Assembly (NCBI GenBank): GCA_009746045.1
Contig: RPFO01000104.1
Location: 1,957,948 to 2,021,947, forward strand
Length of the DNA stretch: 64,000 bases
From: Mesostigma viride
Lineage: Eukaryota > Streptophyta > Mesostigmatophyceae > Mesostigmatales > Mesostigmataceae
Direction of reading: 5' to 3'
Below are positions 1-64,000 of the stretch, one piece after another (positions within the stretch are counted from its first letter, which is position 1; each line of letters starts with the position of its first letter). The translations under genes and the position numbers were made by a program. The notes under the pieces are model-generated. The model searched no databases. It was given only the letters and a program-made list of their open reading frames with translations, and was not told where the DNA came from.

Positions 1-119
1 GGGCTGCGACGGGCCGGATATCGCAAGGGGACCCAGCCATATATGAGGAGGTGTAGACCTACCTGGTTGGCCAGTCCTAAGCCCGCCGGCAGGCAGGGCC
101 CGCATCGGTATTCAGTGTG

Positions 120-900
120 AGCTAGTACGCCGTATTATACGCCGTATTATACGAAATACGCAATACGCTGTCGGTATTCACCTGGTCTGTGCGGGCAAGA
201 TGGCCGGCAAAGAGTCCTGAGGCGGCGGTGTCGGATGACCATATGGGTGACAAGCTCGCAGTAGAGCTCGGCCCTGGCGGGTGCGCAAGCGGCGCTCTTG
301 GTAGTGGACGCCGAGTCCTGATGTGACGGATCATTCTAGTGATGGTGCCGTCAAGCTACAGTTTGCTCAGCGCCTGGTCCAGGGCCCACGCCTCGCAGCC
401 GTAAACGAGGATGCTGAGGACAAGGGCCTTGAACAGAATGCGCTTGTGCATGCCGCTCACACAGGTAGCGACATGTCCAGAACCTGTCGAGATGGCAGAA
501 GGCCGCCCAGGCCTGGCCAATGCGGGTGTTGATGTCGTCGGCCGTGGAGGGGAGCCAGCTGCCAAGGAGCTTGAAGCGAGTCGCTGGGGGGATGGGGCTT
601 CCGTGCACTCGAGAGGAGGGTGGGTGGGATGGTCCCAGCAGGCCGGGAAGCCGATGGCCATGACCTCCTGCTGATCATAAGCCCCACCGCCCGCGCTTCC
701 AGCAACAAGCTATCCAGCCAGAGTTGGGCGGACTCCGGGGTCTCCACGAGCGTCGTGTCGATCATCACCACGATGATCAGATCGCTCAGTTGGTAGGGTT
801 CATGGGTCAAAACCGCCGTAGCCATGGCGTCACTCCGTGATCTTGATCCCGGGCGGGCGCCTCTCCACAAGTTTGGGCAAAGTGGGCTTGTGCACACCCC
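120..900 (-). pseudogene. Degenerate LINE reverse-transcriptase fragment
   Basis: Translations of the minus strand in shifting frames match the C-terminal half of the intact RT ORF at 42192-43544. Shared words include a DIIYADDTTL-like stretch that has decayed to DLIIVVMIDTTL, the phrase LEARAVGL, a KLLGSWLPS segment and the late VGHLART segment. The YADD catalytic motif is destroyed and the reading frame breaks several times. It is therefore a dead non-LTR retrotransposon remnant. No ends or target-site duplication could be defined. Confidence 0.7.
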
Positions 901-916
901 ATACTATAGTAACCCG

Positions 917-1110
917 TCATGATGGCCAAGGGTACAGTCGTCTTGGATAGTCCGGATGACGCGGAGTTGCTATCTGCATGCGACTCCAGACCTGGGCGAG
1001 TGAGTCGCGCGCCACATGCCTTGGCGGGTGAAGTATCCGCGTAGAAAAGTACCTCATCGGGAACTCGATCCGTGGCATGCCTTCAGTGCATGTTCACGCA
1101 CTTACTTATA
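917..1110. repeat. Dispersed repeat, copy 1 (partner at 58597-58810)
   Basis: About 195 bp align with 58597-58810 in the same orientation with scattered substitutions and small indels. Shared phrases include CTTGGATAGTCCGGA, GGGCGAGTGAGTCGCGC and ATCCGTGGCATGCC-like text. A shorter related piece with the words GGCATGC and GCGCATGACACGCAAGTACTT occurs near 1800-1865 and in reverse near 9530-9572. No coding potential was recognised. Confidence 0.7.
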
Positions 1111-1206
1111 ATTTAGTCCACCATTTAATGATGAATAGATTGATATGGGAGAGCACATGCACAGCCCTGCCACAGCGGCCCTGTGTGCCTAGGGGGAACG
1201 CCGAGT

Positions 1207-1242
1207 GTCTCCTTGATATCATATAACCAATATCAAGGAGAC
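1207..1242. repeat. Perfect 13-bp inverted repeat, GTCTCCTTGATAT family
   Basis: GTCTCCTTGATAT is followed after a 10-nt spacer by its exact reverse complement, then by ACAACCAGCGCAGGCC. The same end word TCAAGGAGACAAC recurs at 53805, 58811 and 58980. It looks like the terminal inverted repeat of a small transposon family, with two ends abutting. Confidence 0.6.
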
Positions 1243-2261
1243 AACCAGCGCAGGCCAGAAATTGGACCAATCATTATAGTGGTTTTACGGCACATGGCTG
1301 CATGTCATTTTATTAAGTCATTTGAGCATATCGATCGTTGATCAATCAAAAGGGTGGGTGTTATAATGGAGTGGGTGCCTTTTAGAAAACGCACTCCAAT
1401 TCTAGTGGTATAGGATTGCATGCACGCTGGCCCCCCCGGCCGCCAGGCCGAACCGCTGTGTTTATACTGAATGCTGTCACACGTATGTGACTCCGACACC
1501 CTCGTGCCGAGCTGGGTTTTGTAGAGCTCCTTCGATCATGTATCCCTCCCATAAAGTCGAGCTTTACTGATATAGCATGCGTCTGCGGTGATTGACACAC
1601 TCCCCGTTATTATTTACAACACTTGATCCGGAGCGTAGGTGTGTGCTGTTAAATGGGTTACGCCGTGTGCCTGCATATGTTTCGGCGCGCCAGCACAGCA
1701 TGCACATGCATTGTCGTCAGCATGCACATACATGTATGTACAATATGTCTGGCCGGCACGTCATGCAATAAGTATAGTAGCTTCTGAATTGCGCGTATGC
1801 GCGTTGATCTATCCCCATGACTTCTATCCGTGGCATGCCCATGCGCATGACACGCAAGTACTTACTTTATCCCCATGACTTCTTGGAACCACCAACGTGC
1901 GCTGCCCAAATCCATCAAGGTTCCAAATGCTCATCAGTTCATGACTGCAACCAGTGACTCTCCCAATCGATTGAGGCACGTGAATGAACGAAGGATTAAG
2001 TGCGTAGTATTACGAGCCCTTGGGATGTCATGGCCGGATCGTGCACGCTGGCACCACAGTGCTTTCGAAGCCCCATACAACCAACATGGTTCGATGGCGG
2101 TGGTCTGGCTCAACCCCGATTCCCAACAAGGTCATTTGTAAGCTTAATGCCTCAGACGCAGTGAGGGATACACGTACTCAGGTTGAACATGTGAGGTGTG
2201 AGCTGGCAACAACCAGGAGGCTTCTTATTCCTGATGCGTTGGAGAATGTGTCAATTGCTGT
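1243..2261. other. Intergenic / 3' flank of MOGS; no gene recognised
   Basis: Only short unrelated open frames are present. There is a cluster of CATGCATG-like words and fragments of the dispersed repeat near 1800-1865. I see no RNA gene or coding motif. Confidence 0.4.
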
Positions 2262-5200
2262 CTAGTACATGTCGGCCGCGATAAGCACGACCAACGCAGT
2301 CCAACCGGTGAATGGATGTGATCCCTTCCCCTCGGCGCGTGTCTTGTCACCATACTGCTCCCACAAATAATGGGTCCTTGCGTAGCACTCCTGCGGCGTG
2401 CAGGGGGTAGAGCGAGAAAAACGAGAGAGGAATCAAATAAGTTAGATGAGCTAGAAAACCCTTCCATGTGCACATGGTACCGGTTAGGGCGAGCAACTCA
2501 AACACTTTGACAACAAGGACTCAGCAAGTTTGAAAAGATTTTTCGAGAGCAAGCATGCGCAGAGGGCACAGCCCGGTGTCCTTCAATGCAAGCCCGGTTT
2601 TGCAGTTGGTGTGCAAGTCGTGCATTGTAGGTGCATCTACTATATCTACTATATCTACTATATCTACTATATCTACTATATCTACTATATCTACTATATC
2701 TACTATATCTACTATATCTACTATATCTACTATATCTACAATATCTCGATCGACAAGTGCAAGGTGAGGAACAAACCGTGCGTGGAAACCCGCCCACTCG
2801 CGCTGCTGTGCCTGCTTGCTGCTGACGGCATCATCAATGCACCTACTTCCGAGAAAACACCACAGCATGGAACAAGTAGTACTACGTATCAAGGAAGACA
2901 AGTTGCCACCAAGCCCCTTGCATGTACCAGTTCGCGGGCTCGCACCAACACATGAGACAACTGGAAATACAATACTACTACTTTATACTGTCTCTTCTTG
3001 CTTTCTGTAGTGTATTTACTACTAGTACAATCATACCATGTTGATAACCAATAGTGTCACTAGTACAATTATATCATTTTGATAACCTCTAGTGTCACTA
3101 GTACAATTATACCATGTTGATAACCTCTAGTGTCACTAGTACAATCATACCGTGTTGATAACCTCTAGTGTCACTAGTACAGTTATACCATGTTGATAAC
3201 CTCTCGTGTCACTAGTACAATTATACCATGTTGATAACCTCTAGTGTCACTAGTACAATTATACCATGTTGATAACCTCTATTGTCACTAGTACAATTAT
3301 ACCATGTTGATAACCTCTAGTGTCACTAGCACAATTATACCATTTTGATAACCTCTATTGTCACTAGTACAATTATACCATTTTGATAACCTCTAGTGTC
3401 ACTAAAAAAGTATTGCCATCCAGCGCCACTGCACTGGTGTGCTCCGGGGCACGTAGCAAGTACACAGCCGATAGCTGCTCATGTAACTCATACCTAAATA
3501 ATACTGCCGCCGCACCCGTATGTTTCCAGGGACGGGGTGCCAGGCAACAGTCACGCTCACGACAAATTGACAGGCAATACGCCAGGTAGGCGTTGCCAAG
3601 CTCAAATACGATAAAACAAGGGCCACCCAACGCCGCCCCACCTGGATGTTCCCTAGTACAGCTTGACGTAGACTAGCATACAGCTCCCCTGCACGCGCCG
3701 CATGAGGACCCGCCACCTGGCGGTAGTGGTGCAGCGCCCCTAGCGCCAGGTAGTTGAGGTTGATCCAGACCGGCCCGCGCCAGTAGGGCGGGTCGTGCTC
3801 CGTGTTGCGCGCCATGTAGAGGCTGCTGTTGAGGGAGAGCGAGCGTAGGCCTGCGTCACGGCTCCACAGCTGGCGCTCGTCACCCAGCAGGTCGAGCACC
3901 TGGGCACGTTGGCATGGGTACCAGCCGTGATTGGCATTGTTTCTTAAGTTTGTGTTAGTGGGTCATGCATTAGTGTTAATAAGTCATAGCGAGGTTTTGT
4001 CACGCAGAGGGTCAAGCACTTGAGCAGGTTCGGGCGTACAGCAGTAAAACACATCACGGTCCATCAAGCGAGTGGCCGCTCATTCCCCGAAAGGGTAAAC
4101 ACCTGGGCACGGTTGCGACTTCTCGTTCACTTCAACTTCGGTCAGCAACGATATGAGAAGTAAAGCAGAGCTAAAGATAGTATGATAAGTAACTATAAGA
4201 AGTAACAGAGTGGTATGCTTGGTAAACTTGCATCGATGAGAAGGGCAATGGATGCTGTCAAGATCCTGGCACGGAGGGATACCAGGGACCGTTGCATTCG
4301 GGAGGACTGGGCACCCACGTAGTGGGCAACATGGGTGATGTACAGCAGCATACCCATGGCGATACTAAAATACTACAATACTATAATACTACTAATATCA
4401 AACTACTATTAGTAGTCTATTATTAGCAGTAGTAAATAATTATTACAACAAGCAGCAGCGTGCATCCACCTGCACCGCCCCGAATCCCCACTACAGGCGA
4501 AACAGACTAATAGGGGAGATCAACTAGAATGCAGTCTCACCCTGCACCTCCCTGAATCCCTACTACAGACTAGAGAACAGGCTGAACGGACTAGTGCAGG
4601 TGGCTGCTCTCGACACTACTGATAACTGCTGCTTGCTGGCTGCTCTCGACACAATAACGGAGAATCCACCGGCACGAATCCGTTCAGTCTGTAGTAGGGA
4701 TTCAGGGAGGTGCAGGGTGAGGCTACATTCTCCCCCGCTCCCAAAAAGCAGGCAACAATATGCAGTGGGCACCCACCTGGCCCAGCGGGGCTGACTGCGG
4801 GTCGAGTAGCTTCATGAGCAGCGGGAAGAGGGTCACGTAGCCCACGTGGGGCACGTGCCGCATCTTGGGCCGCCCCGTGACCTCCCGCACCACCGACGTG
4901 CGCGGCGGCTGGCCCTCGCGTTCGGGCGGCAGCATCTTGCGCCGCAGAGCCACCTGTTCCCGCAAAAACAATGGACAACGAAAACAATGGACAACAGTAG
5001 GATGCAAGGATAGCAATACCAACATCCCCTTAATCTCAAGTGGTCAGCCACCTGTTCGCATCACAGGTCAAGGATGAAAATGCACACATTACGCACATCC
5101 TGTTGTAAAGTGGTCAGCCACCTGTTTGAGGCACAAGTCCAGGATAGCGATAAACTTATCCATATACAAGTACGAACCAATGGTAATAATCTACCCAAAT

Positions 5201-8200
5201 TGCAAGGAGAATGAATAGAGACGGCTGGCAAAAGAAAGGCGGAACCCCGAATACATGCATGGTCAGAACTCAGAAGAGCGTGGTCATAACAGCGGCAAAT
5301 TATGCCTAACTTGCTTACAGTCCCCAGAGGCTCACACAAAAAGATTGGTTGAGTATGCCCAATTTCAACTAGGCCCCACCACCAGAAACAAAAACTCCAC
5401 CCACCACACGTAATGGCACGCATGCACATCGTAATATAATAAAGCACACATGGCCATATTGGGAACCGAAACAAATTGAAAGCAGATGAATTCTACGTAT
5501 CTGGCAATCCCCCCCCCCGCCCCCCCGCCGCCAATAACCCTACCCCTTGGTGTGGTGACGATATACATATACAGAAGCACTAGGTTTCACCTCCCAGGTA
5601 TTCCTCCATACTGTAGTATTCATCTAGCAGCGGACCCCCCCCCCCTCTCATGACCATCCACCCTCTTGGCGTGCTTGCCCAAGTCAAAGAAACCCGCTCG
5701 TGATCAAATTCTTCCTCCTTGGAGGCCCATCGCTACCACCCCACCCCAACCCACCCGCTCGGTGTGGTTCCCAAAATCGAAGAAGCCGCCCCGCTTTGCG
5801 TCAAAATGGACCGCCTCCAGCGCCCGGTTGTCGGCCAGGTGGGCGGCGTCGGCCTCGTACGCCGCCAGCTGGCGCGACGGCGCCCCAACAAGGCGGCCAA
5901 TCGCGGCCATGCAGCGGGAGGCCAGGGCCATCCAGCACCACAGGTCCACGTGCAGCTCTTGGGGTGAGGGGTGTGACGCGCGCGGATAGTCATCCAGGCC
6001 TGGTGATGGGTTGGGGAGTGGGGGGTGGGTGGGTGGGGGGAGGGGCGAGAGGAAGACGACCTGTGAGGTGTCAGATGATTTCATGGTAGATAGGAGAGTG
6101 GGTAGATAGTTAAGCAGGGTAGATAGTTAAGCGGAGGGCACTAGTATCAACACTGACCATCAACATTGGTATTAAGACGGCCTAACCGTGTGCTAGTGCG
6201 ACTGCAGAGCGTTTTGTGATCAACCAACGCTGACCATCACCGTTGGTATTAACACAGGGGGGACGCTCCAGTAGTTGTCAACCCTTTCATGCGGCTCCTG
6301 CTTGCAAGCGCCAGGTCCCCCTTGGCACGCCTAAATGGGGGATATCTCCATCTTCCTTCCTTCCTTCCTTCCTTCCTTCCTTCCTTCCTTCCTTCCTTCC
6401 TTCCTTCCTTCCTTCCTTCCTTCCTTCCTTCCTTCCTTCCTTCCTTCCTTCCTTCCTTCCTTCCTTCCTTCCTTCCTTCCTTCCTTCCTTCCTTCCTTCC
6501 TTCCTTCCTTCCTTCCTTCCTTCCTTCCTTCCTTCCTTGCTCTGCCTGTCTTGCATGGACACCCACCTCTGCCGTATTGCCCTCTCTGCAACGTCATCAC
6601 GGTGACGAATGCCCGTGCTCTCTGGCTGAATGGCAAGAATATAAGAATCAGGAAAAACCAACAAATGCAGATACTATAAATGCCGCCCCCCAACAGCCAA
6701 CCTGATGGAACTGGTCAACACGGAGCCTGCCTGACATGGAAGGTCCGAACACAGCCTACCTGAGGTGAGTGTCTTTGCGTTAAGCTCGCGCCCGTCCCCT
6801 GAACTGGGATCCCTCCCCCGCCACATGAACCCCCGAGGATCGGCCCCCCTCTGCGTGGTGTTAAACCAGCGGTACCACACCTCCAGCCGGGGAAACGCTG
6901 CGCGCAGAAACTCCAAGTCTTTATCCACGTCGCCGCCGGCACCCAGCCTCTCTACCGCCACATCGGCTGGGGCGTCGCCATTGCCATCGACCGCATTCTT
7001 CTGGGTGGCCTGCCCATCCTCCTTGTCGCTGCTGGCCTTGTTGCTACGGGATGACGTCGCGCGCTCCGCTGACATCACGCGCTCCGCCATGGCCATCAGT
7101 GGCAGGAAGAGCGTCGGCGGGTTTGCGTGGCCAGAACTCTGCACGACAAACTCGGCAGGGACTTTGCGCGCCGCCTCGGCGCCCAGGATCTGAGGAGGGC
7201 CGTGGGAATAAAGATTTGGGAGAAGGATACAGGCTCATTAATCAAAGCAATAAACAATCAAAATACGTGCACTGGAAGGGTGGGGTGCAAAGCCCAGCCA
7301 GCACTACGAACAAACCCAAGTACCGTCGATAATAAAAGTGTTAAGGTGAGGGTCCTATGCCAGACCCCCCAAAACCATAATATGGAATAACAGGCAAAGC
7401 TGGCCTTGGGGCACCCAAACTATGATTTTGCCATGTAAATGGGATGTGTGGGGGTCCATCCCACCTACTGATGGGGGGTATATACCCCTTTTAGTGACCG
7501 GTATTACGCAAAAACGGACAAAAGACGCTACTCTAGGGGCATATCCCCTAGGACAATGGGGGCACAATTACTCATGTTTCAATATATTCCCATATTAAAT
7601 CGTATATGGTGAGGTTGCCTACCTATTTGGAGCCCCGGAATGATGAGTATTATTGAAGTTATTAATTTTCCCCTAAAAACCGTACTTTTTAAGGCTGAAA
7701 AAATAAATCAAATCAAAAACACATATTTAGAGCCTGGGGAGATATACACAAATACTACACATATCGACAATTAATGCCACAAAATCTGAGCTCATTCTGA
7801 GTACAAACGTAGAAGTTATAGCGTTTGGCAGTTTGCCACCTGTGCAGACGCTAAGGAAGGCAATAGTGAGTATTAAGGCACACTAACACTTCCTATGCCA
7901 TCCAAAAGGCTCCTGACCATACCCAATTTGACCGCAATGTACAAGGAGGTGGCTGGGCACATCATGTGCCCTTGCCTTACCTCGACACGGGCAACCTGTT
8001 GCGTGTGTGCACAACAATGAGGCAGGTAGCTCTACATGCCTAGCCAACACTTCTTATGCATATTCCAGGTTTATGGTGTGGGCATCATCCCAAAACCAAG
8101 CTGTCCGAATTCAAACACACCCTGGAAAGCCATATCCACTAATTGCCCAACCAAGGGTAACAACAGACAGTCGACAGAGAAAGCATAAGTATCATACATG

Positions 8201-11200
8201 CTGCTTGCCAAGGCTTCTTACCATGGTTACCTTGCCTTGCTAGCATATGAATTAGGGCTCTCCCATTTTAGTGGGAGAAAGGCAAACAAGACGACGATAA
8301 CCCCTACCTACATGCAGTTCCACCCATGCAGTATGCCCCTCAGAACAACCACTGCCACCTTTCTTTCCAGCGCAATTGTTTGCCAAGAAACAACCTCAAG
8401 CTTGTGAGCCTCTAACCACAATGAAGCCGCTGCTAAGAAAGGCTGCGTCAATATTCACACAAAACTGAGTGCTGTTAGCAATCTCCTTCCAAGAAAGCAC
8501 TCAGCAAATCCCTGACAACTTGACGGCATGCCACGGCTCACGCTTTGACACGTCCCAGCCATGCAACGTACATACAAAACACTAAAAGGTGCCAGAAATC
8601 TGGCGATGCGCAGCACGGAATGGCATTCTACCTGGCCCTAACTGCACGGAAAGAAGCCGAAAACTTGCGTTGATAACCCATAAAGGAAGCGAAGCATCCA
8701 TAGGGTGACGCTGAGCACACGATCGTACCATTACCGGCGTTGTCCTTCGCCCAGCGGCGCAGGAAAGAACAACCTTCCATGGAATAATATAAGACGCGCA
8801 TCCCGCGAGCCTGGAGAATGTCTTACCGATCATGAAGGAAATCTTGCCGAAACCCAGCAATTTTTTTAAAGCTTTACCCATAACAATTTAAACGCATCCT
8901 TGACGCTAGGTAAAGCCCATAAAACCTGACAATCACCGCCGCCTGCGTGCATTCTAATTTATTCCTCTCGACGAAAACATCAGATTGGACCCCCGTGGCG
9001 ATGGTCATCAATAAAATCATCGACACTGCAAAAAACGCGAACTCCGCTAAGAAGGAATATCATAAACTTGTCGTCTGTAAGATTAGCACAGTTTCTCTGC
9101 ATTCCGCGAGCTATCTTTTTCTACTCTGCCTGAAAGCACGTCGCCATGGCCAGCTCCGGTAGGGGTGCGCGCACCGTGCACCACTTTTTCACGGTACGGA
9201 CGGGTACCGCGAATTTTTTCGGCGCCAAAAAATTCGCGCTGGGACCGTCACCTTAATATTAACATTATTATAATAATCATATTCTACAGTTCAATGGGAA
9301 GACGGGAATACGCCCAGGCTTCTCTCAGTACCAGGGGGGCAGGCCACAGGTGAAGATGCCGGAAAACATATACACGGGGCCTGCGCTGGTTATCTCATCG
9401 ACATAGGGTGGCGCCGAAGCATGGAAGTCCACAAGAGGCCAACAGCAGGCATTACCCAGTCAAGATATGTGGGGGGCGCTAAAGTCGCACATGCTGGGTT
9501 TTGGGAACTGCACAATGACACACATAAGTAAGTAAGTACTTGCGTGTCATGCGCATCCGCATGCCACGGAGACCAATGCTAATCTCATTAGAAAAATAAT
9601 TACGTAAAAGTTAAACAAACAGAAAAATATTGTCTGCACCATGCCCCACCATATAGTAATGGCTGTGTATGACACACATTGACACATACAGCGGACTACT
9701 ATCCAGCAAAATTGCACTGCGATTGGCGATTGGGCGGCTGCAGCGTCAACTAACTACATCTGGGACGGCAGAATCACAACCGCACCTGCCCGCGCGTTAT
9801 CCGCCGCCCACGTAAAGAAAGGCTCCGTATGAACAGCCCACACAAAGAAAAGCCCTTGAAATTCATTGTTTCCAAGTCGCTACGGCAGTCTAATGGTGAG
9901 GAGCGCACCTGCTCGCGCGGGATCCAGCCGTTCACGTTCATCAGGTCCAGCCAGTGCGCCAGCACATCGCGGCGCAGCGCCGGATCCCAGCGACCGACCA
10001 GCAGCTGGTGGAAGCCCTCGTCCCACAAAAAGCCGCGGGGGAAGAAGGAGCGGCTGGGGGTGGCCGTGAAGAGGGGCGCGGGCCAGTAGTGAAGGATGGG
10101 GGCCTGGGGGAACGGGGGGGGGGGGGGAGATGGGGTGTGGCAGGTAGCAATGATGATGTGGCAGTGCAGTAATTGAAAACAAAAAACAAAAAAATAGAAT
10201 TGATAATAGTGATGTGTGGCAGTAAAAAAATGGTGTGTCGCAATGTATATTGGTGTGGCAGGTAGCAGGAGTGGTGGGCGGTCCGGTAGCAAGACGGTGG
10301 ATCGTGAGTGATGCAGACAACGACAAATTTTACGCGGGTTTTGAAACGATGATGTGGCGCGGGGAGGAGACGACACTGGTGGGTGGGGGGGAGGTTAGAA
10401 CGTGCCGACGAATGCCAACAGATACCGACAAATGCCGGCAAGGGAAACCAATGCCATGCCCTGTGTCCTTGCACCTGCGCACTCATTCGTTCGTCCACGC
10501 ACGCACGCACGCACGCACGCACACAGCAGGCGGGAAAGCATCAAATCTGCCAAGAATGTGCAGACGCCAGCATTGTGAACCCACAACGTGAAAATGCCCC
10601 CTACGAACCGTAGAACCCCCCCAAACTACCGCCAGCATTATCAACTTCACCGAGAGGCAACACTAACTACTAAACCCATAAGCAGGACAAGGGTTATATA
10701 TTGGTATATGGAGCATCCTGCATCCAGCACTGTAGTTAGATATGTCGTCATATAGTACCGTACCATATTTAGATATATAGTAGTAAAGATATATAGAACC
10801 TTATTCAGATAGGGACCCAAGCAGCTTACCTGCTGCCCCGCGGGCACCCCCTCAGTATCCCTCACGAGGGACGACCCGTAGAAATAGCCCATGCCGCCCA
10901 GCAAATTGCTCAGCGCGCCGCGCAGCATCCCCCCCGCACTGCTGACGCCCGCGACTGCCCCTCCCCCCTCCCCCACAGGGAACGTGGCGTCAAACCGCGC
11001 ATCAAACGCCGCCTCGCGCGCCTCAAACAAGGCACCCAGGCCAGCACCCGACAGCTCCAATGGCACGGGGGGCACTGGCACCTGTGAATCGTGAAGCTTG
11101 GGGGTGTCTGGGTGGCCAGCCCCAGCCCTCTTTTGTCCGCCCTCATCACCCGCGTTCGAATCCGGTGCATTGATGACGACTCTATCATCGACGCCTGACT

Positions 11201-12416
11201 TGTCAGCACCGGGCTGACTGTGACTCCCACCCAACCCACTTGACCCACCACCAATGCTGGCGGCGCTCTCGACGCTGCCTGAGGACTCTTTGTTGCCGGT
11301 GTCTGGGCTGCAGGAGAGCTCGACCAGGGAACGGCTTGCAAACGTCACATCGAGCGTGACTGGCAGCGCCGCAGTGATCTGGTACACGATCACGTTAGGA
11401 CCCTGGGCACCCTGGGGCGCGCTCCCCCCCAGCGCAAGCTGTCCCCTCCTCCTCGCCTGCGACACCAGGTGGTCAGAGACCAGCTCCGTGAGGTTGTGCA
11501 TGTGGGGCGTGTGCGCGGCAAAGTAGGAGACCGAGTGCATGCCGGCGTCTGCCACGTGGAGCGCCCAGGCATTGCCCAGGGTGGCGTCTGTCCCTGAGAC
11601 GAGGGCCCCCCCCGTGCCCAGGTGGCCGCCCTCCTTGCGGCCCTTGCGGGCGTGACGGCTGCTGGTGGAAGCGGAATCGTGGCCAATCGGCCTGTGCACG
11701 GTCATGCTGGCGCCTGCCTCGTCCGCCAGGTAGAAGAGCAGGGAGATGGTGCGGGGGGCGTCGGAGGGGAACCCTGGGGCCCGCCTGGCAGATATCCGGA
11801 CGGCCCAGTCGCCGCCGTACCCTGGCAGAGGGGAGGCGCTCTCGCGCTTAGACCGGGTGTCGGGCTGCCGGAGCCGTTTCACGAAGGTGGTGGTCAGGAT
11901 GTAGTCTCGGTCGAACAGGTCCTGTCGACCGTACGACCGGCCGTCGTGGCGCAGCCAGCCGTACTGGGACAGCCGGTCCCCTTGCTCGCAGCTGTGCCGC
12001 AGCTGGAGGCCCTCCTGCGTGTTCTGGGGGTCGAACCACATCAGGCCCGCGAGCAAGGACTGCGGGCGCCGCGTGCGCATCCCGAAGTATAGCTGGGGGC
12101 GGTATGTGCCCCATAACAGGTCCTCCTCGTGCGCGCCCCCGAATTGGGGCAATGCCGTCAGTTTCTTGTTGGGGTAAAGGGGGGAGATGATGCGGGGTGT
12201 TTTGTCCACGTGCCCAGATGGCCACATTAAAGCAGCAGCGATGGCGGCAAGAATTAAGGTCCCTGCGCCCATCACGCCAGCACTCATTCCCTTGGCCCTG
12301 GGGTGCTCGGGGTTGGGTGTATCCTCTATATTTGGGCGCTCGGAATGCCCGGCCCCCACTCGCCTGCGCGGGCCGGTTGCAGACGTCATCAGGCAACAGA
12401 ATGCATGCGGACACAC
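2262..12416 (-). CDS. MOGS: Mannosyl-oligosaccharide glucosidase (processing alpha-glucosidase I, GH63)
   Basis: This ER type II membrane enzyme removes the terminal alpha-1,2-glucose from Glc3Man9GlcNAc2 at the start of N-glycan processing. Seven exons, all with GT-AG borders and compatible phases, were assembled on the minus strand: 10830-12416, 9909-10103, 6760-7189, 5755-5999, 4777-4953, 3642-3899 and 2262-2390. They encode about 1006 residues, longer than the roughly 830 usual in animals. Residues 47-65 form the signal anchor. Family signatures in order are [36 protein letters not shown] (Asp557/Glu558), [62 protein letters not shown] (Glu912) and the C-terminal [12 protein letters not shown]. 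The LWDE and [10 protein letters not shown] motifs carry the expected GH63 acidic active-site residues. A Ser/Gly-rich stretch between the N-terminal and catalytic parts accounts for the extra length. Initiation could also be at Met10 or Met44. Introns are repeat-rich, and intron 2 is 2.7 kb. Confidence 0.95.
2637..2745. repeat. 9-bp tandem repeat (CTATATCTA)n in MOGS intron 6
   Basis: About twelve uninterrupted copies of CTATATCTA. The open frames across it on both strands translate the repeat (for example a YYI repeat) and are not genes. Confidence 0.95.
3022..3405. repeat. 38-bp tandem repeat array in MOGS intron 6
   Basis: About ten copies of a 38-bp unit of the form GATAACCTCTAGTGTCACTA followed by GTACAATTATACCATGTT, with few substitutions. 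Each unit contains the 13-bp perfect palindrome CTAGTGTCACTAG. The array ends about 235 bp beyond the donor of exon 6. Confidence 0.95.
4535..4724. repeat. 36-bp perfect inverted repeat with ~115-bp loop
   Basis: Positions 4536-4571 (CTCACCCTGCACCTCCCTGA...) and about 4687-4722 (...TCAGGGAGGTGCAGGGTGAG) are exact reverse complements. The loop holds a direct repeat of TGGCTGCTCTCGACAC (near 4602 and 4640). A diverged third copy of the arm lies near 4468-4505. It sits in MOGS intron 5 just downstream of the exon 5 donor. Confidence 0.85.
6351..6538. repeat. (TTCC)n microsatellite in MOGS intron 3
   Basis: About 46 uninterrupted TTCC units. All long FLPS/GRKE open frames here are artefacts of the repeat. 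Confidence 0.99.
9208..9238. repeat. 31-bp near-perfect palindrome in MOGS intron 2
   Basis: CGCGAATTTTTT and AAAAAATTCGCG flank a 7-nt CGGCGCC centre. This gives a potential cruciform with 12-bp arms, at a point where the sequence changes from GC-rich to AT-rich. Confidence 0.85.
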
Positions 12417-13544
12417 ATAGACATTACTGCATGCCGTTCCTGCAGCAAATGCTGCTCGAAATCTGTTGACCCGTGGCTTATACCATTCTTAACGTATTAC
12501 TGAAAGGGATTCCAGTCACCATTGCCAGCTGTCACTAATATTCACTTCCAAAGAGAGGCGAACCAAATGGGCATCTCACTCTGAAATATTTCATTTAGCA
12601 AGTTCCCCCGGCATTTGTTGCCCGCAATATTCGCCTTCACGAGGTGCACCAACCATTAACCCTTCCGGGCAATCAAGGAAAAATCTGCTTTGCGCTTCGG
12701 TGCTTCGGCATAATTATTTTGCCGGGAAGAAAAGAAACAGGAATTACCATTGTGAGACTACATAATCTATGCTGCAACGCGTCACGCGTGCACAAGCCGA
12801 CGTACATGGTACACCCTCGTTCTGGGTTCTGGCTGGACCGACACGACCGTACGATGCTGCATCTATGGCTCATAAGAGGCGCGCGCCGGCAAAACTTTTG
12901 GAGAAATTTGTCGAAACCTGTCCAAATGTTTCTGCCACCATCGCATGAACCAGACGCGGGCCGACTATCTACGGTCAGGACTGGCTGGGGGAATAGCATT
13001 TTCGGGAAAAAAAAGCATCGCATCCTGCTCGCATCGGGAAAAAAAGTCATCAAATTGCGCGGGGTTTGCTGCATACAGGGAACAACAGCTGGGAAGTGGG
13101 AACAAGCCCTTTTGATGAGCGTGAGAGGCCCCAATAAATCAGTACTAGTCACGTCATGTCGGTCATGGGTTGGCCCTAACGAAAAGACATTCATGCTTGC
13201 GTGATAGCCGGAGTTCCACCACAACCGGCTGTCCGGAACACCGGTTCTTGAATATATGCTTGGAAATAATCACATTTCCTACTAGCTGGTACACGATTTA
13301 CTTAGGACGCCCCACGAATAAAGAACACCAGCGCGCTGTTGGCTGATTAGACGAGTAGCGGCCACGTCTTCTCTGGGTAGCAAAAATGTGGACTGCACGT
13401 CCCTACCACGCAGTAAAAGAATCACATATATTGCAAGAATGGCATGCAGGCATGCGAGGAAAACATTAAAAAGCCTACGCAAGGCGACTAATAGTACTTA
13501 GTAGCGATTGTAGTGCGCCCCTGAGGAAAATCACGCAAGAAACC
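12417..13544. promoter_or_regulatory. Shared intergenic region between divergent MOGS and esterase genes
   Basis: About 1.1 kb separates the two start codons, which point away from each other, so both promoters must lie here. No TATA box or named motif can be assigned. Open frames of about 185 codons exist on both strands at 12644-13224 but match no family I know. Confidence 0.5.
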
Positions 13545-15152
13545 GTGCTAGCTGCCATGTCAGTCATGGACAGTGCAAGCCGTCGCGCGCTTCTAATCGT
13601 GCTTACGCTGCTATGCCTGCAGATATTGAGCTCAATATGCAAGGGCCGCTTCGGCTTAACACTGGGTCCGCAGAAGGCTGCATCGCTTCCAAGGTTCCGG
13701 GGGGGGCCTCTCAAGCTTGAACCGGTTTCCCCTGGTAGGAAATTAACGGCCCCTTCTCACGCTGCCCTGGCCGGGTCGCAATTTTTTATCATTAGTCAAG
13801 CTGACCGCTATATTCGCGTGGTGGAAACAGGGCCACAAGTCCAAGCTTGCAACGTCTCGCGCTCGTACTTCCTAGGCTCTGTGGAAGGGGTCGGCTGCGA
13901 CGGAGTGCCCCTCTTTACAGCATTATCGGTTAACTGCGTAGAACGGGGTAGGTACGAGACAACCCTTCCAAGCCGTTGTGGTACCTACAACGTCACAATA
14001 AAGTTGGCTTTAAGAAATGTGCGTTTGGACCTTGCAAACTATTTCGAGGTGGCACAGGCACAGTGGTCGACGTTAGTACGGCTGCCAGTTGTTTGGACAA
14101 AGTCTGGCATTTCTGTGCCAGAAGCTTCGATACAAAACGCCACGGAGCCTGAAGCAGCCAATGGCACGGCTGGCATTTGGTACAAGCCCAAGGAGGTTCG
14201 AAATCAATGGTGTTTGAACTGCCAGACTGCAGAGTTAGATGGCATGGGTGACTACCAATACATTCCCAGTCCAAGCAATGAGAGATTGCCCAGCCGTATC
14301 GGTACTCCTACTGCGGTCAGAACCGCATCCATCTCAAAGAATGTTTCTATCTCCAAACATTATCGCTCCCCGCAAGCCATTCAGTCCTGCATCGCAGAGA
14401 AAGGCATCCAGAGGATCGCGTTTGTGGGTGGGTCCACCCAACGCTTCCGGATGTATTGGTGGTGGTGGCTGCTGGACACCAGCGTCGACATTACCCAGTT
14501 TGGCTGGACGCACAACGACACGCATGTGCGGGCGGCCAATGTGTCCATCAGCTGGTTCTTCGACCCCTTGGGCCTGCGCTTGATGAGATACCTGCTATCC
14601 ACGACAGGGATGCCATGCACCACAAAGGGATGCGACTCGGACGCGATCTACGATGGTATAAAACCAATTGAAGGCCGCGAAAAAGCTGGAGCAGCAAGGT
14701 TGCCCATGGACTTGGATGGGTTTGATGTCATCGTCATCGGTTATGGACTCTGGCTGAGCACCGTGACACCGGCCACATTGGCAGGTCATGACGCCAGGAT
14801 GGCCGAACTTGCAAGACAGTTGAAACTGTTCAAGAGCATGCACCCCCACTCCCATGAGTTTATCTGGGTGGACGCTTTTTCGGAAGTGCCCGACCATGCG
14901 GCAGGAACTCAAATCTACCAGGATCCCGTACTCCTGGGCATGCTTCGGGACGTTGCGCATCGCCACCTGGCGGGGGCGCCTACAAGCATCGTGGACGCAT
15001 ACGCCATCTCCTTGGGCCGAGAGATGAGTTCGCCAGACAAGAGGCATTACGGGGAGTGGAAACACCAGGAAAACCAAGCTAGGTACTTGTCTTACGTCGG
15101 CTCGGTCGAACGGGAGACAACGGAGCGAATCGTGAAGCACATCTGTGCATGA
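13545..15152 (+). CDS. NXPE/PC-esterase-like SGNH-fold type II membrane protein
   Basis: This is a single-exon gene for about 535 residues. Residues 14-31 form a hydrophobic signal anchor, so the protein is probably a type II Golgi or ER protein. The N-terminal part has Cys-rich and N-glycosylation sequons and a CGTYNVTIKL stretch like the region before the catalytic domain in NXPE proteins. The SGNH-type signatures are AFVGGSTQRF (Ser297, replacing the usual GDS with GGS), DVIVIGYGLWLS, and a C-terminal SSPDKRHYG with Asp498 and His501 placed like the DxxH catalytic pair. This family includes plant TBL O-acetyltransferases and animal NXPE and CASD1. The exact substrate is unknown; acyl transfer to a glycan is an inference. 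Met6 is an alternative start. It is the only complete gene in the window without introns. Confidence 0.75.
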   Translation: MLAAMSVMDSASRRALLIVLTLLCLQILSSICKGRFGLTLGPQKAASLPRFRGGPLKLEPVSPGRKLTAPSHAALAGSQFFIISQADRYIRVVETGPQVQACNVSRSYFLGSVEGVGCDGVPLFTALSVNCVERGRYETTLPSRCGTYNVTIKLALRNVRLDLANYFEVAQAQWSTLVRLPVVWTKSGISVPEASIQNATEPEAANGTAGIWYKPKEVRNQWCLNCQTAELDGMGDYQYIPSPSNERLPSRIGTPTAVRTASISKNVSISKHYRSPQAIQSCIAEKGIQRIAFVGGSTQRFRMYWWWWLLDTSVDITQFGWTHNDTHVRAANVSISWFFDPLGLRLMRYLLSTTGMPCTTKGCDSDAIYDGIKPIEGREKAGAARLPMDLDGFDVIVIGYGLWLSTVTPATLAGHDARMAELARQLKLFKSMHPHSHEFIWVDAFSEVPDHAAGTQIYQDPVLLGMLRDVAHRHLAGAPTSIVDAYAISLGREMSSPDKRHYGEWKHQENQARYLSYVGSVERETTERIVKHICA

Positions 15153-15766
15153 CAAATGATCGATTCGTGAAATGCCTGTACATCATCCTAGCTATATGTA
15201 GCGACATGCGCATGCAGCGCCCACGACAGGATCGCAAGTAATTAGCTAGAGCAGCCAGATTTGCCTCTGATCATAACGTGGCTGGCTCAGCGTAGTCTCT
15301 TAGCTGTAGCTGGTAATTTAGATTGGAATGGACCTGATGGCATTAGATCAGCCATAATTAATTAGTTAAACACGCTCTTGTTGGGGAGTAACGGAGTATA
15401 AACCCTATGTAATGGATGGATATGGATGGACAAACAATTCTAGATACCGGCAGGCTACCGGGTCTATTCTACCTATCTAATGCCTAAACTAACAAACCAA
15501 TGGACATGCCACGTAGCAGGTAGTGCCATTCAAGCTCTAGCGGTCACGCCGGGCGTTCTTCGATCGGTCTTCCCATGACGGGTTCATCGCGCCTCTTCCC
15601 TAAGTTGGGGCGGGATCGTTATCCTCTATACCTGCTGGGCCCAAGTAAGTAAAAGCTAGTACCAGCTGGGCCCAGATGGCCTTGTCATTAGTGCATCTTG
15701 TTCCAAATCAAGAAGAGGCCGGAGCCGGCCCGCCCTCATGTCCTGTTCTAGAGCTCTGCACCTTAT
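15153..15766. other. 3' flank of the esterase gene, nothing recognised
   Basis: Non-coding sequence. A TGTAA word, the common chlorophyte polyadenylation signal, occurs at about 15409, but use of it is not shown. Confidence 0.35.
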
Positions 15767-16770
15767 TTAATGAACGTGCAGGCAGCCCGGCGTGTCAGAT
15801 CGCTGGGTCCGTCCCACGTAACGATCGAGGTGCCTACTTGGCTGTGCGGGCCGCAGCCCTGCTGCGCGTTGCATGTCGGGCCCCGCGACGTGTCTACTGC
15901 TCGTAGTGCGAGCCAAGTGCCCGACTAGCTGTAATCTACTCTCTTTGCTATTGCTAGTGATAAGTGGCCTGCCCAAATACAAATCTTCTGTACGAATGTG
16001 CACTAGTGCATACTAGTTCCAACACTGAAAATCGATCTCAACATGTTGGTGACGGCGCCGTCCAGCTTCTCCTCGACTGAGGGCGTTGGTGAGGCGGTCC
16101 ACATAGATCGGCTCCGTAAGTGAGCACCGGGAGAACCAGGACCTTGAACAAGTCATGCTAATTCTCATGCCTGCCCAAGGGCCGGCGCCCACCAAGGGCC
16201 CGGTATTGGCGGAGAGCGTGCCAGGCGAGGGAGATGTGATGTTTCACACGTGCTCGACATCAGCCGTGCTGCTGGGGAGCAGGAGTCAGCCCATGCAGCC
16301 AGCTAGTAGTTGGACGCTGGGCCTGTAAGGGACACGCCGTCAAGGAGCAAGAGGTCTGGCGGGTTGTCGTCAGCATGACCGACCGCCGGGGCCTCTGACG
16401 ACCCACCGCCAGGGCCACTGTCTAGCTTTCTTGCTGATCAATCTCGAGTCCCACCACGTGGGCGCCCTCAATGGCTATAGACAGTCAAGCCAGGTCTGCA
16501 TGTGCTCTGTACTCGCGAGGAGGGTGGTGTTGTCGGCGTAAATAATTTCTGCTACTGACATGATACACTGTGTGTCAGGCCCACCGTCAGCCCCACCGTG
16601 CCACCGCCCGGATTGGCTACCAGCACCCCGGGTAATTCCCAACCCGTCATCACGCTGGCAAAACGCTTGCGCCCAGCGCCCTTGGGTCATCACGTAGTCC
16701 GGCACTGGTCACAAGGATGAACAAGTATGGTGAGAGCACACAGCCTTGCCGCACTCCCTTTTAAAGAGGG
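15767..16770 (-). pseudogene. Decayed LINE reverse-transcriptase fragments
   Basis: Two minus-strand pieces match the RT ORF at 42192-43544. The piece at 16475-16705 contains EIIYADNTTLLASTEHMQTW. The piece at 15767-16003 contains the late HIRTEDLYLGRPLITS and LQLVGHLART words. The catalytic YADD has become YADN, and stops separate the blocks. Confidence 0.75.
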
Positions 16771-16789
16771 CATGGGGGCCATCGCCATC

Positions 16790-17440
16790 GAGTGCATGCA
16801 GAACACCGCATCAGTGCATCACCGCCCAGGCGGTGAAGGACATTGCCGCCAAGCGAGCCCCCGCTGGCCCAGGCGGCGACGCCCCTCCCACCCAGACCTG
16901 GGCGGACCTGCTCAAGCTAGCACCACGCCACCTCCACCACCTCCACCATCGCGGCACAGCTTAAGCAACAAGCCCTCGACCTTCGCGAGGAAGCCGACAT
17001 TACCCAGCGCAGCCACAATGTCATCGTCAAGCACTTCGACCAGCCGGCAGATGAGACCTCGACGACTCTTCTCACGGCATTTAAGCGCGCCATGCTTGCC
17101 CCCATGCAACTCACTGGTGAGCTGGACATGTCGGCTGTCCGCCTCCCCCGCGCGCGGGGTAAGGCTGGCCCGGCTCCCCGTGCCTCCTCACCTTTAAGTA
17201 CATGGCGGACAAGCTGTTGTTTCTTAAAAACCACAAGAAGCTCTCGAGGACTCGCTACACGCTGGACGACGACCTGACCCTGGCCCAGCAACAACGGCGA
17301 CGCGAGCTACCTATGTATGGCCGACCTATACCTCCAGCTCCGGCACAGCGCAGGGGGGACTGAACCGGTATACTGGCGGGGCCGGGGACGTCATCCACGT
17401 CGACCACAGATTAGTAAGGCTTAGCCTACCACGTGGCCCC
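16790..17440 (+). pseudogene. Decayed LINE ORF1 (L1-like nucleic-acid-binding protein) fragment
   Basis: Frame-shifted pieces include QTWADLLKLA, then an RRM-like LADKLLFLKNHKKL-type stretch, then LDDDLTLAQQQRRRELP. The last phrase matches the ORF1 C-terminal domain signature of L1-type elements. Related copies are at 44797-45498 (+) and 49404-49643 (-). The frame is broken near 17200 and 17320. Confidence 0.6.
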
Positions 17441-17589
17441 ATGCAGCGCATGTGCGCCCATACTGATGGCCATGGATGATGCATTAATTAAGAATTTAGC
17501 CGCGCCCTGCCTATAATGGGACCCCCATGGATGATGTATTGGCATGTGTGCCGGTTATGATGTACCGGCCACACTCCAGCTGATGCCTA

Positions 17590-18570
17590 GCTTTATCTAG
17601 TTATGCTGTGCCCATGCAGAAAATTCTGTGCCCCAAGGACATTCCTAAGAAGGTAGGCAAGCATGTCATGACCTACCCACAGCAGTTGATGGCTGACCAG
17701 TGGTCCCAGCGCAGTTTGAACATCACATTCACTCCGGCTCTCTCTTGCTTGGACTGCTATGCAGGACAAGAAGAGGTGGAAGACCATTGCCCAGGCTCAT
17801 ACGCCCGCCCCTGTGGGCAAGCCCCCTCCCCCCAAGCGGAAGGGGCGCTTTGCTGAGTAGAATAGGTAGGGTTTTCTCGGTTATATTAGCTTAGAGTTAG
17901 ATTAGTTCGGTTTCGCGGCTTTGTCCCCCCTCCATCCATCCACGGGAATATGTGCTACATGATCTCCCAATTACGGAGTCATGTTATAATTTAATGCAGA
18001 GAGCTGCTCTCTGCTGAGATGCCACTCTCTAGCTCTTGTATAGATATGATGATCTTCCCCCCCATGCATGACAGGCTCGCCCTTAAAGCTGGGCATAGCT
18101 TGATAGATCATGGGGATGCAGGTGCCCTGGTGCACCCCGAGCAAGTGTCGTCAATTTACATAGATTCCCACCCTTGCAGGAAGTAGCTTAGAATGTGTAT
18201 TAATAAAAGTCATGTGCCCCTTCTCTGGGATATGTGCTACATATACTCCCAACGGAGTTAATTAATTAATCAATTAAATAATCAAATTAAATAATTAATT
18301 AATTATTTAATCGATGGATGATGCATTAAGAATTTAGAGCCCTGCCTATATACAGAGAGTCACTCTCTGATGAGAAACCATGCCCTAGCCTTTGTATATA
18401 TCCATGATGATCTTCCACCCCATATGACGAGGGGGCCTTTAATCGGGCTCTGATAGATCGTGGTGGTGCAGGTGCCCTAGCTTGCTGCACCTAGAGCAAG
18501 TGTCGTTTACATCCCCACGGTCCTCGCAGGAAGTACATAGCCCAGAGTGTACGTATTAAAAGCCATATTG
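17590..18570 (+). mobile_element. LINE family B: ORF2 C-terminus plus two 3' UTR copies
   Basis: 17764-17867 encodes an ORF2 tail of the type MQDKKRWKTIAQAHTPAP followed by GKPPPPKRKG and a stop. Close relatives are at 21538-21648 (+) and 20516-20640 (-). It is followed by a 3' UTR with the end phrase GGGATATGTGCTACAT then CTCCCAACGGAGT and an AT-rich tail. A second 3' UTR copy starts near 18330 and is interrupted at about 18570. Confidence 0.65.
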
Positions 18571-20356
18571 TCCATCTTCCCAGTAAAAGTCCTAAATTTA
18601 GGACCAAGTGGAATTAAAATATATATATGCAAACATTAAAATTTGACCCTGGCATTCGTGCCCATGACTGAGATAACACACTTTTTTAGTTTCTATCAAA
18701 AACCTGGGGTCAAATAATTACATTTAGTGCATGAATGGGCCCTGCCACCTGCCAGACCTCAAAGCGCGAATTTGGCCAAAATGTGGGTTTTAGGACCATT
18801 AGGACTGGTCAATTAGTGTCAACGCATGACCATGCTATCCACACGGTCCCTTGAGCATCTTACAAGCGCTAGGGGACCCTACGAGGCCTTGGGATGGCGG
18901 GGCAGCGTATAACAAGGCCCGATACCCTGCTGTGGCTGCCTCTCTATATACGCGTGCTTAACGGTGTCACAGATGGTGCAGGTAATGCAATATACGGTTG
19001 CATGGTTGCTGAGGTTGCCCGGCTTGAACATGGCCCACCCCTTGCGGTAAACTTTCTCTATAAGCATATGCCAAACCTTCTTTGACATCACGGACATGCT
19101 GGCCACCACCCAGCGATGAAAAAACAATGCATTTGCATTGCAACTAACACATGAATGCAGCCAAATCAAGTTACAAAACAACGGTGTGCTAACATGCAAC
19201 GCTTTGTGAGCGAATTCAGGGTGCATGTAACACGTAAACCATAATGTATATACTGTCTGAGAACACCCTGAACGACTGCAGGCCATAGGACCATGGTTTA
19301 TAACTAACACATGAGTAAAACTGCTCTTACGCATGTGTGTTTTAGCTGCAGCGGACGACGAAGATAGAGACGTAAAAAATTGTATGACGTAAACCAACTA
19401 TGTGTGACAGTTATGTGCACAGAGAGCGTCCCCTCTTTTTAGGCATAGCTGGCTGACTCAAAACTACCACGACAGCGTTGCCAGTTACACTCATGATCTA
19501 GGACAACCCGGCACGTACCTGCTACTTACGTCGCCTCATTCCAGATGGTTGCAAAAAAGTCGCTGAAATCCGCAGCGAGGTCAGCTTTCCGAGAGCTGAG
19601 CGCACCAAAGCTGGCCAACCGGTTCGACAATGATATAAACCACGCTTGTGCTGCGTTCTAGGTCCAAGAAATACCGAAAGTGAAGACCTATAAGGTGCGC
19701 TCGCTGCCCAGCCTGAACGTCCCTAAAACATGGTCGACAATGGAAATCGGGCAAGAATATCACGGCCCAGGCGCTCCCATGTCAAATACTCCGTTTCTAA
19801 ACTCCAGACTATAATAAAAATCGTCCACAAAAATTTCCTGGCTTGATTCGCACCACCATTGCTAATATTTACACTAACATGTTTGTGCCAAAATCGACCC
19901 TCCGCGAGCAGGCGATCTGCGACCCATTTGTGTTGTGCCGCTGTGCTACAGCGCTACACATAAAAACTTGCGCAGAAAATATTCACAGCCTTTAAGCATA
20001 ACTAACAACCTTTCGTTTTTGCCACTGGGCGCCCGAAATGATAAACGCACGTGAAAACGCCGGCCACGATTGTCAGGTCGCCATATCCACCTCACTTCAT
20101 TCCCGCACCCACTTTTTCGCTCCAAAATCGGTTATATTTTTGGTCGAGGTACCTACTTTCCCGCCATTATACCCGGTACCCGGGTACGGAATCCGGGTAC
20201 CATGTGCCGGTACCACGGGTCGGGTACATCATGCCGGGTACGGTGGACATGGGGTACGGTCCATATAGTGACCCCCCCCCCCGGTACCTCGGTTATAGTG
20301 ACCACTAGGACGATTTAGGACAAAGTCCTAAATTTAGGACCGTGGGAGGCTTAACA
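18570..20356. mobile_element. Probable inserted DNA element interrupting a LINE 3' UTR
   Basis: The LINE-B 3' UTR text normally runs from AAAGCCATAT directly into GCCCC..CTC.GGGATAT (compare 22298-22325). Here AAAGCCATATT at about 18568 and AATATGCCCCTTCTCCGGGATAT at about 20356 are separated by 1.8 kb. Both edges of that segment carry the 16-bp perfect palindrome GTCCTAAATTTAGGAC (about 18587 and 20325) within weakly similar inverted ends. No transposase was recognised; the longest open frame (172 codons, minus strand, 18879-19397) has no known motif. Confidence 0.5.
20157..20290. repeat. Cluster of GGTACC/GGGTAC words
   Basis: More than ten GGTAC or GTACC words occur in about 130 bp, many forming the palindromes GGTACC and GGTACCCGGGTAC. 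The cluster lies inside the probable inserted element near its right edge. Confidence 0.7.
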
Positions 20357-20394
20357 ATATGCCCCTTCTCCGGGATATTAAAATGATAACACGA

Positions 20395-20690
20395 CTCGTT
20401 GGGAGATCATGTAGCACATATTCCTTCCTTGATGCATGGGAGGTGGAAAGGAGAGAGCAGCGTAATCTAACTATCCTAACGCTAATCTACCTAGTCTAGA
20501 AAAATCCTAACTGCCCTACTCATCAAAACGCCTCCTCCTCTTGGGGGGAGGGGGCTTGCATGCCCACAGGGTCGGGCGTGTGAGCCTTGACAATCTTCTG
20601 CCACCGCGTCTTGTTTTGGATGGCAGTCCAAAGAAGGGATATGTGCTACATATACTCCCAACGGAGTTATGTTCGGGGGCGTGGACCCGT
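20395..20690 (-). mobile_element. LINE family B 3' end, minus orientation
   Basis: Read on the minus strand it gives an ORF2 tail like that at 21538-21648 (words KTRWQKIVKAHTPDP and a PPPPK-type stretch), then a 3' UTR ending GGAATATGTGCTACATGATC. It abuts a plus-oriented LINE-B end (GATATGTGCTACATATACTC) at about 20638. Confidence 0.65.
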
Positions 20691-20834
20691 ATACGAAGTG
20701 CACACCGAGGTGGTGGACCCTCAGTTAATACAGTTTGTGTAAGTATTCTGATTTGGCACGCTGCAAACGTGAAAACCATTTGCGTTCAGTGCCGGTCCGC
20801 GGAAAACGCGGAAAAACGTGATCTGCAAATGAAT

Positions 20835-20910
20835 CCAGGCCAGAATCGAACTGGGGACCTCTCGCACCAATTTTGCTGACTATAGGGCATGCTGTTTCCG
20901 GCCCCACCGT
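20835..20910 (-). repeat. tRNA-like sequence, possible SINE head
   Basis: On the minus strand a TAGTCAGCAAAATTGG stretch resembles a pol III A box. About 35 nt further, CCCAGTTCGATTCTGG resembles a B box/T-arm. No matching acceptor stem closes the structure, so it is not called a tRNA gene. Confidence 0.35.
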
Positions 20911-21375
20911 CTAGGTCATCTAGTCGCTCCACACGTAAGCCAGCCATAATTTCAATGCACAAGGATACACATTTCCATCACCATTCATCTTCATCATCCT
21001 GAACGACTCGAAAACGCGGAAAAGATAACGGCAGGCTCGAGCTACCATGGTCCGGATTCTCCCGATTTCTGGCCTGCGCTGGTTGTCTCTTTGATAGGAC
21101 GGACGTGTAAGTATGACCGCAATCAGCAATGAGGGGCGTGGAAATCCGAAACAGAGCCAGAATGTGCCACAACGCAGACCAGAACACCAAATCGAGGGCC
21201 AGTCCACCAGCGCAGGGTACGTGCAAAGGAGACTCACCTGAGCTACGCCTGGGGCGTTGCGGCATTTCCTCCACGAGGTGTCGATCGTATAGCAGCTAGA
21301 GAGCGCCTGTACTCAGACTGTGTTGCGATCGACCGGCCGGGAGTCACGGAGGCCGAACAGGCTAATTCACTAAAG

Positions 21376-22385
21376 GTGTCTGTCCATGCAGGGCAGTGTG
21401 CACATGCGCAGTCGGTTCAGGATGAGCCGCATGAGGAGCTTGAGGGCTGCACTTTGGATGCATACCTCCCTATTAAAAGAATAAGTAAGGAGTATACATT
21501 ACAACCGCATCCACTCTCTCTCCCGTCTTTGGATTGCCATGCAAGACAAGACGCGGTGGAAGAAGATTGTCAAGGCGCACACGCCCGACCCTGCACAGAA
21601 CCCACATGGGCAAGCCCCCTCCCCCCAAGCGGAGGAGGCGTTTTGATGAGTAGTGTAGTTAGGATTTTCTAGATAGCTTAGAGTTAGGATAGTTCGATCA
21701 CGCGGCTTCCTCCCCCCATCCATCATGGAATATGTGCTACATGATCTCCCCACGGAGGCATGTTATAATTTAATTTAATATGTACATGACAAAGGGAAAA
21801 AGAAAATAGAAAAAAGAAAATGTAAATGGTAATAATACGAACAATAATAAATTAAGACAAAGTGAAGAGTAATAATAATAACAATAACAAAAATGTTGTC
21901 TCTTTGATAACAAAAATGGAATATTTAGGGAAGGTCATTGCTGGGATGTGGTCATTGCTGGGATGTCCGCACCGTAGTTGCTGGAATACATAGTGGTGCA
22001 GGTGCACTTTGTGCACCCAGAGCAGGTGTAGTTTACACCCTACCCTTGCAGGAACTAGCCCAGAATGTATTTTTCGGGGAAATGGGTATATTTTTATTAG
22101 CCAATTATGGACCAAAGAGGTGAGAGGGGAAATGAGTATCAGCGAATCCTATTTGAGATGGTCACACACGGGTGTGAAGGTGACAGGTGAAGGGCTAATA
22201 GGGCACGTTATGTGACCAGGGAAGCCAGTGGACCTGAGTCATGTCGCCGTGGGGCATAATGGTGAATACCTGGTTACGGCCCAGAATGTATTGAAAGCCA
22301 TATGCCCCAAGTCTCAGGGATATCTGCTACATGTACTAGCCAACGGAGATATGAAGTGAGATATGTTCCAATTTAAATTTAATTT
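21376..22385 (+). mobile_element. LINE family B remnants with two 3' UTR copies
   Basis: 21500-21648 carries the ORF2 C-terminal coding tail ending in a GGRRF-stop context. The first 3' UTR ends at about 21775 after AATATGTGCTACATGATCTC. A second UTR copy runs from about 21990 to 22385 with the shared GGTGCA..TTTGTGCACCCAGAGCAGG text. Both are 5'-truncated. Confidence 0.6.
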
Positions 22386-22805
22386 AATTTACGTGTAGCT
22401 CTAGCGATTAGATGACCTAGACGGTGGGGGCGGAAACAGCTTGCTTGATCAGGGTGTGTGTTTTAATGTAGACGCGCATGCAAGGCCCCACGCGCGTCAC
22501 ATGCATGCAGTTGCATGCACCAGAGAGTCGGCTGCCGGTCAGGGCCTGCCGGTGTTTAACGCGATGACAGCTAAGAACTCGATTCAACACGATTCAGGCT
22601 CACTTCAACTTGCCATTAAGTTGGACAGCATTAGCCAGGCATTAGCCTATAAATAAATAATTCAAAATATGATCATAAGGCAAAATCATAAGGAATTCAA
22701 TCATCGCACTCCTATGTACGGAATTTACACAATTCCACGCGTTAGGCATGCACTAGATATCCCGTCGAGTCAAGCGCCAACAGAAGCTGTAATGCCTGGC
22801 ACAAA

Positions 22806-25800
22806 CTATGTGGTAGTTGGCGCGACGGTGGCAATGCCTGCTTGCACCTCGTCCTCGGCCAGACACCTGGCAATTGTCTCGACCGTGCACAAGCGGATGG
22901 CCTTGAACGCGTCCAGCACCCGCAAGAGCGTGTGCTCAAAATCATTGGAGTGGTCTTGGAACGGCGCCGCACGGTCAAAGTAGTGATAGCGGATGTTGAC
23001 CTGGCGTGCACGATCCATGCCAACGATGCAGGCAGGGGATGCAAGGCGGTTCGAGGGGCGCAAGGGGTGCACAAAGCTTATTGGCGAAACAAATACACAG
23101 CAAGGTGTGAGAAGCAACAAGTACCAATTGCACGACAGCGGATTGTTGAACCGAGATAAGTAAAGGAAATTACGATTCCAGACGCAAAACCAGGCTATGA
23201 GAGGCTCTTGTTTATTGTTCATGGACTAGTGGAGTAATGCACAGCTTGCGAATAGGGCCTTCAAGTTAAGATGCCAGATGTGCTGAGCCCTCCGACCCCT
23301 ATATATGTCTGTTATACTTGTCGGCATGATCTCTGACGAGATGCCCGATGTGCTGGGCCCTGCTAACCCCCTCACTCCCCACCCTGCCCCCCTCGTGGGA
23401 CTAAAAGAAGAAGTCGGGACTCATATCTTGCAGCCTAGCCCCTAACTTCCCACCTTTGTGCTGGGCGAGTCGACACTGTAGACATCCAAACACCAAGTCG
23501 TTGTTAACCATGTTCAACAATCCCTGGCATTACTTTTGTGCTGGGTGAGTTGAACCTGTAGACGTCCAACGAGTACACCATGAACAGTCCTACTGACATC
23601 CAGTCTTGACAAAGTGCTTGGTGCTTGGTTCCGGTACCTTTGTGCTGGGCGAGTCGAACCCGTAGACGTCCACCCTCTGGCACATCTGCAGCAGGAACGC
23701 GATGCCGACAAACCCGGTGGGCGCGCTTTGCACGCCTTCCCACGTGATGTCATAGCCCTCGAGTCGCTTCATGACCGTCTTGTACAGCGTGATGGAGGGG
23801 ATTAGGAACTCAGGCGCCAGCAAGTAGATCGTCTCGTCGGGGTACCTGGGGGGGGGGGGGAGGGGGGCGCAAGGTGGACGGGAAGACAATGGCAGAAAAG
23901 TATTTTACTGCATGTTGTCTTGTCTTCAAAATCTCGCAGTCACATCGGAGAAGTGAACCCAATCCCCCCAGAAAGCGTTGAGAGAAAGATAAGGCAAGGA
24001 AGATGTGGCAAGGGGGAGGGGGGGAGGGAGGAGACGCGAGAGAGCCGGGGCGACAAGGGGCATGAAAGACAAGGCACAGGGGGGGGGGGGGGGGGGGCAA
24101 TGGGCAGGCAGAGGGGGGGAGAGGGGGATGGGCAGGCGGGCGGGGGGGGGGCGAATCCAAACACAGGGCAAGAGACAAAAAAGATCCAGGCAATAAAGAG
24201 TGGGAAACCAGCCCCTGTTCAGGTGAGTGTTTTTATCACTCACCTGGTTTTTAAGTGGTGTTCACCACCTGACAGGGGTAAAGAGAGTGGCAACCTTCAA
24301 GTAACACGAGGGTGACTTTTCCTCCTTTATTTCATAGCGAACATAAATGGAGGGGGCTGGATAAACGAACGTGAGTGTGCGAGTCCCCGGCATGATGCCA
24401 TATTTGTGGCAGCTCTTTGCGTTAACCCTCAAACTGGCCTATGGGCTCGTTAGCACCCAGGCGCACTCAGCGTGGTGGCTTCATAGGCCTTTCACCGAAA
24501 CAGGCCCCTGCGCCACATTCACAGAATGATTGCCATCGTAACACTACTCGAAATCGCCCAATAACCAACTCCTCTCCCTCTCTCTACAGCTCACCTCTGT
24601 ATAACTGCACCCCATACCAGTTTCCCACTAGTCCCTACTAACGCGGATCCTCCTCCTTGGCCTCGCATTGTCGTAATAACACCAACCCATACCTCTTCTG
24701 AAGCATGCCGCAGTAGCGGTAGCTTTCTTCACGCTACGGCTGAATGAAGTATCACATGAATGAATGGCCACATCAGCGATACCAGAACCAGCCCCTTTCA
24801 TCCGTTCCCAAGACGTTTTCCTGCCGCCCATACCTCTTCCGGACCATCCCGTAGTAGTGGTAGCTCTCCGCACGCCACAGCAGCAATATGTTCCGGTGGT
24901 GGCCGGCGCCCTTTTTCCGATGCCCGCCCCCCCCGGGGGGCTCGTCCTCGACGATACCGTTGTGGCTCTCCAGCAGCGCGTCGCCCCACTTGCGATTGAG
25001 CAGGCGGAAGGTCGTCTTGGAGCCCACGTGCTGCTCGAATCCCTTGGTTACTCTGGTGGTGATGATGGCAGCGGTAGGGGGAGGAGAGGGGGGCAAGGAG
25101 GTTTGGGGGGGAGGATGGAATTGAGGGATGCCGAGAGGCAGGGACGAGAGGCTGGGGGGAAAGATTCTGGACTTCCCAGGGGAACCCGCTCGCGGCCAAG
25201 GAGGTCAGATGCTGGATGGCACAGACCTAGTCGGGTTGGGGCAGACAACATGGGACCGATAACAATGGGCCGGCATGGTGATTGGGCCTGGTAATTGTCC
25301 ATGGTAACTATACCTGGTAATTACACCTGGTAATTGGACCTGGTAGTTGGACCTGGTAATTGGACCTGGTAATTTGACCTGGTAAGCAGACCTAGGGGCG
25401 GACATGTCATCCGCAGGGGGAGGGTTCTATGTGGGGGAGGGTGGGGGCGTGCTAGGCTGCCCCGTGGGGGCGTGCAAGGTACGACAGGCTGTGTGGGTGG
25501 CAGGCCGAGATGGGAGTTCCAAAATCCTAAGTGTGCCTTGTGTGTGTATGAAGTGAGACAACTATTCCTGGACGCATGGCGATCCAACTATAGTGTAGTG
25601 TGTTTGTATGTGTGCGTATGCGTGCGTGTGTGTATGTGTGCGTGTGTGTATGCGTGCGTGTGTGTATGTGTGCGTGTGTGTATGCGTGGGTGGGTGTATG
25701 CGTGCGTGTGGTGGGTGGTTAGTGGTAAGCATTCAGCTGTGTACCACAACTGCCTTGGAGGCAGAGGCATTGCATTGGCTGGGTGGGTTTTGGACATTGA

Positions 25801-28800
25801 GTAACACCAACGAGTGCATCGCGGTTCTCCATCCCATGGGCTTGATGGAAGGGTCGTCCTAGCATAAAAAAACCAAAATGCATACTACTAATGGTTGTCT
25901 CCTTGATAATCACAGGGTCCGTACAAGAATGTCAATCATAGGGGTGACCTTCCACCCTGAAGTACACTCTGTCGCTAAAATTTGATACGCTGACCTCCGT
26001 TGCTGACCTCCATTCTCAACAGGGGAACTATTGAGCCAGCGGTAAGCCACTATAGTGCAGGGCCGCATGGTCACTGTAGTTCCGGGCCACGAGGTGCTGA
26101 GCGATCATGTCATTGGACCATGGACTCCATTGCGGCCTCCGCCGATCGAAGGAACTGGAACGGGATGAGGACAAAACCCTCAACAACCTCCCTTTTTCCC
26201 TACCATTCCTTGCCCCAAGCACCGCCCCCCCCCACCAGCACACCCCTTGTTGCCCCCAAGCACGTGGTCGATTCAGGGCTGGACAACTCTGTGGCGGTCC
26301 ACAAGTCAATAGCCACCCATCAATGCATCGACACTGCCCAGCCACAACACCAGTGACCACAACAACATCAAGAACATGCACAACAACAACAAACACAAAC
26401 AAAAGAGAGTAACGCACGCGTCGTTGTAGCGCAGCACCACGTCGTGACGGTCGATGGCGTCCCCTGCCTTGGACTTGAGCAGGCCCCCACTGTTGCCCAC
26501 GGCCGCACAGCTGGTGAACCGCTGCTTCGTGTACTTGAGAAGCGTGTCGTTCACAGGGAGGGCTTCGGTGAAGCGTGTGCGGCCAAACTTCCACTGCGTC
26601 TGTGGGTGGGTAACACAGGGGGGGGGGCAAGCAGGGGGGGGGGCAAGCAGGCAGCAGGTGGTTGGCTGGCTTATTGAGAAGTTGGTTGGTCAGTCGGTTG
26701 GTTGTGTGGGTGGGTGCGTGGGTGGGTGGGTGGGTGCGTGGGTGGGTGGGTGGGCAAGTGGGGGGGGGGTTGAAACCAAGGCAGCAGGGCAGTGAGTTGG
26801 GATATTGACACATTACAGGGTTACTTGCTAGTTTGCTTCGGTTGCATGGGTGGCCACGAGAGCGTATGCGTTGGTGGGTCATGGTAAGCTGGTTGGCTGG
26901 ATACAGCTGCACACAACCTGATCGTTACTGCATCGATCACAAAAATCCGCGGTGTGAGATCGACTCCTCAGCAGCTTTGCAAAACAACTGTCACCGCTCC
27001 TTCTCCACGACACCCATCGCCCACAGCCCTTTCTCCCGTCCCCCTTCCAGCCCAAACCAGAGCTCGGCCGGGGCCCTTCGTGTTTACCCCAAACCAAGTA
27101 AAGAAAACTGTTTAGGGTTAGGGGTTTAGGGCTTAACTAGACACTCAATCAAGGAACGAATCAGGCTTATCAGAGACACCTGTATGTGCGCGGTCCACTT
27201 ATATTAAAGAAGTATTGTATGTTAGATATGGCCCCCGACTGCCCTGGCTCTCGTGCCTAAGATACTAGCCCTGGGTCGGGTCCTCCATACCTCGAAACTT
27301 TGGCCTACCTCGAACCTTCCACCCCACCTCGAACCTTTTCCCCTACCTCGGACCTTTCCCCTTCCTCGAACCTTTGCCCTTCCTCGAACCTTCCCCCCCA
27401 CCTCGAACCTTTTCCCCTACCCCTAACCGTTTCCATTACCCCTAACCTTTTCCCCTACCCCTTAACTTTTCCCCTACCCCTAATCTTTTCCCCTACCTCG
27501 AGCCTTTCCCCTACCTCGAACCTTTCCCCTACCTCGAGCCTTTCCCCTACCTCGAACCTTTCCCCCTCCCTCGTGGCTCAAACCTTTCCCCCTCCCTCGA
27601 GGCTCAAACCTTGCTATAGGAGTGTACCCCCCACCTGTAAGTGCGCCGTCCACTTGCGTATATGCCGCCACGCGTCACGCTGATACGCGGCTTCATCGGG
27701 CGACCAGAAGGGGGACGGCCCCCCCCCGCTCCCCCCGCTGGTCCCCTTGTGTGCGATGAGGGCGGGGATGTGACGGATACGAGGCATCAGCCCCTCCATC
27801 AGCTCCTGCGCGTGCTCCATTACCAGGTCTGCTCGGGGTTGGGTTCAAGGGGAGAGGGAAGAGGGAAGGGAGGGTTGGTTGAAAGGGGAGAGGGGAGGGG
27901 GGGGGAGGGAATTACAGGGTTGACAATCACAGGATCACATGACAACGGTTTGAGTCTTTTTTCTTGTTTCAAAGTCTCCACCGAGGCTGCGCTCAAAGGC
28001 CGTTCTTGCGATGCAGAGGCCAGGGGCTGGCGGCAATGATACATGTATTTATTAACTTGGTAAAGTAATCTGCTTTAGTTGGTGAAGGAAATTAGTGTGT
28101 GGGGGGGGCAACATCATCCCATCAGCGTCGCATCCTGCTCACAGATAGCCTTCCCCCACAGATAGCCTCTCAACCATAGATAGCCTTTCAACCACAGATA
28201 GTCTCCCACTCACACATAGCCTTTCACCCACACTCCCCCATTCACCCTAAAGTGTAGCGCACGTTTCCCCCTTGTCTACACATTCCACTGGCACCTGTCA
28301 CTAGCCCTTCATAAGACTCCAAACTTGAAAACGGGGGAGTTGGGCACATAATTCCTAGCATCCGTCCCTCGTTACCTGTGGCACATTTCGCCCCCACCCC
28401 CCACACGCCAGGCATCACAATCCAGAGCCCATGAGCCCACCACTCACCCATTGTGCAGTTCTCCCCACCCCTTACCCCACTTGGTACTGGCATCCCTCCC
28501 CAGTCATTCACTCATCCATCCCTTATCCCGCGCCCCCACAAGCACTCACCGGTCGTGCAGTTCTCCCCCCTCCACCCGCTGAAGCACCGGCACTCGTCGG
28601 GGCGGATGCACTCGCCATTCTCGCAGCCATGCAGGTTGCACAGCGCTGATGGGAAAACGGAACGCATGGCAGCATACGGGTAAGTTGAGGGCCCCTTGAT
28701 GCATGTGATGACATGCAGGTTGCGCAGCGCTGATGGACAATTCAAGAGGACAACCAAAAGGTTGGCAGCATAACGCTTAACTGCAGATCACATAGAGCAC

Positions 28801-31800
28801 TAAGAGTATGCAGGTTGCACAGCGCCTGCACTATCGTATAAGTAGTTATAGTATAGTTGATTGTGTAGTATACCTTTCTTGCACTCCTTGCCAAACCAGC
28901 CGTCGTCGCAGTCGCACCCTTGGCGCTGGAACGAGAACGTCCCGTGTTCGCACTGCTGGTCGCACGTCAGCCCGTGCCAGCTCTCGTCGCACGCGCAAAA
29001 GTTGGGCTGCAGGCAACGCCCGTGGTTACAGCTGCGCGTGCACACGGCTGCCAGCCAGCACAAGAGCGACCCGATTCCCACCGCACGGCACAGCACGGCA
29101 TGGCGCAGTATCGCACGCCACAATCTTGCATGGCAGAGCGTGGCATGGCAGAGTACGGCACGCCACAACATGGCATGGCACAACATGGCATGGCACAACA
29201 TGGCATGGCACAACATGGCGTGGCACAGCATGGCATGGCAGAGTACGGCACGCCGCAACATGGCATGGTGCAACATGGCATGGCACAACATGGCACGCCA
29301 CAACATGGCATCGAGCAACATGGCATGGCAGAGCATGGCACAGTACAGGATGGCGCCCCAGCGTTTTCTCCCCCCATACCTCCCCTCGCCACGCCGAGCC
29401 GGCCACAGGATGCAAAACAACCACCCACGAAAAGCACAGGCGGGCACCACCCAGGAGCGTGTGTCAGGCAACGTTGTGTCAGCTCGGAACGGTGTGTCAG
29501 CTCGGAACATGTGTCAGCAGTAGGACAGTAGTCAGATAAAGAGGCTATGCATGACGCTGTCCCCAAGAGCATCGTTTAGAGTTGTTCAGGTACTGTGAAA
29601 CCGTACAAACTTGCAACCTCTGCTGTGCACGAGCACATGGACAAGCACAGCCAGGCCCACGCCTCAACCCTCACCACACTGGGGTTGGTCATGAACCAAC
29701 AAGGAGGAAGAGGGGCTCACTTGTGGCATTGCTCCACGAACAAAATATAACATTAGTGATACTACAAACAACGATAATAGTAAATCCCGACCGAGGCCTG
29801 AAAACAATGGCCCAGAATCCTGCAAGGATAACTCTTCTCAGCCTGTGTCTGAGAACACTTCATCACCGCTGCGCTTGTACTTGCGTTCATCACGGCTGCA
29901 CGTGTGATTACGCATGTTCGTCAACGCTGCGCTCGCAACCACTCACGTTCGTCACAGCTGCGCCCTTTCCACCCATCCTCACACGTGCAGTAGCCCGGGC
30001 GCAGGCACTTGCCGTGACCACACCGCTGCTCGCAGATGGCTGCACGGCGAAACGAGCGAGGGCGAAAATAGGAACAGTTCACCGAATGAGCGGGAAGCAA
30101 GGACCTATGACCACACCCCACTTCACGGATGCAGCATGGCTGCATGGCAACGCCAGCAAGTGCAAGAGTTAAGAAAATGAGTAGACGGGATGGAGATAAA
30201 ACCAGGACCTATAACTGTATCACTGCTCGAAGATGGCTGCGTGCCACGCGGCTTTATGAGAAAGAATGGAATTGGCAAACGATTAGTAGAATACAAGACA
30301 AGCTAAGGCCGGATGCTCGCAAGTGTTTGCGCACAGCATGACAGGGGCAGGAGGAATGGCAGAACCCATAGAGCTTTGAGGAAGAAGAACTGTTCAGTGA
30401 GATCACAATAACTAGGTAAAAGAAACCAAAATAATAATCAATTTAAAAAGCAAGTGCTGTGTCACCATTAAAAGCGCTGGTGTGCGCCCACAAGCATCTG
30501 AGGCAACCCAGCTGAGCTTGCTACTTTGGGTGACGGCATAACGATGACGTTATAAAAGACCATGTGGCGAGAGTAGCGAGGGTGGCAGCGTGTTATTACT
30601 GATGGCAAACTTATAAGGTAAATCAGGGTACACTATTGGATAGCCACATGGACCGGGGTTCTGTCATTGCCGACCGATCAAAAAGTACGAAGGACACCAG
30701 TGTTTTTGGTAAGGTTTTTTGCCACGTGCCAGTCGGCTGACGCACCGCCGTCGGTGGCGCTTTGGCCGGCTGACACGCCACCGTTGGCAGCGCATCAGAT
30801 CATACCAGTTAGGGTAGGGTCCCAGGGGACCCTTACAGGGCAGAATGACCCTCAACGACCCCAAGGAGCGGAATTACCGGGGAATGGGGGGTGGGGCAGT
30901 CGAATCGGGGGCAGGAATGAGATGGGAAAGGGACGGGGGCGAATACAGGTTGACGCGGCCGGCACCTTGGTGGCCTATGCACAAATTTACGTCCCTGACG
31001 TGTGACGACTTGGTGCACGCCAGACGACTGACTGACACGCAGCCTAAATTTACGCGTCCGTCGCCCCACGCGCTGCCTAAATTTACGCGTCCGCTGGCTG
31101 AGGCGCGGAGTGAAAATGCTGACGCGCCAGAGCTTGGCGAGTCAGCTGCTGACGCGTGTGTCACGCTACCAAAAACACTGAAGGACGCAATCATCAGTAA
31201 TAATTATCAGTAAAACAACCAACCACAGCTCGTGGCAAAGTCTTCTGTGATCCGGGTTTGGAAAAGACCCGATGAGAAGGGTGTCAAGAGGGACTGACTG
31301 TGCCGGCTACATCCCTGGCTGTGGTGGGTTCCCACAGTGATGCCGTGCAAACAAATACACCGCACACATGCATCACTTTAACATTGCATGACTTTAACCG
31401 TATGCAGGCAGCCTGCATGAGAAAGACATGTCACTCATCAGCATGGTATAGCCGGTGGATCATGAACATGACAGTGTTCAATCTAGTAAGTGCCACCTGT
31501 CATGCTCGCACCGCATGCCAACATGTACTCAACCAACAAACCCGACGACCTACCGTACTTGTGAAATACCTTACCAAATATTCCTAAGTAGTGAGTACTA
31601 GGTCATTGTTCGCCCCTTCGCTTGTTTGCACCCTCTCGTGGCGAATATTACTAGGTGGTAAACGGCCACTGTCTGAGCCCCCCCCCCCCCCCCCCCTCTT
31701 ACCTTGTTCGCACAGCTCGCCCTCGTATCCCTTGTCGCACTCGCAGGTCCCATTGTTGGCGCAGCGCTTGTGGCCTGATGCACGCACGCACGTATGTGCA

Positions 31801-33296
31801 TGCATGCACCCAGTCCAGTCCAGGATGAGGTGGAGGATGGTGGGGAGGAAGTTGGGTGATGGCAGGGGGGCGAGGAGGGAAAGGAGGCGGGGCGAAGGGG
31901 GGAAGGGGGGGGGGGGGAAGGGAAGGGAAGGGAAGGGGGAACCGTAGAAGCGCAGCACACAACTACTCTGTATTGGTAGTGCGCTGGGTATGTTAACGCC
32001 CAACCAGACCCACTCACCAACACCCCCCTGCCCTTGGACCCAGAATCTTACGTGAAGCTGAGCACGTGGCTACACGCAACCCCCCTGTCATGCTCGAGGG
32101 ATCAGGTACTTGGGATCACAGAATAGTGAATACATTCTGACAAGATTATAGAATCATGCAAGGATGATAGGATTTCTATTTTCGATACCTGGGCGAGGCA
32201 GATCACCTTGCCAAACCCGGTCCGGGGGCGCTTGCTTGCTCTTCCTGGCTCTCTGCTGCGAGATGGCCTAGGTGCACGATGATTGCATGGCTGGCACGTG
32301 GGCAATTACATCCCTGAGACTCACACTGCAGGGGTGCACCTGAATCGGCAGGCCCTGGGACTCCTGCCGGGCAAGCTGGAAGCGATGAAGATGAGCTTCT
32401 TACAAGATTTGCGAACACCGTAAACAAGAGGCACACGAGTAGCGAGGATGATCGATGTGCCCTACAGCGCACATATTTTGGCCAGCGGTCCCAGCTCTCC
32501 AGCTTGTTGGTTCCTACGAATGAGAATTGTTCCACAAAGCGCACCTATTTTCGTGAAGGACGCCTGCTCTCGGCCCTCCAGCTTGCTTAGCTTGGACTTG
32601 AGCTTGTGGCCGCCATGGACGTCATCCTTGACAGTTGACGCCCGGGGGTCATCTGGGGGGAATGCCAGGTGGCGAGGTCCCGTGGTAGCCAAGTAGCATT
32701 GTGGCAATTTGGCAACGTGGCACGTGTCCGTGGCAGACAAGCCGACAACAGAAGGCTTAGGATGGCTCGAACTTCTCTCAAGAGCAGTTGCTACATGGAA
32801 GCACTGCAGAATTTCTAAGAGTAAACTACTTTTCTGAACTCTACTATCAAAGGCACGATGTAACTAAAGTAAGTTTATGTGTCATGAGCTTTCCACTGGG
32901 CTGTCGACTATACCGTTGAAGCTGCAATAGCATCAAGGTGTCCATGTCCTTTGTAAATAATCGCGGTGAATGGCACCAAAGCGCAGCAGTTGGCTGGTCG
33001 CGCAAGTCGCAGTCTCGGCGAATTGCAACCGTGCACAGACCGGGGGGAGGGATGCTCCTAGATTCACGCCCAAGGACTGGCATGCACGTGAAAAATGAGG
33101 CAAAGGAATTGAGCACAAGACATCAACTACGCTTTTCAAGACGACCAAGTGTACTGGTTAGTCAAATCGGCCATGCTCAGATGGACTCACCTCCTAGCAT
33201 GTAATAACTGATAAATAGAAGGCATATGGCCCACAGCAGCAGAAGATACCGATATGTGGACCAGCGCGTCGTCGTCTTCCGTGGTGCCGAAAACAT
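22806..33296 (-). CDS. GT29 sialyltransferase-like glycosyltransferase with N-terminal EGF repeats
   Basis: This is a probable Golgi type II enzyme. Exon 33191-33296 encodes a short tail and the anchor YLLLLWAICLLFISYYM. EGF-like repeats follow from exons 31703-31774, 29947-30039, 28874-29047 and 28550-28645, all phase 1-1, with six-Cys tenascin-type patterns in three of them. The catalytic part is exons 27635-27828, 26418-26599, 24834-25052, 23638-23845 and 22806-23000, with continuous phase. Sialylmotif L is CAAVGNSGGLLKSKAGDAID then HDVVLRYNDA. Motif S is SAPTGFVGIAFLLQMCQRVD then VYGF. Motif III is HYFD and motif VS is HSNDFE, so every GT29 active-site signature and the L-S cysteine pair are present. 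Stem exons near 32545-32652, 32340-32375 and 32183-32260 are tentative, and the joint of the last to the first EGF exon is unresolved. Donor and acceptor substrates are unknown; sialic acid itself is not implied. Confidence 0.88.
23455..23675 (-). repeat. Three copies of the GT29 motif-S exon end
   Basis: The last ~35 nt of the exon (VDVYGFDSPSTK) at 23638-23675 recurs downstream in the intron at about 23534-23570 (LDVYRFNSPSTK-like in translation) and 23455-23490. Each copy ends in a potential donor. Similarity is about 80-90% by eye. Confidence 0.8.
23841..24175. repeat. G-rich / polypyrimidine stretch in GT29 intron
   Basis: Several runs of more than ten G (23849-23860, 24079-24096, 24140-24150) and GGGGAGG text lie upstream of the exon starting at 23845. 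On the coding strand this is a long pyrimidine tract, as before many exons in the window. Quadruplex formation is possible. Confidence 0.6.
27111..27131 (+). repeat. Short interstitial telomere-like repeat (TTTAGGG)
   Basis: TTTAGGG, TTAGGGG and TTTAGGG occur side by side inside a GT29 intron. The plant/green-algal telomere unit is TTTAGGG. It is only three units. Confidence 0.5.
27285..27605. repeat. ~18-20-bp tandem repeat (ACCTCGAACCTTTCCCCT)n
   Basis: About seventeen variable copies of CCTCGAACCTTTCCCCTA in the GT29 intron downstream of the 27635 exon border. The open frames (PTSNLSP / GRGKVR) are repeat artefacts. Confidence 0.85.
29090..29350. repeat. CATGGCACAA / CATGGCATGG tandem repeat
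   Basis: Degenerate 10- to 15-bp units rich in CATGGCA run for about 260 bp in a GT29 intron, immediately upstream of the double-EGF exon. This explains long HGMAQHG- and CHAMLC-type open frames on both strands. Confidence 0.9.
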
Positions 33297-34478
33297 GGCA
33301 AAATATAGAGAAGCTACCTAGCAGTTGATATGCCAGTGATACTTTCCAAGTTGTCCTAGTAATTGGTTGTGGCATTCGTGCAAAGTGCGGGCACTATCGT
33401 CGTATAAAGGGGTTCCTGGTCTTTCCCTTGGCAGGGTCGCAACTCGGAAGTGTGCAACCATTTCCTCGACTAAGCCCCATAACCCCATTGCAACGTCTTG
33501 CGCAGATATGTTAGTGTGCACATAAGAACCAGAGCTAATCTCGTGCAGCTTAGAGCTGCAAATCATGTCCGTCTTCCCCGCATTGAAGAAGCGAAACTTT
33601 AACCGTCGACTGATCAACTTTACATTGACAAAGCAGCACGAAGGGAATGCCGAATTACGAGCGGGATGCATCAGCCATCAGTGCCATTCATGGCGTAGAC
33701 GAAGGCGAAAGGTAAAATACGGCATGGCAAAATAGTAGCAACTGGCAACGCTCCCATTCTTAGACGCGCGGACTAATTGCCATTTCTGCCAGCGCAGCGG
33801 CAACACCGTACTGTAGCAGCAGCTGAAGCCTAAGATCTACCCAGATACACTGTAGTGACTTGGGCTGCTGTTGTGCTGTAGAGTGTAGCCTGTAGGTCTG
33901 CGTGCTGTTAATAATTGTTAAAAGTGCTTCCTAAATTCCTATCTGAAGCCCACCTGGTAGCCTGGTAGGCTGGTAGCTTTGTATGCTCACTGCTCAGTGA
34001 GAACTGAGACCGGAGACGGTCATCGGTCAACGGTGGGCCTGGCCCGTCGAGGTCACTTTGCAATAACATGCGCCTCGATGATTATACTGCCGTGCGCCCC
34101 CGAGCATCTGAGAAAACGGGGCTGTTTTTAGCTGGAACAAGGCATGGCTGACCGGCCACAGGCAATAAGGTAGAAAGTAGAAACCTGAGTCTTGCATTAC
34201 GGAGGTTACAGAGGATGTTACAACAAGAATTTACAAATACGTTACTTAGCAATTCTGTTTAGCGGACTAGGTGAATTCGGATCCAGAATGTCATATACGT
34301 GGAAGCATGGCTGATGTAAAGCTGGGCCTACAGGCAAATTGGGGGCCCGTCAGAAACAGGAAATGCAATAATAAAATACCCGCACATTTACATTGCGCTG
34401 GCTACCTATGAAGGGCTCGCTATGAAGGACTGCGAATTGTAATAAAGCCGGGGTTTCTTACCGCGCGAATCGTTGGAA
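33297..34478. promoter_or_regulatory. Shared region between divergent GT29 and CCDC113 genes
   Basis: About 1.2 kb separates the two opposing start codons. A minus-strand open frame of 117 codons (33318-33671) resembles no family and is not in frame with the GT29 start. No ciliary X-box-like or other named element could be assigned with confidence. Confidence 0.45.
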
Positions 34479-37382
34479 ATGGAGGCCGAGGATAGCGCTG
34501 AAGGGCATGTCGGACGTGAGGAGAGCGGGGACGTTGGCGATAACGAGGATATGAAAACGGAAATCCTGAAAGAGATGACCAACGGCAACGAGATCCTCCG
34601 AAAAGAAATTCAGCTTTTCGAGACTTTTCTTCAGGTACTTGAGGCCTGCGTGATGCTTCATAATTATTGTTTCTCAAGGCTCTCACGCGAAGCCTGGGAT
34701 GCTGCTGCGAACTTAAGTGAAATAAACTAGGGAAATTGCTTCTATCAAATGAGGCGACCAATGTCGTACGCAGGGCATGCCATCGCCTATCCAGACATAG
34801 ACCAGCCCTACGTGAGGAAAGGCCCGAACCGCGGAAGCTGCCTGGCTGCTTTCAAATCCCGGCACTGATGGGGGACGTGGAAAGCGAGGGAGCGTCAGAG
34901 GGGAAGGGAGGGGAGGAGGCAGGCTGGGAGAGAGGGGGAGTAATAGAGTGGAAGAGATGGGGAGGAATAGCGGGGGAAATAAAATTATAACATGAGTATT
35001 TAAAAAACATGTATAAAGAAGTTAGTGGGCGGAGGCAGGGGGGATAACGAATATTCCGTTGGATCCGAGGCCTTGATTAGAACGTGGTGAGATGTAGGCA
35101 CTGTCCGACTGGGAGTCTGGGGTTCTTAGTTTGAGCACCCATGCTTATGTCCATCATGTGCATCTGCACTCTGGCGTGACGTCCCAACCAAAAGGAACTG
35201 CTGTTTTCTAGCAATATTGATCCAATTCCTTGTGCATTATGGCTGCTGTGGGATGAATGGCCAGTGTAAGGCTGCTAGTAATCAAGGCCACCAGAAGCAC
35301 AGAGTTGATTGCCAGGTTTGTCGTTCTCTGCCGGTTCACCTTGACACATGGGCCTGCCTTCACTTTCTACCGAGAAATGCCTGGTCTGCCATCGAATGCA
35401 TACGGCTCATGCAACTAAGCCCCTTGGCGCCCAAGTCATGTGCCCTAGTGCATCATGCTGCCCCACGCATCACTGTACGCCCTACGCATCGCTCAACGCC
35501 CCACGCATTAACTACGCCCTACACATCACTCAACGCCCCACGCACTGACTATGCCCCATGTGTTGCCCAACCCACAATGCATCGCCCAAGACTGAACGGG
35601 CCACCCAACGCCCTATGCACTGCCCGACGCCCTGCAACTGCCCAATGCCCAACACTTGACCCGTTGCCCAACACCGTATGCATTGCTGATCGCCCAACCC
35701 TTGCCCAGTCTGCATCGCCCATCCCCCAACACCCTGCTCATCCCTGGGTCATTCCCCCAGAGGCTAAACCCGTCCCTGCTCGCCGCGGTGGAGGAAGAAG
35801 AGCCCAAGAAGGGCAAGAAGGTGGTCAAGAAGGGCCGCGGGGGGCCCGGAGAGGCCGGCAAGCGCGAGCGGCTGCTCACGCAGGAGGAGAAGCTCGAGGT
35901 TGCGACGTCAGAGATCGAGATCCTCACCTCGGAGATCGAGAAGGTCAAGCAGGAAGGCGAGCGGCTGCTGGACGAGATCCGCTCCGAGATGGAGGAGACG
36001 GAGGTGCGGATGGCAGAGACCAAGAAGGACACGTACGAGTTCAAGCGGGACATCGTGGTGGGCGCGGAGAGCTCACGGACGGGTCGCACGGTCGCGGAGA
36101 AGATGACGCGGTGAGAGTGAGGGGGCTAATGCTGGCATCTGACCATATTTCTGGCATCCTTAACTCCTTGCTGGCAATTGTTGCTGGTACTAGGATGTGC
36201 GATATTTTGCTGGCATCTTCACGGTTGCGATGAAGATGGCCCGGTGTGTAGAGCGGATTCTGGCATTGAGCATTTTTTTCGGTCTCCTGGCCATCATTTC
36301 CTGGCATTGGCACGGTTGCTGGCATCTGCAGTGTTGCAGAGAAGGTGGCGCGGTGAGTGAGGGCATGCTGGCATCTGGCAACATTTGATGACATCCACGC
36401 AGGGTTGTGGGCATACGTGTGTTGGTGGCACGGGCACTGTTGCGGTGAAGATGACGCGGTGAGTGGGGAGCTGGGAAGAATAATCTGAGAGGTATTCTGG
36501 ACAAGGGAACTGAATAAACTGAGAGGTATTCTGGACAAGGGAACTGAATAAGCTCAGAGGTATTCTGGACTTGGGAACTGAATAAACTGAGAGGTATCCT
36601 GGACCAGGGAACTCAGAGATCAGTTTTCGCGGGACAAGGGGCACATCACGGAGAAGATGACGCGGGCGATGGGATGCTGGCATCTGGGCAAAGACCTTTG
36701 ATGGCATTATTTTGGCAATATTTTGCTGGCATCTGGCAAGTTTTCAATGGCACTCACATGGTTGCTGGCGCTGGCACTCCTTTTGGCATCTTCGCATTTG
36801 CTGGCATTCTATTGTTGTTGGTCTTTGCTGGCACCCAGCACGTTTGCAAAGCCATTCCCTCCCTCTGCTGAACGTGTTCAAGTTCGCCGCGTTTCATGGC
36901 CTCCTTTCCAACCAGGTACCTGGAGGAGAAGCTGCGTGCAAAGGACACGATGATCGAGAAGCTGCGGCTGAAGAACGCGACGCTCAAGACGCAGGTGAGT
37001 AAACAATTACACACTATTATCAATGAGACAACTCTATTATGTATGAGTAAACAGTTACACACAATTATCAGTGAGACAACTCTATTATGTATGAGTAAAC
37101 AGTTACACACAATTATCAGTGAGACAACTCTATTATGTATGAGTAAACAATTACACACTATTATCAATGAGAGAACTCTATTATGTATGAGTAAACAATT
37201 ACACACAATTATCAATGAGACAACTCTATTATGGCCATATTTCCACAGTTGCACATACCCATTTCCCCCTCTTGTGCTTCCCGCACCGCCAGGCATTTGA
37301 ACAGCCTGGACCTTTGAACAGGACCACGATGATGAGAGTAGCTTTGTGAGTTGCTAACTCATCTGCTCGCTTACTCTCTCTC

Positions 37383-37456
<74 letters not shown>

Positions 37457-40400
37457 CACCCCACCCCCCACCCCTTCTTCGCCACCCCCACCCCCACCCC
37501 CTTCTTCCCCCCCCCGCCCCCCACCCCCTTCCTTCTCTCTCGTACCCCTCATGAACAGATCAGCAAGATGGAGCAGCAGCTGAACCAGAAGGAGGAGATG
37601 GGAGAGGTGCTGCATGTGGTCGACTTTGACCAGCTCAAGATCGAGAACCAGCAGTACCTCGAGCGCATCGAGGAGCGCAACAATGAGCTGCTGCGCCTCA
37701 AGCTCACAACGGGCAAGACCGTGCAGGTAAAGGGAGGAATGAGGCGCTCCTTCCTTTGGCTTCCGAAGCAAGCCCAAGGGACTGATTGTTGAAATTCCTG
37801 TGGGCAATACTTAGCTCATGACAGACAAGACTGTGCAGGTGAGCTGGAGGTGGTGGCGGTCAGTTGTGGGGATCCAAATGGGCTGCTTCCCTCGCGAGCA
37901 TTTGTTGCTCACCACGGGCAAGACCGCTCAGCTTGAGGGGGATTGAATAGCTATGTGACCTTTTGGGAAATTGTCAGAGAACCGATGACTACCGACACAT
38001 AGCTTTCTTCTCTATAAATAGCGCAGCCTTTTGGCTTTTCTAATCAGAGAACGGTAGACTACCGACAGATAGCTTTCCTCTCTATAAATAGCGGGCCTTT
38101 TGGCTTTTTTAAGCAACTGGTTGTCTATGATACCACACGACCGCAACCGATTGTTTCTGATAGTCTTTGCTTATGATCTCCAAGCCTAAGCGCACCACGG
38201 GCAAGATGTTGCCGGTAGGTTGCTTCATGCCGCCTTGTTCCTGTAACGTTCACGCAGAGTGCCCCTCACGGGTTGTTATTGTTATCATATGGGCGTGACC
38301 TGCGTTGCTCCCCAAACTGTTCTCTGCCCACACTTTACCCCACCCCCATCCACCCCACCACGCACAACCCCGACCCACTTTTCCAGGTGCTGCCCCCAAT
38401 ATACCCCCCCATCCCCCTCGTGCTCTTTCCTCACACCACTGCGACCATCACCCACATTGTTGCCCCTGCTAGCCTTTTTTCCCTTTACCAATTCTTATGA
38501 CCGTCATCCCCATCACCCCCATCACCCCCCACCCCCACCTCCTTTTCCAGGTGCTTACCTCGGTGAAGAAGATGCTGTCCACGCTGGGCGGTTTGCGTCC
38601 ATAAATAACCGTTGTTTCTTTTCCCTTTTCCCTGGTGATGGTCGCCCTCATGCCCCCCCTCGCCCCACGACCCCACGCGCGCCTAGGTGCTCAACTCGGT
38701 CAAGAAGAAGCTGTCGACACTTGGCGCGCAGTCCACGTGGCTGCGGCGGGAAACGGCGGAGCGCCGCGAGCAGCTGGCCAAGTTCGGGGAGGACGTGCGC
38801 AAAGTCCGCGAGGAGAAGGTGAGAGATCCCTTGCCGTGACGAATATGTTTCACGGGCCAAGTTCGGGGAGGACGTGCGCGGATTCGTGAGAACAGGGCGA
38901 TTCGTCCACAATACCATGGACAATCCTGGGTTAATCGGTACCCACATGGAACCGCGAGCGGCAATGCACAGCACCTCCTCCCCTCTTCTCCCCTCTTCTC
39001 CCCTCTTCTCCCCTCTTCTCCCCTCTTCTCCCCTCTTCTCCCCTCTTCTCCCCTCTTCTCCCCTCTTCTCCCCTCTTCTCCCCTCTTCTCCCCTCTTCTC
39101 CCCTCTTCTCCCCTCTTCTCCCCTCTCTCCCCTCTTCTCCCCTCTTCTCCCCTCTTCTCCCCTCTTCTCCCCTTTTCTCCCCTCTTCTCCCCTCTTCTCC
39201 CCTCTTCGCCCCTCCTCGCCCCTCTTCTCCCCTCTTCTCCCCTCTTCTCCCCTCTTCTCCCCTCTTCTCCCCTCTTCTCCCCTCTTCTCCCTCTTCTCCC
39301 TCTTCTCCCCTCTTCTCCCCTCTTCTCCCCTCTTCTCCCCTCTTCTCCCCTCTTCTCCCCTCTTCTCCCCTCTTCTCCCCTCTTCTCCCCTCTTCTCCCC
39401 TCTTCTCCCCTTTCTCCCCTCTTCTCCCCTCTTCTCCCCTCTTCTCCCCTCTTCTCCCCTCTTCTCCCCTCTTCTCCCCTCTTCTCCCCTCTTCTCCCCT
39501 CTTCTCCCCTCTTCTCCCCTCTTCTCCCCTCTTCTCCCCTCTTCTCCCCTCTTCTCCCCTCTTCTCCCCTCTTCTCCCTCTTCTCCCCTCTTCTCCCCTC
39601 TTCTCCCCTCTTCTCCCTCTTCTCCCCTCTTCTCCCCTTTTCTCCCCTCTTCTCCCCTCTTCTCCCCTCTTCTCCCCTCTTCTCCCCTCTTCTCCCCTTT
39701 TCTCCCCTCTTCTCCCCTCTTCTCCCCTCCTCTCCCCTCTTCTCCCCTCTTCTCCCCTCTTCTCCCCTCTTCTCCCCTCTTCTCCCTCTTCTCCCCTCTT
39801 CTCCCCTCTTCTCCCCTCTTCTCCCCTCTTCTCCCCTCTTCTCCCCTCTTCTCCCCTCTTCTCCCCTCTTCTCCCCTCTTCTCCCCTCTTCTCCCCTCTT
39901 CTCCCCTCTTCTCCCCTCTTCTCCCCTCTTCTCCCCTCTTCTCCCCTCTGCCCCTTTCTTTGATGGCTCAGTCAAACAGCCTGTGCTGCCCCCTGGCACA
40001 GGATGTGTATGGCCTCCCCTTTTATGGCCTCGCTGCAACCCCAACCCCGTGCTGCAGTTGGCCGTGGATAGGTAGTCCATGACCTCCCCTTACCCCCTAC
40101 CCTGCCGCTCCTCCCTACATGGCCAGGTGATGCAGCTCTGGTTGAGCACTGAATGTGAATTGCCCCCCCCCCCCCCCCCCCCCGCCCCCGCCCCCGCCCA
40201 CACACACACGATTTACAACTTCCCCTGCTGCAGGTGGCGGCGGAGAAGCAGTACATTCCACCCCACCCCCTTTCCCTCCCTCTATGGTCGTGTGACATTC
40301 CATGCTGCCTACGAAACGCCCATCGCACCGCACTTCAACCCACCCACCCCTGCAGGCGGCGGCGGAGAAGCAGTACAAGCTGCTCAAGCAGGAGCAGGAG

Positions 40401-41380
40401 GACACCGACCTGCCCGAGGTGTTGGACTATGTCAAGCTCAAGGCGGAGGTGTCCACGATGGAGAAGAAGGACATGGACTGGACGCGCAAGGTAGGCTGTA
40501 TGGAGGCTATATACAGCTAGTTTACTAGGTGTTTTGTTTTGTCGTAGAGGAAGGACATGGACTGGACGTGCAAGGTGGGCCACTGCTAGGCTGCTTTTGT
40601 TAGGCCAGTTGGTCAGTTACCTAGTTGTGCTTTGATTGAAGAAGGACATGGACTGGACTCGCAAGGTGGGGTAATGTTAGGCTGGATACTTGTAGTTGTC
40701 TTGCTGATGGTTGTGTGATAGAAGGACTGGACGCGCAAAATTGCTGTTGTTAGGCTAGTGGGTGTACTAGATGATTGCTGTAGGCGTGAGCATGGACGCA
40801 CTGTAGTGGTGGGCCGGTTAGAGTACTTGGTATTTGCTTGAGTAACTTGCCTTATGATGGAATACGGACAGGGGCTGGACTGGATGCGCATAGTGGACTG
40901 GTTGTAAGCTAGTGAGGGGGTTGTTTGCCACTTGATTCTGTGGGCAGGTCTTGTTAAAGTAGGTCCTACGTTCATCTTGCGTGGTACCTCTCACGTGGCG
41001 CATCTATCTCATTCCCCAGGCAGAATGCAATGTCCATTGGACTACTACTCATACAATGTCCTCCCTTCCACAAATGCTTCCCCACTATTCTTGCCTTCAC
41101 CATACCTGGCTCGCTTAATAATATTCACAAAGAAGTTGTCTCTCTTAATAATACTTCCACCGCATCGCCTCCACCAAAATGCATTGACTACACCAGGGCT
41201 GAATGCAAGATTTGCTGTATGCATGCCATGCCCCTCCCTTTTACGTTTCGTATCGCCACCATGCAATTTGCATCCGTCACCAATATAATTGACCGCCTCC
41301 ACCAGGTCGAGATTTCGGAAATGGAGATCAAGCGAACCCAGCGGCAAGTGCGCACGATGCAGAGAACGATGGGCAAATAG
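34479..41380 (+). CDS. CFAP263: Cilia/flagella-associated coiled-coil protein CCDC113 (CFAP263/FAP263)
   Basis: Seven exons with matching phases give about 364 residues, close to the usual CCDC113 length: 34479-34634, 35761-36110, 36916-36994, 37559-37726, 38687-38818, 40356-40490 and 41306-41380. The N-terminus is acidic and ends in EIQLFETFLQ. A Lys-rich linker follows, then an almost continuous coiled coil. Signature phrases of the DUF4201 domain are LRLKNATLKTQISKMEQQL, GEVLHVVDFDQLKIENQQYL, NNELLRLKLTTGKT, DLPEVLDYVKLKAEV and the final VEISEMEIKRTQRQV. CCDC113 works with CCDC96 (CFAP184) on axonemal doublet microtubules near the base of radial spoke 3 and the nexin-dynein regulatory complex. 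CCDC96 shares the domain but has a much longer acidic N-terminus, so CCDC113 fits better. Its presence implies a motile cilium at some life stage. Confidence 0.88.
35455..35750 (+). repeat. Degenerate ~25-bp repeat (TACGCATCACTCAACGCCCCA)
   Basis: About ten diverged copies of ACGCATCxCTCAACGCCC in CCDC113 intron 1, ending at the acceptor of exon 2. They keep a frame open across the acceptor, which makes the exon look longer than it is. Confidence 0.7.
36484..36620 (+). repeat. 34-bp tandem repeat in CCDC113 intron 2
   Basis: Four copies of TGAGAGGTATTCTGGACAAG followed by GGAACTGAATAAAC, the last ones diverged. Confidence 0.85.
36995..37240 (+). repeat. 48-bp tandem repeat starting at the exon 3 donor
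   Basis: Five copies of a 48-bp unit beginning GAGTAAACAATTACACACAA. The first copy begins inside the splice donor itself (CAG/GTGAGTAAACA). Later copies have TATGAGTAAACA, so the donor-like word is repeated every 48 bp. Confidence 0.9.
37370..37455 (+). repeat. (CT)n microsatellite before CCDC113 exon 4
   Basis: About 40 CT units, followed by C-rich sequence up to the exon acceptor at 37558. Together they form a pyrimidine tract of nearly 190 nt. Confidence 0.97.
38975..39950 (+). repeat. ~1-kb array of the 10-bp unit CCCCTCTTCT in CCDC113 intron 5
   Basis: About 97 units of CCCCTCTTCT with rare one-base changes and 1- to 2-base deletions. One strand is all pyrimidine for almost 1 kb. Open frames of 402 (+) and 465 (-) codons cross it only because the unit lacks stop codons. 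Confidence 0.99.
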
Positions 41381-41964
41381 GGCTGGCCCATGGATAAATC
41401 GGAATAGAGACTATTTCTCATGGACGGATTGGAGAATTCTCTCATAGGTACAGGATGCCCAGCTCATTTCTGTACTTGTGGGCATTGTCCTCATTGAATC
41501 CACTGCAATGGGATTCTATGATGGTGGGCATAATTGCACCGGAATGCCGAGAATTTGGAGTGTGCACGCATATATCGAACATTTTATGAAATACCTGCAG
41601 TTGGTGCCAGCCTACAAACTTTGGGCCCCCCTGAACCATGCAAGGGGAAGCAGCTGACTGATGGATATTGTGTCAAGCGGGAGAACCATCCTTGGATGTG
41701 ACTTGCATCATCTAGCTCGTCTGACAGCAACGCAACAAATGCATAAGCTCATGGGCGACATAAATACAGACAGAAGTCTCATGTACATGCAAACAAGTTT
41801 TGAACACGTAAGATAAGACAATGCTGCTTGGACACCTGTAAAGATAAAAAAGTAATAATTTTATATGCATGGCTAACACTAGTTGCATGTCTCACTTACA
41901 GTACTAGTAACGTTAACATATAGTAATTTTAGTTCGATTGTTTGCCACCATGCATCCATCTCCT
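41381..41964. other. 3' flank of CCDC113; no gene recognised
   Basis: AT-rich non-coding sequence. A TGTAA word at about 41836 is a possible polyadenylation signal, unproven. Confidence 0.35.
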
Positions 41965-42020
41965 GTCGGGGTAATTATATAATTTTAATGCTCTGTGACT
42001 CCCCAACAGGACCACGAGTA
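41965..42020 (+). mobile_element. LINE family A 3' tail remnant
   Basis: Carries GCTCTGTGACTCCCCAACAG with a following CCACGAG, a diverged copy of the conserved 3' hairpin also found at 43684, 45889 and 48607. It lies just upstream of the RT ORF, suggesting tandem insertion. Confidence 0.6.
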
Positions 42021-42191
42021 TATTATTGAGACAGCTATATATTCGATGCTAGCTGGATGCATGCAAGGCGGTCCAACGTATACATCGTGTGAGGACTAGA
42101 GTACCTGATTTTGATTTCAACGTACGTAGTAGTCTCTCTTAGTTCTTGGCGGATCGATATATATTAATAATATATAATTACTTACAGCAGA

Positions 42192-43740
42192 GTGAAATCA
42201 CTCAAACCAAAGCAAACGCCCAGCTATAGATCGATACCTCACCTCAGCGAGACTCAGCACGGCTTCCGTTCAGGTCGCAACACAGTACAGGCGCTCTTCG
42301 CTACTCGCAGACTGGTGGAGGAACTGCAACGCCTTCAGCCTGGTGAGTCCCCTTTGCACCTTGTGCTGGTGGACTTCATCAAAGCCTTCGATTCGGTTTT
42401 CTGGCCTGCGCTTTGGGACATCCTCGAGTTGTTCCGGATCCCCCGCCCCTTGATTGCTGTCATCCGCAACCTGTATGAAGGGTCCACCACTTCGGTGCGC
42501 ACTTCTTACGGGACCACGCCCCCATGCCCTTTACAGAAGGGTGTGTGGCAGGGCTGCGTGCTGTCGCCCTACCTGTTCATTATTGTTGTCGAATACGTAA
42601 TGATTCAGGCGCGCAAGCGATTTGCCCGCATCGTGGGCAGGGAACCAGGAGTGCAGGTTGCTAACAAATTCTGGCATGGCGGTGCGGACACGGAGATTCG
42701 GCTAGCAGACATCATTTACGCAGACGACACCACCCTCTTCGAGGACACTGAGCACGTGCACACATGGCTTGACTGCCTGGCTCTCGAGGCCCGTGCAGTG
42801 GGGCTTGAGGTCAGCAAGAAGACAGAGGCCCTGGCGGTTGGGCTCACCAACCCAGCGCCGCCCCTCTATCTCCTAGACGGCTCTCGAGTCCTGTATCGGG
42901 ACCGCGTTAAGCTGCTGGGCAGCCTGCTCCCTAGCTGCGAGGTTGATGTGGACCACCGCATCTCCCTCGCCTGGCACGCTTTACGCCAGTACCGGGCCCT
43001 GTGGCGCAAGCCCCTGGGCAAGATCGAGAAACAGGACCTGTTCAAGGTCCTCGTCCTTCCTGTTCTCACGTATGGCGCCGAGACGTGGACCCTCACCGCC
43101 GACCTGGCCCGCAAGCTGGACGGCGCGGTCACCAGCATGCTGCGTTCCATTTTCAGAGTAGGATACGCTGCTCATGTCCGCAATGAGGACCTGTACCAGG
43201 GCATGCCCTATATCACCAGCACAATTAAGCAACGCCGCCTGCAGCTAGTAGGGCACCTAGCTCGCACCAACCAGGTAGACACCTCACGTGGCCCCCCCGC
43301 AGGACTGCGACCAGCCCAGCCTGGCCGGCACCTCCTGACGTGGGCTGGGCCCAGTGATGTTAGACGCCGCAAGGCCCGCACCTTCAAGGAACAGCTAGTA
43401 GAGGACATGGGGGGCCTAGGCCTCTCCGTGATTTGGAAGAAGATGATGGACAAGGCCAAGTGGGCCCAGGTCATAGAGGAGAACGAGCCCCCCCCAGTGG
43501 GGAAGCGCCCGCGTGTGCAATCCCGCGGGAGGCACGCTAGATAGCTCCCCCTAGGGCAGCGTGCGGCTGCCCAGATAGATGTTGTAGTTAGAATGTTGTT
43601 AGATAGATGTAGTATGTAGCCAATGTAGATAGATTAGACCGGTAGGAATGTGTGCACCCATCCATCCATCCATCGGGGTTAATGCTCCGTGACTCCCCAA
43701 CGGGAGCACGAGTCTAATTAATTAATTAATTAATAGATCG
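42192..43740 (+). mobile_element. 5'-truncated LINE with long reverse-transcriptase ORF2 fragment
   Basis: The open frame 42192-43544 (about 450 codons, no ATG at its edge) encodes the RT palm and C-terminal part of a non-LTR retrotransposon. Visible RT motifs are QHGFRSGRNT, LVLVDFIKAFDSVFW (motif A), KGVWQGCVLSPYLF (motif B) and ADIIYADDTTL (motif C with YADD), followed by the VKLLGSLLPS and TYGAETW segments. The endonuclease domain and first RT motifs are missing. The stop is followed by a short 3' UTR with the hairpin at 43684-43707 and a (TTAA)n tail at about 43716-43735. The intact frame suggests a fairly recent insertion. Confidence 0.9.
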
Positions 43741-43750
43741 ATATATATAC

Positions 43751-43820
43751 ACAAACTGCAGGCTTGAGCTACCATGGTCCGGATTCTCCCGATTTCTGGC
43801 CTGCGCTGGTTGTCTCCTTG
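43751..43820 (+). repeat. ~65-bp repeat shared with 21030-21095
   Basis: GAGCTACCATGGTCCGGATT and the following TCTCCCGATTTCTGGCCTGC are identical in both places and end in GGTTGTCTC(C/T)TTGATA. The same end appears in reverse at 1230-1262. It links to the GTCTCCTTGATAT family. Confidence 0.75.
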
Positions 43821-44094
43821 ATACGTGCAGCTTTGTTTATTTTTTCGTGGGTGCCTTTACTCTGATGTAAGTAATTATATTTTTAAATATATATTCATCG
43901 AGATATTAAATGATACGTACTGCGGAGGTGAGAGTGGCATGCAACATAAGGAAATCAAACCCCAAAAAGCAGAACCCTAGAGACAATATAGTAAGAATCT
44001 GACACGGGCATGCATGCAAGGAGTAAACCTACAAACCTGGCCGGCAGCACAAGCTAGCTAGGTACAACTAACTATGTGCAACGTCTAAAACTAT

Positions 44095-44600
44095 ATGACA
44101 CACAGCCACACCTCTGCCGGCCCACCAGGCCGGGGAAGTGACCTACACTGCGGGTGGGTGAGGTACAAAGTCGGCCCGGACGCGGTGGATCGAATAACAC
44201 ATCAGCCACCGTGCGAGACCATGCGAGTTAGGGCGAGGGACAGGTGCTGCCGGCCTGCCGCCAATAAGAGGACCATGTCCAGGCAGACCACGGGGCAGTC
44301 TGACCCTCGTCGGTCGAGGCCTGCGCGGTCTTCCCGCCGCTGGCAGCACTCGTGAAAAAACTCCGCCGTTTTGGGGCCCATATATGGCCCCGAACTCCTC
44401 AAGGACAAAGGGGATGACCCGGTGGGCCGCCCCACATTGCCGTACGTAGGAGTAAACTTGTCGCGCTCGGCCACATGCAGCGCGCGGCAGTGCTCAGTCA
44501 GCGCCGGCATCAACAGCCACCCCGCGGAGGATGTGGCGCGACCGGAGAGTGGCCAAGCCACGGAGACATCAACATGAGCAGCTGGCAACCCTGCCCATCG
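44095..44600. other. Possible LINE 5' region, unrecognised
   Basis: GC-rich sequence before the ORF1 copy. Open frames on both strands (about 86 and 128 codons) match nothing I know. Position suggests a LINE 5' UTR, but this is inference. Confidence 0.3.
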
Positions 44601-44769
44601 TAATCTAGGTACGGTAATGTCGTGGCGCTGGAGCTGGGGGTATAGAGGGCGGCCCCGCCACCTGCATCCTCACACTTGGTGGAGTGGGGAAAGACCGACC
44701 GTTCGAACCAAGGCAGTAACACACCATGGCGCAGGCATCTGAGACGCATGCGGCACTTGTCTCTCGCCT

Positions 44770-45957
44770 AAACCAGGTGGAGGGCGCAAGTGCGGCGTGC
44801 TCATGACGAAGCTTGAAGCCATCACCGCCCACACCGAGGCCCTGGCCTCACAGGTCCCAAAGATAGCGGAGCAGACGGCCACCATCGCATCCCATGCAGC
44901 CACCCCGGCACTGGATGCTGGTGACCTCCCGCCCCTCTCTTATGCGGACCTGCTGCGGACAGCGATCGCCTCCACCACCGACGCCATCGCTACGAAACTC
45001 CAGGAGCTTGAAGACCTCCGCCAGGCCCAGCAACGGGAGGCCGCCGACCGCGCCCGCCGCGAATGCCGGGTGTTGCTGCGTCGTTTCCCCCTGGCAGAAG
45101 CCACTGAGGTGAGACGTCAACCTCCCTTGCCGACGAGCTTAAGGACCAGCTCCTTACCCTCATGGGCCTGGTAGGTGTGGTAGAACTGCGTGGGTGCCAC
45201 CGCCTTCCCCACTCACGGGATAAGGCGGCTCCCCTGGGCACCAGTCCTGCTCACCTTCCCCTCCCGTGAGGACAAGCAGCGGTTCCTCTCTACCTCGTCG
45301 CCAGCGGTTGCACGACCTCACCTGGACGCTCAGGACGACGACCTGACCCCCGCTCAGCAGTGCTCAGCAGCGACGCGACCTGTGGCCGGAATACCTCCGC
45401 CACAAGCAGGACCCCCAGAAGAAGCCCAAGGTGTACTGGAGGGGCGGGGACCTGATGATCAACCACAAGATGTGGATGCCCCCAGCGGGCTAGAATAGAA
45501 TAGCCCTAGCTTGTATCCATTGGTATAGTCACTGCCACTATGGCAGCCATGCTTAGAATGTCGGTGCCTAGATGTGCCAACTTACCTAGTCACGTGCACC
45601 GCTCACGCACGGTACACAACCAGCCATAGCCTTAGCAGTTGTTAACTAGTCCTTGTACAGCCATGCTACGTCCTGGCTACTATGATCAGATTACTTGCCC
45701 ATGCTCCTTGTTATGCCATGCTCACATGGGTCTTATTGCACCCACAGACAGACTGCCGGATCGTTAGCGTGTCCGTTTAGCTAGCGTGCGAATGCAGCTG
45801 TGGCATGCCTTAGGCCGGCATGAAGGAGACTGGGGGCCCTCTGCCCTTTCTCCTGTTGTGCACACACAGGGATTAAAAGCACTTCGGTGCTCCGTGACTC
45901 CCCAACGGGAGCACGTGTTTAATTAATTAATTAATTAATTAATTGATTAATTAATTA
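44770..45957 (+). mobile_element. LINE copy with ORF1 and 3' UTR but no ORF2
   Basis: 44797-45174 encodes a coiled-coil ORF1 part (TKLEAITAHTEALASQVPKI, then LQELEDLRQAQQREAADRAR). A frame-shifted C-terminal domain follows with a DDLTPAQQ-like word and an LWPEYLRHKQDP-type phrase in another frame. The sequence then passes directly to a 3' UTR ending in the hairpin at 45889-45912 and a (TTAA)n tail to 45957. ORF2 is deleted, so the copy is non-autonomous. Confidence 0.65.
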
Positions 45958-46833
45958 ACACACCACGTCCGCAGGAGAGCCCTTACAGAGATAGAGGAAC
46001 CACAGTTCTGGTTCTGGTGGCCACCCGTGCACACGGTGTACACAGTGCGACGATTCCTGGCAGTAGTATCGAGGGCAATTAAGCCTGCAGCTGCCGCAGG
46101 CCGGCCACGACGCCGTGACGAGAGGTTGCAGGGCACACATGCAGCTGGTGGCGGATGGCGATGGCGTAAAAGGGCCGCCGGAACCAGCGTGAACAGAGGG
46201 TTCACGGGCCGGGATCGAGGGCGCGAAGGAGCCAGGAAGGCGGACCCAGGGCTGGCACGCTCGACCCCTCGAGGGAAACAGAGTGTCAGTGAAGCCAAGC
46301 CCGCCCCTGATCGTTCAAGCCCGTGTGCAGATCCATAATATCCAGTTGGCAAAGTGTAGTATACCCGCGCAGGTATTTTGTTGTTCTTCATGAACGCAGG
46401 CAGGGAAGGCATTGGCCGGTCTCAGGGACGACCGATTGGACGCGCTAGGGTGTGCCCCGAGGCAGGCGCTAGTAGACGGCTAGGGGCGGGGCAGATCAGA
46501 GGTCGCAGGCCGGCCTGCTGCACTGTCAGCCTGCACGAAGGGGACGGGGCATGGGGTGACTGCAAGCCAGGGATGGCGCTCGATCACGGCGCCGGGGACC
46601 ATGCAAACGGCGGGTCTCCACCTAGGACTGAGCAACCGGAAGCCATTCAAGCAAGGCTGTCACGTCCGTGATCATTTACGTCCGTGCACTCGAGAAACGG
46701 CTGTTCACCGAATCATTTATTTACGTCCGGTTCAGTGCCGTTGGTTTGGTTCCGCGGTATAGCCGTTTGGCTTGGATTTATTCAAGTCTGGGTACCGGCC
46801 GGTGTGAAGCGCCGCGCCGGATGCTAGTACCCA
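45958..46833. other. Intergenic, no gene recognised
   Basis: Mixed sequence between a LINE tail and a foldback element. Short open frames only; none has a known motif. Confidence 0.35.
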
Positions 46834-47419
46834 GGGTGGTCCCACGCCGAATGGGGTAGTTTTTCGCGCATTTTGCAAGAAAAAAACGCTGTTTTCGACT
46901 TTTTGTTTCGAAATTTTTTCTGGCGATTTGAGAACGCCCGCAAAATTTTGCACAATTTCGCGTGATTTTCGCACAATTTTCGCACAACTTCACACAATTT
47001 CGCACGATTTCACAGGATTTCGCATAATTTTAAACGAAGGGTCTAGCTGCAGAGAGACCCTTTGAAAATTTTCGCATGAATTCACGCATTTTTTACATGT
47101 CGTAATTTTTTTACAATCGAACTTTTTTGCATGAATTCGCACTTTTTTGGTCGGTTTTTGGTCAATTTCAGCGAAATTTTCAAGATTTCCCATGATTTTA
47201 CACTTTTTTGGCCTGGTTTTGGTAAATTTCAGCAAATATTGCGCGATTTCGCACGATTTGCGTAGGGTCTAGCTGCAGAGAGACCCTTTCCGGCCGGCGG
47301 AAAATTCGCTCGGCTGCAAATTTTTCGGCAAGAATTTCGGCGCAATGTCCGGTTTTCGGACGATTGAAACTAGCGTTTTTTTCTTGCAAAAATCTACCCC
47401 ATTCCGCGTGGGACCACCC
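46834..47419. mobile_element. 586-bp foldback/MITE-like element with ~57-bp terminal inverted repeats
   Basis: The left end GGGTGGTCCCACGCCGAATG and on to GGGGTAG...GCAAGAAAAAAACGCT is matched in reverse complement by 47362-47419 with few differences. The interior is AT-rich and full of TTTCGCAC/TTTTCGCA words. It contains two copies of a hairpin AAGGGTCTAGCTGCAGAGAG then ACCCTT (47036-47064 and 47262-47290). No coding capacity. A target-site duplication was not evident. Confidence 0.8.
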
Positions 47420-47499
47420 CCCAACTCTACGACGCTTGTGGCTGAATATTTACTTTTGTAGTATGTTCAGTCTACCGGTTAGTAGATATTGGACGGGGC

Positions 47500-48530
47500 G
47501 AGGGCGAGGCGAGCGGCATGGGTGAGCCCCATTGCATTGATGCACATCCGCCCATGCGGCAGGGGAGAAATCGGCCAAGCGCATGAGGTGAGCTAGGGGG
47601 CAGGCTGCATGGGGCCGGGCCATGGGGGGGAGCGCGCCATGGAGCCAGTGGACCACCCTGCACGGGTGCATGCATGGGCCGGCGCAATTAAGCCAGAGGA
47701 GCCCTTCAAATGGTCTTGGGGTCCTTGAGGCGCGTGCCCATTGAAGTCCCGAGGACATGCATGGGCACCTGCGTTTCACGGTGGCCCGGATCGAGCAGGC
47801 GGAGCTCACTCTTCGACGTAGTCAGGATCACCCATGCACATGCAGGGATGCCAAGGCATGAGAAACCACGCGCCCGCCCCAATGCGCCCGGGATGCCGGG
47901 CAGGGAAGCGAGAGCAGTCCCCTTGGGGCACTGAGGGCGAAAAGACTGCACACAGTCTTGGGGACTGCATGAGGGTAAGCCCAAGGTTGATGGTCGCCTT
48001 GCGGCCACTTCGATCGAGGGCTGCCAAGACGGCGGCATGCAATGAGTATGCACTGCGTCGACTGGGCCGAGCCGGGCATGGATATCGTCCATGTAGGCGA
48101 GGAGCACGACGTGCATCCGCCGGGGTGCGCAGCGTGGACACCTTGGAGGACTTTGTGCAGTGGTACGTACGGACAGTTAAAAGGGGCCGAGGGGGTAGCC
48201 TTGCTCATGCGTCCCCCGGCGTGCGGGATCGAGGTGATGTCAGCAAATGTCCGGCCATCAGTCCATGAGGAAGACCGGAGAGTTGAGGGGCCGATCGCCG
48301 TAGCAGGCGTCCGCCGGTGGTCCACGCAAGCTAGAAGGTCCGCCAGGGAACGCCTCGCCAACGGCCTCGAAGATTCTAGCCTTAATTGGTGACGGCATTG
48401 AACGCATCGGTCACGTGGCAGTCCACCTTCAGTGCCACATGGGTCGGATGATATGCTCACATGGGTCTTACTGCACCCACAGAACTTGCCGGATCGTCTA
48501 TCGTGTCGATCCGATTGCAGCTGTGGCATG
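47500..48530 (-). pseudogene. Degenerate reverse transcriptase of a second type
   Basis: Minus-strand frames contain TFADITSIPHAGG, a PLAPFNCPYVPLHKVLQGVHA-like stretch and a VVLLAYMDDIHARLGPVDAV-like palm motif (YMDD). The order resembles QGDPLAP...YLDD-type algal reverse transcriptases rather than the YADD LINE at 42192. Frames shift repeatedly, so it is a pseudogene. Confidence 0.5.
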
Positions 48531-48660
48531 CCTCTGGCATGAAGGAGAAAGGGGGTCTCTGCCCTTTCTTCCTGCTGTGCACATACAGGGATTAAAGAAC
48601 TTCGGTGCTCCGTGACTCCCCAACGGGAGCACGAGTTTAATTCATCAATGAATTAATTAA
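48440..48660 (+). mobile_element. LINE family A 3' UTR and tail
   Basis: About 200 bp nearly match 45719-45930, including GCTCACATGGGTCTTA, the GGCATGAAGGAGA stretch, the hairpin at 48607-48630 and an ATTAATTAAT tail. No coding sequence of the element remains. Confidence 0.75.
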
Positions 48661-48879
48661 TGGGTCGGATGCGTCTCCAGGTCAGTAAGTGAGACAACTA
48701 TTGCAAACATATTATCAAAGCCGCCTTGCATGATCCTCTTGCTTTATCCAGCACTGTCTATAGAGGAGCCCCCGGGCATGTAAAAGAGTACACACGGTCC
48801 GGTTTGGGAGCCGCGCGGAGCGATTGATGGGAATAAAACCCTAGACGAATCGGATTCTTTCTAATCGCCTTGCCTAGTA

Positions 48880-49650
48880 TAGGGGGCAGGGCCCTGATAT
48901 TTGCGGCCATTAATTAATTAATTAAAATCATAGCTCCGTGCGGAGCATATGTAACACATAGCCCTGAGAAAGGGGCATCTATGGGTTTGTAATACAATCA
49001 GGGCGACAACCTGCAGGTGTAGGATGTACAACTATCACCTGCTCTGGGTGCACAAGGTGCACCTGCCCCGCCATGATGGTTCATGCCTCCTAAACAAGCA
49101 CAAGCACACAAGGGGGCTTGAGGACAGGGCCTAGAAGGCCTGCATGACATATGGGGTGGAAGGTATGTGGCTAGGCTATAGCTGGTGTACACATGGCATC
49201 TCAGCAGAGAGTAGCTCCCTGCTTAGGCATAGCATGGCTAAATGGCTAAATGCTGACTGCAACATCCATGGGAGGCCCCATCGTAGGCATGGCGTAGCTA
49301 AATACTAAAGGCATCATCCATGGGGGCCATTATGGGCGCACATGCGCGTGGGCCACATGCTAGGCTAAGCCTGACTAATATCTACACTACTGGTATATGT
49401 TCCCTAGTCTGAGGTGGCAGGAGGGGCCTGCCAGGGCTTGTGGTCAACGTGGATGACCGCCCCCCCCCAGTACACCGGCTTCCCCCCTGCGCGCTGCCGG
49501 AGCTGAAGGTAGGTCGGCCATAGCTCGCGTCGCCGCTGTTGCTGGGCCAGGGTCAAGTCGTCGTCCAGCGTGAAGCGAGTCTCCGAGAGCTTCTTGCGGC
49601 ATTTAAGGAACGCCAGCTTGTCCCCCATGTACTTTGCGGCCATGGAAGGT
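48880..49650 (-). mobile_element. LINE family B 3' UTR plus ORF1 C-terminal fragment, minus orientation
   Basis: 49404-49643 encodes KYMGDKLAFLKCRKKLSETR then FTLDDDLTLAQQQRRRELWP and a PVYWGGAVIHVDHKP tail, which is the best preserved ORF1 C-terminal domain in the window. It is followed on that strand by a 3' UTR with the GTGCACC..GAGCAGGTG and CACGGAGCT words, ending near 48900. Confidence 0.65.
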
Positions 49651-49659
49651 GAGACGCGC

Positions 49660-50773
49660 CAGCCCTACTGGAGGACTTGTTGACCTGATGCCAACCAAGC
49701 TTAAATTGTTCTGCATTTGTTTTCCATATCACTGTTGAGGTATGCACTTATTCACTGAACGAAAATGATTTAATGTAAGGTTTTTTTTTATTTATCAGCA
49801 TCATACAATGCATAGACCAAGATATCCCCTCATTGTCGCAACATGCTGGGCCCAAAGGACACATACAACATCCTAGCTACTGTTCTCGACTGAAATGCCT
49901 GTTGCACTCCTGCTGTCTTCCAGGGAAAGGGGACAGCTCAAAGCGTACCGGGCTGAGCTGTGCCCCCCTCAAAGAATGGTAGGCCATGCAGCCAAGCTGC
50001 TAAAGCCATCGCTTATTCACTGCTACCTACTATGGTACACGCAAGGCTCAGGCAAGTTCTCCCCCAGCACCCTACAACGACCTATCCTGCCACTCCTTTT
50101 TTATTGAAGCAGTTCAGACGGCGAGACTGATAGCCGGGCCAACGGACAATTGAGTCAGCGACAGTGCCCCTAGCAGCGTGCCTCCAAGTGGCACCTGCCG
50201 TTATATACACAGGGGTAGCCGCCACCCACGTCACCGACCCAGCCCTGCCGACCCTCCACGAGGGTGGCACGAATCCAAACTTGCTCGCACCAACCGGGCC
50301 CACCTCCCAGAGGCGCCGAGAGCACACAAGTCCATCTGACGTCTGCCCGGTTGCCGGCAAATGCATGCACCGTCCGTCGCCAGATATCCTCCCACCTGGC
50401 TTTTTATAGACCGGTACCCTTGGGTTCCGCATCGCCCATGCGATCGCTAAAAAACAGCATGACCTAGGAACCGATCATTAACACACTACACTAAATCTCC
50501 CTCCAAGAAAGTCACCTCACTGCCTTAAAGGCGACCACCATAGCCAGGGACAGGTGCTATTGCTCCCTGCACCCATGATTTGATTGGTGGCCTCGAGAAC
50601 CACCACCTCCCGGCACACGAAAAAAATATAATGGCCTTGGAGTAGAGGGGCTCCTCCTCAACATATCAAGGCGCACAAATCCAGGTCTCAAGCAGATGTA
50701 GGACTCAAACGGCCGTGAGGGCACCCAGTCGGCGCTCTAAACACAGCCCGCTTTACATCCCCGATCGGCCCAT
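49660..50773. other. Intergenic, no gene recognised
   Basis: Downstream flank of the desaturase gene. A minus-strand open frame of 116 codons (50082-50432) lacks recognisable motifs. Confidence 0.35.
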
Positions 50774-52538
50774 CTAGGACTTGATCGCCTTGGCATCGGC
50801 GGGCCATGTGAGCTTGTCCATGTCCGCCTGGCGCGGGTACCTCAAGTTGGTGGCCAGGCCGACCGCCTCGAGCGCCTTGATGAGGTACCAGGTCATGTCA
50901 ATCTGCCACCACTCAAGGCCGTGGCGGCAGCTGTACTCGAACGCGTGGTGGTTGTTGTGCCAGCCCTCGCCGAACGCGAGGATGCCCACCCACCAGTTGT
51001 TCTTGGAGATGTCGCCTGTGTTCCACGGCTGGTCACCCCACACGTGCGACGCCGAGTTCACGAACCAGGTGATGTGGTACACCCAGCACACACGGACCGC
51101 CATGCCCCAGACGAGCCAGGGGAAGCCTCCCATCGCGTAGAGGGCGCCGGCGAGGAGCAGCGGGTGGAGCACGTAGGTCTTCTTGATGAACGAGTAGAAG
51201 GGGTCGGCCTCCAGCTCGGCCACGTTGGACTTGTCGTCGACGCGCGCGGCGAGGCACTTCTGCTCCATCAGCCAACCCGCGTGGCTCCACCAGAAGCCCT
51301 CGTAGGGCGTGTGCGGGTCCAGCAGTGTGTCGCAGTACTTGTGGTGGTAGCGGTGCCACGAGACCCACTGCAGGGTGGGTGGGGGTGGGGGGTGGGGGGG
51401 TTGGTGGGGGTGGAGGTGGGTAGGTGGGTGGGTGGGGGTGGGGTCGAGGGAATCACGGGTGTATGGGGTTGGGTCGGCGTGGGAATTGCGGATGGGCAGG
51501 TGGCCAGGGTTGATGGGTGGCCAGGGCAATTGGGACAGTCAAGGCGCATAGCAGCAAAAAAATAGGTTAGCGACTAATGGACAAAGAAAAAATCTGTGTG
51601 AAGAAGCGGATTCAGGCTGAAAGCAAACGTCTCTCTACGTGGCTCGATACCGCATATGGTCTGCGACTTATCCTCGCTGGACGCTACAGGGTGCTGGAAA
51701 GGAAGAGAGACAGGCTGTGAAAGAAAAACATAAAATCGGAATGGTAGGTATGACGGCGAAATTTCTACTGGGCTTACCTCCATGGGATCACCCTGCAGCG
51801 CCTGAACACCGCAGTAGGCGAAGATGTACTCGAGCCACTTGGGCGTCTTGAACGACTTGTGGGTCAGCTGGCGGTGGTAGGAGAGGGTGATGCCGAACAT
51901 GCCCGTGATGACGTAGAGGGCCACGAACACGCTGAACGAGCTCGCGGAGAAGGTGGCTGGAGCGAACAGGCACATGCCTGGGGTGCAGGTAAAATGGCGA
52001 GGGGATGGCACAATTAAACAGTCGGAAAGGTTAATTATCGCGAAAAATCGGATTTGATCAAGACATGCACATTTAAAAAAAAACTCGGACACAATTCAGC
52101 AAGCGCAATGGGCAGTAGAGCTAGCTAGGCGAATCACGCACCGTGCATGAAGAGCATGTAGATAGCGTATGAAATGTCCTTGGTTGTCCACTCCCGATTG
52201 AAGACGGTGCGCTTGTAAACAGGCTTGATGTCGGAGAAAATAAAGGGCTGGACATCCGTGCGAGGGATGGGCTGCAGCGCCCCGCCGGGCTGTGCAAAGC
52301 CCTCATTGCTGTTTGCGGCAACGCCGATGGCAGTCGCACGGCGGTCAGAAGAAGCGGGGATGCCGGCAAACAGCCTGTGTGCCGGTCCGGGAAGACGGGT
52401 GCGCAGAGGAAGAACGGGCGAGCATCGGGCTTGGGCAGGGAGGAAGTCCCGCCGAAACTTGGCACCGGTTGTTGGGCGTGAACGAGGAAGTACTAATGGT
52501 GAGGAAACTAAATGCTGCAATTGAAAAGCGGTCGCCAT
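50774..52538 (-). CDS. Plastid-type acyl-lipid/acyl-CoA delta-9-like desaturase (ADS/FAD5 family)
   Basis: Three exons (52142-52538, 51778-51977, 50774-51367) with compatible phases encode 396 residues. The first ~90 residues are Ser/Arg/Pro-rich without acidic clusters, like a chloroplast transit peptide. The membrane di-iron desaturase core has three histidine boxes: HRQLTH at 167-172, HRYHH at 204-208 and HNNHH at 336-340. Family phrases are GITLSYHR, LQGDPMEWVSWHR, THPYEGF-like LDPHTPYEGFWWSH and WVYHITWFVNSASHVWG. Members introduce a cis double bond at carbon 7 or 9; FAD5 acts on palmitate of the plastid galactolipid MGDG. Which position and lipid this copy uses cannot be read from sequence. 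It is divergent from the hemoglobin gene. Confidence 0.92.
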
Positions 52539-54082
52539 AGATATGCAATTCGCACAGGCCCAGAATTTGCTAGTCTTGCGGAATGCAATTTGTCGTGTAC
52601 GTCTTCCGTTTTATACTCACGGCCGTTTTACCACGATTACAAGATTCGCGCTGGCCAGCTGGCCTGCTCGCCACAGAATATTTTGCAGCGCGCTTCGGTC
52701 ACTCTGACGTGGGCCTGGCGGGCTGGATTACGTATGTGCGTCATCTTCAGTCGGAACGTCGCAGGCTTACGGCCGCCAGCGCTACTACATTGCATCATCA
52801 ATCGCTCATCAGTCGCCCGCCCTCGAAGCTGTCTGATCACATCGCGGAAGTCGAGGGGCCATGGGGAGAAATTTGGAAACTCCGCACGAGCAAGGCACGC
52901 GCTTCGCGCGCTGAGGTCAGCGCCCATTGGCTTACCCATGGACCGCAAGTATCGAAAGAGTCATCCGGTTGGCTGTAAATTTTCTCGTTTGTGGCTGGAA
53001 ACCGTCCTGTGTTACATACGGCTCCTGCGCTTCCACGACGCAAGATTCTATATAGCTTCAAAATATCTGAACTGTGTAGTATCAGCTACATCGTTGAGTG
53101 ACTATGGAGAGAGATCCAATCGCTGTTATAGAAGGTCCCGCGCTCCTGTGTTCCGAGCTGTTCCGAGTTCCGACTTCCGGGCGGCCAGCTGGTCGCATCG
53201 GCGAGTCTGTCTGCGACTCTGCGTTCAATTCTCTGCCCAGTGCCCGCTCGCGGGCTTGTTGCCCACGCCGCACATCTGTCATGTTGTTGTTGCATGCTCT
53301 ACGCCGCACATCTGTGCGGATTTCGGCTACATCTGTGCGGTTCTCGGGTGTACCTGTCCGTCCGTCCGTCAGATTCACCCATCTGACGGTCGTAAAACGT
53401 TGGGAGAGTAAATGGGTGGGAGAGATGAGCATTCTTGTTGTTGTTGTGTGGGTGGTTCCGCTTACAGCACTGTAGATAGCAGCTGATGTGAACAGGTCCA
53501 GTGAGGAAAGCTCTACTTGTGTCACTGGACCCGAGACAAGCAGAAAACTTTGTTGTTGTTGTTGTCAAGTCAACACACGATGTGCGGCGGCCGCGGCGTG
53601 GCATCCAACTGGTTGGCGTGGGGATCAACAACAACAACAACTGTGAAAGACAACCACGTGGCACTCGTCTTCCCACCAGTATTCAGCGCGCGCGCGCGAT
53701 AGGCGACGAAGTTAGAAAGGACATGCCGACTTGTCCCCTCGATCTGCGAGGAACTGGTCATCATCTCATAAAGCGGGGCGAGTGTTCGGTAGCCATATAT
53801 CAAGGAGACAATATATTTCCATGGCGAATGCTTTACAAATGTCATTTCCAGCGATATAAGACAAAGTCTAACAAGGCTTACCTGCTACTCATTCTGGCGT
53901 TGGTGATGGTGCAACTTAAGGGTATATCCAATACCGGAATGGATGTCGTTTGTTCTAGAGATCTGCGGGCAGAGCAGCTAGACCTGACCCTCAATTCGCA
54001 TGCCTTGACCTCACGAGTCCCGCCCGCCATTCTTGGTTCTACCGTAAGCCTTTAGTTCCCCCGTGAATATATAGAAAAGAGA
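52539..54082. promoter_or_regulatory. Shared region between divergent desaturase and truncated hemoglobin genes
   Basis: 1.5 kb between opposing starts. It contains repeated CCGCACATCTGTG words (53268-53345) and GTT/CAA runs in inverted orientation (53547-53565 and 53626-53643). An open frame of 299 codons (52512-53411) overlaps the desaturase start on the other strand and has no known motif, so it is not called. Confidence 0.45.
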
Positions 54083-56800
54083 ATGGAGTCGTTGCACCAA
54101 GAGGCGGCCCGACGGAGCGGCGTGACCAAGGAAGAGGCATTGCAATTGGACAGCCAGCATCTTTACCACCGGTTCGGCCAACAGGCATTGGAGCAGCTCT
54201 CGCACGAGTTTTACCGTCGGGTATTCGCGGACGAGCAGGAACCCTGGTTTCGCAACATCTTTTCGAACGTGACGCGGCGCGATGCGATACAGAACCAGGT
54301 ACGCACTGGAGGTCAAGCGCGCGGATGCAATCCTAGTCCCAAACCAGGTACCCTGCACGTCTCAGCCTGGCAGCACGCTTGTTCCGTGTTCAGGGGGATC
54401 CTGTGCTCCTGGCGGACATTAGCCGCGGCGCGCTGGTACCTTCTGGTTGTGTCCTTAACAACGCCTGGTCGCCTCTAATTGCGTCGCAACTCGCAAGTCC
54501 GTTGGGCCACTGCGGAATATCGGGGATGGAGCATTAGTCCTTTCCCGCAGTCGCATCCGATGCGATTTTGAGAGGAAAACTTGACCCTCACGGACCAGGA
54601 CTTGGTTTGGCTGCACATTAGGACTTGGTTGTAATAGTTAGGGGAGACCGTTGTGCTTCATCCGCATTAGTTAGGGGAGAGCGTTGTGCTTCATGCGCGA
54701 TAGTTAGGGGAGAGCGTCGTGCTTCATCCGCAATAGTTAGGGGAGACCGTTGTGCTTCATCCGCAATAGTTAGGGGGGACCATTGTGCTTCATCCGCGAT
54801 GCATGACCAACTGCTATGCTTCGCGTGTGCCACCCCTCGGTGGCGTGGCCAGGGGTCGGTTGGCGCGGATCTAGTGCCAAGTTGAAGCCCGTCATCCGTT
54901 TCATCGAGCCACTTGATCACCTCTCTTGTTCCTGGGTGTGTGCCACGCCTCCCTGTAGGTGGACTTCTTCGTGGAACGGCTGGGCGGTCCCCCGACGTAT
55001 ACCGAGCGTAAAGGTACGGCAAGGTGCCCTTTGGTTCAAACTGTAAGAGTGCCGACACCGCTATGTGGATTGGTTAACTGTTCGCACCCCCGTTGGCAGT
55101 TTCCAAACATATCATAGATGGTAAAGTATTAATAGTTTTACTGAAGGGTGTAGTCATGGATGGTTCCAAACATATCGTAGATGGTAAAGTATTTACAGTT
55201 TTACTGAAGGGTGTAGTCATGGATGGTTCCAAACATATCGTAGATGGTAAAGTATGAACAGTTTTACTGAAGGGTGTAGTCATGGATGGTTCCAAACATA
55301 TCGTAGATGGTAAAGTATTTACAGTTTTACTGAAGGGTGTAGTCATGGATGGTTCCAAACATATCGTAGATGGTAAAGTATGAACAGTTTTACTGAAGGG
55401 TGTAGTCATGGATGGTTCCAAACATATCGTAGATGGTAAAGTATGAATAGTTTTACTGAAGGGTGTAGTCATCGCCACAGGTTCCCCCCACCCCCGAGCG
55501 AGGCTCGTTCCCTGTTACTTTTGCGGAAGAGTGGATACTAGTTACTTTGCAGGATACTAGTTACGTTTGCAGAAGAGTGGAGCTGCAGCGTGGCCTCTCG
55601 TGCATGGCCATGCAGCCGGTCTCTCTCTGGGCATGAGCACATGGGCAGGCTTGCCTATGCAAGGATCTAGATGATCATTGCCAGGGACAACCAATGCAGC
55701 TTTCATGGCTACCGGACTCTCAAGGCGACCCCATGGGAGAGTGGCAGGATTCCAGTTTGGCAGATTGCATGCGGGGGGAAAATCTGCTTGCCTATTTGTC
55801 TATCGCTCTGTTCTAGCGCTCTATGCTATTGCTGTACGGATCGCTCTATCTATCTCTCTATTCTATCCCTCTATCTGTCGGTCGATCAAGCTAAACCCGC
55901 AGAAGCTGAACCCTCAGAATGGGTGTCGCCCTCCTGAAACGCGGGTTTCTGTGCCCCTGGGTATGTGTGGGCACAGGGGTGTGTGGGTGGGCCACCTTGG
56001 GCGGGGCTGGCAGCTTGAGCGTTCTATCGGCTCCGTTTGTGCGCGGATAACATTTATCTTTCAAGTATGAGCTTCTACACCTTTAAAGATGTTGGGCTCT
56101 AACTAATAACCACACTATGCGACCTCTTTTGCGCGTTGAAGAAGCAACTTTGTCTGTTTATAGGGTTTTAAGTGTTGCTGTCGTTGTTGCTATGCATGCC
56201 GCAGGCAGCATGGCGCTGATCGGCCGGCACGCGCCTTACGAGATCTCGGAACGCTCGGCGCGCCGCTGGCTGCAGCACATGGAGGCGGCGATGGAGGACG
56301 TGCCCGTGATCGCGGACGACGAGGAGGGCAGCGCGGCGTTACGGGCGTTCCTAAGGTGGGGTTTGTTAGTCAATTACCAACCACGCATTCGGTATAGATA
56401 AGCAGATCTGCTAGGTAAGGAGCACAGCACAGTACGGTGTTGTGTGCGTTCGGAGGTTGGTTAAGGGACTGCCAATGCTGCAAACACCATGTACTCCTGC
56501 GCTGATGTTGTATGTGGATACAGAAAGTAGAATATTAATGACAACCCTCCACTCGTTGCTATGGATTCCTCAAACGGACCACAATAGTGCAACTCTCCGT
56601 AATGTGCCACTTGGCTTCCATCAGAACCAGCACGAAACGAAGAAGAGTCGCTCACCCGTGCGTGCCTACATGCTCCCCCTTCCCCATCATGCTGCGCGTG
56701 CAGGCACACGGCCTACTTCCTGGTGGCCGGGAAGGGGCTTGTCAACGCGTGCAGGCCCATGGTCGGATACGGCGTGGCGGAGCCCAGTAAAAAGAAATAG
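54083..56800 (+). CDS. Truncated hemoglobin, group 2 (plant GLB3-like)
   Basis: Four exons (54083-54298, 54959-55013, 56205-56355, 56704-56800) join in phase to 172 residues. The 2-on-2 globin fold is visible: LYHRFGQQALEQLSHEFYRR with the B10 Tyr (Tyr44), WFRNIF, then the group 2 signature FFVERLGGPPTYTERKGSMA and LIGRHAPYEIS. His99 is the expected proximal F8 heme ligand. The C-terminal part has RRWLQHMEAAM and FLRHTAYFLVAGKGLVN. Such globins bind O2 or NO in plants and bacteria; in Chlamydomonas related proteins serve NO and hypoxia responses. No transit peptide is seen. Two introns hold tandem repeats. Confidence 0.93.
54625..54800 (+). repeat. 33-bp tandem repeat in hemoglobin intron 1
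   Basis: Five copies of TAGTTAGGGGAGACCGTTGT followed by GCTTCATCCGCAA. Because 33 is a multiple of three, frames stay open on both strands, but this lies between two well-supported exons. Confidence 0.92.
55090..55475 (+). repeat. 63-bp tandem repeat in hemoglobin intron 2
   Basis: Six copies of a 63-bp unit beginning GGTTCCAAACATATCGTAGA and ending GGGTGTAGTCATGGAT, with alternating TTTACAG and TGAACAG variants, which suggests duplication of two-unit blocks. A minus-strand frame of 21-residue repeats is an artefact. Confidence 0.95.
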
Positions 56801-58596
56801 CCCGGCAACTTGATTGATATAGTTAGGAGGCCGGCAGTTGTACCATGGAAGCACTCTTCATTCCAAACTAGTGGAAGGCGGTGGCCATGGCATGGAGCCG
56901 AGCAAGTAAGAAATAAGGGAAAGAGGACGGGATGGCTCGGTTAATCGTGAGCACTGTGGAAGCACCCCCTTGCTTATTAATAGAATGAGTGGGACCTGCC
57001 ATGTGAAGGAGCACTTCAAGTGGTGCCGGGAAAAAAATGCAAGGTGTCGATCCAGTGATCCAGTGAAGAGAGGGGTCTGTCCACTGGGCCCCGCTGGCCA
57101 AGGAAGAGAAATCCTCTTGCCTATGGGACGAGGGAATTACTGCAATGACCGATCTCATAATACGGCGACCTCATTTTCTTCTCGTCGTGAGCATCCCGAG
57201 GATGATCTGACGGCCCGGAAAGAAAAGGGAAAAAAAAGTGTACCCTCCATCAAGTCAGTTTTCCTCCCTTAGAGATGTCCAGGCTTTTCTGAATACGTGT
57301 GCGGCAGACCTGCGGCAACCGCCCGAGTTTCAGAGCCATGCTGGGGTCATGCTGCGCGGTGCCTGGCCGGAAGATGTATGCCTAGGGAGCCCATGGGGTG
57401 TGGCGTGGGAATACTCGTGAGAGACTACCAGAGCGGGTCACAATGACCCGCTACCTTGCAGGCTGGCCAGTGGGACAGAATTAACGATCTGGGATGGCCC
57501 TCCCGAGTGACCCGTCCCACGACAGCTACTGCCACAAAGACGGCAGCATTTTTGTTGGTGACCTGTGCTGGTGCTGGGAGAGTCTGGCCACAGGACAGTA
57601 ATCTACATTTGTGTGCGGATGCAGCAACGCTGCCGTGCACAAACACGAATGGGCTGGAATTCTCTTTTGGTTTCTTGTTTGGAAACCCCTGATTTTTTTT
57701 TGATTTTTTTTTTTTCCGCTGGGATGTGAGCGCAGAGCATCCTGGCACGCCCATGTGTAAAGAAGGCTCATTCAGCCTGCCTGTATGTCAAGGGGCAGTG
57801 TTCAAGGGGTGCCCTAATTTCGACTCTCAATTTTGCTTGACATTTCCTGGGTGCGGTCGGGGTGAGAGATGTTCAGCAACAGCAACCTTAACCCTTGAAA
57901 CGCGGAAAACAGTTAGCGGTCGGTTCGCCACGGACATATGACACCCAGAATGGTCGCGATGAAATCTTGCAGTCCGTACTTTTGCAGGGGGGCTGCCTAC
58001 ATTTTTCCGGTATGATGTTCTCAGGTCCTGCGTCATCATGGTTGATCGAGGTCCTGTTTCTTGGTTGCAAGTAGCAACCCCTATACGTTTCACGAAGGTT
58101 ACAACCCCTCGCCTATGGGGTCAGCTCGTCGCTTGGGCGTAGCCCAGTGACAATAATTGCATATTGTTGGCAATGACAGATTCCTGCCAGGGTACATGAT
58201 TGGCCAAGACCGGGTGCTGGGGTGGTACCCCAGGCAGTCTGGCTTTACAGGTGTCGTACCACGATATTACCTCACCACCCTGCGGGCCAGTGTTAAAAGA
58301 TTTGACGAATATTATCTTATTAGTCAAAAGATTTGGCGTTTTGGCCTCTTCCGAATCCGAATAATAACTGAATAAAGACCGACTCTGCATGTCAGCTGGG
58401 TTCAGCTGTTTGCATGCATGGTACGTGCTTTGTTGTGCTAAAACCTGGGGTACTGGCCGGCGTCCAAGCCTGGTCCACAGGATCGATGTGCATGCATGTG
58501 CATATGGCTGTCACTGAGGAACTCGATCGTAATCGAGTGGGTGAACAAACGGTAAGGAATGAGGTCACCTTAGGTTTTGGTAGCCACTTATGCGTC
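56801..58596. other. Intergenic, no gene recognised
   Basis: 3' flank of the hemoglobin gene. Several frames of 60-120 codons occur on both strands without motifs. A T-rich run lies at 57690-57716. Confidence 0.35.
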
Positions 58597-58822
58597 ATAA
58601 TGGCCGAGTGTACAGTCGCATCTTGGATAGTCCGGACTGATGACGCGGAGCTGCTGATCTGCGACTCCAGATCCTGGGCGAGTGAGTCGCGCCACTTGCC
58701 TTCGCAGGCGAAGTATCTGCGTAGAAAAATATGACCTCCTCGGGTACTCCGTGGCATATATGCCAGTTAATTTGGTGCATGTTGCACGCATTTGTTTACT
58801 TGCTTACTTATCAAGGAGACAA
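58597..58822. repeat. Dispersed repeat, copy 2 (partner at 917-1110)
   Basis: Matches 917-1110 and continues into CTTACTTATCAAGGAGACAA, which is the end word of the GTCTCCTTGATAT family. That suggests the repeat terminates there. Confidence 0.7.
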
Positions 58823-58978
58823 CTTATGCATCTAAGATTTTGTTTTTGTTTATCGTAAGCTATAAACAAAGATTAATTCCAAATTGAACCGGTTTGTAAG
58901 GCCTTTCGCGCTGTCATGCATGCTTGAGCCAATTTGCCCCTGATAAAGTTTTCTCGATCATGTACCACGAGGGCATAC

Positions 58979-59018
58979 ATCAAGGAGACAACCACGTACA
59001 TACATGGTCTCCTTGATA
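58979..59018. repeat. Inverted pair of GTCTCCTTGAT ends
   Basis: ATCAAGGAGAC and GTCTCCTTGAT are separated by about 18 nt, the same arrangement as at 1207-1242. Confidence 0.6.
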
Positions 59019-61125
59019 CATAGTCGACGACCACGTACGATATGTGAATGAATGAGCGAGATGACATGTGCACAGTCTCCCATATATACTCGTGACTGCA
59101 TGGGCTATGAGACTTACCGCACCATCCATGCACATCGTAAAAACGGTGAGGCATGTGCAACTTCTGCGACTTGTTCTAGCTTCGACTCAAATTAGGAGTC
59201 GGTCAAGGCATTAACCCATTAATGGTGATGAACTGATATGTGTAGCTCATGCGTGTGCCAAATTAATGGTTAAATAGTCGGACTTGCAACTGTAACGAAC
59301 CCGGAATTCAATTACGTTCCTAGCTGTGGCTTCCCTTTCCGGCATGAGAAAACCGGGAGTCTCTGCGCCCTTCTTGTTGTGAAGCAGTAGCAGTTGTGCA
59401 CAGGGATTGAAAACACTAGAAATGCTCTCGAGATCCGTGAATCCCCCTGCACCGGTCCCGGGCCCGTGCGCTTGACTTTACGCTTATTGATTTACGTCAG
59501 TACGTTCCACCATCGAGCAAGCTCACTAAGGTCAACCCCCTCGGGTCAAGCTAGAAAACTGGTGAGGATCGTTACCAGTTTACCTACTATAGATGCAGCA
59601 GTGCGACCCTTGCCATGCATGCACGCCGGCCTTCAGGTTCCGACACATGCGGACGTTCCTTGTTTTGCACGTCAAGCCTCCGCTGGCTGGCCATGCGCAT
59701 GGGCATCAAAATTGATAGATAGGGCCAGGTAATAATTGATAAATAGGATCAAGTAATAAGTGACGGGTATGTCAAAACCCGCTTTTTAACAAATCTTGGA
59801 AACGAACATTTGCGTAGAATTCAAACAGAACCCCATGCCCTAATAGGGTCCAACCCCATACATTGTTATCATACTGGGCAGCGGATGCTAAACAGGATGC
59901 ACTCCACATCTGTACTCATACACGGCCTACGCGTGCGCCGCTAGACATAGGAAGGTCTTACTTGCGTTTCCGATGAACGGGCAGCTAGCAGCTATAGGGG
60001 CCCGTGTAGCATGATCACTAGGAGCACAGGATCACATGTACGAATAAACTGAACCCGGACTGATGAGGAAATGAGTCAAGGAAACTGATAAACCACGATT
60101 CCGCCGTGGCATCGAGCTGGGAACTCGTCCGGAGTCCAAAAGCCATCATGTATTTCTGCCTAGCTAGAACCGTAACTTCCGGACCTAGGCACCCGCACGA
60201 AAGCTAATTGTGTTTAGTCTATCGTCGCATCTGCACGAAAGGTGTACGTAGGCTATCGTCGCATGAGTCCAATTTGTAGGCATGCGCATCGAAATGAAAT
60301 CATCATGGTGGGCCGTGGACCCGTGGCGCATGGCATACCTAATAAGCTTTATGCTTCGTTCGTCTGTTTGTGTGGGTGCAGAAAGGGGAAGAAGGCGTGG
60401 ATTGATGGGATTCAGCATCCAGGGCATTCATTCACCACACAGCAGTCTTTGTTAATTGTCAACGGTAGCTTCAGCTGATGTCTCATGTCCGATGCCATTG
60501 GCGTATACGTAGACGCAAGAATTTCCAAAGTGCCTAATGCCTGGCGGGCATGCTGAGGTGGACTGGCTGCAGTGCTGCTGAGGTGGACCATGAGTACTCG
60601 GCCAGGAACTGACTCCCGGGAAAGAGTAGTGAAGAGAAACTATTGCGACCGTTCATTTAAGAATCTAGCGGCTGATGACGCGTACGAATACAGCCTTTGG
60701 ACGGTCGCGCCCATGTAGTCACAGAAAAATCTTGACGTGTGATGAGTCACCATCATGCCTGACGGGGGATTATAAATTACAGGAGAAGAAAGCTAGCGTG
60801 GCATGGAACCCATTCATGGCCCAGTCGCAAATCCTTCTAACTAGCGCAATTGCCGGTCTTCCTTTCCGGAGCTCGTCCCTGCTCGATGTGAATTGGTCGC
60901 ATGAGGCACTAGGTAGCCGGGGCGCTGATCAAGAGTTGCGAGTGGCTTCATGCCAGCCCGTCGCCCCAGGCGACAGCTCGGCCCAGGCGACAGCTCGGGG
61001 CGTCTGTACTGCTGTGCGGTGCGTTAGCATGCTGCGCAAACGTGTTGATTAGCATCAAATGCATACTTTCTGAGATACTGGCTTTAATAGAACATCGGCA
61101 AACAGTCTTGCACCAAACCGATAAC
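59019..61125. other. Intergenic region upstream of MMT
   Basis: Includes a diverged LINE family A 3' UTR piece at about 59320-59465 (GGGATTGAAAACAC and CCGTGAATCCCC). The last few hundred bases should hold the MMT promoter, but no motif can be named. No gene recognised. Confidence 0.4.
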
Positions 61126-64000
61126 ATGGACGCCCATGATTCCGCCGATATTTTTCTCAGCGTGGAAGCATTTCTGGAGAGCTGCCAAACCTCCGCAAGT
61201 CAGGCTTATGCGAATTTTAAGGCTATCCTGGCCCGCTTAGACGATCCATCTCTTCGCGTGCAGGCGCGTCGCTTCTTGGCCAAGATCGAGGACGCGCTTA
61301 GCGCACCTGCCGCTGGTGTCGATGATCCGCTCTCCTATTACCACTGCAAGTTTGTCGATCTGCCATTGTCCGGCGGGGTCGACTTTGGGGCTCTGGGCGA
61401 GTATGTCGCGGGGACGGCGGGACCGGGTCGAGGCGGGGAGACGCCGGTGCTTTCGACTCCTCGCGAGCCGACTACGCGCCAGCTGCGGTCCGTCGACGCG
61501 GACGACGAATCCTCCGAGTGGTCGGGCCGGCTCCAGAGCGTGAAAATGCTGGTCCTGCCTTCCATCTTTGTCCCTGAGAACTGGTCATTTACTTTCTACG
61601 AAGGCCTCAGGAGGGCCCCTGCGGCTTACTTTGCAGGGAGGGAGGTGATCGAGCTGGGCACGGGAAATGGGTGGATCAGCATCGCCGTGGCCATGGAGGC
61701 CTGCCCCCGCAAGGTAGATGCAGAACCAAGTATTGACGAGGAGTTGGAAGCCACGCAGCTTGCCTTTTGATGCTACGAAGTGCGCCTCAACTGATTTGGC
61801 CTCAACCGTGCACAATTGTTTTTCTATAATATTATGGGAGGATCCAAAAGCCTGCTGTTTAGGTTACCGCAACATGGCATGGTTGCGCATTAGTTCCCTA
61901 AGTTACCTAGTTTTGGCCCTTGATTTGGAAAGAATAAGTTTGGTCGGCCTATATGAGTTTCGTTGTGTAGCAACAGTGTTGATATTCCAAACAGCTTGCT
62001 TCCTTCTTCGCCCCCCTGCCCCCCCCGACCCCCTTCCCTCCCGGGGGGCATGCCCGCTCAAGCAGTAACATAGCAGTTAGCCATCTGTTGTCCCTCCCCT
62101 GCCTCCCCACCCTGCACCCACCCACCCACCCACCCACCCACCCACCCGCCCGCCCGCCCGCCCGCCCGCCCGCCCGCCCGCCCGCCCGCCCGCCCGCCCG
62201 CCCGCCCGCCCGCCCGCCCGCCGCCCGCCCGCCCGCCCGCCCGCCCGCCCGCCCGCCCGCCCGCCCGCCGCCCGCCCGCCCGCCCGCCCGCCCACCCACC
62301 CACCCACCCACCCACCCTGCGCAGATCATCGGCCCCAAATTTAACCCGCACTCCAAAGCACCAGCTGGCTGTCACAAAGTGTTCAACCCCCCTAGATATG
62401 GCCCTCTTCGTCCCCCCCCCCCCCTCCCCTTCCTCCCACTCCGATCATCAGGCTACGCGTCAGCCCACACTTCGTACTGTAGCAAGCAGCAGAGCTGTAA
62501 CTCATTATACCGTATATTCTATATTCAACATTAGGCCTCTCTTCGCCCCCCCACCCACCCCCACCCACCCCTGTTCCCCCCGCGAAGATCATCGGCCTCG
62601 ACATCAACCCGCGTGCGGTCGTCTGCGCGCGCATCAACCTCTACCTCAACGCGCTGAGGCGCGACGGATACCCCCTGCCGGGTCCCTGGAGCAAGTGGGG
62701 GGGGGCACCCACGCCGGCGTCCGGGGGTTCCTCCCCAGAGTACACAAGTAGCGGCGGCACGGGGCAAGAATGTGCTCCCCTTGACCTGGCCGCGGCTCAC
62801 AGCGGGGGGGCGCTGGGTGGGGCGGGGGCAGTGGCAGCCGCCCCCCCATCGTCTGGCATGTCGCCGCCGTCGGCCCCCCATATTGCGGCTGCCAGTGCGC
62901 CGGTCATGACGGCGTCACTGCTGGACATTGTGGAGTTCCATGAGTCGGACCTGCTCGGGTGGTGCATGGCACGGGGGACGCCAGCGGATACTATCATCGG
63001 GTGCATCCCGCAGGTAATAATGACAGTCTTCTATTGTTAGCATTTATTATTAGCGTTTTACTTCATTGTTAGCGTTTCGTGTGTGACAAGCTGGATAGTG
63101 GTGGCCGACACCAACATCAGGTGCTTGCTTACGTTGCTCGTTGTGTATCCGGGGCGGTGAATCCTGTACCTCCACCTGCCAGTTGCTCAACCCGGACCCG
63201 GACGCTTTGTTGATATCTGTGTTTGGGAATCGTCGTGTTGAGCCCATCCCTGTGGCAGGTGCTGAACCCCGACCCGGACGCCGTGCGCAAGATCATCTCG
63301 GAGAACCAGAGCGAGGACTTTTTGTATGACCTCAGCAACTACTGCAGCCAACAGGTATGACCTCAGCAACTACTGCAGCCAACAGGTATGACCTCAGCAA
63401 CTACTGCAGCCAACAGGTATGACCTCAGCAACTACTGCAGCCAACAGGTATGACCTCAGCAACTACTGCAGCCAACAGGTATGACCTCAGCAACTACTGC
63501 GGCCAGCAGGTATGCCATCAGCGGGTACTGCTGCGAGCAGGTATGACATCAGCGGGTACTGCTGCGAGCAGGTATGACATCAGTGGGTACTGCTGCGAGC
63601 AGGTATGACATCAGCGGGTACTGCTGCGAGCAGGTAGGGCCACTGACCATGTCCATGTCGCAGCAGCCAGCTGACTAGTAGTTGTCGCATAGGGGCATCC
63701 ATTAACTGTTGCAACTTGAATATTATAACAAATACAATGAGACAACCATCCTATAGTAGTATAAGCATAACACAGATGGTGGCTACCCTAGTGGCTTCTA
63801 TGTGGCTACATGTGCCAGCGCTAGACTAAGTCAACAGTGCAATCCTAACACAGATAGCGGGTGCCCTAGTGACTACTATTCGGCTACATTTGCCAGGGCT
63901 AGACTAAGTCAACAGTGCAATCCTAACACAGACAGCAGGTGCCCTAGTGACTACTATTTGGCTACCTTTGCCAGGCACTCCTCGCAGGACTATATATGTC
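61126..64000 (+). CDS. MMT: Methionine S-methyltransferase (MMT), 5' part, continues past the window
   Basis: MMT converts methionine and S-adenosylmethionine to S-methylmethionine, a sulfur transport form and a precursor of DMSP in some plants. Three exons are visible: 61126-61713, 62588-63013 and 63259-63354, all phase 0. The first has VEAFLESCQTSASQAYANFK, LPSIFVPENWSFTFYEGL and SAM motif I VIELGTGNGWISIA (174-187). The second has GLDINPRAVVCARINLYLNA, a Gly/Ala/Ser-rich insertion of about 60 residues not found in plant MMT, then VEFHESDLLGW and IIGCIPQ. The third has VLNPDPDAVRKIISENQSED and LYDLSNYCSQQ. The remainder of the methyltransferase and the C-terminal aminotransferase-like domain must lie beyond 64000. 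An in-frame Met at 61042 is a less likely start. Confidence 0.92.
62111..62315 (+). repeat. (CCCA)n-(CCCG)n-(CCCA)n tract in MMT intron 1
   Basis: About 50 tetranucleotide units in a symmetric arrangement: CCCA runs flank a long CCCG run with two one-base deletions. It ends just before a pseudo-acceptor GCGCAG. Confidence 0.97.
63324..63634 (+). repeat. 31-nt exon-end cassette repeated nine times in MMT intron 3
   Basis: The last 30 nt of exon 3 (YDLSNYCSQQ) plus the donor G form a 31-nt unit. Nine further copies follow head to tail from 63355 to 63633, each ending CAG/GTATG except the final CAG/GTAGG. The first four are identical to the exon, the fifth has two changes, and the last four form a diverged subtype (ATCAGCGGGTACTGCTGCGA). 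Confidence 0.98.
63720..63985 (+). repeat. ~78-bp tandem repeat at the window end
   Basis: About three copies of a unit containing AGACTAAGTCAACAGTGCAA and then TCCTAACACAGA..GG.GCCCTAGTG, probably still within MMT intron 3. Confidence 0.8.

Follow-up and report, generated by a model that had tools for sequence, protein, structure and literature searches.

Exon-edge copies in the adjoining introns of Mesostigma viride genes as probable relics of short local duplications

The comparison of exon edges with their own introns in a 64,000-nt stretch of the Mesostigma viride genome (contig RPFO01000104.1; hereafter the window) confirmed that short segments of exon edge recur inside the adjoining intron well above chance. 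These exon-edge echoes are probably relics, evolving neutrally, of direct duplications that were short and local and straddled exon-intron junctions.

The intron set used for the analysis comprised 28 introns, and hence 56 junctions, from six genes (MOGS, EGF-GT29, CCDC113, MMT, a desaturase and a truncated haemoglobin). All 28 modelled introns are of the GT-AG type, and their length ranges from 164 to 2719 nt. Three of the spliced models agree with annotated M. viride proteins across their modelled length: the CCDC113 model, with the addition of its first exon, is identical in every letter to Mv17399, all 963 residues of the MOGS model are contained in Mv17396, and isoform RA.2 of Mv17398 contains the EGF-sialyltransferase (GT29) model in full (476 residues). 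Alignments of MOGS and CCDC113 to solved relatives also span their junctions. The truncated haemoglobin model presents a match to PF01152, the desaturase model was checked only as to its open frame, and MMT, a label taken from the sequence-only reading that preceded this work, is a putative name for a methyltransferase whose Pfam matches are to methyltransferase domains only.

Other elements were observed in the window. A single-exon open frame of 535 aa (13545-15149), previously read as an esterase, had no Pfam match at E 0.01 and no match to phage sequences in tblastn searches. An open frame at 42171-43541 encodes a LINE-like reverse transcriptase (PF00078), and its 3' end and the DNA that follows are 95-98% identical to copies elsewhere in the genome (sampled stretches L007 and L008). 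A repeat around GGGATATGTGCTACATATACTCCCAACGGAGTTA is present in several copies in the window (18227-18260, 20636-20669 and 17945-17978), and the DNA around 18227 has matches in stretches L007 and L014. A search against Rfam returned no match.

In the main test, 45 nt of exon edge (the last or the first of the exon) were aligned to the exon's own intron, leaving out the part of the intron next to the junction (10 nt at donors, 25 nt at acceptors), with a strict threshold of score >= 15 (match +1, mismatch -1). Own-intron copies at this threshold were identified at 15 of the 56 junctions (10/28 donors and 5/28 acceptors), and 19 of the 56 presented p<0.05 in both of the tests performed, against dinucleotide shuffles and against introns of other genes. 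By gene, these 19 junctions correspond to MOGS (3/12), EGF-GT29 (7/20), CCDC113 (6/12) and MMT (3/4), with none in the desaturase (0/4) or the truncated haemoglobin (0/4). Earlier runs of the same test with 21 and 25 introns had a similar outcome. The sequence-only reading had reported echoes at about fourteen junctions in the same four genes, in agreement with both counts, and its report of no obvious echo in the truncated haemoglobin and desaturase holds for the 8 junctions that make up its whole basis (0/8).

The controls set clear bounds to these matches. None reached score 15 in reverse-complemented own introns (0/56), in other introns of the same gene (0/312) or in draws of introns from foreign genes (0/11,200). 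A comparison with shuffled introns had been proposed together with the original observation, and the window genes bear it out, with 15/56 matches in the real introns against 7/11,200 in the shuffled ones. In the 21-intron set, the intron across the exon (wrong-side control) gave no match at score 15 for any of 30 edges, with 3/30 at p<=0.01 in the foreign-intron test, and windows located at least 45 nt inside the exon gave 0/136 at score 15 and 7/136 at p<=0.01. Taken together, the reverse-complement, other-intron, exon-interior and wrong-side controls indicate that the copies are local, direct and, as a rule, inclusive of the exon edge. A direction rule had also been put forward, whereby donor-side copies lie downstream of the exon and acceptor-side copies upstream. 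The wrong-side and reverse-complement results are in line with it, but the rule largely follows from geometry: the adjoining intron of a donor is downstream by definition, and the wrong-side control alone is therefore informative on direction.

In MOGS, on the minus strand, donor-edge copies that keep the GT are located in intron 2 (9781-9813; junction after 9909; 28/34 identical) and intron 4 (5658-5694; junction after 5755; 28/37 identical). Intron 5 presents two copies of the acceptor edge of the exon starting at 3899, the nearer (3999-4030; 25/32 identical) with its AG changed to AA and the farther (4077-4116; 28/40 identical) with its AG kept, and a weak donor-edge copy in intron 6 (3506-3527; junction after 3642; 18/22, score 14) falls under the strict threshold. 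The same intron 5 contains, by eye, an inverted repeat pair (4506-4716, minus), with an arm like CACCTCCCTGAATCCCTACTACAG, its reverse complement and a further copy, that is possibly a small mobile element.

The EGF-GT29 gene, also on the minus strand, carries donor-edge copies in introns 2 (32456-32499; junction after 32545; score 16, GT kept), 6 (28441-28471; junction after 28550; score 21, GT kept), 7 (27177-27200; junction after 27635; 22/24 identical) and 9 (24686-24740; junction after 24834; 44/55 identical), and two such copies in intron 10 (23531-23568, 34/38 identical, and 23452-23488, 33/37 identical; junction after 23638). The donor-edge copy in intron 4 (29879-29899; junction after 29947) is weak, with a score of 13 that becomes 16 if the query includes 40 nt of intron. 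Acceptor-edge copies are found in intron 3 for the exon starting at 30039 (30223-30240, score 16, and a second, shorter copy at 30131-30163, score 15) and in intron 5 for the exon starting at 28645, where the nearer copy (28712-28736; score 23) keeps its AG and the AG of the farther one (28808-28825; score 18) has become GG.

CCDC113 is on the plus strand. Its donors at 36110 and 40490 are each followed by four copies. Those of intron 2 (junction after 36110) lie at 36220-36246 (22/27, with the intron side similar too), 36328-36363 (30/38), 36434-36463 (27/30) and 36632-36665 (28/35, GT to GG), and those of intron 6 (junction after 40490) at 40546-40580 (32/35), 40638-40689 (44/53), 40724-40757 (27/35, GT to AT) and 40876-40911 (27/36). 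Intron 4 has three donor-edge copies for the junction after 37726 (37813-37840, 23/28; 37907-37946, 33/41, GT to CT; 38184-38217, 28/35), together with an acceptor-edge copy for the exon starting at 38687 (38549-38590, 35/42, AG kept) and a weak, far one that overlaps a donor copy (37889-37923, 26/35, score 15, AG to TG). Intron 5 has one copy of each kind: a donor-edge copy with GC at the junction (38855-38900; junction after 38818; 38/47), in which the first 25 exon bases are identical and all 7 exon mismatches fall within the other 17, and an acceptor-edge copy (40228-40255; exon start 40356; 27/28). Most of this intron is a 972-nt array (38978-39949) of about 98 copies of the 10-nt unit CTCCCCTCTT.

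The copies in MMT, again on the plus strand, are acceptor-edge copies in intron 1 for the exon starting at 62588 (62298-62349, 39/52, the intron part being a low-complexity C-rich tract, and a weak, nearer one at 62420-62466, 31/47, score 15, AG to CG) and in intron 2 for the exon starting at 63259 (63177-63205, 25/29). At donor 63354, which is a predicted exon end, a 31-nt exon-edge unit is repeated head to tail in about 10 copies (63324-63636; TRF score 402, 95% matches); the intron of this donor leaves the window, and the array counts beyond the 56 junctions.

Recurrence was assessed in 24 stretches of 10 kb from elsewhere in the genome. The first 22 of these, chosen at random, have repeats in common with the window (identity up to 100%), and were subjected to a broad test with an exon finder trained on the window, which had recovered 17 of 22 internal exons exactly among 38 predictions. 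For all usable predicted exons, copies were detected at 4/99 donors, against 2/99 on the wrong side, and at 1/113 acceptors, against 2. With exon scores of at least 30, 40 and 55, the donor counts were 4/73, 1/54 and 0/31, against 2, 1 and 1 on the wrong side, and those of acceptors 1/81, 1/62 and 1/38, against 1 in each case. As a whole, the signal in the broad test is weak or absent, and many of its exons are long open frames in which introns are not evident. Among exons of at most 330 nt with neighbours, 5/30 donors presented a copy, against 0/30 on the wrong side, although in one of the five (in stretch L005) the copy stops short of its junction; acceptors gave 0/36, against 1 on the wrong side. 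Three of the random stretches (L005, L012 and L017) are GC-rich (0.61-0.64), with many long open frames without clear introns, and are possibly inserted foreign or viral-type DNA.

Exons were also chained into three further genes with 27 introns in all, which were selected after earlier tests had shown echoes there and are hence independent of the window, but not blind. One is a UPF1-like helicase with AAA_11 and AAA_12 domains, another a P-type ATPase (PF13246) that we take to be of the P4 type, and the third is presumably a HAC-like protein, for which Pfam was not decisive. Junction-spanning copies were identified at 10/27 donors and 1/27 acceptors (5 and 0 in the exon-only test). No copy at score 15 was found in 208 comparisons of exon-interior windows with introns, and other introns gave 2/1404. 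Five of the 27 exon pairs join without an open frame, and they include three of the ten echo donors (ATPase introns 1, 6 and 7); leaving these pairs aside, the counts are 7/22 donors and 1/22 acceptors. With these caveats, the observation is replicated, and echoes recur in other genes of the genome.

The anatomy of the echoes was outlined on the 31 window copies, at 18 junctions, with a score of at least 15 and at least 12 exon bases. With a longer query (33 copies), the exon part spans 14-48 nt, with a median of 27 nt at donors and 22 nt at acceptors, slightly shorter than the 20-60 nt first described. The copies of the window lie 62-783 nt from their junction, and for the other genes the range is about 30-1080 nt. 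No trend of copy age with distance from the exon was apparent by eye among the window copies. The sequence-only reading had the copies carry their own GT or AG, which is the case for 23 of the 31 (16/20 donor and 7/11 acceptor copies), the remaining 8 having lost it. Of the copies in the other genes, 8/16 have retained the GT, with 70 mismatches in 374 exon bases. A candidate feature, the precise ending of copies at the junction, was dropped: the copy end lies no more than 7 nt from the junction in 13/21 donor copies (33-39% in simulations), but acceptors (5/12) and the other genes (3/16) do not follow.

Relative to the exon, the window copies mismatch at 0.157 (42/268), 0.133 (37/278) and 0.226 (62/274) of codon positions 1, 2 and 3, respectively, with a significant difference between position 3 and positions 1 and 2 (p 0.004). 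Given that exon positions 1 and 2 are under selection, the mismatches at these positions belong mostly to the copy, and the additional mismatch at position 3 reflects silent change in the exon; the two contributions have a similar magnitude, in keeping with a copy that drifts freely. At the 0.145 divergence of positions 1 and 2, the neutral expectation for a kept GT or AG is 0.73, against the observed 23/31. None of the copies looks like it is selected for splicing or coding; they behave as unconstrained relics. A coding-like constraint on the echoes had been considered from the every-third-base pattern of the MOGS copy at 5658-5694, and was rejected with the decay of 0.13-0.16 at positions 1 and 2 over the 31 copies.

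These data bear directly on a functional reading, in which selection maintains the echoes as repeated micro-exons or as splice sites of a decoy, alternative or recursive kind. By eye, several copies do present AG|GT and can be read in frame (e.g. 40546-40574). Recursive or decoy sites call for conserved splice dinucleotides, but their loss in 8 of 31 copies matches neutral decay, the mismatches by codon position give no sign of constraint on the copy, and three genes have annotated proteins from which the copies are absent. In these proteins (CCDC113, MOGS and isoform RA.2 of GT29), every modelled junction is spliced at the donor and acceptor next to the exon, and the decoy or recursive sites raised by the sequence-only reading find no support. 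The other annotated GT29 isoform, RA.1 (P0122; 22806-33296, minus), matches the extended GT29 model over 485 residues before it enters the last intron, reading through donor 23638 and ending inside the intron; this difference is donor read-through and not echo use. The N-terminus of RA.1 also differs from that of RA.2. A functional role for the echoes is hence highly improbable.

The explanation that we favour, a short local duplication, would start with a DNA segment of perhaps 25-60 nt straddling an exon-intron junction that was duplicated locally and in direct orientation. The protein would then be preserved only if the exon-adjacent splice site is used, so that the second copy, together with the GT or AG that it carries, would be stranded in the intron and decay neutrally. 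Purely intronic stretches duplicated by the same process would lead to general intron growth, and acceptor-side duplications would tend to be purged. The mutational event may have been replication slippage or the fill-in of staggered breaks, whether or not filler DNA was involved; tandem duplications arising from paired nicks have reportedly been studied in plants. In simulations of such a process (25-50 nt, with an insert), the intron side was similar in 22-27% of echoes and the median exon extent was 26 nt. Intron-side similarity was observed in 9/31 window copies (5/18 junctions), close to the simulation, and is commoner in the other genes (7/16 copies), suggesting that blocks of several lengths were likely duplicated. 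A short segment parted from its source by other DNA could well be the footprint of staggered-break fill-in with filler DNA, or of slippage.

Two other origins were weighed against this one. A single block of 80-140 nt, encompassing exon edge and intron, could have undergone head-to-tail duplication followed by even decay. The intron side is indeed clearly similar at CCDC113 donors 36110 and 40490, and also at three acceptor junctions, besides the other-gene copies noted above; tandem arrays are plentiful, and a very high indel rate at fixed divergence can hide the intron side (kept in 12 to 30 of 80 cases in three of eight simulated settings). Mixed-age simulations of long blocks nonetheless predict intron-side homology in 60-83% of cases (66-93% among the least diverged echoes; 65-72% in another version of the simulation), against the 9/31 copies observed, and exon extents near 50 nt, against medians of 22-27 nt. 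We consider this origin unlikely. Edge identity between intronic copies in four arrays (0.65-0.88) contrasts with a spacer identity of 0.16-0.65, as illustrated by copies 1 and 2 of donor 40490 (0.88 in the exon-like part, 0.65 in the spacer); this counts against the explanation that we favour, as exon-like parts more alike than spacers are not predicted by even decay of one duplicated block. The same contrast between edges and spacers would be accounted for by microconversion, in which short tracts copied from the constrained exon onto the intronic echo keep the copies alike and let edges outlive spacers. The patchy copy at 38855 suggests some later copying from the exon, and by eye the relation of the copies to the exon is close to a star, although they share some changes. 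For gene conversion, however, homologies of 14-48 nt are short, and with short duplications allowed the data do not require it, making microconversion quite unlikely. Of the possibilities originally raised, the lengthening of introns through local duplications that span splice sites is supported by local direct copies, their neutral decay and their recurrence.

Whether exon edges are singled out for duplication depends on the treatment of tandem arrays. With arrays masked, a second copy was found for 15/56 edges against 20/411 intron windows in the window (p 1e-6), but masking takes out most intron-only duplications. In an unmasked comparison with matched 85-nt windows, with low-complexity intron windows excluded from all counts, the window genes gave 11/28 donors, 7/28 acceptors and 44/190 intron windows, and the other genes 10/27, 1/27 and 35/158. 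In neither set alone do donors exceed intron windows (p 0.10 and 0.14), and acceptors fall below them in the other genes (p 0.03). When both sets are pooled (donors 21/55, acceptors 8/55, intron windows 79/348), donors exceed windows (p 0.018) and acceptors (p 0.009), and acceptors do not differ from windows (p 0.22). The large excess of junctions over introns, strong with arrays masked, was therefore discarded as a result, since little of it remains when windows are matched and unmasked, or when the other genes are considered. The original emphasis on exon edges is weakened accordingly: it persists for donors, at about 1.7 times the matched windows, and does not extend to acceptors, which are not duplicated more often.

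These counts are best read as local duplication that is common throughout introns and that leaves an echo when it crosses a donor, junctions of this kind tolerating it better than acceptors do. Acceptor-crossing copies are rarer, possibly because an upstream copy of the AG would tend to be used first, harming the message. The mild pooled donor enrichment and the masked excess count against plain general duplication. Donor junctions could be hot spots of a distinct short-patch copying, for instance through G-rich 5' splice-site DNA or R-loops, which we regard as unlikely. Were it true, the exon edge and its splice site would be repeatedly written into the adjoining intron, older copies might be overwritten, and edges and echoes would evolve partly in concert.

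The local duplications proposed here for M. viride have precedents. A work on intron gain by tandem duplication (PMC4974935) describes ATP2A1, a potato RdRp in which duplication across an intron-exon boundary gave rise to a new intron, and arrays of 24 bp in fission yeast. The Mesostigma echoes share with these cases the local direct duplication, which in potato crosses an intron-exon boundary, and the 31-nt MMT array is reminiscent of the 24-bp exonic units duplicated several times over in fission yeast. The cases differ in that Mesostigma introns are enlarged, with no new intron shown, and in that the copies are intronic, apparently unused, degenerate and spread over the junctions of several genes. 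Intron birth from AGGT duplications, also raised at the outset and in which both splice sites derive from one duplicated exonic AGGT segment, applies at most to the MMT donor array, which alone looks compatible with it; the window copies are 62-783 nt away from the used site, within introns that are spliced at other sites.

In Daphnia pulex, as described in PMC4202315, internal direct repeats occur in 55 of 90 new introns and 100 of 617 established ones, and are attributed to staggered double-strand break repair, with a passive growth in intron length being proposed. Internal direct repeats beyond chance are likewise found here, and in both systems some repeats are common to the terminal bases of the adjacent exon. 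Exon-shared repeats in Daphnia are 4-12 bp long, with a position at the opposite end of the new intron, whereas in Mesostigma they measure 14-48 nt and occur inside introns, often in several copies per junction; repeats as short as those of Daphnia would fall under our threshold. With regard to repeats flanking an unrelated insert, similarity on the intron side was seen in 9/31 window copies and 7/16 other-gene copies. Introner elements, as presented for Amoebophrya in PMC7789003, which also cites Micromonas, have inverted repeats, together with direct repeats of 3-5 nt. The direct repeats overlap exon-intron boundaries in both systems, but introners form families across introns and each Mesostigma repeat is private to its junction: neither a shared family (0/312 other introns of the same gene) nor an inverted copy of the exon edge (0/56 reverse-complemented own introns) was detected.

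The mean intron length of Mesostigma is given in PMC6947507 as 1141.9 bp, the second longest among the species compared, with repeats making up 30.1% of intron space; the string 'splic' is absent from that main text. Titles and opening lines of abstracts in the open-licence literature returned no description of the echo pattern in Mesostigma. The echoes are best regarded as a vivid variant of known intron-growth processes, without calling for a system of a new kind. The growth of introns usually leaves no lasting trace, and here about a third of the donors examined (21/55) keep a readable record of local duplication, potentially datable, in an early-branching streptophyte. The echoes offer a measure of the rate and type of the mutations that lengthen introns, and inform on the tolerance of donors and acceptors to duplication and on how splicing chooses between near-identical sites.
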